Of a DNA stretch of 64,000 nt, positions 1 to 64,000 are shown in pieces. Source of the stretch: Limnomonas spitsbergensis (taxonomy: Eukaryota > Chlorophyta > Chlorophyceae > Chlamydomonadales); the NCBI GenBank assembly GCA_037349105.1, contig JAYJMM010000118.1, positions 1,798,001-1,862,000 of the forward strand, read 5' to 3'. Below the pieces are notes generated by a model. That model was given only the letters and a program-made list of their open reading frames with translations. It had not been told where the DNA came from and ran no database searches. A program made the position numbers and the translations under genes. Each line of letters opens with the position of its first letter. Within the stretch, counting starts at the first letter, position 1.

Positions 1-880
1 GCTCCTCCATTGACTTTGTGTCTAGCATCGAAAGAAGTACCCTTGCCTGAAGTGCAGTGATCTGCATAGCCAAGAATCCGTTCTCTTTCTAAATTAGTTA
101 GGTCAAACAGTTTGTTGTCTTCCCAAACTAGCCCCGCACCGTCTCTGCTGAAGGCCCATGAGTGAACTCATGCAACCAGAGTAGGTAACACTTGAAGTAG
201 GTGGCCTTTTCTGTTGACAGCGTGGTAAGGATAGCGGTGCTCCAATTTGCACAGTTGCGCTTGACGGTTGGGCTCCAGAACGTCTGCAAGTCTAAGATCA
301 GGATCCCTGACAAAGGAATTCAGATCAATTGCAAGGCAGTAGGCGCACAGATGTTGCACCAATAATTCCTTAACCAGTGAGCAACAACACCAACAGCAAC
401 AACGTCAAATGTAACAGGGATGCCCAGACGCTCACATAATTCAGTAAATGATTCACGCATATCAGCAGATTGACCCTTGGCGAATTGTACTGTTGTGTTC
501 TCTATAAAATAAACCACAGGAGCTTGATGAACTTGTAGAGCTTGAGTCGTACCCAATATCTTGAGAAGTGGGAAGAAAGTATAACTTTTAGTACCATGTA
601 GTCCAGTTTTTAACCCAACAGAAGAAAAGTCAGAACACATAAATCCTGCATACAACAGCCATTGACACCTGTCTAAAGAGCCGATGTTAAGAAGATATGA
701 CTCTTGGATCTTGTATACATCCTGCGGAAGGTCAGTGAAGGAATTGAGGCACACATCTTTATTTAAAAGTGTAGGATATTGCTGACGGAGTAATCTTACT
801 AGCTATGCATTGCTATCTTTCTAGCAGAAGAGTCTGAATCGCAATAAAAGTATCGGTTGATTTTAATTCCATTACGTAAC
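1..880 (-). pseudogene. Decayed DNMT3-like cytosine-C5 methyltransferase (E0)
   Basis: Reading the minus strand in several frames gives a clear homologue of the methyltransferase domains of E1 and E2. The open piece 320-754 contains the LPQDVY segment, the catalytic loop with GFMCSDFSS (cysteine kept, preceding residue Met rather than Pro), a decayed motif VI (YFIENTTVQ) and motif VIII (HWLRNYW). A frameshift near 330-362 continues into NSFVRDPDLRLADVLEPN, and the C-terminal signature reads RERILGYADHCT near 50-95. Upstream, NGIKINRYFYCDSDSSAR (about 790-870) matches the SAM-site neighbourhood, but the FGGMC motif I itself is gone. Stops and frameshifts make it non-functional. Family assignment is strong because three copies in the window align. 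Confidence 0.8.
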
Positions 881-1063
881 AGTCATCTGAACTGCGAATT
901 TTTTTAGCGACGGTCAACATTCATGAGGCTGTCAGCTTCGGACTGCACGGCCACCAGCTCTGATAAAAGGCATAGTCAGTGTGACACCTTTGACAAAGCT
1001 AAGGACAACTCTGAAAACCTCCATTTCCTCATCGAAAACATGGCCTGGGGACAGAGCAGCCAC

Positions 1064-1564
1064 CTAATTAGGCGCCTTTGCTGAAATAGCAACACAGTCC
1101 TCTCCGAAACGGGTCGACTGCTCATGCCAGAATTCAATCACGGCCTCCGCATCCTGAGCTACTCTATAGAGGTGGAGAAGCTGTGAGGGAATTTGATCCC
1201 ATTCAACAGGGGTTCCCACTGAGATCCCCAACTCTCTAGCGCTAAAGAGTTGCGAATAGCCACCAGCTGGGCCACTGCTAGAGCTTCCGGCAATTGGAAG
1301 CCTAATACTAGGTCCGGGGCCCTCGACATGTGAGGGCCCACGGTTGCTAAGGGAGCCTCCAACATTTAGAGGCTCACCAATGAAGCTGGGGCCCCCGACA
1401 TATGGGGGCCCTTCAACTCTTCTGGAACCTCCGACAGGTGGAGGATTCACAGGGCTCTGGCCTCCGACAAATGGAGGCACAGTAGCTTTTTTGCCGGAGT
1501 TTCCGACAAGTGGAGACTCACGGCGTGGCCCGGGGCCCCCGACACGTGGAGGCCCAGGGCGCAT
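1064..1564 (-). pseudogene. Pro/Gly-rich repeat ORF in E0 (gag-like fragment)
   Basis: A 166-codon minus-strand ORF whose N-terminal two thirds is a 12-residue tandem repeat of the form G-P-P-x-V-G-G-P, encoded by about eight 36-bp DNA units (1317-1591). The C-terminal part (SARELGISVGTPVEWDQIP and beyond) is not repetitive and carries no motif I recognise. Low-complexity proline-rich stretches are common in gag-type proteins, which is the only reason for the gag-like label. Each DNA unit is also a small inverted repeat, described separately. Confidence 0.4.
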
Positions 1565-1591
1565 CCCGGGTCCCCCTAAAGATGGGGACCA
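1317..1591. repeat. Array of about eight 36-bp phased mini-hairpins
   Basis: Units start near 1317, 1354, 1390, 1424, 1460, 1497, 1534 and 1569. Most have a loop of the form GACAnnT between complementary arms. Arms differ between units but remain paired: GGGCCCTC/GAGGGCCC, GAGCCTC/GAGGCTC, GGGCCCCC/GGGGGCCC, GCCTCC/GGAGGC, GAGTTTCC/GGAGACTC (one T-G), GGTCCCC/GGGGACC. On the minus strand the mismatches become G-U wobbles in several units. Confidence 0.75.
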
Positions 1592-2830
1592 CGCGGGACC
1601 AGAACAAAACTCATAACCAACGAACTGTCTAATATTTGCATTGCCCAGTTAGCTAACCTGTTTCTTTCTTGGTTCTTGATTTTATTCTTTTTAGCAAGAT
1701 GATCTGCTGCTGCTGCTGGGTTAGGTGATGTTGCTGCACATGAGGGTCAACAGAGTCTCTATTTTAAGTCCCAGTACATCCCCAGCTCTGGTAGGACTGC
1801 AGTACATGGCGTTCTACTAGCCCGAGTACTCTTTCGGTTGCCTTAACAGTATCGTCAAACATAGCACATCTAAACTGCACTTGAGAAAGTACGCGACGAG
1901 GGTTAACTACACCAGTTTGGGGTGTCTGAAGTAGTACTGTGCAGGCATTAGTATTATGCAGAAGCTTGCTCAATACGGTGTGCGCTGCGGTGTGCGTTGC
2001 ATTCGGTTGGCGATTGATTACTCACTGGACCATTCTGCACATGGGAGAAACCATGGGTAGGGAAAAGTTTTAAGCAAAGAGCATGAATAAAGCATGCATA
2101 TGTACAGACATCCCCCCCCAGCTCTGAGCTGTGACCATAAACCAGCTCTGAGCTGGACAATAGGCAAGCTCAGCAATCCTGCAAGAGACTGCATTTATTA
2201 CAGTCCTATCAGGAATTAGGAGTTAGTGTTTGCGCATATGTCTACTGAAAAAGACAGCACATCACGGTAGTTGTAACCTTTGTGGTCCTCAACCAAGTGT
2301 GAACTGGGAGTACGTACAACTAGGTGTGAATTTCACGCAAGTATGAACAGTTGTGTACCATTAGGTGCATACAATATGTGTGAACATTCAGGGGCGTACC
2401 ACCAGTGTGAACAAGCAGGTAGTAACCAGCAGGTATGAACACGCTGTTTGTATCATCAGCAGGAATGTACAGCATAGGAGATTGCAATACACACAGTACA
2501 TATCTCTAAGAGAGTCAATCAAAGACGTTAAGGCAAGAACAACAGCGGCATTATAACTAGCATCTAGAGTCACCAGCCAATTGCTGTAACGGGCAGTGCT
2601 ACTTTCATTGGATGGGTCACCATACGAGCAGGAAACTAGAGAAATTAATAATGCATTGACAAGGCATTGACCAAGGACAGGTCAACCGAACTTCACCATG
2701 ACGCTGCAACGCTACCGAAGGTGGGGGCTAAGGAAAGCCTAAACCGCTGATCCATCATGAGCCGCATAATGATGGTGTGCAGCCTGGTATTGGTAAAGGG
2801 AGAGGGCATGCTTTTCACATAGATCAGTTG

Positions 2831-3184
2831 TCACCAACGGGCAGAAGAGAATACAAGCTGATCATGCTGAATAACGCCTTGACCAGTGTCAATCCACATC
2901 TGTCTAAGCTCCCACTTCTCAATTCTTTGTGCGGATGAAAGCGTGAACTGGTGTGAATCAGATTCAGCATGATCTACATTTTCGTTTAACATAAGTTGGT
3001 GCCAGAGCCGGTTGGGCACCAGCAACTGAGCCGGCGTTATAGATATCTCAGCTTCCACCGGAGGGTTGCATGGTTCTAAGCAATCCTCAGAAATTATGGA
3101 ATCCTGCATCAGAAACATGGATATATCACCATGTCGAGATGCATCATGCGCCATGCAAATCGGAGTTTGTAAGCCGATGGTGCT
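2831..3184 (-). pseudogene. E0 ORF interrupted by E1 insertion (downstream half)
   Basis: Minus-strand open frame beginning STIGLQTPICMAHDASRHGD at the E1 boundary and ending at 2831. When E1 and one TGCT copy are removed, this frame joins in phase to the frame at 22184-22217 (MSRRSDERGES), which supports insertion of E1 into an open reading frame of E0. The product is not recognised; it has no zinc knuckle, protease or RT motif. Confidence 0.45.
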
Positions 3185-3414
3185 TGTCGCACCATAAAGC
3201 AGTAACTGCAATACTATGGTAAATACCGTAAACTCCGGTCAGGACACCTTAGAGAGGTGTCCTCTACTCACAAACACGGTACATCACCGTACACTCATGC
3301 TCCTTGTACTTCAGACAAGAGTGTGTCAACTAGATAACTGTAACTGGAAGGTCCTAACTGGATGTCTCTGCATAGAAGTCTCCGTCTCGTGGGTACCGCC
3401 CCTACCACTTTACT
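3185..3414 (-). repeat. E1 repeat B2 (230 bp)
   Basis: Outer 3' end of E1 in element orientation. It matches 4058-4287 over its whole length. It contains a perfect stem AGGACACCT/AGGTGTCCT around 3239-3261. The low-coordinate end reads TGTCGCACC, the inverted counterpart of the TGTCAC start of A. It is followed at 3415 by one base not in B1 or A1, then by A2, a layout expected of an end-to-end LTR join. Confidence 0.9.
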
Positions 3415-3415
3415 T

Positions 3416-4055
3416 CGCGAGGTGCGCTTCAGGTCCGTGGCGGACTTCTTTCCTCACGGCAGTGACGGACGCCTACGGGCAGGCTCAGTGACTATTCACT
3501 GGCTGCGAGTGCTCTTCGAGTTAAGCAGCTAGGTGGATATTTGCGTATATAGCAATTGACTTAGGTAGCATAGGCCTTCTGGCCGTCTGGGCGCGATCCA
3601 GCAGGGCTATGTTAAGGTGCACTTACCGCGCTACACGCGGGGAGGGAGACGGGACGTAGACTGCGTACTTCGGCTTCGGCAGGGTGGTCTCGGTTCTCTG
3701 GCTGTGGTACTTGTCTCCAGCTATCTCAGCTGGGCTGGTCTAGGCTTGACTTGAGTAAGGGTACTGACTTATGTGAACGTTAGAGGCCTCATACACGGAT
3801 GACGGCCGGTGCTGTTTACAATAGAGGTCTGTCCTTTAGAAAGGGACGAAGTAACTAGCCAAGGCAATTGCCGGGATACAGGGACCCGGCAGGCCCAATA
3901 CAGAGTACGGTAGAACCTGTCAAACTTATCCTGCGTAAGCGGGTTTCTAGGTCTCAGCTCAAATACGAAGACTCCGCAGAGAAGCTGCGGAGTCACCGAT
4001 GACGCTAACTGCGGTCTAAACGGTTCTGTCACGTATACTGTAATATACTGTGACA
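3416..4055 (-). repeat. E1 repeat A2 (640 bp)
   Basis: Same 640 bp as 21544-22183, starting CGCGAGG and ending GTGACA on the plus strand. It includes the 10-bp hairpin GACTCCGCAG/CTGCGGAGTC (about 3970-3994) and the internal arm at 3830-3853 that in A1 pairs with the primer site. In A2 the pairing partner is absent because B2, not the leader, follows. Confidence 0.92.
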
Positions 4056-4064
4056 GCTGTCGCA
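4050..4064. other. B1|A2 junction palindrome of E1
   Basis: The plus strand reads GTGACAGCTGTCGC. The core GACAGCTGTC is a perfect palindrome in which both TG...CA element ends face each other across GC (4056-4057). The same 14 bases occur at the equivalent junction of E2 (44102-44115). I infer this is the site at which a circular form is opened to give the observed ends. Confidence 0.7.
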
Positions 4065-4287
4065 CCATAAAGCAGTAACTGCAATACTATGGTAAATACC
4101 GTAAACTCCGGTCAGGACACCTTAGAGAGGTGTCCTCTACTCACAAACACGGTACATCACCGTACACTCATGCTCCTTGTACTTCAGACAAGAGTGTGTC
4201 AACTAGATAACTGTAACTGGAAGGTCCTAACTGGATGTCTCTGCATAGAAGTCTCCGTCTCGTGGGTACCGCCCCTACCACTTTACT
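4058..4287 (-). repeat. E1 repeat B1 (230 bp)
   Basis: Directly follows the polypurine tract in element orientation, where the U3 start of a normal LTR would be. It matches 3185-3414. No corresponding B copy precedes A1 at the other end of the element, which makes the termini split direct repeats. Confidence 0.9.
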
Positions 4288-4303
4288 CGCCCCCCGCTCC
4301 CCA
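4288..4303 (-). promoter_or_regulatory. E1 polypurine tract
   Basis: The coding strand reads TGGGGAGCGGGGGGCG directly before B1. In LTR retroelements such a purine run primes plus-strand DNA at the start of U3. Its position implies that the reverse-transcribed LTR is B-GC-A rather than A alone. Confidence 0.65.
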
Positions 4304-4420
4304 GCGTGAAGCCCTCCAGGCATGCGCGGGGAGCCGGAAAAAGGGGTGGTACTGAAATAAACTTCTGGAAAAAATATGTACGTAGAAGCTCAAATCATCA
4401 TCTGCCAATATGCCATGTTC

Positions 4421-4530
4421 TGGCCTTCTACAAATCCGCCTGGTTCAGGCCTTCTACAAATCTGCCTGGTTCAGGCCTTCTACAAATCTGCCTGGTTCAG
4501 GCCTTCTACCAATCTGCCTGGTTCAGGCAA
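4421..4530. repeat. 26-bp tandem repeat in E1 3' region
   Basis: About four units based on CAGGCCTTCTACAAATCTGC plus six more bases, starting at 4421, 4446, 4472 and 4498, in the untranslated stretch between the ORF stop (5045) and the polypurine tract. There are no spacers between units, so it is not CRISPR-like. The rest of 4304-5044 shows no other feature. Confidence 0.85.
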
Positions 4531-5044
4531 TCTGCAATCAGGGTAATAAAAAATCAACCGAGTTCAGCTGAAGCGCGATGCGCAGAACCCTACATAGTCA
4601 AGCTGTTCAGCCCACTACTGGCTAGCAAACAGAGAAATTTCAAAGTTATCAGGTCAAGCTAAGAACAACCGCTGCTCTCGCCCCACTGCGCCATAGCCGC
4701 CTGGTCTTCAAAGGCCACAGGAAATGTGCGCCGTAGCAGCGTGATCCGCCCCCTGCTGTGTAATCATTGCCCGAGTTGACTAATTCTCCTCGCTCATCAT
4801 CTTCATAACATATGTACTACCGTAGCCCTGCTGCTATGGTGTTTGAGAAACAAATTTTCATGAAGCTTCCGTAACTCTACTCCTGCGTCTTCCTTCTTCG
4901 GTCTGCTGGCTGCTGGCCCACTGCCTACCGGGTACTAGGACAAGCCGCGCTGCGTCTGCACTTCTGCACTGTAGGCGCCTTCCGTTCCTTGCCAGTTACG
5001 GCGTGGGTGACGCCACGTGCTCAGCGGCCTTGCCGCTCCGGGCT

Positions 5045-8000
5045 TCAGGTCCCGGTAAGATCCTCAAAGGCTGACTCTTCCTCCTCCCTTGCTGCTTCTT
5101 TGGCCACCTTGGCCCTTCTTGTAACTGCTCTCGGGGTGACATTGGCCTCTCCCCGGCCAGTGGTGTACGAGATGTCATACAACCCGTTCGCCATTGGTCT
5201 TGCGATGCCCCGCTCCATTTGCCTTGTTGCTGGGTTGGTGGCCATGACTTCTACCTCAGGCCTGTCCAAGACATCGGCCTCCTGGGCTGTCCTGGCAGCC
5301 GCTCTGGCTGCTGGGCTCGGTCGCCCCTGGACCTGTAAACTGCGCTCTTCTGTGGTGGGCCCTGCTACAGCAGCGGGCCCAGCTCCCTTGTCGTCCGGCG
5401 TGCAGTGTGGGCACAACCACTCGCCCTCAGGCACCTCCTCGAGTACTGGTACCAAGCAGTCCATGTGCCAACCTGTATTGCAGGCATCACACAAAAGCAT
5501 CACCTCTCCGCGATCGGGCAGCTGGCACACCTCGCATGACAGGCTGTTATTGGGTCTGGTTCCACTGAAATCAACCACTCCCCTGAGGTTGGGCAAGTGG
5601 CATGGAGAACAATTGACTGCATTCTCTGTAACTGTGAGGCCATCTGCCCCTTCCAACACCAAAGTTCCCGTCGCCCCCAGCGTTTTGACCCTGAGGATCT
5701 CAGGCCTGGCCTTGGGATCGAGGCTGCGTCGCTCTGATGAATACTTCACATACACGTAATCTCCTTCTGCAAAACGCCTGACCTGGGGGACATACCCTCC
5801 CCCACGGATGCGTGCATAGCGCAGCTTGTCGCGGTGCTGCGCAATTTTGAGATGCTCACCCGCGACTGGCAGTGCCTCTTTGATCCTGGCCACTCTGGCC
5901 AAGAGCAGGTCTGCTGCCTCCTCTGCCGTTGCTACCTTGGCTGTGCTCCAGAGGTCCGCCCCCACTCTGGAGGGGAAGGTGGGTCTCTGTCCGAACAGCA
6001 CCTCGTACGGCGCCATGCGTGTGGCCTGCTGCGGCGAGCATCGGAAGCCTAGGGCTACCCAGGGCACCATCTTGTCCCAGGACTCGTCGCTGCTGCCCTC
6101 CTCGCAGCATTTGCGCAGGCCTGCCTTGAGGGTCTGGACAGCCCTCTCTGAAAGCCCGTCTGCCTGGGGGTGGTTGGCAGAAGTGGTGCGATGGTCAATG
6201 AAGCAGTCCAACAACATGTCCTGAAATTCACCCTGGAACTCTGTTCCCTGGTCTGTCACCACCTCTGCGCATCCCCCGAATCGTGCAACAACATTTTGAA
6301 AGAATGCCAAGGCCGTCACATCAGACGCCTTGCTTGGAATGGGGATTAACTCCACCCATTTTGAGTAATGCTCCACACACACCATCACGAACCGATTTCC
6401 CCTGGACGTGGTCGTGAATGGACCACACAGGTCCACTCCCCACCGGAAAAACAACCCCTCAATGGGTAGCGGGTGCAGGTTGGGCTGTATGTGATTGAAC
6501 GTGGACGCCCTGGCCCTGTCACACACACCACATTCCTGCACCGCCTTCTTGACTGCTGCTCTAAGTCCCCGCCACCAATGCTGCTGCATGACCATGAAAG
6601 CCGTGCGGTGGCTGCCAAAATGGCCCGTACCTGCATGCGCTGTCTGGATTACTGCTAGCCTGTCTTCTGGCCTGGGCACCACACAACGTCTACCGTCAGG
6701 CATGAGTCTCATCAGGACTCCTCCCCTCTCTGATTCCCACTGGAATGGCGCTGCTCTGCGCTGTATTCTAGTCTGTTCTCCTAGCTCTGTTCCCTGGACA
6801 TAAGTCTTTTCACGGAGAAACCTCAAGACGGGCTCATCTGCCCACACATCGACCCTAGCCGACGGTCCTGCAGGACAACCTGGCTGGTCCTTCTCACTCT
6901 CTGCTTCCCTGGGTACTTTGATTCCAACATCAACTTGTTCTGCAGACGCATTCCCACCTGGCTCCTGTGCCGCGTCGGCCCAGTCTGCCGCGGCTGATTC
7001 CCCCAGGCACTGTCTGTATGACGCGGCTGCTTCTCCGCTGCCGGAGCATGCGTTTCCTGCGGTAGCGAGGGCAAAGTGGCTGGACATTAAAGTCGCCCCC
7101 AGAGCTGGGTCCCTGTCCCGGCCTGGCAGCTTTGCCCTGCGTGTCAATTCTGCTGGCATGATCTTAGCACACTCGAGTGCCACACTGAGCCACGCACTTA
7201 GTGCCCATGAATCCATGCCCCTACCCAAGGCTGCCCTTCTGGCTGCCTCTGGGAAGTCCGGGCGCGGCAAGGTGGATCCTACAGCGTACCCCATGGCGCG
7301 CTCACGCTCGTTTGCGTTGGGCTCCTGCAAGTCCCCCATGGGCCTGTACACCATCCCATTTTGCCCGTTCCGGAAAGCATATGATGAGGGCGTGGCCATC
7401 AAACACGGCAACACTTTCCTGGGCTGCCCAGTTACATTGATGCGGTACCCCCCATTGTCCGGACATGATACTACTTGGGCCTTGCTGCCCTTGTCCAGAA
7501 TGTCGTCTACAATCCCCCCGTGGGGTCTGGTCGACGCACGAATCACAAATTCAATATCTGCTGCCGGGGCAATATTCCCCCAATAGTTGCGGGTGCGGTG
7601 GGCGTAAGATCCCACCTGCGCTGCGTCAAACAGCGCCGGTGTTCCCAGAATCCGGCACACCTCCTGAAAAGCCTCAACACTGGCCTTCACACTCTTCTGA
7701 TTCAACTGCATTGCCACATTCTCAATCAGGTACGCTGGCGGCCTAGGCCCCTGCATGAACTGTAGTGTACCCAACAGCTTGACTAACGGGAAGAAAGACT
7801 TGCTTCTCTCTCCCTCGAGCCCACGCCCCTTGCCTGCTGATGACAGGTCCTGGCACTCCCAGCCTGCTACCATGAACCACTGACGCCCCTCCTGGGCGCC
7901 CGCCTCCTGGAGGTGCTTTGCCGTAATGGCATACACATCCTGGGGCAACGCTCTGAATGCCTTATCAAACGCCTTGACCGGAAACAACTGAGGGTATTTC

Positions 8001-11000
8001 CTGTGCAACTGCACCAGGCGCCCCCCTGCGATCTCTCTGACTTCCTCACTGATATCAGCATACAGGTACTGAACCACTGGGATACCCGCCCTGAGCACCA
8101 TCTCCAACCCTGAACACATACCTCCAAAGGGCTCGAAAAGGACGACTCCCTCGGTCTCCATGGCCCGCACTGCCCCACCCGACAGACAAGCTGTGTCCAG
8201 GCCTGCATGTGAATGAAGGGGCGTCACCCGGGGCAGGTCAGCTAGAACATCACTGATCATTGTCCTGGCCCGCTCCCTGTTGCTGAATGCCTGTTCTGCT
8301 GTACTGACAGGCTGCGCCTGCTCATCATCGTCAGTGGCGGCTGAGGATATCTCCTGCCCTACCGGCGCTGTCACGTAAGCTGCCTCTGCAGCTCGCAGTA
8401 TCTGTACTCTTCTTCTGCCTTCTTGTGCCATGCGCACCATCTGGTCTGCATGCCACTGGTTCACTCTGCCCAACCCCGTGAGCAAAGCTACCTGCTTCCC
8501 TCCTGCCCCCTCCTGGGCTGCTGGCTCGGGAGCTGCTGTATCGAGCCTGGCCCCCGTGCGATCAGCTGAGGATGGGAGTGGTGATCTGGACGGGATGTCC
8601 GCATTCTGATGGCATGCCCCTGAGCGGTGGACAATGGTAATGTCCAGCTCTTGAAGCATGAGGGCCCACCTAGCATGCTGGCCTACCAACGTCTGATTGT
8701 CCATGAGGTAAGTGAGCGGCTCATGGTCGGTGATGAGATGCACCTTGCACCCGAACAGCATGTGACGGTATGTGCGTGCTGCATACACTGCGGCCAGCAT
8801 CTCCCCCTGGAACGAGGAATAGTTCCTCTCGCTCTTGTTCAGGGATCTGGACGTGCATGCCACCATATACTCCCGCCCACTGTCGTCACACTGTCCTAGC
8901 ACGGCACCTATGCCCTGCTTAGAGAAATCTGTGTACAGCAAGAATGGCCTCGGCGGCCCCCTGCCGTCTGGCCCTGTCCCACTGTAATCTGGCCTGCGTA
9001 GAACTCGTCCTCCCTCGCACATCTCTGTTTTGATCAACTGGAACGCCTGCGACTGCTCTGGCCCCCACACAAACGGGACCCCCTTGACCAGCAATGCGTT
9101 GATGCATGCTGCCTTTTTCGAGAAATCCGGGATGTAGCACCGGTAGAAATTCAAGAATCCCATGACCTCCTGAATGTTTTTCACCGATGCGGGCTCTGGC
9201 AGCGCCATAACCGCTGCTATCTTGGCTGCGTGTGGCGTGAGCCCCTGGGCCGACACATTGTGACCTAGGTACTCTACCGTTGCACACCCAAACAGGGACT
9301 TGTCGGGGTGCGCCCTTAATCCTACACTGTGGAGCATGTCTAACATCAGCTCCACATGCCTGATGTGCTCTGCTGGTGTGTCACTGTACACTAGCAGATC
9401 ATCAATGAATGCCACGCAGAACGCACTCAGGCCTGCCCTGGCAATCTCCTCCTCCATCATACGCTGAAAGAAGGGAGGTCCATTGCGCAGACCGAAGTTG
9501 AGCTTTGTGTACATCCAAAGCTCAGGGCCCATCCAGAAAGCTGTCTTAGGCTGGTCCTCGACCTTTATAGGGATCTGCATGAACCCCGACCGGAGATCAA
9601 CCTTGCTGAATATCTTAGCAGTTCCCAGGTTCTGAAAAATGGTCTCCATCCTGGGGATTGCAAACTCCTGCTTAGCCGTACGCAGGTTTAACCTGCGCAT
9701 ATCGTGCGCTATCCGGTGGTCAGTCCACTCCCCAGTCTCAGCACTCTTCTTGGCTGCCACTACTGAGTTGGCCGCAAACTTGATAGGCCCCCCCTGGGGT
9801 ACCTTGACGATAATACCTGCCTGTATCATTGGCTGGCACTTTTCTTTAAAAATGGCTGCCTTGGGCGGCGGCATATCCCTGGACTTCTGAAAGCACGAAC
9901 TGACCTCGTCTTCTAAAGCCAGTGTAAACTCACCCTGCGTGCCGCAGTAGCCAGGCAGATCCTCCATGGAGTAAGCGAACGCTCCTTGGCGATCCCTGAG
10001 GCTTTGCTCCAGGCTCTCCTGCTGTGCCGCAGTGAAGTCGGGGTGCTGGCCCAGCAACCACCCCTCCTTGGTTTTGACGTACTCCGCGGGCGGCTCCACG
10101 ACTCCTCCCGGCTGGAACATGTCGATCATCTCAGCCGCCTGCGGGTCGTCCTCCGCGGGCGGCTCTTCCCTGCCAGTGTCATTGCCACTTTGCCAGCTCT
10201 CCTGCTGGCTGCAGGCACCCCTCCGGCTGGCACTCCCCATGGGAATGACTGCTGGCGGGCGCAACCATCCAGACGACAGCTTTGCTGCTGCCTCTTGTCC
10301 AGACACAAAAGCCCCTTGGCCTGCCGTAAATCCTCCTCCCCGCACGCCCTGCCCGGTGGCTCGCGCCCCTGGCACACACACCGACAGCAGGAGCCACACC
10401 AGTATCAGCTGGAGCGCCCCCGTAAGGATCCCCTTGAATGCTGTACAGGTGAGAAGTCCTCTGCAAGCTGGTATCTGCCTCGTGGGTTTCTGCGGTAGGT
10501 GTTCTGCGGGCTGTGCGCCTGGCTCTGCGCTCTGCGCCGGCCTCTGCTGTCCAATGGCCCATGTGATCTCTAGATCCACTTGGCTGATCCTGAGTGGCCG
10601 GACTGGGCAGTCCAATCCTGGTCGGCTGCCACGGTTCCTGTCCTCGGCTGCCCTCTGCGCCTTTCCCTCGCGCCGCCTAGCCTTTTTGGACTTTTTCCCT
10701 CGCAACTCGGCAGCGTCAGTCCAAGCCGCACCCGCCCTTTCTGGCCCTGCTCTTGGTATCTGACCTGTGCTGCCATGTGCTGTCCGCTCCTGCCTGTGAA
10801 TGGCGCGCTGCACAGTGTTGCTGCCGTCATCCGCGGGCTCCTCAGGCCCACAGCCCTGTCGCGAGTTTGCCCGAGCGCCGGCAGCCATCCTTGCAAGGGC
10901 CTCCCCCCTGCTGGTGCTCGCCTGGCTGCTGCGGCTGTCCGACGGCTGTTGGGTGTCCACTCCCTTTGCCCCCATCCTGTTGAGGGCTGATATTCTCTCT

Positions 11001-14000
11001 GTCAGCTCCTCCTGTAGCTCCCTGACCGCCCTGCTGTAACCTCCCATCCTGGGGTTCGGGTCGGGCTGTGGCAGCATTCTGAGCCGGAAAACTAGGCTAG
11101 CCTCCTGGCTTGCCTCTTGCTGCCCCATTTCCTGCCTTCTTAGCACGTCTAGCTCATCCACGAAGTGTCTGAGCACTGCCACCCAGCGTTCCGTGCTGTA
11201 TGCTGCTGGGTCGCCCCAAGGCTCCCTTGCTGCTGCCTGTGCTGGCGGGCTGATCTGTACGTCCCCTGGGCTCCTGCTGTTCGCCTGGCCTGCTGCTGCC
11301 CCCTTGGGCTCGCCAGCGCACTGGTCTGCTGCCTGCTGCGGGCTCACCCCTGCTGTGACCTTGTGTGCCGTCTCCTCTAGCGCGGCCTTGCTGCTGCGTT
11401 CTATCTCGGCTCTCCTGGTTCTGCGCTCTTCCATGGCTGCTTGCTCCTGAGCAACCTCGCGCATCCATTCCTGTCGTAGTTGTACCAAGTCCTCCACGCG
11501 GCCCCACACCGGACTCCCTGGTCCAGGGCCTGCGCTGGCTGGCTCTTCCATCCCATCTGCATCCCCGGTATCAGCTCTTGTGAGGCTGATCCTTGCTGGG
11601 CACGGGCTTCTGTCAGCGCCCCACTCATCCTCCGATTCTGAATCCTGCACCAGTGATGGTGGCCCTTCTGAAGGGTCTTCATTCTTCTCTTCCAGCAGCC
11701 CTCCGTCCTCATGGCTGGCAATGTCCGGGACCGTCTGGGGCTCCGCCCAATCCCCGGTCGCAGCCTCCAGGGCTGACACCTCCATGTCCTCCATGGGCTC
11801 CAGCCCCTCCCAAGAGGATGCTGTTGCCCCGAGAGTGGTGACGAAGGCGACATGGCCCTGCTCTGTTGGCTCCTCGTATGTGTCCTGGATTGGCCCGTCA
11901 GTGATGGAAGCGGGGTCCCAATGGTGGGAACCCCATCTGCCCACCATCCAGCGCCCCGGCACGGGCTGAGTCCTCAGCTCCTCCAGCTCCTCCATGTAGG
12001 TATCCGCCCCTGCTCCTCTGAACAGGGGGTGCAGAGTGCGCACCCCTGCCGGGTGCGCCTGCCTCCACAGCTGTACTGTCATGCCGTTTGCCTGCCAATA
12101 CGGGCCCACGCTGCTGGCTCTGTTGTCGTGCCACGCTTTCCTCTCCCAGCGCACCCACTGGTGCACGCACGCTTCTAACCGTTCCACTGCGAACGGCGAG
12201 CGCGCGAACTCCTCCTCGTCTTCCCACATGGGTCCATCCGCTGGCGACCTCTGGGCCCCGTATGGCCATGTGGGGCAGTCTGTCATTTCCAGCGGCGCCC
12301 ACTGATCATCCACGCCCCAGACGTGCCGCATGGCTGCTGACAGCTGTCCTGGGAGCAGGACCCGTTGCAACGCCATGAGCATGACTGCCCATGTTGCTGG
12401 GTCTGCTCCCCTGGCGTGCGTGTGCGCGTGAAATTCTGCCTCGTCGACTGATGCACACCTGGTGATCGCCACGTTCCCTTCGCGCCTGGCGAACAGGAAG
12501 ACTGGCATATCGTCCCGCGACGCATGCATGTGGATCCATGCTGCTGACGCAGGCATCTCTCCCTCTTCCAGCTCCTCGTAGTAGTAAGTTACCAGCTGCT
12601 GAACTGGGATGGCCGCCCTGGCCTCCCCAGGGTCCATTCCCCATGGTACAGCTTGCCCTGCGACCATCCTGGGGATGGTGACCGATGCCTCAACTGTAGC
12701 CTCACATCGCCGTGGCCTATCGGCATGGCACAGCCCTGCCCCGCTGTGGGCTCCATCCTCGGGCCTGTCGCCCCATCCGTGCTCTCTTAAGGCCTGCACT
12801 GGCACATAGAAGGCGCGGTCTCTGAGGGCGGTATGCTCCATCAACTGGTGGACGCAGTCTTCTGCCCATGGCGTGCGCATGAACCCGGGCTGTGCACCCT
12901 GCCACGCCCCCTCGGTGCGCGCGCTATCCGGCACGTCTGGGTGCGCCCTGTCGGCTGCGGCTACTGCTGTGATGCCTTCTTTGACGGCTAGCTCCACCAT
13001 TTCGCTGACGCAGTATGCGTAGATGGGGTGCTGTGACCATCCCCTCTGCATATAAACCTCCATCCTTGTGCTGGGCTGGATGAACCCCTTGAGTGCTGCA
13101 CCCAGCAGGACTGCTGTCACCGCGTCCCATGGAAAGATCAGTCTGGCCACTGCCTGCATGGCTGCCTCTATGTTGACGCACGTGTGTGACCTGTCCTCCA
13201 GGAGCCTATGGTTCTGCAACCTACACAGCCCATCCTTGGACTGCGCTGGCAGAGTGATCATAGCTTCTGAAGACGATGCCTCTGGCATTTCTTCCCCCAG
13301 GCGGTACCATTGTACGAAGCACCTGCTCTCTGGCAATCTCGGCAGGTCTGGCGCAGGGCGAGCCCGCCCTCTGCTGCCCGACCGGCCCCGGTGCCCTGTA
13401 CCGGCCTGGGTGAACTGGGAATCCTCATTCCCTGCAGCGGGCCTCTCGCCCCTGCTGCGGCTGCTCTGCAGCCCTCTGTCCTCTTCCTCCCATCTGGCTG
13501 CGCTGGACCGCGGGGTTGTACTGTGATGGGTCCTAACGGCCCCCACCGTAGTGTCCTCTGAACTCATAGCTGCCGCCCCCTTGGCCCCTGGGTGGTGATC
13601 CTGCCTGCTGAGTCCATTCCGGGTCCCGGCGGCTGCTACCGCTACCCCGACGCCTGTGTCCGCGTTGCCCTCCGGGGTACCTGGGCAGGGCATGGCAGCT
13701 TCTTCCTCATGCACTGCCACAGGTGCTTGAGGCTCATGGCCTTCCTCTGAGTCGCTGGTGCCGGCCTCACTGGAACTGGTTTCCCACCCGTCTGCCCTGT
13801 GCTGGAGTCCTGCCTCTTGCTCTATCCTCTCAAACTCATCCATCTGGGCATTGTAGATGTCCCATTCTTTGTCGAGAAACTGCTGGAGAATGCCGGGCCA
13901 TCCCTCACATGGGGCCGGGCATCCCCTTTGCTGGAGGTTCCTGAGAAACTCCACGGCATGTGCCATAGACCTGGCTGACCCTGCAGGTCGTGTACCATAG

Positions 14001-17000
14001 TGATTCATGGCTAGGGCCTCTACCACCATCTGCCAGTGGTGCCTTTGCTGGGCCACCTGCCCCTCTGGCACCACCTGGAATGTTACCGGCATTGCTGCGG
14101 CCTGGTAGCTCGCCCCCCGAGCTGCTGCGTTCTGCCCCAACCCTTCATGGACCGACATCATGCACGTGTGCCTCTCCTGGCTGACCCACCTGGAGTTGTA
14201 AGACTGCCCCGCTGGGCCCGGCCGTCCTGGCGGGCCTGGCAGCTCACTCGGTCCAGCTGTCTCCTGCTGCCTTTTCCACTCTTCAAAGGAGACCCCTGTG
14301 GCGGCCTCGTAAGCTCGCCTCATGCTATCTTCTGACGCCTCCTGGCTCCTGCCTGGTCCTCTGACTCCCCAGCCCCTTTCCGGGCCTCCTGCTGCCCGTG
14401 ACCGGTCAAACCGGCTGCTGTCGCCAGGCTGCGAGGCCTCTCCCTGCTCTGGGCACGCGCTAGCGAAGTGCCCTGGCTTTTGACAGTTGAAGCACACCCC
14501 CCCGTCGCGGGGTCCGAGGACATTCCTTTGTCCCCCCATCACGCTGCGCCCTGCCTGGGCCCTGCCCGGCGGGCTCTGGTTGGAGGTTCCCCCTCTATCC
14601 TGCATTCTCTGTTCAAGCTGGTATGGCCTGGCGTGGCTACCTGTGCCTCGCTCTTGCGACCTGCCCCTGGGCTGGCTCCCACGATTCCCGCTGGGTGACT
14701 GCTGCCTCCTGCCGCTAGGCCTGTCGAAGCTATCATCGCGGTCTGGCCGCTGGGTTCGCGCCTCTGGTGTAGGCACCGCCCCGCGGCGTTCTGCACTTCG
14801 AGCCCTCTGCGCGCTCCTGCTGCGCTCCCTGGCTACTGTATGCACGGCATCATCTGGGGTTGCTCCCCTGTGCCGCACTCGTGTTTCCCCGCTGGCCTGC
14901 CTGGTTCCGCCACTGCCCCCTGGCTCTTGCTGACCAGTGGCTTGCTGCTCCTGGTCCTGCAGCTTCTCCTGGTTCAGATTTTCGTCCTCCTCCGCTAACT
15001 CCCTTGCGGATTGAAACATGGCTGCCATATGCTCTGCCAGCGCCGGGTCACCTGGGATGGCTGACTGCAGCTGCTCTCCGGTCTGCTGGCTCCCCAGGTT
15101 GTCGTACAGCGCTCGCAGCTGGTCTGCACGCAAGATGTATTGCCGTTGTACCTCCGTGAGCCGTATATTGGCGTCCTGGAGGCCTGTCCACCTGACCTGC
15201 TGCAACCTCAGGTATTCAATTGTTGCAGCCGCCTGGCGGTACAGCAGCTCTTCCCTTGCCTTGACGTCGTGCTGCAGTAACTCTACTTGTTGCTGCAGCC
15301 TCAGCACCTGCATGTACTTCGGGGTCCTTCGATCCTGGACCTCTTCCTCCTCTGATTCCTCTGATACTTCCCCCTCATCCCTGCCGACAGTCTCCTCCTG
15401 TCCACGGTTTGCTGTGATCCCTTGCTTCCCTTCTGCTGCTGCCGGGGCGTCGTCCATAACGCCCCCATCAGCCGCACCGGCCCTCTCGCCTTTGCCAGGC
15501 ACCTGCACCTCCGAGTGCCTGCTGGGTCCTGCTGACGCAGCTCTTGCTGCTGCGGCTCCTCCAAAGCCTACTCGCCCTTTGGCCCCTGGCGATGTTCCTT
15601 GGGCTGCGGGGCCTGCCTCAGGCCTCTGCAGTATCTCCCGGATCCTCTGCTCACACTCCTCTGTAGAGTGCTGGCCAGGTTCTCCGCACAAGACGCATGG
15701 GTAGCGCGGGCTTGCCTCCACACATCTCCGAATGACCTCCTTTTCGTATTCCGGCCTTGACTCTGCCTTGCGTGCCATTGCTAACTCAGCAGTGGCCACT
15801 GCCTGTGCTGCTGCCTGGCCCGGCAGTGACGCAGCGGCCTTGGCTTTCACCTTGCCCTCCCTGGGCCCTGCAGCCTGCGTTTGCCCGCACTGGCGCGGCC
15901 TGGGCACAGTCTCCTGCGGGTCCTCACGGCTGCTCCTGCCCGCATCTGCGGTGCTTCTGCCTGCACCTGCGGCTGTTCCGCGACTCTGTCCCACCTTCTG
16001 GTCAGCCCTCATGGCGGCACCTGCGTGTGTGGCCATGGCGTGCTGTAAGAGCGGCTCGTGTTCTTCCTCTACCCTGGCCGCGGGCCACCTTTCGCGTTCT
16101 GCAAATCCACACCGGATTCCTGCCCATGCTACTGCTGCTGCCTGGTACCCTCCTGCTGGGGATGCTAGGACCAACGGCAGCGTCAGGTCCCTGACCCTTC
16201 GGACTGTCTGGGGGCCATCTCTGGGGCGTAATGTCAGCCTTCCTGCTGCCTCTAAAACCCCATTGTACTTGAGAAACTCCGGGTTCCCCACCAAGTGTTC
16301 GTATGCATCGGGCGGTGTTTTTACGACCCTGACCACCGTGGGTTCCATAATAGCATTGGGCCCTCCATATCCGTACACCACGTAAATGAACAGCACCCCA
16401 TACAGATCTGCCCCTGCATTGTCTGTCGTGCGGATCTTCTCATCCGTCCTGATCAGCTCTGCCCCCATGGCGACTAACTGTTCTGCAATGTTGACTGTGA
16501 TCACATGACAGGAGCACGCTGAGTCCATGAGGGCCTTCTGTGCCACCAGGACCTTTCCTTTGACCATAAGGCCCACACATTGCTCCAGGTTGCTTCTGTC
16601 GTTCTTAAAATACTGCAGCCTTGGTGCAGCTGTGACCACCCTGCTTTCCTGCCTGCCCTTACTGGCCTTACCCCTGTGGTCTTCTGAACCCATGGGCATA
16701 GTGGTGAATGACAGCGCCGTCAGCCTCTCGTTCAACTTGAACACCTGCAGTCGGATGTCAGACATATCGTCAGCTAATTTGCTCAAAACCAGTCTCTTTG
16801 CTCCCTTCCTGGAGGCAGGTTCCACGAGCCTTTGCTCAGGTTCCTCCTCCGGACAGGGTTCTGGCAAGAATGACCTAGGACGAGCGTTGTGAGCCGCCTG
16901 CTTGAATCCTGCGGATTTGGGCACTAGCCCAACCTGCGTCATGAGTGCTACGGACTCGCTGAGCATCTCTGCCATAGTCTGTTGCCAGCCCTCTGGCTCG

Positions 17001-20000
17001 GCTTGCCCCGTTGGGCTGCTTAGGTGAGACACGTGTGCTGCCTGCTGAGCCTGACCCCCCTGGCCAGGCCCTGGCCGTTGGTACTGCCTGTTGTTCTGAT
17101 TCCGCTCGTACGGTCTGCCTGCAGGCTGACTCTGCTGCGGCCTTGGTGGGAGCGGGTACTGCTGCTGCTGCGGCCTGGACTGCCCAGCTGTAATGTCAGC
17201 AGCAAGTGGCGTCGGCCTGCGCTCATCCCTGGGTCTGGGCGCCCTGCAATCCCTGGCCAGGTGCGCCGTGCTACCACACTGGTAGCATGCCTTGACTGCC
17301 CCTGCAGCGCCTTCTGCGCTGTAATTTGGTGCTCCTGATTGATCTGCCCAGGTAACTCCTCTGGGTTTGTCACTCCGCTGTTGCTGGGCAGCTGCTGCAC
17401 CTGCGGGGTTCCCTGCCCCGTCAAGGCGTGTCCGCATCTCCCATTGTCCTGTTCTCTCCCTCCTTGTTCTGTTGGACTGCGCCTCCCCCTGGCTAGGCCC
17501 ACTGGCCATCTGTTTGAGGCTTGCGCCTCCTAGATCCCCCATTTCCAGGGCAAACTTTTCCCACAGCACCACCTGCTGTGTGAGTACTGCAATCTGATCT
17601 TCGTCTGTCATGCTGAGGTACCCTGGGACGGTCATAACAAACTTGCTCAGTTTGGCCTTAGCGAGCGCTGGAAGTCCATCATGGAACAGATGCGAGACTG
17701 AGTGCCTCCTGCCAAAGTGGTCCACTGCATCCCTTGAGATCTGCAGCAACTCTGCTGTTGACAGCACTCTGTGAGCAAATGCTTCCACCGTCTCCTCTGG
17801 CTTGACGTCAGGGTCGAGAGTGGTCTTCACCCCTAGCCTGAGGTTGGAAATGGCTGTCCTCTCATCCGAGGTTGGCTTTCCCACCTCTGCTTGAACCACT
17901 TTGATCCACAAGGTTAGCAGCGAGGCTTCACAACCCTGCTCTTCTGCTGGGGCAACCCACATCCCCCTTATCCTTTCTGCTTCTCTGGCAGCCCTGTCTC
18001 CTGCATGGGGCGCCGCCCTGATGGCTACCATCAGCGGCCCCACGCTAGCCGGCTTGCTGTCCCATAGCTTGACCAGTGATTTCACCAACATCGTCATGGC
18101 TGATGGCGACTGGCACGACCCAGCTATTTCTCCGGCCACCACAGCCAGCGCTGGCGGGTCGTCTGACAGTGCCAGCCTGTTGTGCGATCCCCAATATCCA
18201 CATGCTTGGCAATATTTCCTGGCTGCAACCGCGCCTGGGTGCGACATATCCAACACTGGCACGTTGCCCTGGATGGCTGGAATTTTTGTGAATTTGGCTA
18301 CCCCTGCCAGCTGCAGGACCATTTGCTGCTGCAGCTGCAGGTTCACCCTTGCCTGTTCCCTCTCGAGCCTCTTCATTTCCTGGTCGCTGGACTCCTGCCT
18401 GGCTCCTGGCCTGCGTCTGTCCACTCCTCCTGGTCCTGAATCAACCGACTCTGACCGTGACCTAGATCCTCCACCGCCGCCCCTCGATGGGCTGCGACCT
18501 GAACGGTATCTGTCGTGTCTGTAATAATCCTCCTCCTGATCATGATCTTCTCGCGATGGCTGCCCGCCTGCCCTTCCTGCAGAGCTTCTACTTCCCTCGG
18601 GTGGCAGCCGTTCTGATTCGCCTCTGCCTGGTCTGCTGTCAGAGCCAGGCCTCCAAGACTGCGCTCTGCCCGGCTCTGCCTGTCCCCTGGGCAGCTCCTG
18701 GTCTTGCTCATGCCTCACCCCTCTGCTGTGTTCCGCTGGTCCCCTGGGTTGCTCCTGGCTTTGCTGGCTTGGCTGTTCCCTGCCATCTGCCTGCTCTCTG
18801 GGCGGCTCCTGGCTATGCTGGCTTGGGTGTTCCCTGCCGTTTGCCTGTCCTCTGGGCTGCTCCTGGCTATGCCGGTTTGGCTGTTCTCTGTTGTATGCCT
18901 GCCCCCTGGGCGGCTCCTGGCTCTGCCAACCTGGCTGCGTCCCGCCTGTGTAATTCCTGGCATAGGAATCCGACTGCGTTTCCTCTCTGGCTTCCTGCAT
19001 TCTTGGACCACTGCTCCGTGCGCTGCCTGCAGGCTCATTTCTCCTGGCTCCACCTGCCGTGCCCGCCTGCCTGTTCCTCAGGAATTCCTTGATGTAATCC
19101 ACCTGGGTTTCCTGGCATGTGTTCTCTTTGTCCTCGACTATGCGTAGCAACGCATAAGACTCTTGCCTGCTTGCTCTACGTGTTGCTGTGCCTTGCTCTG
19201 CCATCCTGGCTAGTGATCGGCTAGTCAACTCCGCCCTTTCGCTGGCGGCTGGACTGCTAGCTCTGGGCGCTTCCCTGCCCCTTGGTCGCCCCCTGAGGCT
19301 TGGCTCGCTGCTGACCTCGAAGGCCTCTGATCTGAGTGCCGGGGTAGGCGCGGCTCTTGCCTGCTGCTGCCACCTTTGCACCTCCCTGAGCTCCTCCGGT
19401 CGCTGCACTGCTGTTTCAAATCCTTCCCATGCCTGGTCCTCCTCCTCTTCCGGCTCGGATCCAGGTTCCACTTGATTTCCTGTTACCTCATTGCACCACT
19501 CGTCTGCGAAGGCCTTAACAGCCAGTGCTGCTTCGCGTCCCGCCCTTCCCTTGGACACCTGTCCAAGAGCGGCTAACAGCGTTGCCCTGTCCTGCCCTGT
19601 GTGGGGGATACCCAGCATGGCCTTTGTTGCCCATCCCCGCAGATGATGGGCCTTGAACTCCTCAATAGCTGTGACCTGGTCCTGGAAATGCAGGAACGTC
19701 CTGGAGCAAACTTGCTTCCACAGATCCGTTGCCCACTGCAAAATTCCTGTCCAACCGATTGGCTGCACCTGTACTTCTGACTCCTTTTCGTCGCACACTG
19801 CTCCCCCAGCCCTGGGGCGCTCTGGCTCACTCGGGCTGGTATCCTGCGCTCCTGATGGATCGTGAAAAAATCCTCGCAGGATTTCCTTGTGGCTGTCGTC
19901 TCTCTGCGTCAGGCTGCTAGATACCTCCTTGGATTTCTGCACAGGTCTGCCCACACTGGGCGGAAACCTGGACAGCGGCGTCCCGTAAACTGTGGATCCA

Positions 20001-20827
20001 GCTCCTCTTCTGACCAGCACCCTGCGCGGTCGCAGCTGCTGCCTTGGGCGCAGTCCTGTCTTAGACTGCTGCCCCTTCTCTTCTCGAACTGGATCTGACA
20101 GTTCTTCCTCGGATATTTGGTCAGCCCAGGGATTTCCTACCGGCACAGCTGACTTTTCCCTTTCCTTGCCGACTTGCGAGCTCTGCCTGCCCGCTGCTGG
20201 CTGGGGCTCAGCTTCCTCGTGTTTGACCCCTGCAGGCATACTCCTGGCCTCCATTTCCTCTGCTTTCATTCGCTGTTTGTCTGGGCATGCTTTATCACAG
20301 CCTGCTACCTCTCTTGGTGCTGCGGCTTCCTCGGCCCTTTGATCCGGCTGACTGGGTTCGCTGATCCGTTGCGCAACCCTGGCCACCCTGGGCGGATTCT
20401 GCTGGGGCGTAGCCTTGGGCTCGCTGCTCTGCCGCGTGTCACAGCTCTGGGACACCTCTGTTGCTTGATCCAAGATCAGCTCTGGTGTTCCAGCCTGCGT
20501 CTGCCACTGCTCGAATTCCAGGCTGCCCCTGAAATCGGCGGGCACTGGACCCCCTCGGCCGATGCCTTTGCGCGTCACCAGCGCTGAGCCGTCTGCCTGC
20601 GCCCCTGCCTCTCTGGGCGGTACGCGGCCCGGCTCTGGCACTTTGCAGTTTCCAGCGGGCGGTTCCACTGGCCCTGCCAGCTTCGCCGCCACCAACAATG
20701 CTTCTGCAGCCAGCTCATCGCTAGCCTCCATCAGGTTTACACCCGGCTCCAGCCCCCTCAGACGCCCACTTCTCCGTTGGGCGTCAGGGTGCTGGTGCCT
20801 ATCGGGGTTTAGATCTACGTCTGTCAT
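5045..20827 (-). CDS. E1 polyprotein (gag-PR-X-RT-RH-DNMT-IN-PHD), 5260 aa
   Basis: One ORF from ATG (20827) to TGA (5045). Domains by residue: low-complexity charged region with 20-residue QPRGQA/GREQPSQ repeats (about 640-710); CCHC knuckle 1 (1181-1194); retropepsin-like domain with D1435-S-A and LVGNPEFLKY; CCHC 2 (1711-1724); coiled-coil-like stretch (about 1870-1960); CCHC 3 (2112-2125); conserved unknown region X (about 2500-2950); basic stretch then hydrophobic segment 3466-3490; RT with FIDDLLVY (D3809-D3810); RNase H (D3967, TDHEPL, HQNADIPSR); C5 methyltransferase (about 4228-4560); integrase with an H2C2 zinc site and D4799, D4859, E4894 (D-35-E); GPY/F-like tail; C4HC3 PHD finger (about 5095-5145). 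It is several times longer than a usual gypsy polyprotein and no internal stop or frameshift was seen. Which segments are cleaved out is unknown. Confidence 0.93.
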   Translation of the reverse strand: MTDVDLNPDRHQHPDAQRRSGRLRGLEPGVNLMEASDELAAEALLVAAKLAGPVEPPAGNCKVPEPGRVPPREAGAQADGSALVTRKGIGRGGPVPADFRGSLEFEQWQTQAGTPELILDQATEVSQSCDTRQSSEPKATPQQNPPRVARVAQRISEPSQPDQRAEEAAAPREVAGCDKACPDKQRMKAEEMEARSMPAGVKHEEAEPQPAAGRQSSQVGKEREKSAVPVGNPWADQISEEELSDPVREEKGQQSKTGLRPRQQLRPRRVLVRRGAGSTVYGTPLSRFPPSVGRPVQKSKEVSSSLTQRDDSHKEILRGFFHDPSGAQDTSPSEPERPRAGGAVCDEKESEVQVQPIGWTGILQWATDLWKQVCSRTFLHFQDQVTAIEEFKAHHLRGWATKAMLGIPHTGQDRATLLAALGQVSKGRAGREAALAVKAFADEWCNEVTGNQVEPGSEPEEEEDQAWEGFETAVQRPEELREVQRWQQQARAAPTPALRSEAFEVSSEPSLRGRPRGREAPRASSPAASERAELTSRSLARMAEQGTATRRASRQESYALLRIVEDKENTCQETQVDYIKEFLRNRQAGTAGGARRNEPAGSARSSGPRMQEAREETQSDSYARNYTGGTQPGWQSQEPPRGQAYNREQPNRHSQEQPRGQANGREHPSQHSQEPPREQADGREQPSQQSQEQPRGPAEHSRGVRHEQDQELPRGQAEPGRAQSWRPGSDSRPGRGESERLPPEGSRSSAGRAGGQPSREDHDQEEDYYRHDRYRSGRSPSRGGGGGSRSRSESVDSGPGGVDRRRPGARQESSDQEMKRLEREQARVNLQLQQQMVLQLAGVAKFTKIPAIQGNVPVLDMSHPGAVAARKYCQACGYWGSHNRLALSDDPPALAVVAGEIAGSCQSPSAMTMLVKSLVKLWDSKPASVGPLMVAIRAAPHAGDRAAREAERIRGMWVAPAEEQGCEASLLTLWIKVVQAEVGKPTSDERTAISNLRLGVKTTLDPDVKPEETVEAFAHRVLSTAELLQISRDAVDHFGRRHSVSHLFHDGLPALAKAKLSKFVMTVPGYLSMTDEDQIAVLTQQVVLWEKFALEMGDLGGASLKQMASGPSQGEAQSNRTRRERTGQWEMRTRLDGAGNPAGAAAAQQQRSDKPRGVTWADQSGAPNYSAEGAAGAVKACYQCGSTAHLARDCRAPRPRDERRPTPLAADITAGQSRPQQQQYPLPPRPQQSQPAGRPYERNQNNRQYQRPGPGQGGQAQQAAHVSHLSSPTGQAEPEGWQQTMAEMLSESVALMTQVGLVPKSAGFKQAAHNARPRSFLPEPCPEEEPEQRLVEPASRKGAKRLVLSKLADDMSDIRLQVFKLNERLTALSFTTMPMGSEDHRGKASKGRQESRVVTAAPRLQYFKNDRSNLEQCVGLMVKGKVLVAQKALMDSACSCHVITVNIAEQLVAMGAELIRTDEKIRTTDNAGADLYGVLFIYVVYGYGGPNAIMEPTVVRVVKTPPDAYEHLVGNPEFLKYNGVLEAAGRLTLRPRDGPQTVRRVRDLTLPLVLASPAGGYQAAAVAWAGIRCGFAERERWPAARVEEEHEPLLQHAMATHAGAAMRADQKVGQSRGTAAGAGRSTADAGRSSREDPQETVPRPRQCGQTQAAGPREGKVKAKAAASLPGQAAAQAVATAELAMARKAESRPEYEKEVIRRCVEASPRYPCVLCGEPGQHSTEECEQRIREILQRPEAGPAAQGTSPGAKGRVGFGGAAAARAASAGPSRHSEVQVPGKGERAGAADGGVMDDAPAAAEGKQGITANRGQEETVGRDEGEVSEESEEEEVQDRRTPKYMQVLRLQQQVELLQHDVKAREELLYRQAAATIEYLRLQQVRWTGLQDANIRLTEVQRQYILRADQLRALYDNLGSQQTGEQLQSAIPGDPALAEHMAAMFQSARELAEEDENLNQEKLQDQEQQATGQQEPGGSGGTRQASGETRVRHRGATPDDAVHTVARERSRSAQRARSAERRGAVPTPEARTQRPDRDDSFDRPSGRRQQSPSGNRGSQPRGRSQERGTGSHARPYQLEQRMQDRGGTSNQSPPGRAQAGRSVMGGQRNVLGPRDGGVCFNCQKPGHFASACPEQGEASQPGDSSRFDRSRAAGGPERGWGVRGPGRSQEASEDSMRRAYEAATGVSFEEWKRQQETAGPSELPGPPGRPGPAGQSYNSRWVSQERHTCMMSVHEGLGQNAAARGASYQAAAMPVTFQVVPEGQVAQQRHHWQMVVEALAMNHYGTRPAGSARSMAHAVEFLRNLQQRGCPAPCEGWPGILQQFLDKEWDIYNAQMDEFERIEQEAGLQHRADGWETSSSEAGTSDSEEGHEPQAPVAVHEEEAAMPCPGTPEGNADTGVGVAVAAAGTRNGLSRQDHHPGAKGAAAMSSEDTTVGAVRTHHSTTPRSSAARWEEEDRGLQSSRSRGERPAAGNEDSQFTQAGTGHRGRSGSRGRARPAPDLPRLPESRCFVQWYRLGEEMPEASSSEAMITLPAQSKDGLCRLQNHRLLEDRSHTCVNIEAAMQAVARLIFPWDAVTAVLLGAALKGFIQPSTRMEVYMQRGWSQHPIYAYCVSEMVELAVKEGITAVAAADRAHPDVPDSARTEGAWQGAQPGFMRTPWAEDCVHQLMEHTALRDRAFYVPVQALREHGWGDRPEDGAHSGAGLCHADRPRRCEATVEASVTIPRMVAGQAVPWGMDPGEARAAIPVQQLVTYYYEELEEGEMPASAAWIHMHASRDDMPVFLFARREGNVAITRCASVDEAEFHAHTHARGADPATWAVMLMALQRVLLPGQLSAAMRHVWGVDDQWAPLEMTDCPTWPYGAQRSPADGPMWEDEEEFARSPFAVERLEACVHQWVRWERKAWHDNRASSVGPYWQANGMTVQLWRQAHPAGVRTLHPLFRGAGADTYMEELEELRTQPVPGRWMVGRWGSHHWDPASITDGPIQDTYEEPTEQGHVAFVTTLGATASSWEGLEPMEDMEVSALEAATGDWAEPQTVPDIASHEDGGLLEEKNEDPSEGPPSLVQDSESEDEWGADRSPCPARISLTRADTGDADGMEEPASAGPGPGSPVWGRVEDLVQLRQEWMREVAQEQAAMEERRTRRAEIERSSKAALEETAHKVTAGVSPQQAADQCAGEPKGAAAGQANSRSPGDVQISPPAQAAAREPWGDPAAYSTERWVAVLRHFVDELDVLRRQEMGQQEASQEASLVFRLRMLPQPDPNPRMGGYSRAVRELQEELTERISALNRMGAKGVDTQQPSDSRSSQASTSRGEALARMAAGARANSRQGCGPEEPADDGSNTVQRAIHRQERTAHGSTGQIPRAGPERAGAAWTDAAELRGKKSKKARRREGKAQRAAEDRNRGSRPGLDCPVRPLRISQVDLEITWAIGQQRPAQSAEPGAQPAEHLPQKPTRQIPACRGLLTCTAFKGILTGALQLILVWLLLSVCVPGARATGQGVRGGGFTAGQGAFVSGQEAAAKLSSGWLRPPAVIPMGSASRRGACSQQESWQSGNDTGREEPPAEDDPQAAEMIDMFQPGGVVEPPAEYVKTKEGWLLGQHPDFTAAQQESLEQSLRDRQGAFAYSMEDLPGYCGTQGEFTLALEDEVSSCFQKSRDMPPPKAAIFKEKCQPMIQAGIIVKVPQGGPIKFAANSVVAAKKSAETGEWTDHRIAHDMRRLNLRTAKQEFAIPRMETIFQNLGTAKIFSKVDLRSGFMQIPIKVEDQPKTAFWMGPELWMYTKLNFGLRNGPPFFQRMMEEEIARAGLSAFCVAFIDDLLVYSDTPAEHIRHVELMLDMLHSVGLRAHPDKSLFGCATVEYLGHNVSAQGLTPHAAKIAAVMALPEPASVKNIQEVMGFLNFYRCYIPDFSKKAACINALLVKGVPFVWGPEQSQAFQLIKTEMCEGGRVLRRPDYSGTGPDGRGPPRPFLLYTDFSKQGIGAVLGQCDDSGREYMVACTSRSLNKSERNYSSFQGEMLAAVYAARTYRHMLFGCKVHLITDHEPLTYLMDNQTLVGQHARWALMLQELDITIVHRSGACHQNADIPSRSPLPSSADRTGARLDTAAPEPAAQEGAGGKQVALLTGLGRVNQWHADQMVRMAQEGRRRVQILRAAEAAYVTAPVGQEISSAATDDDEQAQPVSTAEQAFSNRERARTMISDVLADLPRVTPLHSHAGLDTACLSGGAVRAMETEGVVLFEPFGGMCSGLEMVLRAGIPVVQYLYADISEEVREIAGGRLVQLHRKYPQLFPVKAFDKAFRALPQDVYAITAKHLQEAGAQEGRQWFMVAGWECQDLSSAGKGRGLEGERSKSFFPLVKLLGTLQFMQGPRPPAYLIENVAMQLNQKSVKASVEAFQEVCRILGTPALFDAAQVGSYAHRTRNYWGNIAPAADIEFVIRASTRPHGGIVDDILDKGSKAQVVSCPDNGGYRINVTGQPRKVLPCLMATPSSYAFRNGQNGMVYRPMGDLQEPNANERERAMGYAVGSTLPRPDFPEAARRAALGRGMDSWALSAWLSVALECAKIMPAELTRRAKLPGRDRDPALGATLMSSHFALATAGNACSGSGEAAASYRQCLGESAAADWADAAQEPGGNASAEQVDVGIKVPREAESEKDQPGCPAGPSARVDVWADEPVLRFLREKTYVQGTELGEQTRIQRRAAPFQWESERGGVLMRLMPDGRRCVVPRPEDRLAVIQTAHAGTGHFGSHRTAFMVMQQHWWRGLRAAVKKAVQECGVCDRARASTFNHIQPNLHPLPIEGLFFRWGVDLCGPFTTTSRGNRFVMVCVEHYSKWVELIPIPSKASDVTALAFFQNVVARFGGCAEVVTDQGTEFQGEFQDMLLDCFIDHRTTSANHPQADGLSERAVQTLKAGLRKCCEEGSSDESWDKMVPWVALGFRCSPQQATRMAPYEVLFGQRPTFPSRVGADLWSTAKVATAEEAADLLLARVARIKEALPVAGEHLKIAQHRDKLRYARIRGGGYVPQVRRFAEGDYVYVKYSSERRSLDPKARPEILRVKTLGATGTLVLEGADGLTVTENAVNCSPCHLPNLRGVVDFSGTRPNNSLSCEVCQLPDRGEVMLLCDACNTGWHMDCLVPVLEEVPEGEWLCPHCTPDDKGAGPAAVAGPTTEERSLQVQGRPSPAARAAARTAQEADVLDRPEVEVMATNPATRQMERGIARPMANGLYDISYTTGRGEANVTPRAVTRRAKVAKEAAREEEESAFEDLTGT
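5380..5560 (-). CDS. E1 C-terminal PHD finger (within polyprotein)
   Basis: Residues about 5095-5145 read CEVCQLPDRGEVMLLCDACN and end with WLCPHC, giving the C4HC3 zinc pattern with the conserved W-CP-C ending. PHD fingers bind histone H3 tails, often methylated or unmodified K4. Position after the integrase matches where chromodomains sit in chromoviruses, so a role in targeting to chromatin is a reasonable inference. E2 has the equivalent finger. Confidence 0.9.
5900..6640 (-). CDS. E1 DDE integrase domain (within polyprotein)
   Basis: N-terminal H2C2 zinc site (TAHAGTGHFGSHRTAF ... ECGVCDRAR, about 6500-6630), then the catalytic core with GVDLCGPF (D4799), VVTDQGTEFQGEF (D4859) and LSERAVQTLK (E4894), spacing 60 and 35. 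A 4-bp duplication flanking E1 agrees with cut-and-join by a DDE enzyme. No tyrosine-recombinase R-H-x-R-Y signature was seen despite the split-repeat ends. Confidence 0.92.
7140..8150 (-). CDS. E1 DNMT3-like DNA cytosine-C5 methyltransferase domain (within polyprotein)
   Basis: Predicted to move a methyl group from SAM to cytosine C5. Motif I is EPFGGMCSGLE (F4234); motif II region YLYADISEE; motif IV is GWECQDLSSAGKGRGLEGE with nucleophile C4325; motif VI YLIENVAMQ (E4369); motif VIII SYAHRTRNYWGNI (H4410); C-terminal signature ERERAMGY then ALGRGMDSWALSAWL. The C-x-DLS loop, GL-G, AHR-R-YWGN and the ER--GY/LG--W ending resemble DNMT3/DRM enzymes more than DNMT1. The usual Pro before the catalytic Cys is Glu here (Met in E0 and E2). 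It lies between RNase H and integrase in E1 and E2. C5 methyltransferases inside retrotransposons have been reported in dinoflagellates and a charophyte, so capture itself has precedent. Confidence 0.88.
8560..10080 (-). CDS. E1 reverse transcriptase and RNase H domains (within polyprotein)
   Basis: Copies element RNA to DNA and removes the RNA strand. Visible RT motifs: KVDLRSGFMQIPI, FGLRNGPPFFQRMM, FIDDLLVYSD at 9380-9410 (catalytic Asp pair), EYLGHNVSAQG, FLNFYRCYIPDFS. RNase H follows with LLYTDFSKQGIGAVLG (8890-8945), FQGEMLAAVYAARTYRH and TDHEPLTYLM. This is standard Ty3/gypsy (Metaviridae-type) order and sequence, with all catalytic residues present. Confidence 0.93.
16300..16600 (-). 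CDS. E1 retropepsin-like domain (within polyprotein)
   Basis: Residues about 1410-1510 read KALMDSACSCHVITVNIAEQ, followed later by LVGNPEFLKYNGVLEA and RLTLRPRDG. The layout (hydrophobic-D-S-x, then ILG-D-FL-like) is that of a retroviral-type aspartic protease. The catalytic triad is DSA rather than DTG/DSG. E2 carries DFG at the same place with the matching LFGNPD downstream (54817-55190), so the position is homologous. Whether it is active with Ala at the third position is open. Confidence 0.55.
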
Positions 20828-21519
20828 TCTACAGGCAATTAGCGAACCGCACGGTCCTGCAAACGTGCTGGCGACACCCTCTACAAGACCTGCTAACGCT
20901 AGGCTTCTGCCCCCTTGTTCCTACTGCAATCTGGTGAGGATTTTGCGAGTCAAGAGTGGATGGCAGGTACAGCACTATGCAGGAAAGGCCTCGCCTTTCC
21001 GCTTTTCTGCTCACTAGTTGCAATCTGGCGGAATCCTCCTTCGCCCTTTCAGCTCTGCCCACCTTGCTGGCCGGGCTGCTTCTAGATGTCTCACGTCCAC
21101 GTGGATGTCACACGCCCTGCGTGGATGTTGCCTTTTGCGTAGCTTCCGCTCAGCTCTGCGTTCCTGCGGGGATCCTTTGGCACACCCACAAGATTTCAAA
21201 CTTGGATGTTCTATCCACAAGTTTACTTCTGTCAATGATGAGAAATTGGATCCACCTGATCTCAATCCGCAGTCACACAGGGAATTATCTGCTGGGTGTA
21301 TAAATCCACAGCCAGATCTTCAAGCCACTTCTGGACTCAGCACCAAGCTGCCACGCTCAATGATTCTCAGAGTTTAACTTGGCAATCTCTCTCTGGAGAT
21401 TACCACAGCAAAGTGCAGTTCAAATGCTGTCCAAGGTCGTTTGTATGCAAACAAATTTCCAATTCGCTGCACAAGCACCTTTAGCAGGAATTGGCAAATT
21501 GAGCTGATCAGGCTAAATC
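20828..21519 (-). other. E1 5' leader (692 nt)
   Basis: Untranslated stretch between the primer site and the ATG at 20827. No long ORF on the coding strand. I see nothing further recognisable in it. Confidence 0.6.
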
Positions 21520-21543
21520 TACTTCGTCCCTTTCTAAAGGACA
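21520..21543 (-). promoter_or_regulatory. E1 self-complementary primer-binding site
   Basis: These 24 bases directly abut the end of A1. They are a perfect reverse complement of 21958-21981 inside A1 (element sense: TACTTCGTCCC... pairs with ...GGGACGAAGTA). If the transcript 5' region folds back and is cut after ...AAAGGACA, its 3' end would sit exactly at the A1/primer-site border, the geometry needed to prime minus-strand DNA. This is the self-priming arrangement known for Tf1-type elements. Confidence 0.75.
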
Positions 21544-22183
21544 CGCGAGGTGCGCTTCAGGTCCGTGGCGGACTTCTTTCCTCACGGCAGTGACGGACGC
21601 CTACGGGCAGGCTCAGTGACTATTCACTGGCTGCGAGTGCTCTTCGAGTTAAGCAGCTAGGTGGATATTTGCGTATATAGCAATTGACTTAGGTAGCATA
21701 GGCCTTCTGGCCGTCTGGGCGCGATCCAGCAGGGCTATGTTAAGGTGCACTTACCGCGCTACACGCGGGGAGGGAGACGGGACGTAGACTGCGTACTTCG
21801 GCTTCGGCAGGGTGGTCTCGGTTCTCTGGCTGTGGTACTTGTCTCCAGCTATCTCAGCTGGGCTGGTCTAGGCTTGACTTGAGTAAGGGTACTGACTTAT
21901 GTGAACGTTAGAGGCCTCATACACGGATGACGGCCGGTGCTGTTTACAATAGAGGTCTGTCCTTTAGAAAGGGACGAAGTAACTAGCCAAGGCAATTGCC
22001 GGGATACAGGGACCCGGCAGGCCCAATACAGAGTACGGTAGAACCTGTCAAACTTATCCTGCGTAAGCGGGTTTCTAGGTCTCAGCTCAAATACGAAGAC
22101 TCCGCAGAGAAGCTGCGGAGTCACCGATGACGCTAACTGCGGTCTAAACGGTTCTGTCACGTATACTGTAATATACTGTGACA
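21544..22183 (-). repeat. E1 repeat A1 (640 bp, 5' terminal)
   Basis: Element-sense start TGTCACAG at 22183; end ...CCTCGCG at 21544. It contains the primer arm 21958-21981, the hairpin 22098-22122 and near its start an AT-rich TATA-containing stretch (22160-22180) that could serve as promoter. If transcription starts just upstream of the primer arm, about 200 bp act as U3. Confidence 0.92.
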
Positions 22184-22526
22184 TGCTCTCACCACGCTCG
22201 TCTGACCTCCTAGACATCGTAATGCCATAGCAGTTTGAATTGGACGATCAATTCTCTTCGTCTCACTTTCTATATGACTTGGTCTTGGTCCCCATGCATC
22301 ACTGATGGTGACCTCACCTTCGTTGTGCTCAAAACGACAGTGCTCTGAGTTTATCCCAGAAATCCCTGGTGAATCTTGCGCTTCGTCACGGCTGACCCTA
22401 TCTTCATCGGAATACAACCTTGTCTTGACGACTTCAATTACTCTGCAAGAGTCATTGGAGTGGGTCTCGAAGCAAGGGTTCCAATAAGCATTATCCGGCC
22501 AGACAAATGGAGTGTTAGCGGGAGGG

Positions 22527-23148
22527 CTATATATAGCCCACGGGGTGTAACATTATTGAGCCGGGTTCAGCCCGTGAATCCTCGTACCTATCATTATCAT
22601 CAGCATTGGACATGAACCACAAACCTGATGAATGCATGATACAGCTTGCGTGCTCTGGCTCCTCATGTGCCTTAACCTCAGAACTCAGAAGGCATATATA
22701 TGCATGGTTGTTCATGGGAGCATCAACTATCACCTCAAGTGCCATGTTGGTGGGAGCCAGATCTACGACTATGTTCTTAATGCGCGTGTGTGCAATGCTG
22801 AGCATGGGTGCATCACACTTTGGCTCCTCAAGCGCCGTAATAACTAGAGTCAAATCTGCATGGATCTGCATGGCAGTTTCGATTCCTGCTTCCTCATAAT
22901 GCGACGTGACAACGGGAGTCAGATGTACGCGGTTGTTCATGGCAGAAAGATTGCAGAGCTCGCTCGTACATGTACCGGTCAGCACCTTCCTGCCCCTCTT
23001 CCTTGTGCAAAGCAAGCACAACTTCAACATGTGCCTTGATATGCGCTCTTTTCTGCTCCTTTATCCTAATTTGCTCCTCTAAATCCTGAATATACTTGAC
23101 CCGGTCAGCCATCCAACTGTAATGTTTATTTTTTGGTCCGAAAGCCAT
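22527..23148 (-). pseudogene. E0 gag-like ORFs
   Basis: Two overlapping minus-strand open stretches. The first starts at ATG 23148 (MAFGPKNKHYSWMADRVKYI) and has a charged, helical-looking EEQIRIKEQKRAHIKAHVE segment, possibly coiled coil. The second (22527-23030) reads EEAGIETAMQIHADLTLVIT and on. No zinc knuckle is visible. The frame changes between them, so the gene is broken. The gag label rests on position after the leader. Confidence 0.4.
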
Positions 23149-23301
23149 GAAACCAGTCCTGACTGTTGACATGAAAGGTTCCAGAATACTGAAGATAACT
23201 CCTTTGATCGGCCAAGTGGTCGACCGACGATTTCTGGCACCTACTTGAGTCGACTCTTAGAGTCGACCTGTTTACAGACAACTGGAGGTGCGACCAGTCG
23301 G

Positions 23302-23316
23302 ACTATTTCTTTCTTA
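23302..23316 (-). promoter_or_regulatory. E0 self-complementary primer-binding site
   Basis: ACTATTTCTTTCTTA (plus strand) is the exact reverse complement of 23931-23945 inside the A-type repeat and abuts the repeat start at 23317. The E2 equivalents differ at the base that would break pairing but both arms change together. Confidence 0.7.
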
Positions 23317-24133
23317 GAAAAGTGCTGTGACTTCAGGAATATGACAGATTCCTGATCACTGCTATTGAGACTCGAATTCCCAGCTGTAAACCTGGGAATC
23401 AGTCGATGTATTTAAGATAAGTATCCCCTGGACTACTTACCTGACTATTCTCTACTGTTGACAAGATTGTCTGATGGGTCGACCCTTCCGAAGGTGACTG
23501 TAGCAGCAGTCGAAGATGTAGTACACTGGTGACAGTGTACGATGATCTTCAGTGGGAAGTCGCTTGTAGGCGATCTTCAGATGGGGGGACTCGTTTGATG
23601 ATCTATCAAGGAGTCGACTTGGAGCCTCTGGACTGGCTGTTGGTGAAGTGCGTGTTGATGGAGTTGGTGGTGGTAAACCAGCTGGAAGGCTGGAGAATGC
23701 CTGATAAGGGCCGAAATATCAAGAGAAGACCTCCAAGACTAAGCAATGTTTGTGCTTGCTTAGATAGACTGAAGGGGTCGAACAGTGTTGGTGCTTGTTC
23801 TGTATGATGGATCGATATTCGAGCAGTGTTTGTGCTTGCTGGAATAAAGTGAGCAGTGTTTGTGCTTGCTCGATGTGGAGTGACTATGTAACTTCAGATT
23901 TAAGGGTGATTACGAAATCAGGGCTTCAAGTAAGAAAGAAATAGTGCAGCAGAAAACCAAGCAGCCACTAAGAAGGAGGCTAAAGTGTGAAAATACACAC
24001 TTCTCTGATATTCAGAGAAAACACAAAAGTGTAACTGCAACAACAGTTCCGTAAACAGAGTTCAACTGCAGGAATCCTTAAACAAGGAACTGATAATTCA
24101 GTAATACGCGCGGTGTGCTACATCAGCATGACA
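23317..24133 (-). repeat. E0 A1-type terminal repeat
   Basis: About 817 bp ending in TGACA. Shares GTCGACTTGGAGCC, GTTGGTGGTGGTAA-like and AAGTAAGAAAGAAA blocks with the A repeat of E2, so the families are related. Contains four copies of a motif near AGCAGTGTTTGTGCTTGCT (23742-23880). The 3' partner lies outside the window. Confidence 0.65.
23740..23880. repeat. Four dispersed copies of a short hairpin motif in E0 terminal repeat
   Basis: Copies read AAGCAATGTTTGTGCTTGCTT, GAACAGTGTTGGTGCTTGTT, GAGCAGTGTTTGTGCTTGCT and GAGCAGTGTTTGTGCTTGCT. The flanks stay complementary even where they differ (AAGCA/TGCTT, GAACA/TGTTC, GAGCA/TGCTC). Confidence 0.6.
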
Positions 24134-26799
24134 AAGGCCGGAAAGGCCAACGACACCGGCCTTTGGAGACTAACCCTCAATAATGCTCACAGCACAGTCC
24201 ACAAAAGCAAGTGCGTCCCACCCATGCTCAACGTCCCCTACCGCACCAAAGTCACACAAAGTCACATGTCAATATGATGAGAGGTGCACATCCATACAAA
24301 TTTTCGTGAGCACAAGTCAGTGACAGCCGGGGCGTGGCTCCTCGTTAACAAAAGAGGGCCAACGATTTCTGCTATCCCAGATTGCCAAATTACCGTGTCA
24401 ATCAAGTTATGGAATGAATTTATAGCGCTCACACAGTCCGTGCACCCTCTAAATACTATTTTTAGAGAACATGATGCGCTTACGGTAATCATGATCAATC
24501 GCATTGTACCTGAGGAACATGTCATCATCATGTGGTAAGACATTTAGGGATGGCGTCATTGCGCCTTGGCTATTTTTTGTTATGGGGAAAGAATGAAGAA
24601 TGATAGCGGAGCGTATGTACTAGGCATCAGCCCGTGGATGTTGTCATGCTTCCTCTCTCCCCCGGCTCTAGAAACCATGATGGGATGTAGCTTTATCTCT
24701 TTCTCGATGCCAAGGAGAGGGTGCACTCAACATTGAGAAGTGATTATTGCAAGTCAGCTGTTCTTGAGCCCTGTCCATGTCTGACTGGATGTTGTATAGC
24801 CGACGGAATCATGTACGTACCGGTATGGATGGATCTGATTGTCAATTGGGACTAGGCAACAAGTTAAGGTGAAATAACTTATTGAAGGCCTAGTATGAGT
24901 TTAAGGTTTCGCTAGTGGCCTCCTTACATTCCTAGTCAGTTTGGTTCCGATAATGCAAGTGTGGACGGGGAGATGAGAACTCACACCGCTCGGGCGTGCC
25001 ATTTATTTTCCAGACGTGGCCACATTGAAACCACAACATGATGGAGGGTGTCAAAGCTGCGATAGACTGAAATCGATGTCAAATACGTTAATTACAACTA
25101 ACAACAACATAAAGATGCTGGGATATCTGAAATTCCCCACCAACCAGCGGCACTACCGTACATGAAAATCCTGCAAAATCTGCCGTCGGATAGCAAAAAT
25201 TAACAAACAATACATTTGTATGTTGCGCCAATGAAACGGGATGTACGGTACACACTTTTGCTTTCTACTTCTATAAGAATAAGTGGGTCATCATGCCGGT
25301 TGCAACACCAAGGGCCAGTGTCATGCCATGATGGTCAACTAGATACGTCAACAGTTAACTACATAGGATAAAGGGACTAAAGGACTTAGTTTTGAGCTCC
25401 CTAGTTTTGACCTCCCAAACAGCATCCCACACGGAGTCACTGTTTCAGTTTTTGGTTGTCTCCAATGCCGGCGGCACGGTGCTGATGTAAGACCGCAACC
25501 CCGGAGGCCAAAATGCTTTATTCGTCGACGTACTAAACTTATCGTCCCCAACAGTTTGGTTCCTTGTCAGCTTGGTGAAGCACTTCCTCTCCCAGCCGCG
25601 GCATGGTAGATGTAACATGGCAAATAAGTGGTACAGGGGGGGAGAGACATTCCATTTCATTACCATTCGAGATTGACGAGCCAGACTCAGGTTATTAAGG
25701 TGGCTTAAGGGAGCGTCACAAAATGAATGTGTGGGATAATCTAGCCATCTTGGTGCCTTTAAATCAGTGGGTCATTTCTGTATAAATGGGTAACATATAT
25801 CTCAGCCTCACCTTTTGTTGATTCCCCATCAATTGTGCGAGGTGACGAGCTTGGCTGCCCCATGCACTCTGCTCATAGCATGCCTTCCACTCAGCTGTGC
25901 CAACACAAGTCGCCATCTCTGATGGCGAGGTACCAGCAGCCCCGTCATACCTGGCCCTCCGACGTCTGCAACTAGCTGGGCGCCTCCGGGCCCCAATAGT
26001 GTTGTGTGCGGCTCGGGACGCAGTTGTGTCGTGTGCCGCTCCTAGGGCCGTCACTGTGTTGTGTATGGTCGTCCGGGGGCGTGGATCCAGTGGAGTGAGA
26101 GAACCGCCCATCTTAGATATAGAAGCGGCATTTTTGTTTGCAAAATATGATTCCGGCGCCCTTCCCGTGCGTCCGTAGGCAGCTGTCGATGCGACGCATG
26201 CCGCACAATGCGTGATTGCGTGGGAAACTCGGAATACAAGGCAATTGCAGGGATGTTCTCAGAAATAAAAACAAATAGAGCTAGCTATGAAAAAGTGTTA
26301 TTGCAATCAATCGATTTGAAGTGTTGGGAAATGGCTTGCAAAGGATGAAGACCGATTCCTCTTTGCACGCGGGCTTCCATGCCCGGCCACGCGGGCTTCC
26401 TGCACCCGCGCTGTGTACTGTACCGCACTCCCAACTTCAGCGTCGACGGCGGGCCACTGGGCCGCGGCACCAAACTCCTTCGAAGTTGTTGTTCTTGATG
26501 TTGCTGTTGCTGCTGTTAATGTCGTAGTCAGCAGAACGTCAGCATGGCACAGATGGTGTTCTGATTGCATCTTTGTTATGCATATGGCATGATTATTACT
26601 GCTGGGTGGCTAAAGGAAAATCCGAAAATGTCATCGACTCAGTCGCAGCGCAGAATGTGCATTAACTTAGCGACAGCAAATCCACTGCGCCCGAAGTTCA
26701 GTACATACGAAATAAATTGTATGTACGCTTCTTTTGATCAAGGTCGGACTGACATGCGGGCAGTGAGTACGCAGCAAACCAGGTAGATGACATACACAG
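24134..26799. other. Unrecognised intergenic sequence
   Basis: No ORF here resembles a known family. A 9-bp inverted repeat AAAGGCCGG/CCGGCCTTT lies at about 24133-24163, right beside the E0 end. The 93-codon ORF at 25897-26178 is low-complexity Ala/Arg/Val and gives no motif. I see nothing else. Confidence 0.5.
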
Positions 26800-28599
26800 C
26801 CCGTTTCCGAATGACCCCGGAAAAGTTCCGGGGTCTTTCCGGGGTGAAACGGGCACCCCGGAAAAGTTCCGGGGTGCTTCGATGCCGTACATTTACCCTG
26901 GAAATCGTTTTTTCCCGGGGACCTCCCCCCCTCCCCGAAAAAATTCCGGGGTCTTTGCATTGTCCAGCTGGCACGATCCTTCGAAAGTTCGAATCGTCAC
27001 GTTGATATAGCGCGCGCAATCCCCGGTGGGCTCAGAGGTAATACACTGAGGGCCCAATTCCACGTGTGACCGGAACGCGGAAATGGCATGCCAGCTCACC
27101 CTCCCCAATTCCACCTGTTACCGGAATGGCACCGGAACGCCAGCGTGGCGCCAGCGCGGCTCTGCCGTACCCGTTAAGTGCCATATTTTGCATCGCTCCT
27201 ATTTTGGGCAATGCAAAAATACTTCGCATCAACGCTCCGATAGCGTGGACAACTTCGTCCTCATCTTCAAATTTCCATTGCCGTCATCTTTCTTTCGCTC
27301 TGAATATTCCTTTTCGCCCGTTCCTGCTGCCACAAGGCGTCATGTGACCGACGCATATCCTTTACATGAGCCTCATTTGAGTCTTTCCCGCGTAGATGTT
27401 GGCACGGATCTGGCCAACCCATTGGCGAATGTCGACGTGTGCCCCTTAGTAGTCCGTCCGATCGCATGGGCTATCGTTTAGCAGCGGCCTGAATTTGCTA
27501 CACCCAACTTCGACAGTGCCAGGGCACCCCTGGCTGCACGTACCTTGCAACTCGACATTTTGTCAAGCAGGACTATCATACTTAGCGAGACAAGTAGACA
27601 GAGCACTCTACATACACGAAGCGATAAGGCAAGTGCTTGACAGGCTGTTCACTAAAAAGATGTTGTCTCAGCCGTACTCGAACACATTCCGGATACAAGT
27701 GGAATTGCGTTTCAAGTTTTTTCTGCCAGCGTGGCTGAAGCCTCGCCCAACCAGATAAACCGCCACCGGAACGTGCTCCGTCGAGCGCCCTAGTGGAATG
27801 GGGACCGATTGGCAGTTCATCCTGACTAGAACAGTGCCCGATCGATGTGAGGTGGTCAGAAATTGAACGTGTAGTTGTGGTACCTTATTGTGAAGTGCCT
27901 AGGCATTATTTATTAGCCTAGTGGTACGAAGCTGGTGGTAACCAAACCCCAAAGTTGAGAGATCAAACCCGCCACACGATCTTCTCCCTCCCCCAGTTTT
28001 GATCATTGGGTTCCATGTTCCTACTTCACCACATAGTCTGAGGGTGGCATAGATGCACCATGGTCATGGCTGTGCATGGTAGCTTGACATGAGTAAAGCC
28101 ATTCTTTATCAGCTCCACGTGGCCTAGCGTGGGAATATGGGCCGTTTTCACCCCCCTAGACAATAATTAATTGAAGATCGCGGATTTCAACAGTGCAAGA
28201 CAAAACGAATTTCCGATCTATTCATACACTACAAAATTTGAATCGGTGGCGCAACATAAATTTGTTGTGCATGCATCATTGTCAGAAGCCATATCTTGTG
28301 GTATGAAAAAAAATGCCAAAAGTTCATCGACAGTTGTTTGCGCAAGTAATTAGGCACCGGCAGTTGTTTCGTTTGGCAGAGCTTCCCAGGCTTCGTACCA
28401 TTGTTTGGTCGCAACTGCCCGTACTGCCCTAGAGCCCATCGCCGCACGATAACGTACTCTGTTAACATATCATGGTTTACCGTGGTTTAGCTGATTTCTC
28501 CTGGACTTTGGCATGGTAATCGTGTGATATACTGCTTTTGCATCACCGACTGGCAACATATCCCATTGTAGTAAGATGGACAGCGAGAAGTACATAATA

Positions 28600-29365
28600 T
28601 AATAGAAGAAGGCATAAATGAAGAAAACATGATTTTTAGGATGTCAAGATAAATATGACTTTAACAGGTGAATGCAAGAGATGAGTGAGAGGCACAAATG
28701 TGTTAAGGAAGTGGGCGTTTTCAGGCTTCATTAGGAGAGCATGTTATGAGAGAGAGGATTGCGAAGTTAACAGATACGAACGTAGCAAAGAAACAATAAG
28801 GAAGGGAAGAAATGATTTTCAAAACCCAACTTCGGTCAAAGAGGAGGGGATGAGACAGACTAACATAATAAAAAAACAGAAAATTGAGGCAACACAGAAT
28901 GCAACGAAGATAAGAGAATGAGTGGTGGAAAATAAATTGAAGAAGGCAAACATAGATGCGAAGGACAAAAGAAGAGTGAGCAAATCAAATAAAAGGATAG
29001 GGAAATCACAGGGAATGGAAAAGGGAACATAACGGAGTAGAAAATGGGTGGAAGAGAGAATTGAAGGTAGAAAAGGAGGAGTAGTGAGGGTGGGAAAGAA
29101 AAGGAGAGGTGTAGTGAGGTGGAAAAGGGAGGAGAAACACTGTGGGCTTCTGCACTCAAGGTTTCCATATAGAAAAGGAGAGGAGTCGTGAGGGTAGGTC
29201 TGAAAATGAGTGAAGGTAGAAAAGGGAGGAGAGACACTCTGGTCTTCCGCACTCGCGGTTTCCATGTTGAAAAGGAGAGGAACAATAACCGGGTAGAAAA
29301 GAAAAGGAGTATGAAGGTAGAAAAGGAGAGACACTCTGGGCTTCCGCACTCAAGTTTCCATATTG
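28600..29365. repeat. Purine-rich tract with about 100-bp degenerate tandem units
   Basis: The plus strand is strongly A/G-biased for some 750 bp. From 29130 three units share GAGACACTCTGGGCTTCCGC, ACTC, GGTTTCCAT and GAAAAGGAGAGG (near 29132, 29234 and 29328). The Ser/Pro/Phe-rich minus-strand ORFs across it are by-products of this composition. Confidence 0.7.
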
Positions 29366-29839
29366 AGCAATTAACTTTTCGAGGCAAAGCTCACAACATT
29401 CAATGGCATTAGCGCCTCAGCAGCCATATTATGGCAGAACTTTGAGCTGGTTCCTCATCGTGTTGAAAGAAAGATGAGGCGTTCAGACATGGGAGTTTCA
29501 CCAAAATATCTATGCAATGGGCCAACTTGCGTCTGGCATGCCCCACTTGTTGAGGCATTCATTGCAACCTTGTTCAACCAAGGGCAGCATGGGAGCATGA
29601 AGCCGCCTCTGGTTCCTCGACATGCTGAAAGAAGTGTCATTTATACATGGTTATCGCACTAAAAAACTACCGGTGCGCAATGCATACACGATGGAATCCT
29701 AAAATCTCCCGATACCTAAATCTACCGGTGCTCCCACTTTTACCTGGCCTGCCCCGCACGTTGGGGCATTCGATGCAACCTTGCTCAACGCGCACACATG
29801 GAGGAGAGGCAAAATGCCAAATCACAGGCCATTCCGCAC

Positions 29840-30900
29840 CTTCGGCCTTCCCTCAACCGGTGGAACAGCTAGCAGTGAATGAGGCTTGTCCACTTGAAGT
29901 CATGTTTTAGTAAGATCATGCTTGAGTCAGCAGAAAAGTGCAAGCAAGGCCAACATGCCCAATCGCAAGCCATTACGCAGCCATGACGCAGGCAACAGCC
30001 ATTAAAGCCATTACGCACCTTGTGCCCTTCCTCGGCCGTTGGGGCAGCGCCCGTTGAATCAGGCTCATCCGCCTGAAGAACATAAATTGAGAGGAGCCAT
30101 GACAACATGCCCAATCGTTCGCCAAAGAGCAGGCAAATGACCATTAGGATTACAGCCCAAATCGCACCTGAAGGCCACGAACAGATTAACCAGGCAATCA
30201 CACAAGGGTCATAGAGTCCTTACGCCAAACACTAGCACGGTCTGTAGCAAGACCGGTTCGATCTGTCGCCAAGTCAAGCAACTATGGAAACAGTGAAGAG
30301 AGGCCGCTGTCATTGGACAATCAGGAAAAAAGAAGAGGCAATCCGTAGGTGCGCACCTGCGACTCTGAGGCAATCGCGACAGCTGCAGGGGCAGCGGACA
30401 TTGAAGCATCCGCAGTAGCAGGCTCCTGGGCGAAAGAACAGGGCGCAGATGAATAAGGAGCTGAAGAAGACGATTGTGCAAAGGCAAATACCGTTGGGGC
30501 TGGCTTGGGCTTCTTGGAATAAGCCGCAGGCCAGGCAAGGTCTGCGGCAGGAAGTGCCTGGAAAGAAAAACAACAACAATCAAATAAATTGAACACGACC
30601 AGGGCTGAATACAAAACACACCTTCTTGGCGCGTTGCTCGTCGACGCCGTGCACCTGCAGGCATAAGACAGCAGGTGGGTTACTCATCGTTGGATCCAAC
30701 AAATTACCGTCCTTGTCGAAGAATGCTTCCATAGAAACGGACAGCACTGAACTATGAATGCTGTCACGCTCGTAATGATGGCTCGCATGGTCCACAAACC
30801 ATATGCCGTACAGATGGGGTGGATACGCTGGGAGAAGCCGATCCGACGGCTCGGAACGCTATCCAGTGTAGTAACCCGGCCCATCTGTGTGGCTCAGAAC
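29840..30900 (-). CDS. Possible spliced minus-strand gene of unknown function
   Basis: Several short open blocks are bounded by good splice signals on the minus strand. One reads HLYGIWFVDHASHHYERDSI then MEAFFDKDG (about 30700-30830). Another, HGVDEQRAKK, ends AAG|GTGTGT (about 30620). The next starts CCAG|GCACTTCCT and codes ALPAADLAWPAAYSKKPKPA through AIASESQ|GTGCGC (30347-30558), phase 0 at both ends. A 54-bp block (ADEPDSTGAAPTAEEGHK) lies at about 30016-30070 and a diverged copy near 29855-29910. The protein is Ala/Ser/Pro-rich and not recognised. Exon chaining is my inference. Confidence 0.35.
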
Positions 30901-31648
30901 GCTTTTCCAGTGTAGTAACCCAGAAGCCTGAATAGTAATCCAGAAGCTGTCTCCAGTTTCCCCGCCGCTTGCAGTCGAGGACCCTCGTTTGGAAACCCGG
31001 TAATGTTCCCGTTGGCCTGTTTGCCGTGGAAGCTGGTGATAAAACCGAAGGTTACTTTAGTCGCACTTAATAATATAGATGTGTGCGGTTCGGACCCTGC
31101 CAAGGTTCATTTCATACCGTGTTTCAGGTGTACGGTAAGCGGGGAAAACGCCTGGCGCTTCGTTGAATGTGCCCCGCAGAATGTCGCGAGCGGGCTTTCC
31201 TTGGTAGGATATAACTGCTGTGGGTCGGACGGTCTCACTGCTTCGGCGGAGGAGTAGTCTTTCTTTCTTTGTATAGCGCGCGCATTGCTGTAGTTTCTTT
31301 ACATGGTTCATCTGGGCGACGTTGTGTGGACAGGGTGTAGGGGAGGTGATCGTTGCGACGATATTGTGGCCGATCAAAGGCAAAGGACACATCAGTGAGG
31401 CTCAAGATGCGCAGTTTGTAACGAATGGGTTTGAAGAGCAGCTTCGCAAATCATGCCTATCCTCTTGCTCGGCAGTGGAGCTCGGGAAGTTCAAATGTGC
31501 GCGCCTCAAGCCGTACAAAAAAGGGAGTCGCTAGATTCTGTCTCATGACGCGGTCTCGTGAGGTCAGTCGGAAACGACCACCCCGGAATTTTTTCGAGGT
31601 CCATAGATCGATTTGCCTTGTTTTTTTCCGGGGTCAGTCGGAAACGGG

Positions 31649-33131
31649 ATGACAGTCGACTGACGACTCTCGCTTGTCAGTCGTCAGACCAGTCTCGCTT
31701 GTGTGTTTTAAATATTGTCTGGCGTTTAGTTTGCTCTTTCCCTCTTTTCGCTGCCATGCAGCGTAAGCTTACTGAGATATGTTAGCTCCTATGTAGTGGC
31801 AGGCATGTCATGCATGCTTTGAGGTAGGGGCACGTACGTTTTGTTGTTTTGCCCCTACATCAGCTGTTTGTCTTAGCATGTTCTTGCTGTTTGCTGCCTA
31901 GTACCACTGAGGATAAGTGGGCCATTCGCCTGGCATGCTGGATTCGTAACTAATGCTTACGGTAATGAGGGTCTGAGGGACATGGCTGATTGGCTGATGG
32001 CTAATCTATAATATCTAATCTGATCTATAATATCTAATCTATAAGATCTAATCTACTATTAAGATATGGCTGTTTAATCTGGCGTTCCTGCCTGCACTTC
32101 ATCTTATTCATGTCCAGCAGGCATATGAAGTTCAGGTCATAAGTATCACGGCTCATAGTTGTTACTCAGATAACGTTTCTGTTTCACTTCATAATTTGAG
32201 CGATTTTCGGATTCAAGTCCTAGGCAACGGACTGTAAATTATGTGAAATCTGAACAAGGCGGATGCGGCCATGAGCTGTGTTGTTTCCTGAATTCTTGGA
32301 GAAGGCGCATGGTTCTTATTGACATGCCAGCCGTGCGACGGGATACAATTAATAATCTTTGTACTCTTGTACCCTGCTAAAATTCAGAATTGGTTTATGA
32401 TCTGAAGCCTCCCTCGGTGACTGCTTCTCCCGATTGTGCGGATGGAAACCAAAGTGTATATATTGACTGCAATACGCACCAGCCAACACACCAGTTTGGC
32501 CACCTGACGTTGGTGGGTCTCTATGCAGCCGCCACTAGGCCCATGTGGACCAAGCCTTGACCGATATACTTCCCGTACTCCCTGACCTGAGCTTCAGCAA
32601 TACTGCAACAGGGCTTGTTGCATGCACCAGGCCTTCTCCGCACGACGGCGGCAGCACGTGATGTACCTGATGCAACCCTAAATAAACAGTTTTAAGCGTT
32701 TTACACAGTGGACATATTTTTGGTGGGTACCGTAAAACGGGATAGGGTCTGCGCACCCCTGTTGAGAACTATATCAACTTCGCCGCGGAGGCAAAAAGGA
32801 CCTTACTCCGCGCACCCGCAGCTAAATGTTTTGGATATTTTGCGCCGGAAACATCACTCCGCGCACCTCCCAAAACAGTTGTTAATTATTATTCTGTCGC
32901 GCACCAATCCATGCACCTCCAAAAATAAAAAATAAAGTAACATTACTTTTGAATGGAGACCTGGAGACTATGGAGACCTGTCATTTAATTAATCAATTGC
33001 TTAAAGCAATCTTGAAAAATATTAAGTGCCCAAAACCAAAGTGCCACCAAGCGAGCCACCAAGCAAAATATATTAATTGCTAATCCACGCACCTTCAAAA
33101 ACAATTAATTAAATGCAGAGTCAAACCGGTC
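31649..33131. other. AT-rich intergenic sequence
   Basis: Includes a short ATCTAATCTATA-type tandem stretch at about 32003-32060 and scattered GCGCACC repeats at 32740-33100. No credible ORF or RNA gene was seen. Confidence 0.5.
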
Positions 33132-33651
33132 TTACAGTACACCATAATTCCAGATGCCGTAGGAGATGGCGATGGGAGCATGCATGTGCAGTACGCCATT
33201 CCCTTTGCACGTCGCTACTTCGAGTTTATCTGTTGCGCATGAGTCTTCCTTGCAGCCCATGCCATTGATGTCACACCTATGCATGATTGCCGTCTCATGA
33301 ACCATCATCCCCTTTCGAGATGGAACCTTTTGAATGAGCCATATTCGACCCGTCATGCACCACCAACGTAGACAATGGTGAGTGATCGAATGCACCGCCG
33401 GTGATGTGCGTTGTCAGCTCATCATGGCGAGCACAGTCCCTCAGAGAGTTTGAGTCGCTGTTGCCATTACTCGAGACAAGGTACTGAATACGGATAGCCC
33501 ACGGAGGCTGAATACTTATTACCGTGCAAGCCGTCCATTCGAATATCTGATCCCTAGCATTTGGGCAGGGATATGAACCATTGGAGTTAACACAGTCGCA
33601 ACACTGATGCACACCGGAAATGGCTACATGATTTTTCGTAAACTCTTGCAT
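33132..33651 (-). CDS. Candidate cysteine-containing protein, frameshifted, unknown
   Basis: Two overlapping minus-strand ORFs (33295-33651 and 33132-33395) read as one sensible protein if a single-base shift is allowed near 33313. The first part has CCDCVNSNGSYPCPNARD and SIQPPWAIRIQYLVSSNG. The second has MHRCDINGMGCKEDSCATDK and MHAPIAISYGIWNYG. Paired cysteines suggest a secreted or redox-exposed protein, but no family is recognised and it may be chance. The shift lies by a short C run. Confidence 0.3.
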
Positions 33652-35020
33652 CAGAATGGCTCAGTCGAGATGGGAAGGACATGGAAAAATGTCTGATGAG
33701 AAGTGGTTAAACACTATCGAGCCGAGCGAAATCACCTCAAAATTAAAAAACAGTGGCGAATGCCATACTGCCATTACCCTCCCGCATTACATCTACAGTC
33801 GATATGGGAGGCCCATGGTGCTATGCAACAAATGATGCTCCCATGTCAGGGATCATGGTGAACTTCTGGTAAATAAATGCAAAACCACCACTACGGTATC
33901 TCCACGCACTACCTAGCTGGCTCGCTCTATCGTCGATACCAGAGGTGGTGGCCCAGGCAGGTGCTATGCAAACACAAATGTGCTACACAATGCTCACATG
34001 TCCGGGATCATGGGGTACCGGTAATCTGTTTAGAACGGTGCATACCTGCTGGGCCCTGCTGAACGCTCGGCCGCATGGGGCTGGTAGGGAATGACTACGG
34101 TAGTAAGCTCAATTCCGGGTACCATGCACAGCCAGGACCATGGTGCAGCCTTGCCACCCTCCTATGTGAGGGGGTAGGAACATGGAATTTGGTGGGCTAA
34201 ACAGGGGGAGAGAGAAGATGAAGTGGCGTATTCTATCTCTCAACCGTTGGGTATGGATGGGGCGATCTGTGTCATGCATATACTCATGGAGGAGGCAGCG
34301 TCTTGAGGCGAACTGGCAACCCTGTACGGCGTTCACGCCATCCAGGGGTTCACGCTGCTGATATTGGATGACCTTCACGGAGACGAAAGGCACTGCGTCA
34401 TCAATCATCAGTCATTACAGTGCGACAAAGTAATGAATGACTCAGCATGCATGCATCCCAACCACGCACGTGATGGCCCCAATGAAGGTGCCCACCGAAT
34501 CTAACACCCCGAATACACTACCGCGATCCTGAGGTTGGCTCACAGAACTTGCGTGCGAAGGACAGACCGTAGAAGGAAACGCCACCCGTTGTCGTCCTGC
34601 GCTACTCATCGCTGTGTCAACGCACGCCAACTGCGTCTTGTCACTAGGACGGCAGGCTGACGGCGCGTTCCACCCCTGGCCCTCGCTCCCACATGGTACC
34701 GGCACCCCTACGTCACCTATAGAGACCTCTCTCGCCACCCCATTGAGAGTGTTGTCACCTGATCAGCTAAGTGCCCAGCGGAAACGTCAGAAGAGGCTGT
34801 TGGTTGGATACTCAGAGGCAAGTCTCGCTCCAGCACACAGCAAGAGTGAGCGGAACGGAAGAAGTCGCGTCTATCGGCGGCGAGAACCTACTAGGATGTG
34901 CTGGCACCGCACGGCCTTCATCAACCTCAACATTACAGCAGTCTCGGGTGTTTAAACGTTTTGCTTGAGGGGGAGACCCCTCCGACGGTGACCCTGCCTT
35001 ACCTCCCCCGACTTCGTCGT
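33652..35020. other. Upstream region of the AMT gene
   Basis: Contains an imperfect direct repeat of about 60 bp built around GGTGCTATGCAA and CATGTC-GGGATCATGG (33818-33866 and 33959-34014). A 113-codon plus-strand ORF at 34614-34955 is arginine/serine-rich and unrecognised. The promoter of the AMT gene must lie near the right edge, but I see no decisive element. Confidence 0.4.
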
Positions 35021-38000
35021 ATGACCAGCATGGCGTCATCCCCTCCGGTAGAAACGTCAGACGCGGGCATGGTCCGGCAATCGGACATCGTGCTCATCTA
35101 TGGGTGAGGCCTCTAGTCAGCAGCACTACACAATGCTGCCCCTCCCATCTGTTGCTGAGTGATTACATTGGTGCACCTCCAACGCCCTGCCTGCTGGCAT
35201 GGATCCATCTCCATCGTCGGGCCTGCTGCATGCAACGGCATGCATGTTCAGTCCTTCAGCGCCCAGCCTGCAATGAATCATATACCATGTACTATGCAAC
35301 ATGCACCAACTTAAGTCCTTTGCATGCGCGCATGGGTTCTGAAGCACGCATTACTGTTTTTCTCTCATCTGTTATCCATTCCCACCCCTACCTGGCTGCA
35401 TGCCTCACGCCTGATACTGTTATTGAACCCCACCTGCCAGATTTCTCGTGTTCTTTATGCAACTGGGATTTATATCTTTGGAGCTCGGCTATGGCAGGTC
35501 CAAGAATGTCAGGTGCGGTTATATAGGAGTGTATGATTTCCTTGCCTTGCCTTGCATGCATGAGGGCTGTTTTGTTCTTAACCCACATAAGATCATGAGC
35601 GCTAGCTGGTTGTGCATGCTCAGGGTGCATCTGCATCAGTGCTGTGACATAGCGCCATAATTCAGAAATGTTGTAGGAAATTACGAGTAAAAGTAGCTGA
35701 ATACGGGTAAACGTAGCTGAATTTGCCTTGAAATTATGGTGACTTAAAACAGCTCTGTAATTCAGCCATCGTAAGGACCATACTTGGCACAGCACTGATC
35801 TGCATGCCTCGAACGTTCATGCACTTGTGCACTGTAGTGTGCTTGCATGCCTCCCACATCATCTGTCCAAGAGCATCAGAGTTGTTGTTGCTCCTCTTGT
35901 AACGTGAATGTGAGCTGGACATGTGCGCATGCCCGCAGGAACATCCTGCTGAAGAATATCGTGGATATACTGCTGTGCGCACTATGCTGGTGGCTCGTTG
36001 GGTACGGGATCGAAAACGGAAAATCAGAGGGTGGCTTCATTGGGTACGATGATTTAGAGTTCCTGATGTGGCTCATGTTCCATTTATTCCGTCTCTCACC
36101 CCTGCTGGCAATAAGTTCGACACACACACACACACACACACACGTACACACTGTCCCTCTTCTCAGGTCGACGTACTTTGCGGGAGGGGATGAAGGAGAC
36201 TGGCCCAAGTCCTGGTTCTTCACTTTCAGCTTTGTGCTGGCAACTGTGTCTATCGTGGGGGGCTGCTTAGCTGAGCGTACACACCTTCTGGCTTACCCAA
36301 TATTCACGGTGAGCCTCTGTCCACGCAACCCCATCTTCACTCTGCATGGACACGGATCCAAAACTTCAGTTTCGCTCTTCACCCGGGCCATTTTTTTCTT
36401 GAGCTTCAGCTTTCGCTGCTGGCGTTGCTTGTTTTGCACTGACCGTCTGGCCCTTTCGAAATAGGCCATGTTAGATGCAGGTGGAGATAGGTGCTGTTGC
36501 AATGATAATGCTGCATTTCAGTATCTGTGTACATTTATGTTTCTGATCACGAAGGACCTAAGGCTCCTCTCATCATGCCCCTGTCTGGTGCAGTGGTGCT
36601 TACTTTTTGCTGTACATGTGAGGGGTGAGACTGCTTCCATGCCTCTCACAGCTCCGAAACCTGTTCTGCACCCACGCACCTGGTTCCCGTGGTGACCATC
36701 AGGTGGTTATGACTGTGTGGGTGCATCCTACTGTTGGCTTCTGGGCGTGGAGCACTGAATCTTGGCTGCAGCATGTAACTGAGTGCCACTTCTTGGACTT
36801 TGCCGGCGGCACCGTGGTACACTTAGTGGGTGAGTGATGGTCTGCTGTGCAGGCAGGTGCGTAGTGAGGGGCGTATGGTGTACGTTACAGAGTGTATCTA
36901 GCTGCACTTGGTCAGCGGCACAATGGCTCACTACGTGGGTGAGTGAAGGGGGGAGGCATGGGCACAGTGAGGGAAAGGGGCTGTGTGGTATGGTGGGTTG
37001 ATGTGTGCAGGGGGCAGGCATGGCTGCATGGGCACGGTGATGGCAAGGGGCAGTGGGCAATGCTTGGGTGAGTACTTCTGTAAGGCTTATTCATGGCTTT
37101 TAAACTGAAGGGGAGTTTGTCAATTTCGGCCTTGTACACCCTCTGCCATGCTGTTGGCCAAGCATCACGATGAACACCAGGCATTGCCCAACCTGGCTGT
37201 CTAGCTTTGGTGCGCGTAAATCCTTTACAATCTCTGACTGTATAAACTCTGGAACCTGTATAGTCCACATCTGGATATATGAACTTTTGCATGTCAACAT
37301 CTCTATGCGAGCACGATAAGCTGCAGACCCTGACGGAGGGTCTCTGGCCTCATGGACAGGCTTATGAACAAACTATTTTTTGCTACCCCCATTACCTTGT
37401 ATTGCAGGTGGTTGCATGGGTCTTGTGGGTGCTGTATTGTGTGGTCCCAGGCTGGGGCGTTTTGAGGACGGGCGGCCCAAGGCGATGCCTGGTCACGACA
37501 TCTCATCAGTGGCCATTGGAACCATGTTCTTGTGGTTCGGATGGTGGGTGGGGGGCTGATACACGTGATGGGTTGGTGGGCATGTGAGGCTGCTGGGTAG
37601 GAGCTGATGCATTAGGCTAGTGGGGCAACGAGGAGGGTGTGTGAGTAGCTAGTGGGCATATATGGATATCGTGCATGGAATGCCATGCCGAGTGTGTAAG
37701 ATTGCATTTGAATTCAGACAGGAAGAAGGGGACTTGCGCGAGTGCTGGAATCCAGTTTCTTTGTAGGGCAGGATGTAAAGGATGTGGGTGTATGCAGAGA
37801 CCTGACCTGTGTGTGGGGGACAGCAGGTAATGGCTGTATTGCTGCCCTGCAGCTGAGTGATGGATGCATCGCTGTCTAGCATCCAAGCATGCATTCTATG
37901 TCTGTTGGCCGAGCCCCTGAGCTCCCTCTGGTGGCCGCGCCAGTTGCGACGCACTCCTGCAGGTTTGGGTCGAGCGGCGGTTTACTACATGGCCTTGCAT

Positions 38001-41000
38001 GATCACTTGTGTACCTGCCTCTATCCTGATTCATGCATCCTGGCTCACTCAAAATGCATTTGGCTTGCCCCTCTTGAACCTGCCACAGGTTTGGATTTAA
38101 TTGCGGCTCGGTCTACGTCCAGTCCAACGGGGCCAATCTCACCGACTCGGGCCTGATTGTGGATCGCGTTGCCCTGAACATGACCCTCACAGCTGCCGGG
38201 GCAGGGCTGACTGCCCTTAGCATCAGCAGTGTCAAGTCAGGTGTGGAGTGGGGTGGGATGCTGTTTACAGGGAAGGTACAAAGCTGTGCTGTGTTTGAAT
38301 CGTGTATGTCATGGGGCTCCTCTTAAAGGTGAATGCAAAGTGGTTGCAAGGTGGATAAAATATTCCTTCTGTATGGATGATGACCCCATACCTGTCCATG
38401 GAAGTGGAGGGCTGATGCCTGGTCACAAGCAGAACCCTGCTGTCGGCTGGGAGCCAACAGCACCCACGTGCGAGTGTTTTGGGCTACCAGTAGGCCATGT
38501 GTGCTGAGCAAGAGCCAGCCCATTGCGTTCCATCGCTTGAACATGCTACTTGCTCGAATACTTCGATGCCTTCTGGGGCAGGGGTGGGGTGTGGGATGTA
38601 AGACACTGCAGTGCTCAGAGTGTGTCTGTGTGTGGAGGGTGGGGGGAGGGAAAAGAGTACCTTACAGCCTGAGTGGCTTTGAGACCGCACCAAGCCACCT
38701 TTAGCGGAGATGTCACCACTAGATGGATTAGTACCAAGGCATGAATGGCCAATAGGCCAAAAGCCTAACAAATGGCCGAAAGCCTAACAAATGGCCGAAA
38801 GCCATGATTTTGCTGAAGTGTAGGCGTGTACCTGAAGTATACTGATCTTATACCAGGTGACAGTGGTCTCTGTGTCAGCATGCTGCTGACAGAGCTGGGC
38901 GGCTCAGATGAGCGGATAGGTCCTGCCAGTGCATCATAATGGAAACTGGAAGCTTGAAACAAAGAGACATTGATTCTGCTGGTACCTCTAGTAAATGTGC
39001 CATACCTCCTGATCCATAAACTCTCTCCCGGTCTTTTTTTGCCACTGTTCCATTTAGGGTGCTTCAAATTGATTTCCGCCGCCACCAGGCCTATGGCCGA
39101 GGGGGGCTGGTGCAGCAAGCTCTGTTGCTTGAGCTACCAGCCGTAGGCCTCAGTCAAGGTCCGGTCCCCATTGGATAAGCGATAGCTGCCAGACAGCCCA
39201 CCCGTGCTGTCATCGTGCACGCACCCTAAATGGTCACTGGCTTCTGCCCACTTGCTCCACATGGAAACACATTTGCCCTGGCGCTCTGTACATCTCGCCT
39301 CAGTGGCTACTACTTAGCGTTCCACGAATCAGTATGTTGACCTGTTGGCCTCTCTCGTGTCATATACTCATATCTCTTAAGGCACAATCGACTTGGCGGT
39401 TTGTTGCAAAGGCGTACTTGCGTGACTGGTGGCGGCCGCTCCATGACTACACTGTGTTCTTGGCCTGTGATCATGTGTTGGTCTCTTTCCTCCCCTGTTC
39501 AGGCACATTCGACCTAGTGGTGTGCTGCAATGGCGTGCTGGCGGGCCTGGTGGCTGCCACTCCAACGTGTGGCTACGTGGCGCCCTGGGCTGCACTAGTG
39601 ATCGGCGTATTGACAGCGCCGGCCTACCTTGGCTGTTCTAGGCTCATGGTAAAAAGGGGTGGGAGCGAGGATGAGGGAAGCAAGTCTCAGCTGCTCCTGG
39701 CTCGTTGCAAGAGCTATGTCATATAATAAGATGCATGGATGCATGGGAGGGAGAGATTGACGGCGTGAGAGCGAAGAACAGGCAGCAGTACTGCATGGAC
39801 GCCGGATGGCGAGGGGGAGACACGTAGATGGTTTAACATGCTATGGCTGCAAATGGTGCATAGATGATATAGCAGAAAATGGCTTTGGGCTGTGGATGAC
39901 ACATTCTGAATGTGGATTTGAAGCCCAGCCCGCTCCCTCCCTGTCCTTGCTGGTGTGCAGCTGTACCTTCAGGTCGACGATCCGCTGGACTCGACGGCGG
40001 TACATTTCTGCTCAGGGATGTTGGGGACCATCCTGAATGGCATGTTTGCCAAGCCAAATTACGTTAGTGCTCTTGAAGGTGGGGACCCTCCTCAGTGGCA
40101 TGCTGCCGAGCCCAAAAACGTCAGGACCCACGAGGATGTGTCACGGGTTTGGAGAGCATGAACACGACACCTGTCCATATTTCTGCCCTTGCTCCAGTCC
40201 CTGACCTGGATTTCTGCCCCTGTCCTGTTTGGTATTTACACTTGCTGCTGAACCATTGTGTCTCATGTACCTCGTCCCTATCAGTTAGTTGTGTCTCATT
40301 ACCCCACAGCCATGCATCCTGGCCGTGTTCATGCCTTCCAGCCTTGCGTCCTTGCCCCTGGTCCTGCCTCTCAGCCATGCACACCTGCACTCGTCCCTAT
40401 CTATCTGCAGGAACGTCATGCGGGGGCTTCATCTACACGTCCAGTGGGGGGCTGCAGCTTGGAATGCAGTTGCTGGGTAAGCACATACACATGCTGTATC
40501 TCTCCCTCCTTAAGGCAATCAAGCGTGAAGGGATCTTTTAGAACACTGCTGGTGTGGTTGTAGGGCGGTGCTTTGTCTGCTACCAGACTGTTGTGGCCTC
40601 AACCGTGTGACATGACTGAGCTCCCTTGTGGCCACACACTCTGACTCCTCTACTGAGTGGACGCAGGAGCGGGTTTTCAACCAGGCTTTGCTGGTTGGGA
40701 AGTAGGGGCAATTTTGCTGACTCTGCCCTTGCTAATTTGGACTCCCCTGCCGATGTCATTGCGCTATTGAGTTGCCCTTGCACACAGACTATGCAGGCGT
40801 GGTGGTCTACACGTTGGTTGTTCGCGACCTTATTTTCTGTGGCACTACGCCTTCCCGTCTGATGCAGTAGATGTTGATGTGAACAAGCTCATGCTTACAC
40901 CCGTGTTTACTCCCTCTTATCCTGATGTGCCCACAGGTGTGGTTGTGTGTGTGGCTTTCACGACCTTCTTCTCGCTGCTCGTCTTCCTTCCTCTAAGGCA

Positions 41001-41121
41001 CTTCGGCCTTCTGCGAGTGGACCAGGCCACTGAGCTGGCCGGCATTGATAACATGGAGCATGGCGGGCCGGCGTACCCAGAGTTTAAGCTGGTCAACCTG
41101 GGACCACATGCAGAGCAGTGA
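35021..41121 (+). CDS. AMT: Ammonium transporter (AMT/AmtB family), 11 exons, 443 aa
   Basis: Membrane channel-type carrier for ammonium uptake. Exons by my reading: 35021-35103, 35441-35512, 35939-36043, 36167-36308, 36703-36829, 37408-37543, 38089-38240, 39503-39648, 39961-40078, 40411-40476, 40937-41121; all introns are GT-AG, phases match, and lengths sum to 444 codons. Family landmarks in order: FFMQLGFISLELGYGRSKNV (helix 1), NILLKNIVDILL, LDFAGGTVVHLVGG with the first pore His, GAVLCGPRLGRF and MPGHD, LWFGWFGFNCGS, CNGVLAGLVAATPTCGYVAP, VDDPLDSTAVHFC with the second pore His, and the C-terminal tail LRVDQATELAGIDNMEHGGP. Twin histidines and the regulatory tail are intact. Length is normal for the family. 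ATG 35021 is chosen because the frame joins exon 2 in phase; a start at 35030 is possible. Confidence 0.93.
36120..36143. repeat. (CA)n microsatellite in AMT intron 3
   Basis: Twelve CA dinucleotides in the intron between exons 3 and 4, shortly before the CTTCTCAG acceptor. Confidence 0.95.
38742..38806. repeat. 20-bp tandem repeat in AMT intron 7
   Basis: Three imperfect copies of AATGGCCGAAAGCCTAACA, within the long intron that also holds a decayed exon copy. Confidence 0.8.
39381..39456 (+). pseudogene. Decayed duplicate of AMT exon 8 inside intron 7
   Basis: The stretch GGCACAATCGACTTGGCGGT... parallels the start of the real exon 8 (39503, GGCACATTCGACCTAGTGGT...). Translated in the same phase it reads GTIDLAVCCKGVLA, stop, LVAAAP, against GTFDLVVCCNGVLAGLVAATP. 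An in-frame TGA replaces GGC. It lies about 120 bp upstream of the functional exon. This could be a remnant of an exon duplication or a formerly alternative exon. Confidence 0.75.
40791..40872 (+). pseudogene. Possible decayed duplicate of the last AMT exon in intron 10
   Basis: After CACACAG the sequence reads YAGVVVYTLVV... and later LPSR-like residues, in parallel with GVVVCVAFTTFFSLLVFLPL of the real last exon (40937). It is followed by a stop. The splice model that skips it gives the conserved family sequence. Similarity is weaker than for the exon 8 copy. Confidence 0.4.
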
Positions 41122-42902
41122 GCGACTGTGCATGTTACCTAGTATGTGGCACACAGGACAACTGGAAAAGTCGATCGAGCTCCTTTGCTCAATCAAGATC
41201 TGAGCAGTGACGGCGGCCAACATATGAACGACGCTTTGCTCCTTGTAGGAGACCAAAGCGGGGCTAATACGCTTACTGTGCATGCCTTACGCATGAAAAA
41301 ATTAAAGCGGAAGTGGTTGCACACGCCTGTTGCTGATGACGAACAGCTGGTGGGGATCATCATAATCAAGGGCTTTACCAATGGCACTGCCATTGAGTCA
41401 GCTCTGTTTTCCAGCTATTTCTCTCGCCCTCTTATCACAGTGGACATGTCAGCCCTGTTTAATACGACTGGGCTGTGTGTGGGCTGAGGTGATTGGGAGA
41501 TGGTATCAGGGGATTCCACGACAGGAGTCTAGGCCAGAATCATCGGTATTAATTAACAATCGCCCACCAGGTGGACGCCTTGGGATGGAGATGTAGACAG
41601 TATGGGCACTGAAGTATCAAACTATCACTATTCATGACCAGCCACCACCAGGCAGATGTGTTGTGAGACGTGGGATGTCTGGGTTGAATGGTGATGCCCA
41701 TGGTACGGTATGGGACACCAGTTTGGGGAGGTGGGAGCTGGAGTGCCCTAGACCAGACAAAGGGTAGACAAGGTGGGTGATGTAGGATATGCTGCACTTA
41801 TATTAGCTGATATATTCTATACGGGATGGGACGGACTATGGAGGTCAAGGTCTTGTGACATGAGTCCCAGATATCGGTCAAATCATGCAACGGCATGCTG
41901 TTGCCAACTGTCATAAATTCTTTCAATTTTCTCCTTTTGGGAAACGCAATTTTTGCCTTTATTCTGACTTCAGGAATGTGGGAGTGTTTGTGTTAGTTCG
42001 TGAATGCTGAAGTAAGAGGTGGCTATGCCCGCTCAATGTTTGTACCTGCGGGGTTTCCGGCATTATGCTTAAACGGCACTTGGTTCCTCGTTATATGTAT
42101 GCTGACTGCTGAGACAGCACCTTGCATTACGTTTGGCTCTACTTGCCCTTGATGGAGGCAGGGAGTTCTGACCTCAGCTATAAAATTGCATCATCGTCCA
42201 TTGCTAGTTTTACTAATTATTTGTCAGCAACATGTTTAAGTGTGCTGCTGGTGAGTGACGGGCAGCAGACGGGCGATGGGTAGGCGGGGGACGGAATACA
42301 GTGACATCCAGCAAAGGTTTCAATTTTCGTGTTATAATTTTGTTGTCCGATTTCTTCTTCGTCGGTGATGATGGTATAACCAGGGGGTAAAGCCAAAGAC
42401 CGTCGCCTCGAGGTTTTACTTTCCCAAATTCCGTGTAGTTGGACGGGGCCGTAAAACTATGAACCACTTGAGTACCCAAAAGGTGTTTCTGCCTTTTGGG
42501 TACTCAAGTAGTTCATAGTTTCCCACAGTTTGCCTGGTGTCCTCAAAGTATTCTATATTGACATTTTTCCCGACAATGTCTGAGATTGCCATCGTTTCAA
42601 TGACCCACCCCAATACATTTTTGTTCGTGTGCGCCTTTTCTCAGCCTACAGCGAGGACTTGGCAGTTGTTTTGCCTTCACGCCTCGTGATTTAGGGGTGG
42701 AGCGGCCAACATCACACTTTATTGCAGTCAAGCTTCAAAAGTTAGCTTGTGCATCCACAGAGACCAGCTGGAACACACCCACATCTGGTATCTATCCGCT
42801 TGTCAATGGCATTACACCTCTGGGCCCTTGCCCAACACCGCTGGCAGCAGCTTAATGACATTACACCTACTATGGGCCACGCTGAAATGAAGCTCGGCCA
42901 AG
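41122..42902. other. Region downstream of AMT
   Basis: Should contain the AMT 3' UTR. A 113-codon ORF (41146-41487) happens to be in the AMT frame but lies beyond two stops and shows no family. The hairpin at 42454-42521 is annotated separately. Nothing else is recognised. Confidence 0.5.
42454..42521. repeat. 30-bp-arm hairpin
   Basis: Left arm 42454-42483 (AAACTATGAACCACTTGAGT...) and right arm 42492-42521 are complementary at 29 of 30 positions, with an 8-base loop TGTTTCTG. The single mismatch becomes a G-U pair if the minus strand is transcribed. The size fits a miRNA-like or hairpin-siRNA precursor, or a very short inverted-repeat element. Confidence 0.8.
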
Positions 42903-43319
42903 TCAGCAAACAAAAAGACAGCTAGAAAAGTCAAGGGAAAAGGCAGAAGAGGAAAGGCAGCAGCGTGTCTCATGTCGTTGACCGCTCCACCGTCCTCTCG
43001 TTTCAGCCGTGTTAAGCGCACTGAGCCGCAGCCTTAAGTTCGTGCGCACACAAGCGCACGCCCTATTGCTGGTGCGGCCGCTAGCGTTCGCCAACACGGC
43101 GCCCGCTGTAGACTGGAACCAAGCGCGGTAGGCGGCCGCAGACATGTGCTCGGTGGCGGGATTCTTGGACTCTCCTCTGGCAGTCGGCTGAAGCTGCACC
43201 TGCTGGTAGGCTGCGTCCGCTAGGTGTAGCTCCTCTGGGACGGAAGGCGGCTGCAGGTCAAAGACTGCCTCATACATTTGGAGACAACCGCTCCAACTCC
43301 TTCAACGCCTCTATTAGCT
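42903..43319 (-). pseudogene. Coding-like fragment cut by E2 insertion
   Basis: Immediately beyond the E2 end the minus strand reads LIEALKELERLSPN, then, after a one-base shift, YEAVFDLQPPSVPEELHLAD and AAYQQVQLQPTARGESKNPA. The amphipathic LIEALKELERL run looks like real protein. It may be the continuation of the E3 gag ORF broken at 60090, or a host exon. No family is recognised. Confidence 0.3.
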
Positions 43320-43382
43320 TGTCGCGGCACAGGGGTGCACCCTAAGGAATGGGTGCACCAAGCGAAAAGAACACAAGACATT
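43320..43382 (-). repeat. E2 repeat B2 (63 bp)
   Basis: Identical by eye to 44110-44172. Plus strand starts TGTCGCGGCACAGGGGTGCA and ends GACATT. It joins A2 directly, as in an LTR-to-LTR circle join. Confidence 0.9.
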
Positions 43383-44107
43383 AACAAGGACTAATAAACT
43401 CTTACAGAGGTTATAGTAGGAGCTTCTCGACCCACTGCTGTAACTCAGTGAACTCAGCTCGATAATAGGTGATAGCTCTTGCTACTTCACTTGGACTTCT
43501 TCGATACTGTTGACAAGATCTTGTAAAGCCTCGACTTCTGAGGTACTTCTAGACTTCTTGGGACGACCTTGGGCGAATGTGGCCGTTGATCTGCTGTGGT
43601 GAGTCGCTTGCTTGGCGACTTCTGGTGATTGAAGATATCTCTGATGAATCAGATGGTCGACTTGGAGCCAAAGGAAAGGCTGTAGGTTGGAGATGTGATG
43701 GTGGGTTGGTGGTAATATCCAGCTGTAAGGCTGGAGATATGCCTTGTTAAGAGGCAGGAATAACTCTAATTGCTGCAGATAGTCGACTGTTGGCCTAAAT
43801 GCTCTGCCAGCTTCGTATCAGGAGACTTGTTGATGCTTATAGAGTCGCTGTTGGCCTAGTTGCTCTGCCAGTTTCCCCTTAGTAAGACTTGGATTGACGA
43901 TTAACTTGCAGATCGATAATCAGGAACAATAGCTAGAAACGTTAAGAGTCTATTGTAGGCCGTGAGATCAAGTAAGAAAGAAAAAGTAAAGGACCCAGTT
44001 CGGGATCCTCTAAGACGGCAAACACACATGTTCAGGTTCACACATAAACTTCCAACCGAAAAAGCAGTGTCACAGTCAAACGCACGGTGCAGTCATACGT
44101 CGTGACA
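43383..44107 (-). repeat. E2 repeat A2 (725 bp)
   Basis: Counterpart of 59360-60089 with scattered substitutions and small indels. Contains two copies of CTGTTGGCCTA...GCTCTGCCAG about 65 bp apart and the internal arm TAAGAAAGAAAAAGT (43973-43987). Confidence 0.9.
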
Positions 44108-44109
44108 GC

Positions 44110-44172
44110 TGTCGCGGCACAGGGGTGCACCCTAAGGAATGGGTGCACCAAGCGAAAAGAACACAAGACATT
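44110..44172 (-). repeat. E2 repeat B1 (63 bp)
   Basis: Lies between the polypurine tract and the GC that precedes A2. No B copy precedes A1. Confidence 0.9.
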
Positions 44173-44184
44173 CCCCCCCCAGAT
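44173..44184 (-). promoter_or_regulatory. E2 polypurine tract
   Basis: Coding strand GATCTGGGGGGGG directly followed by B1 (AATGTCTTG). Similar C7-C8 runs with AG(A/C)TC neighbours recur at 44650, 44841, 47655 and 54761 in E2 and at 2112 in E0. Confidence 0.75.
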
Positions 44185-44946
44185 CGAAAAACACTGGAGG
44201 CGGTAATGAACAAGTACGACAGCGTTTTAAGAACTGCGTCTTGTTATCAGACTTCCCACCCCTGGGCCCTGCCCAGAGTCCATGGGGCACAAGTACCGGT
44301 AGGAAAAATAACCTCCGATATAATGTGTACATTAGCTGTGACTTTTACGCATTACCGTAACTCGCCACAGTCGCTTTAAGGGACCCTCTTCAAGCTGAAG
44401 AGCCCAGTTCACGTCACCATCGGTACTGTTCACCTTCCCCCAGGGCCCAATCGACCCCAAGTCCAGAAGACTACATCAGCCCTGCTCTAGTGCAATTGGT
44501 TTCCCAATCCACACCATCTCAAACTTCCCGATCACCTACCTAACACCTGATCGAGGATGCCTATAGGCTTGCGCCAGACATATGAGAATGCCACCTCACG
44601 GTAGACACCTCCTAAACCCTAAAAGTGCGTATTATGCACAACAACCTTTCCCCCCCCAGATATTGAAAACTGCACACAATTTTTGTTTTGTTTTGTTTGA
44701 AATCAAGTAACATCCTAAATATCAGTTTTGAGCAAATATATAATAGTCTATAACGTAAGACAAATGTTCACAGGCTTCATTCAGTTCCACTTTGGCTCAC
44801 AATTCTCAGCACCAGCAAATTCAAATCCTATTTCCCAGAGCCCCCCCAGATCCAGTGAAAATTCCGCTCAGATACACAGTCAATTGTCAAAGCAAACGAA
44901 GGAAACTCAGTTATATTCTGTAACTAGAATGCAAGACGTTTATGTA

Positions 44947-45939
44947 TCAACGGATGAACGTGTGCATTGGTGAGATCATCCGAGCACGGATAGCTGCCGA
45001 TGCAAACACAACTTGGATCCATACTTTATTGCTACAACAACCTTGAATGGACCGGTTAACTCCCAGACCCGCTGTGAAGCTGACAGACTGCAAAATGACA
45101 AGCCGCCTTTCTCTCCGTAGTTGGGACAGCCACTCAAACCTAGCTGGATGACACGTCAGGAAATCTTGGGAGACTAAGCAGCAGGCCACGTGACGTGCGT
45201 ACTTGACCGCAAGAGCACAGGAGATATCAGCGTATTCAGCCGGAGGGTTTGTGATAAGAACGTGCAGCCCATGCTGTCGCAGCAGAAACTCGTAGGTGGA
45301 GGGTTGCAGCGGATCAGCACAGTAGTCTGCAGGGACGTTGACACCGATGCCCGAATTGGTAAGAACATGGAGGGATCGAGGGTAAGGGTAAAGCTGGCTG
45401 TTCTGCAGAAGCCCAGTGGCTTGCCCATTATCCTTGAACAGCAAAAGAATGCTGGGGGACAGGGATAGGTCAAGGCAGTCCACCAGGGTGTTGCAGTCGC
45501 TGTCTTCAATGGTGAGAGGTGAAGGAGGGTAGAGTTGGTACGACCATCCTCCCGGCACCCTGTTGCCCAAGTAGACCGCGGCCTCATCGCGCTCTCGCCA
45601 CACTCCAGGCATTAAGGACTTCAGAGCATTCACCGCATCTCCGCGGACACCCCAGTTGATGAAATCTGGGGGTACCCAAGGATGAGTGACATGGCTTTCG
45701 AACCTCTTGTTGGGGACGCGGATTCTCACGGATGCACGGGTAGGGCGCTGATCATCAGTTTGCGCCTCCTCAGCCATTTCCTCCTTGCTGACAACTGCGC
45801 CGGTCCCGTCAAGCTCAATTGCATTGCTTCCGGCACCGCCTACGGCGGTCCCGGCAAGACAATCTGCGTCATCTTCCTTGTCATCAGCGGGTCCTTCTCC
45901 TTCATCCTCAACAAGGCCACCGCCATTGGCGGCTCCCAT
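44947..45939 (-). CDS. Putative NPP-motif (adenine-type) DNA methyltransferase ORF of E2
   Basis: About 330 aa, ATG at 45939. After an acidic N-terminus the core reads GVNVPADYCADPLQPSTYEF and then LHVLITNPPAEYADI, resembling the motif IV (N/D-P-P-Y/F) of amino-methyltransferases that modify adenine N6 or cytosine N4; it is followed by a CCLVSQDFL strand, RFEWLSQLRRERRLVIL, and VWIQVVFAS, in the order seen in phage-type SAM-dependent adenine methyltransferases. A clear glycine-rich SAM motif I is not obvious, and the fourth residue after NPP rather than the third is Tyr (NPPAEY). The ORF is in the same frame as the integrase-PHD ORF, separated by one TGA (45946-45948). E1 lacks it. Function is inferred from motif order only. 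Confidence 0.45.
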   Translation of the reverse strand: MGAANGGGLVEDEGEGPADDKEDDADCLAGTAVGGAGSNAIELDGTGAVVSKEEMAEEAQTDDQRPTRASVRIRVPNKRFESHVTHPWVPPDFINWGVRGDAVNALKSLMPGVWRERDEAAVYLGNRVPGGWSYQLYPPSPLTIEDSDCNTLVDCLDLSLSPSILLLFKDNGQATGLLQNSQLYPYPRSLHVLTNSGIGVNVPADYCADPLQPSTYEFLLRQHGLHVLITNPPAEYADISCALAVKYARHVACCLVSQDFLTCHPARFEWLSQLRRERRLVILQSVSFTAGLGVNRSIQGCCSNKVWIQVVFASAAIRARMISPMHTFIR

Positions 45940-45945
45940 CACCCT

Positions 45946-47826
45946 TCAGACTGCCTTCTTTTGCTTAGCAGGCCGCAACTGGTATCCTGTCACGGCGGCC
46001 GCTGGTTCCTCCCGTTCCGCCGCAACATCACGTCTTGCAGCACCAGTAGCGTCAGCTCCAGCAGTCCTGCATTGCTCACAAATCCAGTAACCAGCAGGGA
46101 CAGTAGTAAGCCGTGGTACCAAACAGTACGTGTGAGTGCCTCGACCACAACTGCCACACAGAATCATTTTCTTAGCATTATCAGGCAGCAGACATCTCTG
46201 GCAAGGAAAGTCTGGTGCTGGCTTTTGCCATCTTTTGGATGGGGGTAAGAGTCCCTCTATGGGCAGATGACATGGTGCGCAGTTAATAGCATTCTCAGCC
46301 ACAGTCACCCCATTGCGACCAACCAGGATAATGACTCCACTTGGCCGTACATCAAACACCCGAAGCACGTAAGGTCTTGCAGTGGAGTGCAGCCGGTTCT
46401 CATCCCGCACATACACAAACTGCCCCTCAGTATACTTAGCTATTGATGGGAGGTAACCTCCACTACGAAGCCTTGCGTAACGCAGGGTATCTCGCTGTTG
46501 AGCAACGAGAAGATTCTGGCCGACCATCACGCAGTTCTTGGCTAGCAATTCAGAACGGGACAGTACAAGTTCAGCAGCAGTATCCACATCCATATAATCC
46601 ACTGTCTGATCCCCATTCAACCTTTCCATGATAGCGGGAGGGATGATTGCTTCACAGGAAAACAGCAGCTGGTAGGGACTCATCAAGGTGCTGGCATGCT
46701 TTGTGACTCGGTACCCGAGTGCTATCCAGGGTAAATACATGTCCCATTCTCGAGGCTCTCTTGAAACGTGCAAGTGCCTTGATAATGCAGTTTTTACTGT
46801 CTTCACCAGCCTTTCCGCTTGCCCATTGGCCTGGGGATGGAAAGAACTGGTGACTCTATGATCAATCATGGCACGGACAAGCAGCGAGTCCATTTCACCT
46901 TGAAACTCCCCACCACCGTCTGTGACAACTTCAGCGCATGCCCCAAATCGTGCCAATATGCCGTGCAGGAAATGGTAAGCTACTTCTTTAGATGATTTAG
47001 CAGTCATAGGAAATACCTCAACCCATTTAGAGTAGCTTTCTACAGCTACCATAACATAGGTGTGGCCACGGTTAGAAGCCGTATAAGGACCAGAAAGATC
47101 CAGGTGCCATCGGTACATAAGTCCTCTGATGGGTAAGGGATGCATAACAGGCTGCATAGCATTAAACGATACTTTAGTGTAATCGCAGGCCTCGCAGCAC
47201 TGGACCACTCTTTTGCAGTCGTTATATAAACCAACCCACCAGTGGGTCATCATGACAAGCCCCGTCGTGCGGCGCCTGCCATAATGACCATTTTCTACAT
47301 GCATTTTGTGAACGAGTGCCAACCGGTCACCAGGGGGTGGTACCACCTTGGTTGTACCGCCTGGCATTCGTCGATATATAATACTCTTTTCAGCAGACCA
47401 GAGATAGAGCGCAGCTCGCCGTTGAAGACGCTTGCGTTCTACAGGGGTCAGCATGGGCAACATTGTGTCAGTGGTACGCCTCAAATATTGCATAGCATTA
47501 TTATCCAACCAGATATCTGCGAATGAATGAGACTCTTCCTCACGTGTCATGGGCTGCTCTATGAACTCAGCCGCTAAGGACTGAGCTGCATGTAAGATCA
47601 GGGAATCTCCAGCAGCAAATAAATGATTAAGCTGCTGAGATATCTGATCACCATCCCCCCCCAGCTCCAGTCCTGAAGTGGCAAAGGAATGAGGGAGAAA
47701 GTTATTGAAAGCAGAAAAAATTTCCTGCGAAGGCGGAACATCTGCAAATCGAACTGCAAGTCCAACAGCAAGCAGATGACTGACAGCATTTGCATCAAAA
47801 GCGCCTCCAACGATCCTGTGACGCAC
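45946..47826 (-). CDS. E2 integrase and PHD finger
   Basis: Visible: H2C2 zinc site (MHVENGHYGRRRTTG ... CCEACDYTK), catalytic core with WHLDLSGPY, VVTDGGGEFQGE and AERLVKTVK (D, D, E all present), GPY/F-like tail (EGQFVYVRDEN ... SGVIILVGRNG), then a PHD finger starting CQRCLLPDNAKKMILCGSCG and ending WICEQC (about residues 540-600). The ORF start at 47826 is only the frame opening; the preceding methyltransferase ORF ends at 47835 one frame away, so either a frameshift mutation or a -1 shift separates them. Confidence 0.88.
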   Translation of the reverse strand: MRHRIVGGAFDANAVSHLLAVGLAVRFADVPPSQEIFSAFNNFLPHSFATSGLELGGDGDQISQQLNHLFAAGDSLILHAAQSLAAEFIEQPMTREEESHSFADIWLDNNAMQYLRRTTDTMLPMLTPVERKRLQRRAALYLWSAEKSIIYRRMPGGTTKVVPPPGDRLALVHKMHVENGHYGRRRTTGLVMMTHWWVGLYNDCKRVVQCCEACDYTKVSFNAMQPVMHPLPIRGLMYRWHLDLSGPYTASNRGHTYVMVAVESYSKWVEVFPMTAKSSKEVAYHFLHGILARFGACAEVVTDGGGEFQGEMDSLLVRAMIDHRVTSSFHPQANGQAERLVKTVKTALSRHLHVSREPREWDMYLPWIALGYRVTKHASTLMSPYQLLFSCEAIIPPAIMERLNGDQTVDYMDVDTAAELVLSRSELLAKNCVMVGQNLLVAQQRDTLRYARLRSGGYLPSIAKYTEGQFVYVRDENRLHSTARPYVLRVFDVRPSGVIILVGRNGVTVAENAINCAPCHLPIEGLLPPSKRWQKPAPDFPCQRCLLPDNAKKMILCGSCGRGTHTYCLVPRLTTVPAGYWICEQCRTAGADATGAARRDVAAEREEPAAAVTGYQLRPAKQKKAV

Positions 47827-47834
47827 AGAAAATA

Positions 47835-50219
47835 TCAGACCTTGGCAGCAGTACCGTCGGCTGCATATCCCATGGCACGTTCACGCTCATGAATAGTCAG
47901 AGCGTGTCTAGTAGTGACAACTCCTGCTTGATCTGTTTCTAAAACAAGTCCAGGTTCATATTCAGGGTTGGGACGAAACGCATAAGATTCAATCCTTGCA
48001 ACCATAGTAGGAAAAACTCGTAGAGGTTCATCCAATATGTTGGCTGGATGATATGGGTACATGTTAACTTTGAAACAGGTACGGGGTTTTCTTCCATGAT
48101 CCAGTATGTCAGTCAGTCGCAATGTATCATCACGGACAAAGGACATCATAACCAACTGCAAAGAAGCGGGGGAACATATATTCTGCCAATAGTTACGCAG
48201 ACGGTGGGCATAGCTGCCTACAGCAACAGCGTCAAAGCAAACTGGGTGTCCCAGCCTCTCTGTAAGTTCCTGGAATCCTGCTATCATAGCCTGCGATTTT
48301 GCAATAGCAAATTGTACAGCAACATTCTCAATGAAGTACATGGGTGGTCGTCTCCCTTGTTGCATATGCTGCAGAGATCCTAGAATTTTAATAAGAGGGG
48401 AAAATGTGGAACTTTTCTCTCCTTGTAATCCTGTACGTTTCCCTGCAGAAGACAGGTCAGTGCACATAAACCCTGCTGTTAGCATCCATTGGGTACCATC
48501 AAGGCATCCAATGTCAATGAGATGTCTTTCATTAATTTCGTACACATCCTGCGGCAGCCGGTTGAATGTGTTAGTAATAGCATCATGACTCAAAAGATTG
48601 GGATATTCCTCCATGAGCAATTTAAGTCTGTGTTTGGCACAAACCCTTGCGCCATTATCAATGTCAGCATAGTAATAGTGGTTGATGCGGATGCCATTTT
48701 TCAGCATGCATTCTAATCCTCCGCACATACCACCAAACAGCTCAATCAGTGACACACCTTCTTGCACATCAGTAAGAATGCTGGTTTGAGGAACAGGTGT
48801 AGAATTTATTGACTGAATCCCTTTTCCAATAGGATTGCCTTCTTTTGACTGTTCTTGCACCTGCAGTGAAGTATAGTGGGAAGGAGGCAATTCCTGCAAA
48901 TGCAGCCGGCAATCTTCAACTCTTGAAGAAGCTGTTCCCCTTAAGGCTTTCTGTTTCTCAGACAGTGTGTCTATCTGCGGCACATGAATGCGAGTGGAAA
49001 ATGAAGAAATGCCATTAATTTCGAAGTCAAAAGCAGCTGCAGTATCAAATGCATTACAGCAACTCATTTCATCCATGTCATCAGGATGCACCAGTCTAGT
49101 AGCCAACGAATGAATATGGTTTGTAACAGATGGACCAAACGTGGGAGAGGGCCAAATAGCTCGGGTTCTAGGTAGGCCTGGCCACTCAGTTGGTGAAGGA
49201 AAAGACACTTCAGCATCCTCAGAAATCATTTGTAATCCAGAAACAGCTTGCTCCTTATCAGGAGCTGGATCAGGATCAATTGCAAGACCAAAAGGTTCTA
49301 TGGCAAATCCCCACGGGACTGCACTCTGGGGCGTTCTTGACAAACAAGCAGCCATAAGGGAATACGCTCTTTTAGAACTATTAGCAGTCAAATCAGTGTC
49401 TACACCTGATCCACAGAATGCGGAGTTGTAGTAAAAGGGCCACGTCGTTGCGAAGTGACTCTCCTTTGTGCCTGTCCAGTCCAGATCTGACTGAACAGGG
49501 AACCTGCTGGGGACATCGGCAACAATATGTTTTACACCTGGTTTGTATTCAAGTTCATAGGAGAATGGTGACAGCATGACAGACAAGCGAGCATACTGCC
49601 CCTCTAACTCTTTATTAGACATTAACCAAGACAATCCTTTATGATCGCTTATTATTAAAAACGGTATTTTAGCCCCAAGCAGATAATAGCGGAAGGCTCT
49701 CACTCCCCATACTGCGGCTAACATTTCACCCTTGTAAGACCCATAATTAGCCTCATGCACATTGCAAGTCCTGCTAATGCAGGCTACCAGGTATTCCTTT
49801 CCATCATCATCCTTTTGACCCAGAACGGCTGACATGCCTTTCTGGGACCAATCGGTGTGAAGGATGTAACGGCGATTTTTATCAGGTGTGCACAATGCGT
49901 TACCAGGTTTGCAGAGTTCATCTTTTAGGTGTTCCCATGCCTTATCCCTCTCAGCTGTCCACAGCCAAGGAGTGTCCTTCTTAAACAACTCTGTAAGGGG
50001 GCTGGAGATGACAGAAAAGTTAGGAACATAGCATCGGTAATAATTAGCAAAACCAATGACACGGCGCAGTTCATGCACAGTACTTGGCGTGGGTAAAGCC
50101 CTGATTGCCAAGACCTTGGTTTCACTAGGGGAAATACCTGTTGTTCCAATCATATGACCCAGGTACTCCAGGCTGTTAAACAGAACTTGCATTTTCCTGG
50201 ATGCACCTTCATATGACAA
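47835..50219 (-). CDS. E2 RT C-terminus, RNase H and DNMT3-like C5 methyltransferase
   Basis: Starts inside RT (NSLEYLGHMIGTTGISPSET, FANYYRCYVPNFS), then RNase H (LHTDWSQKGMSAVLGQ, YKGEMLAAVWGVRAFRY, ISDHKGLSWLM) and methyltransferase: SLIELFGGMCGGLE (about 48725-48755), YYYADIDNGAR, motif IV GFMCTDLSSAGKRTGLQGE with Cys at 48462-48464, motif VI YFIENVAVQ, motif VIII SYAHRLRNYWQNI, and ERERAMGYAADGT at the end. Met replaces Pro before the catalytic Cys. Domain order is the same as in E1. The upstream RT half is in another frame. Confidence 0.9.
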   Translation of the reverse strand: MSYEGASRKMQVLFNSLEYLGHMIGTTGISPSETKVLAIRALPTPSTVHELRRVIGFANYYRCYVPNFSVISSPLTELFKKDTPWLWTAERDKAWEHLKDELCKPGNALCTPDKNRRYILHTDWSQKGMSAVLGQKDDDGKEYLVACISRTCNVHEANYGSYKGEMLAAVWGVRAFRYYLLGAKIPFLIISDHKGLSWLMSNKELEGQYARLSVMLSPFSYELEYKPGVKHIVADVPSRFPVQSDLDWTGTKESHFATTWPFYYNSAFCGSGVDTDLTANSSKRAYSLMAACLSRTPQSAVPWGFAIEPFGLAIDPDPAPDKEQAVSGLQMISEDAEVSFPSPTEWPGLPRTRAIWPSPTFGPSVTNHIHSLATRLVHPDDMDEMSCCNAFDTAAAFDFEINGISSFSTRIHVPQIDTLSEKQKALRGTASSRVEDCRLHLQELPPSHYTSLQVQEQSKEGNPIGKGIQSINSTPVPQTSILTDVQEGVSLIELFGGMCGGLECMLKNGIRINHYYYADIDNGARVCAKHRLKLLMEEYPNLLSHDAITNTFNRLPQDVYEINERHLIDIGCLDGTQWMLTAGFMCTDLSSAGKRTGLQGEKSSTFSPLIKILGSLQHMQQGRRPPMYFIENVAVQFAIAKSQAMIAGFQELTERLGHPVCFDAVAVGSYAHRLRNYWQNICSPASLQLVMMSFVRDDTLRLTDILDHGRKPRTCFKVNMYPYHPANILDEPLRVFPTMVARIESYAFRPNPEYEPGLVLETDQAGVVTTRHALTIHERERAMGYAADGTAAKV

Positions 50220-50761
50220 TTCTTGAGGGCAGCAAACAAGAGTTTAAGCGCAGCTTTGTGCGACGCAAGATCTTTGGTAAAGACCAGGATATCATCTATA
50301 AAACATACACAACAGTGATCAAGGCCTGCTTCCGTTATTACAGTATTCATGACTCTCTGGAAGTATGCAGGCATATTAGTAAGGCCAAAGGTATTTCGGT
50401 TAGTCTTCCAACACCTATCATTCCACCAGAACGCAGTCATGTCCCTACATTCTTCAGACAGTGAAGTTTGACCGAATCCTGATTTCATATCACAAACAGA
50501 GAACACAGTACATCCTTCAGTCCTTCCAAACAATTCTTCAGGCAAGGGTAAACGGTACACGTCGGGAGGTGTGAAGGCATTGATGCCTCCAGATGCTTTA
50601 CCATAATTAATACAGCATCTTTTATCAGTCCATGCACCAGTCACGGGATCCTTCTTGGCAGCTATAACAGCTTCATGTATCATAAGGGGCCGGGGACACT
50701 CACTGATAAATCCAGCTTCCATGAGAGGGGTCATGTGTTCGTCCATAACTTCTTTCTCCAT
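50150..50761 (-). pseudogene. E2 reverse transcriptase N-terminal half (frameshifted)
   Basis: Contains MEKEVMDEHMTPLMEAGFIS, FSVCDMKSGFGQTSL, FGLTNMPAYFQRVMN and CFIDDILVFTKD (about 50285-50305, catalytic Asp pair). It ends at a shift near 50185, by a TTT run, after HPGKCKFC; the following frame resumes with NSLEYLGH. Upstream, the frame connects to 50731-51114 only through another shift at a five-C run (about 50808), so RT is in three pieces. Confidence 0.88.
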
Positions 50762-51114
50762 GGGCGAGACCTCCTGCGAGCCTTTCTGAGAATAATACCT
50801 GGGGGCAAAGTTATAGTCTCTCCCGGGGGACCTATGGTGAAGGGAAGAACTGATCCTTCATAACATGTCAAGTCAGACAATTTATAAGCGCTTTGTGCCT
50901 GGATAATATCTCCTAACTCATCCTGGAACTGCTGCCTCTCAATCTCACTAATATCAGCATGATTGCCCAGGGTCCAACCTTGTTCCATCTTGAGATGTTT
51001 AACATGTTCTACAGGGTCTGCTGGACTGTCAGGTGTCATATTATCTAAAGACCAAGATCCCTCAATAGGGACTCCCTCGTGAAGCTCATCAGGTGACAAC
51101 ATGTCATTCAGCAA
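50731..51114 (-). pseudogene. E2 region just upstream of RT
   Basis: Reads MEQGWTLGNHADISEIERQQ and ELGDIIQAQSAYKLSDLTCY, matching in style the E1 stretch before RT (LLGQHPDFTAAQQESLEQSL ... AYSMEDLPGYCG). This is the usual N-terminal extension of gypsy RT. The ORF end is an artefact of the frameshift at about 50808. Confidence 0.65.
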
Positions 51115-51252
51115 CGCTGGATCTGTGTAATGTTGAATATCTGCTGAGTAAGAGATCCCTGTCTGCGTGACCAGTGAAGATCCTAATACTTCTCTTGAAT
51201 ACTGGTCTCGTGCGATGCTGCGAGTTAAATCAAAAACCTGAGCTGGGGCATT

Positions 51253-51612
51253 TTAAGTTCTCATACTGTTAACGGGTGTGAACATAAATGCTGTGACTAT
51301 CATCCAGAGGTAGAAGAGCCATTGCATTATGGTGGGTTGCATTCTGTGGAGATGTTGCGTTCTGTGAGTGATAGCAGGACCAGAGCACCGCACAGATTTA
51401 CAGACATCAATTTTCAAAGTCAATTTGCATAACCTGTCAGCCCTAAGCAGTTCAGCCTTGATCTTGTCATCAGTAATCCTCTGTACCCTGCGGAATCTCC
51501 TGACTCTCTTGGCCCAGAACTCAATAAGAATAGCAATACGCTTGGCGCGCAGCTGAGCAAGTTCCCTAGCTCTAGCACGACGCAGCCTAGGTTTGTTACC
51601 CAAGCTCTGCAA
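51253..51612 (-). CDS. E2 ORF with basic region and C-terminal hydrophobic segment
   Basis: 119 aa. A strongly basic helix-like stretch (RLRRARARELAQLRAKRI and beyond) is followed near the C-terminus by IMQWLFYLWMIVTAFMFT, a likely membrane or signal-anchor segment. E1 has the same pair, a Lys/Arg-rich stretch then GILTGALQLILVWLLLSV (residues 3466-3483), at the same place just before RT. Env-like or membrane-anchoring roles are possible; no family is recognised. Confidence 0.5.
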   Translation of the reverse strand: MQSLGNKPRLRRARARELAQLRAKRIAILIEFWAKRVRRFRRVQRITDDKIKAELLRADRLCKLTLKIDVCKSVRCSGPAITHRTQHLHRMQPTIMQWLFYLWMIVTAFMFTPVNSMRT

Positions 51613-51717
51613 AGGAACAACAAAAGCAGAGCCCCTGAGGGGATGCGCAGGTCGAAAATCAGGATGACGCCTTCTGATGAGAGCCTCTAAACTGCACTTC
51701 CTATCCTGCGCAACACT

Positions 51718-52074
51718 TCAGGAGTTAGGGCTGCCCAGAATCTCCTGAACGGTCACCTCTGCAACCTCAGCAGCAAACACTGCTATATCTGCCAAGATAT
51801 CGGTTTTGTCACTGCGTTTGCGGAACACGCAGTTGGCACCGTACACCTTCCACCACTCACGTACCTGCTCGTTGTCATTACTACGAACGAGGATGGTGAG
51901 CTGCGCCATCATGGTAGGCGTGAGGCTAGTCTTAATCTCCTCGCGGTAGGATGGCGTGCCACGTCCATCATACCGGTAGGCGCCCTCTGTAGATGTTGGA
52001 GGGACGAAAGACCTCGCTGCACTGCGCAGCTGCCTTGCGTATGTATCCGCCACCGCTGGATGGAGCGGCGGCAA
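51718..52074 (-). CDS. E2 ORF of unknown function
   Basis: Contains YRYDGRGTPSYREEIKTSLT and REWWKVYGANCVFRKRSDKT. No known domain. It overlaps the end of the 51968-52753 ORF in another frame and lies in the frame of the next ORF downstream, so it may be part of one frameshifted polyprotein. Confidence 0.4.
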   Translation of the reverse strand: MPPLHPAVADTYARQLRSAARSFVPPTSTEGAYRYDGRGTPSYREEIKTSLTPTMMAQLTILVRSNDNEQVREWWKVYGANCVFRKRSDKTDILADIAVFAAEVAEVTVQEILGSPNS

Positions 52075-52753
52075 GCTCTGAGGTTCCTGCCGCTAGATCA
52101 TCATGGTCCATGCGGTCAAGTCCGGACTCGCCCGCCGCTTCCTCAGAAATGGGCCGGAGGAGCTTGTGCTTCTCCAAGTCATGGTTCAGCGCTGTTTCCC
52201 TTGCCAGCTGGTTCCTCTGCTGCTTGCGCTCCTTGCGCTGCTTCCGCTCCTCTGTGTTGAGCGGTGGCTTGGGCGCCCTCACTAGAGGAGGTGCCTCATC
52301 ACCACCGGACGTCCGGGCCCCATGCATGCCCTGAGGCGGTTGCATCAGCCCTTCAGTCTGGCTCCTTCCACCAGCCAGGTTTTCACCACTTCCGCGGTTG
52401 GAGCCGGAGGCGCCGCCAGTTGCCTTGCGCTTAGTTAAAGACGCGGCTTGGCGGCGCCTGTCTTCTGTCCTGGCGATAGCTGCTGCTCGCTCCCTGAGAA
52501 GAATCCGCGCTGAAGCGTTGATGATTTTATAGCCATCGCTGATGACGGCCTTGTCGCTGGCCCGCTGAGCATGGTCGCGGTCAGCCTTGCTGATGTTGGG
52601 CTGTCTAGGCATCTGAGGGTGTGATAAGTGATAAGAATTAGTCATCACACCATTGGATAATGAACAGCACTTCATGACAACCTTTCCTCCCCCACTAACT
52701 GTCATTGCTGAAAGCAATGACCGATTAGTGAAGATAAGATGAGTGCTGGACAA
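51968..52753 (-). CDS. E2 charged ORF of unknown function
   Basis: Up to 261 codons; a likely start is the MPRQPNISK methionine near 52610. Rich in Arg/Lys/Glu (ERKQRKERKQQRNQLARE), likely disordered or coiled. In E1 the corresponding stretch before the hydrophobic segment is also long, charged and low in complexity. No motif recognised. Confidence 0.4.
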   Translation of the reverse strand: MSSTHLIFTNRSLLSAMTVSGGGKVVMKCCSLSNGVMTNSYHLSHPQMPRQPNISKADRDHAQRASDKAVISDGYKIINASARILLRERAAAIARTEDRRRQAASLTKRKATGGASGSNRGSGENLAGGRSQTEGLMQPPQGMHGARTSGGDEAPPLVRAPKPPLNTEERKQRKERKQQRNQLARETALNHDLEKHKLLRPISEEAAGESGLDRMDHDDLAAGTSELAAAPSSGGGYIRKAAAQCSEVFRPSNIYRGRLPV

Positions 52754-52774
52754 TTGTCCCCTCTAAAAAAAATG

Positions 52775-53632
52775 TTAGAACAATTGAGTTGGGATTGGTC
52801 TATTTGAGGGACCAACACCAAACACCCAGGGAGATCTGATGAATTTTACTGGCACATCAAATGTGCCAACAGGTTGTTGCACATCAGCAGGTCTTTCTTT
52901 GTACACATGTAAGTCACATTTATTCAATAGAATTTCATCATCATCAGATAAAGGTTCTACTGTTGGGCGGTATTGCCATTTAAGGCTTGCCTCAGTTTCC
53001 CAAGCAATATCAAATGCTCTAGGCAAAGGGAATTCAAACTCAGACATAGCAATGTATTTGTACCAATCAAACAGTAGCTGATGACTGATGATGTCTAGTT
53101 TTGCACTCTCGCAGGTCAACCTTAATTCAGATATTCTGTCCACCGTAAGGTCTTCAGAAGCATCAGAATCCTGGTCAAGTTCATCTCTAGCATCTTTTAG
53201 CTGCGTGATAGTACTGTTCAGCAGTCTATCATCCTGCAACCTGATGACCTCTTTGATTACATCAAAGCGGTACTGCGCTAAGGATTTGCTAACAGGTTTA
53301 TCTGCTGCTATCCCTGCAGACGGGTACAGTGCACTAGCATCCTCAACACTAAGTTCAGTGTCACCCATGCCAGGAATTCTGAACATGCAAGCGACAGCTG
53401 AACTCCCAATATATTCCAGGCGGTAAGCCCTTCCAGACATTAATTGTGAAGCATGTCTAAATCTACGAGAGTCTAGATTTACACCAGAAGTTATTCTGGC
53501 ATGAGAAGGACTTCTCATGACAAAACAACTGCTGCTGTCAAGCAAGTAACTACACCGTATTAGACGGTGGTTGATCGATGCTAGTTGCTCGCAGAAGTAC
53601 TCACTTGTAGTACTTGGTAACTGCGCAGGCAT
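52775..53632 (-). CDS. E2 ORF of unknown function
   Basis: About 285 aa from ATG 53632. Reads VNLDSRRFRHASQLMSGRAY, KSLAQYRFDVIKEVIRLQDD and, near the end, SPWVFGVGPSNRPIPTQLF. Balanced composition suggests a folded protein. No family recognised and no clear E1 counterpart found by eye. Confidence 0.45.
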   Translation of the reverse strand: MPAQLPSTTSEYFCEQLASINHRLIRCSYLLDSSSCFVMRSPSHARITSGVNLDSRRFRHASQLMSGRAYRLEYIGSSAVACMFRIPGMGDTELSVEDASALYPSAGIAADKPVSKSLAQYRFDVIKEVIRLQDDRLLNSTITQLKDARDELDQDSDASEDLTVDRISELRLTCESAKLDIISHQLLFDWYKYIAMSEFEFPLPRAFDIAWETEASLKWQYRPTVEPLSDDDEILLNKCDLHVYKERPADVQQPVGTFDVPVKFIRSPWVFGVGPSNRPIPTQLF

Positions 53633-53669
53633 CAATTGAAAGACACTAGTTAATTGTCAGTTCAATTAC

Positions 53670-54539
53670 CTAGGGCGCTGCAGGTGCAAGCTCAGGGCCA
53701 AACACGATGTCTCCCGGAATGAGAGGCGTGCGCGTTGTTGGCCCGTATGGTGCGTCTTGATCAAGGTTTGCCATGATGTCCGTGAACCAGACAGATGGGT
53801 ATCGCCCATAGTAGCCATGCGGCTTGTCAAAGACATGACCATGCTGCGCCATCCAGGCCAGATAATCATTATGCCAGGTGTCATCCCAGTGCGGCTGTGG
53901 TAGTGCAGTCATTTGCATGCACCAGTCGTAAAGGGTGATGCGCTGCTGTAGGTAAAGCAGGCACTGCCCACGCATGTGATTGCCATAATGCGTCAGAATC
54001 TTGCGACCCTTAGCAATTAGGTGCATCCTTGCTGTAGCGACACCTTCATGCATGGTGCCTAGCTGAGGAATTATGCCAATTCCTTGCAGGTACGGGGTTA
54101 AGATGCCGTAATGGAATTGTCCATACCAGCTCTCATTGTAAACGTCAAGGAAGTGAGCACCAATGGCGTACATGATGCTCTGATTCAAAGACGCAGCTCT
54201 GATGAACCCCAGCTGATGCGTGATGACTTCAAGCCGTTCTACAATGACTCTGGCTGCCTGCTGTGCTTTATCAGCATAAAGCGTGACCATGTAGCCTTGC
54301 TGGTCATCCTCAAACTCAGTGAAAAACGATAATGGGGGCAATAGTTCCATTTCGTTTGCCATCACAATAGGGTAGTCATTGTACAAGGGAATACCCCTTT
54401 GAGGCGCATATCTATGTAGCCTTCCTTGGAAATGTATGCCACTTCCAAAATGCCAGGAGTCAGCCTCCTTCCCAAGCCAAGACCGATGCATGGGTTTAAT
54501 GGGTTGCTCAAAATTGATCAACCCAGACCTCATATCCAT
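53670..54539 (-). CDS. E2 ORF with region X shared with E1, unknown function
   Basis: 289 aa from ATG 54539. FLDVYNESWYGQFHYGILTP followed by GIGIIPQL parallels E1 EVYMQRGWSQHPIYAYCV and KEGITAV (near 13000-13060), and the WCMQMT...HWDDTWHNDYLAWM part parallels E1 HQWVRWERKAWHDNRASSVG (near 12120-12160). Conservation between two diverged elements implies a real selected domain. It is not gag CA, protease or RT as I know them. Confidence 0.5.
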   Translation of the reverse strand: MDMRSGLINFEQPIKPMHRSWLGKEADSWHFGSGIHFQGRLHRYAPQRGIPLYNDYPIVMANEMELLPPLSFFTEFEDDQQGYMVTLYADKAQQAARVIVERLEVITHQLGFIRAASLNQSIMYAIGAHFLDVYNESWYGQFHYGILTPYLQGIGIIPQLGTMHEGVATARMHLIAKGRKILTHYGNHMRGQCLLYLQQRITLYDWCMQMTALPQPHWDDTWHNDYLAWMAQHGHVFDKPHGYYGRYPSVWFTDIMANLDQDAPYGPTTRTPLIPGDIVFGPELAPAAP

Positions 54540-54816
54540 CTGCGCAGGATGACAGGCACCGGACGGAGGCGCTCAGCATCATACAAATGATCGCTATGCA
54601 AATACTAACAGAGTCCACTACACCGTAATCAGGGGGTAGTGCAGTTTGAAGACTGGTACTCACTTGAGGGAGTAGATCTGCAGAAATGAGAAGGAGTGCA
54701 ACAGATTGAGTGATATGAAGAGACGCAGTAGGGTCAGGTTATCACAATCAGCAGCACATTCCCCCCCCAACTCAACACGACGCAGTCGTGCAGAGTTGAT
54801 AGGTGCTGTGCATAAT

Positions 54817-55190
54817 CTAGTTATCAGATCGAACAGTAGATACAGGCAACTCAAGGACATCTGACGACCAGTTTGGTCTGAAGGTGAGGATACCTCTGGC
54901 AACATCATGAATCGCTCTGAAATGTATGCTATCAGGGTTCCCGAATAGTGCAGTGAACGAATGCGACGGAGCCCAGGCAATGACAAGAAAACAATGCTCA
55001 CTGGTAAGCTCCGCCGCCCCTGCCCCATAAGAAATTGTGATAATAGGCGTAATGCCCCTGATCGTGTCAACACCACCACTAGTGGCTAGTTTCATGGGAT
55101 ACGGAAGAACAGGTATGCCTAGGCGAAGCGCCTCTCTATCAGTGATCAAATGAGTGACAATTCGACCCGAAGTCTAACATGGCCCTATCA
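54817..55190 (-). pseudogene. E2 retropepsin-like domain (frameshifted)
   Basis: The start, PDRAMLDFGSNCH, is at the end of the 55139-55618 frame and the rest (ITDREALRLGIPVLPYPMKL ... TALFGNPDSIHFRAIHDVAR ... LTFRP) is in the next frame, so one shift near 55145 splits it. The order matches the E1 protease. The triad reads DFG, non-canonical like the DSA of E1. Confidence 0.55.
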
Positions 55191-55835
55191 GGCAATTGTT
55201 TCGGGCCACCATCATAGATCAGCCCAACCTGCTCACCTGGAGCTTCTTCTAGGTTTGCAAAATAAAATACTGAACCTGTGAGCGAACGGAAATAGGCACC
55301 GATATCCGCAGCGTTAGCAACGAGTGCTCTCAAGTGCACAGGGTCAGGTTCTGGCATATGACTCACCAGGAACGATTCAGGCGCAGGCTCTGCAGCAGTA
55401 TGCACACGAAGTGAAGCAGATCGATCAAACAGTAAGCGTTGGGTAGTGTCTGTTAGAGAAACGTCAGAAGATAATATAGTAGGTTCAATCACAGACTGCC
55501 GTCCGTTCGTCGGAACCCTAACCTCAGACCACCGAGATCCTGGACCATGCGTAAGCAACGTGGTCGGAACTTCAGTCTGAAAACTAACGTGAAGCAGAAG
55601 CTGCCCCCCTGTCCACAAATGGATCCCCAGAAACTATGCGGGATCTGCGCGAGTCATCTTCAGGTGCTGAAGACGCAACCAGTGTATCTAACTTGGAAAT
55701 CGGGGCATGGACTCTGGATCTCCCCTGGAACCCGTCTGGAAATATTTTAGACCCCTTTTTAGCAAAGTCATCTCGAAAACTCCCTAATACTGCAGCCATT
55801 GCTGTCAGGTGATGGGTGCCAGGTACTCCATGTCA
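55139..55835 (-). pseudogene. E2 gag C-terminal/spacer region (frameshifted)
   Basis: Two frames, 55584-55799 (MAAVLGSFRDDFAKKGSKIF) and 55139-55618 (QLLLHVSFQTEVPTTLLTHG), join logically at a run of six C (55606-55611) where a one-base shift occurs. The upstream frame is the same as that of gag, interrupted by TGA codons. No domain is visible besides the protease start at its end. Confidence 0.5.
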
Positions 55836-56399
55836 GTTGTAATTGGAGCCAAAGCATCCCTGTGCTTCAACCCCTGGGCATTGATCAGGGTCACCCGGCT
55901 CATCCCAACCATCATTGTATTGCGCTAGCTGCGCACTGTGCACTTCCTCACCGCGGTACTCTGTTGCATGCGCATGAAGCCCTGGGCTTCTGTAGGCAGC
56001 ATCATTTCTGTGCTCGTAGTCCTCACCTTGGTCCCGCTGATAGAACCTAACACCACTCTGCTCCTCCTCCATTGCACACGCGGCATAGTGATTGTCCAGA
56101 TTGAACTTTACCTCTGCCTCCGGCATGTACTCAGGCCCTAAGGACACATATGGCACAGCCCTTTGCAGTTCACCTGGATCCACCTGCGCCCTCGCCACTG
56201 CAGCAGTTGGCATAGGCGCGCCGTCCGCTGCAGATTTGGCTGCAGCGGACTTTGGTCCTTTCTCTGCAGCCTCCATCGCCCTACCTCTGGCTGCAGAAGC
56301 CAGGAACGTTGGCAACTGGTCACACTTATCCAGGTAGTGATCACCATGGCAGATCTGACACTTTTTAATTGCCAATGGTCTGCTGGAGGGGTAACCCGA
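55833..56399 (-). CDS. E2 nucleocapsid-like region with zinc knuckle
   Basis: Continues the gag frame after a single TGA (56400-56402). LAIKKCQICHGDHYLDKC is a C-x2-C-x3-H-x4-C knuckle, one residue shorter than the usual CCHC between Cys2 and His. Followed by alanine-rich and acidic sequence, ending at another TGA (55833). Nucleic-acid binding in the particle is the expected role. Confidence 0.65.
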   Translation of the reverse strand, partial: SGYPSSRPLAIKKCQICHGDHYLDKCDQLPTFLASAARGRAMEAAEKGPKSAAAKSAADGAPMPTAAVARAQVDPGELQRAVPYVSLGPEYMPEAEVKFNLDNHYAACAMEEEQSGVRFYQRDQGEDYEHRNDAAYRSPGLHAHATEYRGEEVHSAQLAQYNDGWDEPGDPDQCPGVEAQGCFGSNYN

Positions 56400-59276
56400 T
56401 CATGTTGGTCGCTGCACATTGCTGTACCCACCTCCTCCTCTTCCAGCCTGGAAAGGCCTGGAAGATCCGGCACTCGGGCCGCGATGCGGGTGCATAGTGC
56501 TAGGGTAACCCCCTGCACCTGATCTCACCTCAGTGGCGTGACTCCGAGGCGTAGCATGCTGACCAGAATTCTGGTTTCTTCTTCCAGCATCTTTGCCCCC
56601 CTCTGCAGCCAGGTCCTCATACCTGATACCCTTCCTGACCTGTGTCCTCACACGCGCACGGTACTCATAGGCATTCTGCATGGCCTCAATGATCACACTC
56701 GCCTGGACTCTGAAGTTGTCATCTTCAACACCCAAGTCCTGAAGCTCTCTCTCACACACCTCCTGGAGGTACACTGGTACACCACGCATGATCACATCAA
56801 TGATAGATGTCCTCTCAATCGTTCCATTGTAAGCGATCTTGTTAGACCCCTGAAACGCTGAGTAAACTGACAAACACCGGATCCCAAACTGCCTGGGGTT
56901 CTCGCTGACGAGTACCGTCCTGTCAAGCTGATTCTGCTTACCCATGATGCAGCCCTGGGTCCAAATGGCCAATTCAGCTGATGTTGCAACGTTGAGGTAG
57001 CGCTTGGCTACCATCAACAGAGCTTCAATAAAGCTGTAGGGCTCGTCCTGCAATGGATAAGGCTCGTACTCTCGTACCCCAGCCTCCTCCACCCCCAGCA
57101 GGATCATCTTATTCCTCCTCATATTCCCCATGATGGTCTGAGTGCCATCCTGCAGGAAGTCATTCCTGGTACTGCCATCCCTTCCCTCAATGGCTCTCAC
57201 CATGGGCGGCATTGCACTCGGGCACAGATATTCTAGCTCAGCAAAGTGCTTCTTGAGGAAAGCGACCCCTGCTGGCAGAATTGTGCTCATAATAATGCTC
57301 ACCTGAGCAGACACCGCGTCGTGCAACATGTGCTCATTATTCCCCCAGAACAACCTGAGTGATCGTTCCCATATCCTGTGAGAGATAATGCTCTCAGTCG
57401 CTGAGAACTCAACAACCCTGGACGAGTCAATCACAGTCTTCCCATCTAGCTTGACATCAGTCAGCCAATTTACTGGACCCGGTGTGGCACTCTCTGAATC
57501 AGGGCGTCCACCATGATCACCTCCTGCAGGAGCTTGACTCCTGGAAGGGTCTCCTGACTCAAACAACACACCATGTCTTGACACCCATATGTGACCTGGA
57601 GGCTGACCCCCACCAGAAGGTGGTCCACCATTAGGTGGTTGGTTACCTCTTGCTGGCCCTTGACTATAGCCAGTTCCTGTCCCACCTCCGTGGAACTCAC
57701 CTCGGTCTTGATGTCCATACCGCAGGTTCTGATTCATGCCCTGCCCTTGCGACTGACCTTGGTTTTGATCATGCCCGTAACCTTGACCATACTGCTGGTG
57801 TTGTCTCTGGCCTTGACTGGAATCCCTTACACCTTGTGGAAACGCATGATGCATTCCTCCTGAATACCCAGACTGGAACCCATTCCATGTGGGCTCACTC
57901 GGTACCTGTTGAGCAGGCCTGAACCTACTCTGATCCTCATGGGACGGCTCTTGATGGCTGCGTTCCTGGGACGGTGCAAATGCCGTACCTCTGGTGCCTG
58001 CCCGCAGGGGCTCACTTGTAATCGCAGCGTTTCTAGCTGCATCCTCACCTTGATGTCGGCGATCATATTCCAGTAGCAGTCTCTGGGCAAGCGCCGCCCT
58101 CTCCCGGGTTGCCCTAACCCTGGAGCTATCCAGACCAGAACCAGCTAAGCCCTGAGTGATAGGAGTATTCCAATTGGAATGCTCAGTGCCCACAGCCGTA
58201 TGAAATGACTGTGATGCAGAAGGTCCCGTGAAGCGGTTACCTTGTTCTTGAGGTTCTCCAGCGGTGACATCATCCCCGGTACTTCCCCCAGATCCTTCAC
58301 CTTCAGGCTCTTCCGACACGGACGCCAAACTTTGCATCCGTGGCACAGAATCTTCATATCGTCCAGACTGTGGGTAGACTGGTACGTTATGCGTCTGTCC
58401 AGCCGACCTTGCAGGGACTTGCGTCGGCGGCGGCGGTGGTGGCGGTGGCGGACGTGATGATCCAGATTCCACACCATGAACTTCTCTTCTCACAGATGCA
58501 CCCTGAATAGGCGCAGCATTGGAGGGAGGGACAGAGGCGGCAGGAGCAACAGGCACGAGTGCTGGGATGTCTGCAACAGGCACATGCAGTGGTGCATTCT
58601 GCGCCATGGGCTCATGCACCGCAAAATGCATTGACACGTGCACAGCAAGAGACTGTTCAGGTGGTCGCTGGGGCGCGGCCACTGACGTAGCGGACCCTGA
58701 CTGAAACCCTCCCTCAACTTCAGTTACAACACTCTGTTCTGCAAGTCGGGTAACCTGCGTCATCTTAGACGGCGTCCCAGTGAAAGCATACTTGCGACTC
58801 TCCTTCTTGAGGTACATATACACAGGGTTGTCATATTGCATTAACACCTCTTTCCCTGTTTCCACGTCTATGAACTTCCTTGGAACCTGGGCAGGTGACG
58901 CAATCAGGGCTTCTTTAATAGCTTCGTTCCTCTCATCTTCCATAGGAGGAATTGTGTTTGCCGTCTTGTCAAATTCCTCAAGGCTGCATGCTTCTTGTCT
59001 GCTTTCCAAAGCTGACATTGCCTGCTCAACCATCTCTTGCTTGAGCCTTAGCTTATCCAGGCATACTTTAGCTGCTGGTCCAGCCCTATCATACATCTGT
59101 TGCCACACAGGCTTCGGTTGCACCAACGAAACTGGAGGATCAGACGAGGTCCCAGCAACTGAGGCTCCAACGGGTGCAACCTTTGCTGCTAGAGCACCCC
59201 TTGTGTTCTTAGCAACACTATCCTTCTCGATCTCTGGAGCGACTTTGGACACTTCTACAGCCCCTATCCCGCTCAT
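56400..59276 (-). CDS. E2 gag-like protein, about 958 aa
   Basis: ATG at 59276 (the open frame begins at a GTG at 59318). N-terminal helical region with DKLRLKQEMVEQAMSALESR, a long Pro/Gln/Gly-rich middle (PPPPPPPPP near 58435-58460; GQGYGHDQNQGQSQGQGMNQ near 57750-57800), then a folded capsid-like segment (VVEFSATESIISHRIWERSL to QNAYEYRARVRTQVRKGIRY) and a glycine-rich tail. Length is large for gag. It is followed in frame, after one TGA, by the zinc-knuckle region, so the native product may be a readthrough fusion or the TGA may be a mutation. Confidence 0.75.
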   Translation of the reverse strand: MSGIGAVEVSKVAPEIEKDSVAKNTRGALAAKVAPVGASVAGTSSDPPVSLVQPKPVWQQMYDRAGPAAKVCLDKLRLKQEMVEQAMSALESRQEACSLEEFDKTANTIPPMEDERNEAIKEALIASPAQVPRKFIDVETGKEVLMQYDNPVYMYLKKESRKYAFTGTPSKMTQVTRLAEQSVVTEVEGGFQSGSATSVAAPQRPPEQSLAVHVSMHFAVHEPMAQNAPLHVPVADIPALVPVAPAASVPPSNAAPIQGASVRREVHGVESGSSRPPPPPPPPPTQVPARSAGQTHNVPVYPQSGRYEDSVPRMQSLASVSEEPEGEGSGGSTGDDVTAGEPQEQGNRFTGPSASQSFHTAVGTEHSNWNTPITQGLAGSGLDSSRVRATRERAALAQRLLLEYDRRHQGEDAARNAAITSEPLRAGTRGTAFAPSQERSHQEPSHEDQSRFRPAQQVPSEPTWNGFQSGYSGGMHHAFPQGVRDSSQGQRQHQQYGQGYGHDQNQGQSQGQGMNQNLRYGHQDRGEFHGGGTGTGYSQGPARGNQPPNGGPPSGGGQPPGHIWVSRHGVLFESGDPSRSQAPAGGDHGGRPDSESATPGPVNWLTDVKLDGKTVIDSSRVVEFSATESIISHRIWERSLRLFWGNNEHMLHDAVSAQVSIIMSTILPAGVAFLKKHFAELEYLCPSAMPPMVRAIEGRDGSTRNDFLQDGTQTIMGNMRRNKMILLGVEEAGVREYEPYPLQDEPYSFIEALLMVAKRYLNVATSAELAIWTQGCIMGKQNQLDRTVLVSENPRQFGIRCLSVYSAFQGSNKIAYNGTIERTSIIDVIMRGVPVYLQEVCERELQDLGVEDDNFRVQASVIIEAMQNAYEYRARVRTQVRKGIRYEDLAAEGGKDAGRRNQNSGQHATPRSHATEVRSGAGGYPSTMHPHRGPSAGSSRPFQAGRGGGGYSNVQRPT

Positions 59277-59344
59277 CTTCACCGTTTTATCGATCTTGGA
59301 ACGAACGATTTCAGCCACAGACGATTAGAGGTGATCCTAATCGG

Positions 59345-59359
59345 ACTTTTTCTTTCTTA
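59345..59359 (-). promoter_or_regulatory. E2 self-complementary primer-binding site
   Basis: ACTTTTTCTTTCTTA abuts A1 and is the exact reverse complement of 59954-59968 within A1. Same geometry as in E1 and E0. Confidence 0.72.
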
Positions 59360-60089
59360 AACAAGTACTAATAAACTCTTACAGAGGTTATAGTAAGAGC
59401 TTCTCGATCCACTGCTGTAACTCAGTGAAATCAGCTCGATAACAGGTGATAGCTCTTGCTACTTCACCTGGACTTCTTCGATACTGTTGACAAGATCTCG
59501 TAAAGCCTCGACACTTGAGGTACTTATAGGTTTCTTGGGACGATCTTGGGCGATTGTGGCCGTTAGTTGATCTGCTGTGGTGAGTCGCTTGCTTGGCGAC
59601 TTCTGGTGACTGAAGATATATCTGATGAATCAGATGGTCGACTTGGAGCCAAAGGAAAGGCTGTAGATTGGAGATGTGATGGTGGGTTGGTGGTAATATC
59701 CATCTGTAAGGCTGGAGATATGCCTTGTTAAGAGGCAGGAATAACTCTAATTGCTGCAGATAGTCGACTGTTGGCCTAAATGCTCTGCCAACTTCGTATC
59801 AGGAGACTTGCTGATGCTTATAGGGTCGCTGTTGGCCTAGTTGCTCTGCCAGTTTCCCCTTAGTAAGACTTTGGTTGACGATTAACTTGCAGATCGATAA
59901 TCAGGGACAATAGATGGAAACGTTAAGAGTCTATTGAAGGCCGTGAGATCAAGTAAGAAAGAAAAAGTAAAGGACCCAGTTCGGGATCCTCTAAGACGGC
60001 AAACACACATGTTCAGGTTCACACATAAACTTCCAACCGAAAAAGCAGTTGTCGCAGTCAAACGCACGGTGCAGTCATACGTCGTGACA
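59360..60089 (-). repeat. E2 repeat A1 (730 bp, 5' terminal)
   Basis: Starts TGTCACGACG in element sense at 60089. Contains the primer arm 59954-59968, leaving about 120 bp of possible U3 upstream of it. Differs from A2 at scattered sites, giving a means to date the insertion. Confidence 0.9.
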
Positions 60090-61091
60090 GTTTTCCCTGG
60101 CATAAAACTTTTCTTTTTCTTCTCTACAATACCGCTGGGGAACGTCCGGCTGTTCTTGTTTTACTCCTCGACCTACCCCAACAGTGTCCTGATTAATTGG
60201 TTGACCACTGATTGGAGTTTGTACCGGCGGTGGTGGCGTTTTGCTGAACACACTGACTGCTGACTTATACCTAGTATTATTCGCAGTATTCATTATCTGT
60301 TGACCTTGGACATATTCCTCTTTCGGAGTGATGTGATCGAATCCCGTTGCTTGGTCTCCTTCGCCTATAACTGAGAAGTTATTGGAGCTATCGCAACTTG
60401 GTGAGAAAGTCCCATCTGCTCTAAGTTTCTTTGCGATAAAATGCAATACGGGTGCTCCTCCTTGATAGCCATCTTCACGTTTGACTGGTGGTGAATCGCT
60501 ATGCTCACTAGTTTGCCCAGATCTCTTCGTGATGTATGCACATTGTTGAAGCTTACTGGCTGAATAATCGAATTCAGATTTTTTTAGACTGTAAGCAGGA
60601 TTTCCCATTACAGAAAAGGGGATCCTTTCGTTATAATTATCGTCACCAACAGGGATTATCATTACCTTTGGGGTCCTCGCTAAGTCAACTGTTGCCCGGT
60701 TATATTCACTCTGTAATTTCCAGTAAGCAATTTCCTCTTCATTCTGCAAAGCAATCTCAGCTTCACGTTGTGCTTCTTTTTCTTTAGTAGCGTTCCTTCT
60801 CGAAACCTCCCTATGCTCTCGGTTCATCATAATTTCCCTTTCAGCCTCGCATTGCTTAGCATGTCTAATCGCGTTGCGTAGGCTTCTTTGCTCATTCTTA
60901 TTCAAGTATGGCAAATCAGTGGTTATCAACCCGTCTTGATCTCTGACCCGAGCTCGCATTAACAAATGGATCTGGTCCTGAGCAGTCATGTCCTCTAGTT
61001 TCTTTTTGATGATCACAATCTCTAAATCTTGATCATGCTTGGCCTGAACAAACATTACACTGCCATGTTCATCCTCTGATTCGTCAGTCAT
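60090..61091 (-). pseudogene. E3 gag-like ORF truncated by E2
   Basis: ATG 61091 (MTDESEDEHGSVMF...). A long charged helical stretch (NAIRHAKQCEAEREIMMNRE ... KEKEAQREAEIALQNEEEIA) suggests coiled coil. A Pro-rich segment and KQEQPDVPQRYCREEKEK follow. The frame runs into E2 at 60090 and stops at 60075. It shares the leader with E0 up to the ATG, but the proteins differ completely after it. Confidence 0.55.
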
Positions 61092-61474
61092 GAAACCAGT
61101 CCTGACTGTTGACAGGAAAGGTTCCAGGATACTGAAAAGTACTTCTTGTGATCGATCAAGTGGTCGACAGACGATTTCTGGCACCTACTTGAGTCAACTC
61201 TTAGAGTCGACCTGTTTACAGACAACTGGAGGTGCGACCAGTCGGACTATTTCTTTCTTAGAAAAGTGCTGTGACTTAAGGAATATGACAGATTCCTGAT
61301 CACTGCTGTTGAGACTCGAATTCCCAGCTGTAAACCTGGGAATCAGTCGATGTATTTAAGATAAGTATCCCCTGGACTACTTACCTGACTATTCTCTATT
61401 GTTGACAAGATTGCCTGATGGGTCGACCCTTCCGAAGGTGACTGTAGCAGCAGTTGAAGATGTAGTACACTGAG
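60090..61474 (-). mobile_element. E3: 5' fragment of a third retroelement
   Basis: From high coordinate: truncated A-type repeat (61474-61261), primer-site equivalent (61260-61246), leader, gag-like ORF from ATG 61091, cut at 60090 by E2. 61089-61474 aligns without gaps to 23146-23531 of E0 at roughly 95 percent by eye. The repeat stops matching at 61474, so its outer part and inner primer arm are missing. Confidence 0.75.
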
Positions 61475-63621
61475 TGTGCATGTAGGGTACTACTGCTTGT
61501 GCGTGTGTGGAGTTGCTACTGACCGGCTGTGAATGTCAGCTGTTTCACCATGTCTACCGAGCACTTGTTTTGACAGTCCAGCGAGGCAACACATTTATTG
61601 CATGACATGTGCATGTCAACCGGTATGAGCACGAAATAAATGAGTGGGATGCCTTCATGTGTGTAGCAGTAGGTCAAGCTCACATGGTCCGTCACATGAT
61701 CTTGAGCATCAAATGTCGATAAGAAGGTGTATGATGTGTTTGTATAATCTTCCAGTGCGCTTGCAGCGTGTTTTTTTGTAAGATGCATTGCAGGCTGCGG
61801 CACTGTGCTTGCCTACCTCTGCCAGGATTCCTGGTTTTCCACCAGCTGTGCATGGCACCTGTCATGTCAACAATTGTCATCGCAGCAACTTCATTTGCTG
61901 TATGTGCATGCTGGGTGCCAGAACCTAGGTACTGGTAGTGTAGGTTGGAGGTCCCCACGACATCCACGCTTCAAAAGTGGGTGGTATGTGTATCGTCCCT
62001 GGATGCTACTGAGTCTCAGGCTGTACAGATGCACATGTTGTACACCCATATATTAGACAGTGTATCGTATCTTGAGGATATGTTGAGGAGACACTGACAG
62101 TACTGAGCAAGGCGGGGCTCTTTACACTACAACAATCTAATCCATATTCAACGTTTTAGTACAGCGCTACAGTATGGGACGGATGCCTTTACTTATGGTT
62201 GACTTAAAGTAACTGGGGCCATAACTTTTGAGGTTATTAGGAGTTCTCAGACTTTCTATTCAGCCTTTTCTCCATCCCTTTTTCTTCTTTGCAAAAATAA
62301 AAGTGCAGTACTGTGGCAACTCCTGTTGCCATAATACTGCACTTTTATCCCAAACTCACCCATACAATTGACGTACATGGGCGGACCGATGAGGCAGCCA
62401 ACAGGCAGTGCCATGCGGCGCACAGAGCAAGGAACAGGAATGGGGCAGCAGTTTGATCTGCATTGATGCACGACTTCAGCAGGCCTAGCATCATCGGCTC
62501 TAGTAGTAACACTCCACAAGTTCACGAGGCTAGACAAACCCCAGGAAGATGGCATGTATTCAAGAATGTAGCCTTGGGTAAATCCCCAAATTATGCATGT
62601 CGAAATCCAGCTCGACATGAGACGCAAAAGTTGAAATTGCGACGGGTAGCACCAGGGGTAGCAAATTGGGAGCACCTCTGGGACCACCATCTGGAGGCAC
62701 AAGCCGATCTGGCGACAAAACCGTGTGCCTTATGCAAAGGAATGGACAAATCATGTGACAGAAACAAAGAGATAAGAGCTTGACGGCGCGGCCTGAGGCG
62801 TGGCTTTGAGGAAGATTAGTTCAGGAAGATGCAGCCGCCACAGTGTCGATTCAGCTGCCATTCCATACTTCCATCACATGCATCCTCATGGTACCTCAAG
62901 TGCCGTATTCCTCAAGTATTTTGACGGTGTTTCTTTCTTTCCCCTGATAAGTGTTCATGCTCATACGTGCAACATATTAGAGCATTGTAGGTATTCAAAG
63001 CAGTGCGGCCGTTACCGCTGCCCTACACGTGATGTCAGACGTGGGCCCTCTGACGGATCTCACCGAACATTGCAAGAACAATCATCAGAGTTTAGGTTTA
63101 TGAAGAAATGCCGTGATTTGTCTGGATATTTTCAATGCAATACCAAGCCTGGCCTTGCCAGGCATGCGTTCAAACTCGACCAAGCTGTCGAGATCCATGT
63201 GGCCTACATGTGGCTTCCACACTGCCCCTCGCTAACACGACACGGCTGCCTTACCTACGATCGAGGATAGAGCTGACCTCACTGACAAAGCAGCTCTGGC
63301 CGTGGCTTGTCATCGTGCTGTTTCCATCGCGTTTTACGCCCCTCCTGGTGCGAGCGGTCAACCCAGACATACAGCCGTCTTCTTACTACAGGTGGATTCT
63401 CAAATCCACAACCCGACTGTGGAGTGTCAGGAGGCCGAACGAGTATCAGGGGACCAGCGACAGCCAGATTTAATCATGGTGGTGGTGTGAACACTGTAGC
63501 ATGCTCGAGAACCGAAAAGCCGTCACGGACCTCGACGTAGCAGCCTCTGTTGTCTCAGCAGCCTCTTGAGTTGGGCGCCGCCTCAGTCATATCCCAAGTC
63601 TGGGGACCCTATATCTGATAA
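61475..63621. other. Unclear region between E3 and the second AMT gene
   Basis: Holds the hairpin at 62297-62348 and several ORFs of 100-156 codons on both strands (for example 62800-63270 plus, 62256-62702 minus), none with recognisable motifs. The promoter of the second AMT gene should lie near 63500-63620. Confidence 0.45.
62297..62348. repeat. 24-bp-arm hairpin
   Basis: Left arm 62297-62320 (ATAAAAGTGCAGTACTGTGG...) and right arm 62325-62348 pair at 22 of 24 positions with a TCCT loop. One of the two differences is a G-U pair in RNA. A second near-perfect hairpin in the AMT neighbourhood, unrelated in sequence to the one at 42454. Confidence 0.75.
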
Positions 63622-63932
63622 ATGGAGTCAGTTTCGGAAAATGCTAGCAAGGTCACGCAAACTGACATCGTGCTCATCTACGGGTAAGAGCGAGACCCGC
63701 GACAGCATTCATCAATACTGGTTGAAGGCGATGTTCAGCTCTGCTATATGCACCCGTTGGGTCTGATCTGAGGCACAAGCTGGGAGATAGTGCATTGAGT
63801 ACTCCCTTTGATCGAGTGCTCATGCAGCCTTGCTGTCTGCCCCTGCCCATACCTCCCAGGCTGCTCGTTTTCTTCATGCATGTGGGATTTGTTTCTTTGG
63901 AGCTTGGCTACGGCAGGTCCAAGAACGTCAGG
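63622..63932 (+). CDS. AMT: Second ammonium transporter gene, first two exons (partial)
   Basis: Exon 1 63622-63683 starts at ATG and codes MESVSENASKVTQTDIVLIYG; exon 2 63861-63932 codes LLVFFMHVGFVSLELGYGRS then KNV. Exon 2 is 72 bp and has the same boundaries and phases as exon 2 of the 35-41 kb gene (GG|GT donor before, AG|GTGCGG donor after), so the two are paralogues in the same orientation. The gene continues past the window. Only the N-terminal tail and helix 1 are visible, so whether it is intact is unknown. Confidence 0.9.
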
Positions 63933-64000
63933 TGCGGGCGTGCATGAAGGCTCATCTATGATCCATGTAAGCACCATGCGATGGCAGTCTGGTCTCTTCC

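Follow-up and report, generated by a model that had tools for sequence, protein, structure and literature searches.

The window, a 64,000-nt stretch of the Limnomonas spitsbergensis genome (260 Mb), carries two retrotransposons, E1 and E2. Self-comparison of the sequence gives E1 (3185-22183) the order A1-interior-B1-GC-A2-a-B2, read 5' to 3' on the minus strand. The two A units (3416-4055 and 21544-22183) are 640 bp each and 100% identical, as are the two B units (3185-3414 and 4058-4287) at 230 bp each. A leader lies between the primer site and the open frame. E1 comprises the following features, with protein domains assigned by profile match:

22184..22187, minus strand: 5' target-site duplication AGCA
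21544..22183, minus strand: A1, 640 bp, starting TGTCAC
21958..21981, minus strand: 24-nt segment inside A (A positions 203-226), complementary to the primer site; predicted self-primer/RNA 5' end
21520..21543, minus strand: predicted primer binding site TGTCCTTTAGAAAGGGACGAAGTA, immediately 3' of A1
5045..20920, minus strand: open frame, 5291-aa polyprotein, stop to stop
14447..14497, minus strand: CCHC zinc knuckle (PF00098)
9254..9718, minus strand: reverse transcriptase (PF00078)
8648..8953, minus strand: RNase H (PF17917)
7583..7876, minus strand: C5 cytosine methyltransferase-like domain (PF00145)
6506..6667, minus strand: integrase HHCC zinc domain (PF17921)
6167..6442, minus strand: integrase core (PF00665)
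5402..5536, minus strand: PHD finger (PF00628)
4288..4302, minus strand: predicted polypurine tract GGGGAGCGGGGGGCG, abutting B1 upstream
4058..4287, minus strand: B1, 230 bp, ending GACA
4056..4057, minus strand: constant GC spacer, the centre of palindrome GACAGCTGTC
3416..4055, minus strand: A2, 640 bp
3415, minus strand: single extra A at the A2/B2 joint, variable among copies
3185..3414, minus strand: B2, 230 bp, ending GACA
3181..3184, minus strand: 3' target-site duplication AGCA

The E1 polyprotein is encoded in a single 15.9-kb frame (window 5045-20920) that places the methyltransferase-like domain between RNase H and integrase and the PHD finger after the integrase. About 1570 aa that lack a Pfam match separate its second zinc knuckle from the reverse transcriptase (RT). 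In the Pfam profiles, the order of RT, RNase H and HHCC/DDE integrase is that of Ty3/Gypsy elements. The integrase core has 35 positions from the D of TDQG to the E of SERAVQ. The best solved-structure match of the integrase part is Ty3 Gag-Pol, and among solved integrases those of Ty3 and foamy virus match best. These profile and structure matches identify a Ty3-type RT-RNase H and an HHCC/DDE integrase in the polyprotein.

A search with tyrosine recombinase profiles came back empty at E<=1, both for the two halves of the E1 open frame and for seven opposite-strand ORFs of at least 200 aa, and we reject a self-encoded tyrosine recombinase on this basis. We found 17 relatives. Three are organism-named (two from Haematococcus lacustris and one from Tetrabaena socialis) and point to a probable chlorophyte host of the same order, and the others include metagenome sequences; no relative in viral contigs was confirmed. 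The 3' untranslated region of E1 contains tandem 26-bp repeats (window 4401-4530) just upstream of the polypurine tract, and broken matches suggest that their number varies among copies.

E2 (60089-43320) has the same order on the minus strand, A1-interior-B1-GC-A2-B2, with repeats unrelated to those of E1. Its A pair is 95.3% identical and its B pair (63 bp) 100% identical. The integrase-PHD piece is 43% identical to its E1 counterpart; judged by sequence, E2 is a distant relative of E1.

59360..60089, minus strand: A1, 730 bp, starting TGTCAC
59345..59359, minus strand: predicted primer binding site, 15 nt complementary to A positions 122-136
44947..50857, minus strand: pol region with a broken frame (RT, RNase H, methyltransferase-like, integrase, PHD)
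44173..44180, minus strand: G-run (predicted polypurine tract) upstream of B1
44110..44172, minus strand: B1, 63 bp
44108..44109, minus strand: GC spacer
43383..44107, minus strand: A2, 725 bp
43320..43382, minus strand: B2, 63 bp

No target-site duplication was found at the ends of this E2 copy. The first-pass annotation had described a 640-bp A at both ends of E1 with a 230-bp B on the 3' side only, flanking A2, and an E2 with the same plan built from unrelated units (730/725 and 63 bp); unit lengths and order agree with this description. Its further statement that the elements encode an H2C2-DDE integrase and no visible tyrosine recombinase is borne out by the domains found and by the empty recombinase search of the E1 frame and the seven opposite-strand ORFs.

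Outside the two elements, the plus strand between them has an ammonium transporter match (window 35838-36464), with further pieces downstream recognized by eye. A dispersed 453-bp repeat occurs twice (window 23077-23528 and 61020-61472, 91% identical).

Genomic copies, their ends and target-site duplications

We obtained 45 genomic matches to the E1 B-A-B unit and 42 to A1 plus leader, and examined 40 regions of each; four short partial B-A-B matches and two short partial A1 matches were left out. All copy counts given here are samples, the best ~40 of hundreds to thousands of candidates per search, and are biased to well-matching copies. A1 starts with TGTC after differing flanks and is followed by the primer site in 40/40 sampled E1-family A1 copies, one of which (on contig C27) adjoins an older piece of A. 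The 3' regions are similarly uniform: 38 of the 40 have B-GC-A-x-B, one of them with an extra A-x-B unit, and the remaining two are a solo A-B and the inner joint of a dimer. GC lies exactly between B and A at 40/40 B-A junctions in these regions.

Thirty-five E1-family copies could be paired, A1 with B-A-B. The other five A1 copies had no listed B-A-B partner, and a further B1 search located none for them. An exact 4-bp target-site duplication flanks 34 of the 35 pairs, with ends TGTC...GACA; the exception is on C41. For the E2 family, 40 A1 places were listed, of which 32 were examined, one was the window's own and seven were left out. A1 starts at TGTC in all examined copies (12/12 and 20/20), and 9 of 11 pairs have a 4-bp target-site duplication, the two without being a C4 copy and the window's E2.

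The junction motif GCGACAGCTGTCAC occurs 1194 times in the genome, against five occurrences of a reversed-pattern control. We sampled 20 loci with this motif, drawn from the first 100 listed places with arrays and most already covered places left out. They hold 21 junctions, and a second B copy follows 536-1646 nt downstream in 18. One further junction has its second B at 2911 nt, reaching the next junction, and two have none within 3 kb.

The A...B-GC-A-B plan is thus real and general in the host genome, and is not a product of chance or a single copy. Ordinary B-A LTRs at both ends, the arrangement that would speak against this plan, were found in none of the copies examined in these samples. 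The Ty3/Gypsy trait of whole identical LTRs at both ends is absent: the 5' end has A alone and the 3' side has B-GC-A-B.

Several variant arrangements were also seen. A solo A-B unit with the target-site duplication TTAG (L087, C102:1931440-1933109) is the permuted counterpart of a solo LTR. Three listed places on C83 (L035/L088/L084) form a 34.9-kb dimer that shares one B-GC-A within a single target-site duplication, a further dimer-like copy lies on C28 (L130/L149), and one copy has an additional A-T-B unit (L072, C116:6005196). An E2-type element is apparently inserted in the primer site of an E1-type element (L165, C26:490638-490698). At G000:C15:1173902-1215550 the junction motif recurs every ~885 bp over ~42 kb, and similar repeats lie near contig starts on C17 and C18; these are presumably LTR units (A-B-GC) of a related family in long satellite-like tandem arrays.

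Reverse-transcription signals and the A2/B2 joint

The primer complementarity begins at the first base after A1 and spans 24 nt in E1 and 15 nt in E2. Counted from the first primer-site base, it extends over 23-24 nt in 37 of 40 E1-family copies. Point changes shorten it in the other three, one of which (L033) also carries a matched change on both sides. A predicted fold of the presumed E1 RNA 5' region closes the primer-site stem (z -3.39). The E1 and E2 primer sites are therefore predicted to support self-priming by the A-internal segment of the element's own RNA.

With a primer site after A1 and a polypurine tract before B1, the standard LTR mechanism leads one to expect a cDNA LTR of the form B-GC-A. 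An A-B LTR with ordinary ends is rejected, since A1 is directly followed by the primer site and B1 directly preceded by the polypurine tract. The genomic ends fall mid-way in the predicted B-GC-A LTR, at the palindrome GACA-GC-TGTC. TGTAA, which serves green algae as a poly(A) signal, is found in A at position 236 (E1) and position 707 (E2), places consistent with an RNA that ends within A2, upstream of B2.

The outer ends of such a cDNA would be the end of A and the start of B, which meet in the genomic copies at the A2/B2 joint. Among 35 E1-family joints, 28 have no extra base, four have T, one TG and two A. Among 26 E2-family joints (including two pairs with shared flanks), three have no extra base, 13 have T, five TA, four longer or filler sequence and one a deletion; seven of the 13 T-type joints lack the first base of B. 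The extras TG and TA equal the first two bases of the primer site, TG in E1 and TA in E2.

Several observations bear on whether the joint is inherited. First, two sets of copies that are identical in B1-GC-A2 differ at the A2/B2 joint. Second, joint labels placed on the tree require six changes against a shuffled mean of 6.8, a value as low being reached in 35 of 200 shuffles, and clustering is undetectable. Finally, within a single E1-family copy 0-4 mismatches separate A1 from A2 (four copies also show gaps) and 0-3 separate B1 from B2; for the seven most divergent copies, the closest A2 from any other copy is 13-20 differences away. This within-copy likeness in divergent copies implies that both repeats are remade from one template. 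Among close E1-family relatives the comparison is uninformative: for nine copies, the A2 of another copy is at least as close as their own A1. The A2/B2 joint thus looks newly made in each cycle, and its variation resembles that of an end-to-end cDNA joint, in keeping with the earlier suggestion that the A2/B2 join is an end-to-end join of the LTR.

We also identified six E2-type copies in which B2 does not adjoin A2. In three (on C120, C37 and C124), unrelated DNA follows the A2 end after a T or TA, which indicates that the A2 end was a free DNA end. The A1 end could be read in two of these three and has a normal TGTC and no target-site duplication. Of the others, one is truncated by a few bases, another carries a 55-nt filler ahead of B2, and the last is dimer-like, its A2 running into a primer site and a polypurine tract lying upstream of its B.

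Proposed integration route and alternatives

The sequence record is probably best explained by treating E1 and E2 as Ty3-type LTR retrotransposons whose integrase likely cuts a palindrome inside the LTR and whose cDNA ends are likely joined to each other. First, transcription would begin within A1 (near A position 203 in E1), and the 5' part of the RNA would pair with the primer site and so prime its own reverse transcription. Second, normal strand transfers would yield a linear cDNA, (B-GC-A)-interior-(B-GC-A), with the primer site and polypurine tract setting its limits. Third, the joint variation suggests that the outer cDNA ends, the A end and the B start, are joined, most simply in a 2-LTR circle, and often keep one or two left-over primer-site bases. 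Fourth, the DDE integrase would cut GACA^GC^TGTC after CA on both strands, in the LTR beside the primer site, leaving 2-nt 5' GC overhangs like ordinary 3'-processed ends. Finally, as the copies show, the target contains TGTC...GACA ends flanked by a 4-bp duplication, and the product is A1-interior-B1-GC-A2-(x)-B2.

Because B-GC-A occurs twice in a symmetric 2-LTR circle, opening at either site predicts that half of the copies have the form A-B-A-interior-B. B-GC upstream of A1, which marks this form, was seen in none of 72 examined A1 copies (0/40 E1-family and 0/32 E2-family); within this count, the flank of L157 does not end in GACAGC, and L159 and L160 share a flank. Random opening at either site is rejected on this count, and the mechanism needs an added asymmetry. 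The integrase may assemble at the LTR beside the primer site because that LTR is completed first, or it may be guided there by other sequence. A double cut that would give A-interior-B only was not seen: the five B1 places on contigs covered by the junction-motif listing (on C7, C9 and C16 and two on C17) continue into GC-TGTCAC.

Other observations also count against the proposed route. The A at 2 of 35 E1-family joints is not accounted for by primer-site copying, and target-site duplications are missing from one E1-family pair (C41) and two E2-family pairs (C4 and the window).

The copies had initially been read as 2-LTR circles opened at the internal B/A site. The TGTC starts and the joint variation support this reading; its opening step needs amendment, as the opening occurs only beside the primer site and not at either site. 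As for timing, the A2 ends fused to unrelated DNA in E2-type copies indicate that cDNA ends can be free at integration, and they suggest that the ends may be joined to each other during or after insertion. We regard a closed circle before integration as likely and favour it over repair after insertion.

The main alternative, which we consider possible though on the whole doubtful, dispenses with a free circle. The integrase would cut the palindrome of the 5' LTR in the linear cDNA and insert the A1 start and the B2 end together, and the host would join the remaining break between the A2 end and the B2 start within the chromosome. This variant shares the first, second, fourth and fifth steps with the proposed route and differs in the time of joining, and the probabilities assigned to the two overlap. 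It draws support from the A2 ends fused to unrelated DNA in three of the six E2-type copies that lack an adjoining B2 (no target-site duplication in the two with a readable A1 end), and from filler and deletion joints, which resemble break repair. The one-sided opening would also be explicable if the 5' LTR became duplex before the 3' LTR. It is harder to reconcile with the clean joints of most E1-family copies (28 of 35 have no extra base) and with the length of the E2 B2, which is only 63 bp; the piece cut off would have to be held by the integrase.

A quite improbable alternative is that the order is inherited, the RNA running through B2 and the whole A-interior-B-A-B being copied with no new A/B joint per cycle. 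Most E1-family copies do share the same joint, without extra bases. Against this, joint variants are not detectably clustered on the tree, the joint differs between copies with the same B1-GC-A2, the extra bases mostly correspond to the primer site, and B1/B2 and A1/A2 stay alike within divergent copies.

It is more improbable still that the split repeats are the work of a tyrosine recombinase, either hidden or acting in trans, as they are in PAT, Kangaroo and Ngaro, although the repeat order equals the definition of those elements given in PMC4157794. The 4-bp target-site duplications in 34 of 35 E1-family pairs oppose it, since the DIRS1 recombinase model described in PMC3266345 makes none, as do the TG...CA ends of E1-family copies. 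No such recombinase was detected at E<=1 in the E1 ORF or the seven opposite ORFs, and an HHCC/DDE-type integrase is present, which recombinase elements lack according to PMC3783388. There is a negligible chance that the plan is an artefact or reflects damage to an ordinary LTR element through nesting, tandem duplication or misassembly. Tandem LTR units and dimers do occur in the host genome, but 34 E1-family copies have the same breakpoints with differing flanks and target-site duplications, and so does a second lineage whose repeats are unrelated, which already refutes this reading.

Relation to known elements

E1 resembles Ty3/Gypsy elements in its RT-RNase H-integrase order, its short target-site duplication and the Ty3 Gag-Pol structure match of its integrase. 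A C5 methyltransferase in pol is also carried by the Ty3/Gypsy element KnitGypsy-Dnmt3, as reported in PMC5890265. E1 departs from Ty3/Gypsy in that its integrated ends lie inside the LTR set by the primer site and polypurine tract, giving A...B-A-B instead of two whole LTRs, and in having a PHD finger after the integrase and a 5291-aa frame.

Split direct repeats of the form A-coding-B-A-B, as in E1 and E2, are described for PAT, Kangaroo and Ngaro (PMC4157794). The A...B-A-B order in E1, E2 and their copies confirms the likeness to the terminal design of these elements that had been noted at the outset. PMC5890265 also describes a C5 methyltransferase in SymbioDIRS-Dnmt3. Unlike this element and PAT, Kangaroo and Ngaro, E1 has a DDE integrase, a 4-bp target-site duplication and TG...CA ends, and no tyrosine recombinase was detected in it; the lack of target-site duplications in recombinase elements is described in PMC3266345 for DIRS1-like elements.

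Palindrome cutting has precedents in retroviruses. In foamy virus, the integrase cleaves both strands of the 2-LTR palindrome just 3' of CA, which produces a 2-nt 5'-AT overhang (PMC1180852), and HIV-1 integrase cuts its own 2-LTR palindrome (PMC1905944). The foamy-virus palindrome likewise has CA and TG two bases apart, with an AT overhang there and a GC overhang predicted in E1. In foamy virus and HIV-1, however, the palindrome is the joint of the cDNA ends and the provirus keeps whole LTRs, whereas E1 and E2 have it built in midway along the LTR, at a place other than the cDNA joint.

Self-priming is also known. Tf1 uses an 11-nt primer complementarity and has ordinary LTR ends. The complementarity of the E1 family is longer than these 11 nt (23-24 nt in 37 of 40 copies). 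E1 and E2 are predicted to share the layout of Tf1 and Tj1 (PMC4600332), in which the primer site pairs with the 5' part of the same element's RNA. Among the papers listed in our literature searches, which lay mostly outside subscription journals, none treats split direct repeats together with a DDE integrase. The parts are thus known singly (split repeats in PAT and Kangaroo, palindrome cutting in foamy virus, self-priming in Tf1), and their combination and its genomic record look new.

Whether 2-LTR circles are integration precursors is an old question in retrovirology. Such a role has been argued for foamy virus (PMC1180852) and for HIV-1, where PMC4372172 argues that the circles can feed integration as a reserve. 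For one element lineage, the host genome itself holds an answer: the inserted ends are not those predicted for the cDNA, whose ends are seen as an internal joint in the complete copies examined. The split-repeat design, which is used to classify tyrosine-recombinase elements, also occurs with a DDE integrase, and programs that search for LTR elements on the assumption of a whole LTR at each end would misread E1-like elements.

We lean, by a modest degree, towards a more general reading in which this lineage integrates only from end-joined (2-LTR) cDNA, its integrase acts in a restriction-like manner on a palindrome built into the LTR, and its split repeats arose independently of those of tyrosine-recombinase elements. 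If an end-joined precursor is indeed obligatory, the circle, long considered a dead end in retroviruses, would be the required form here.
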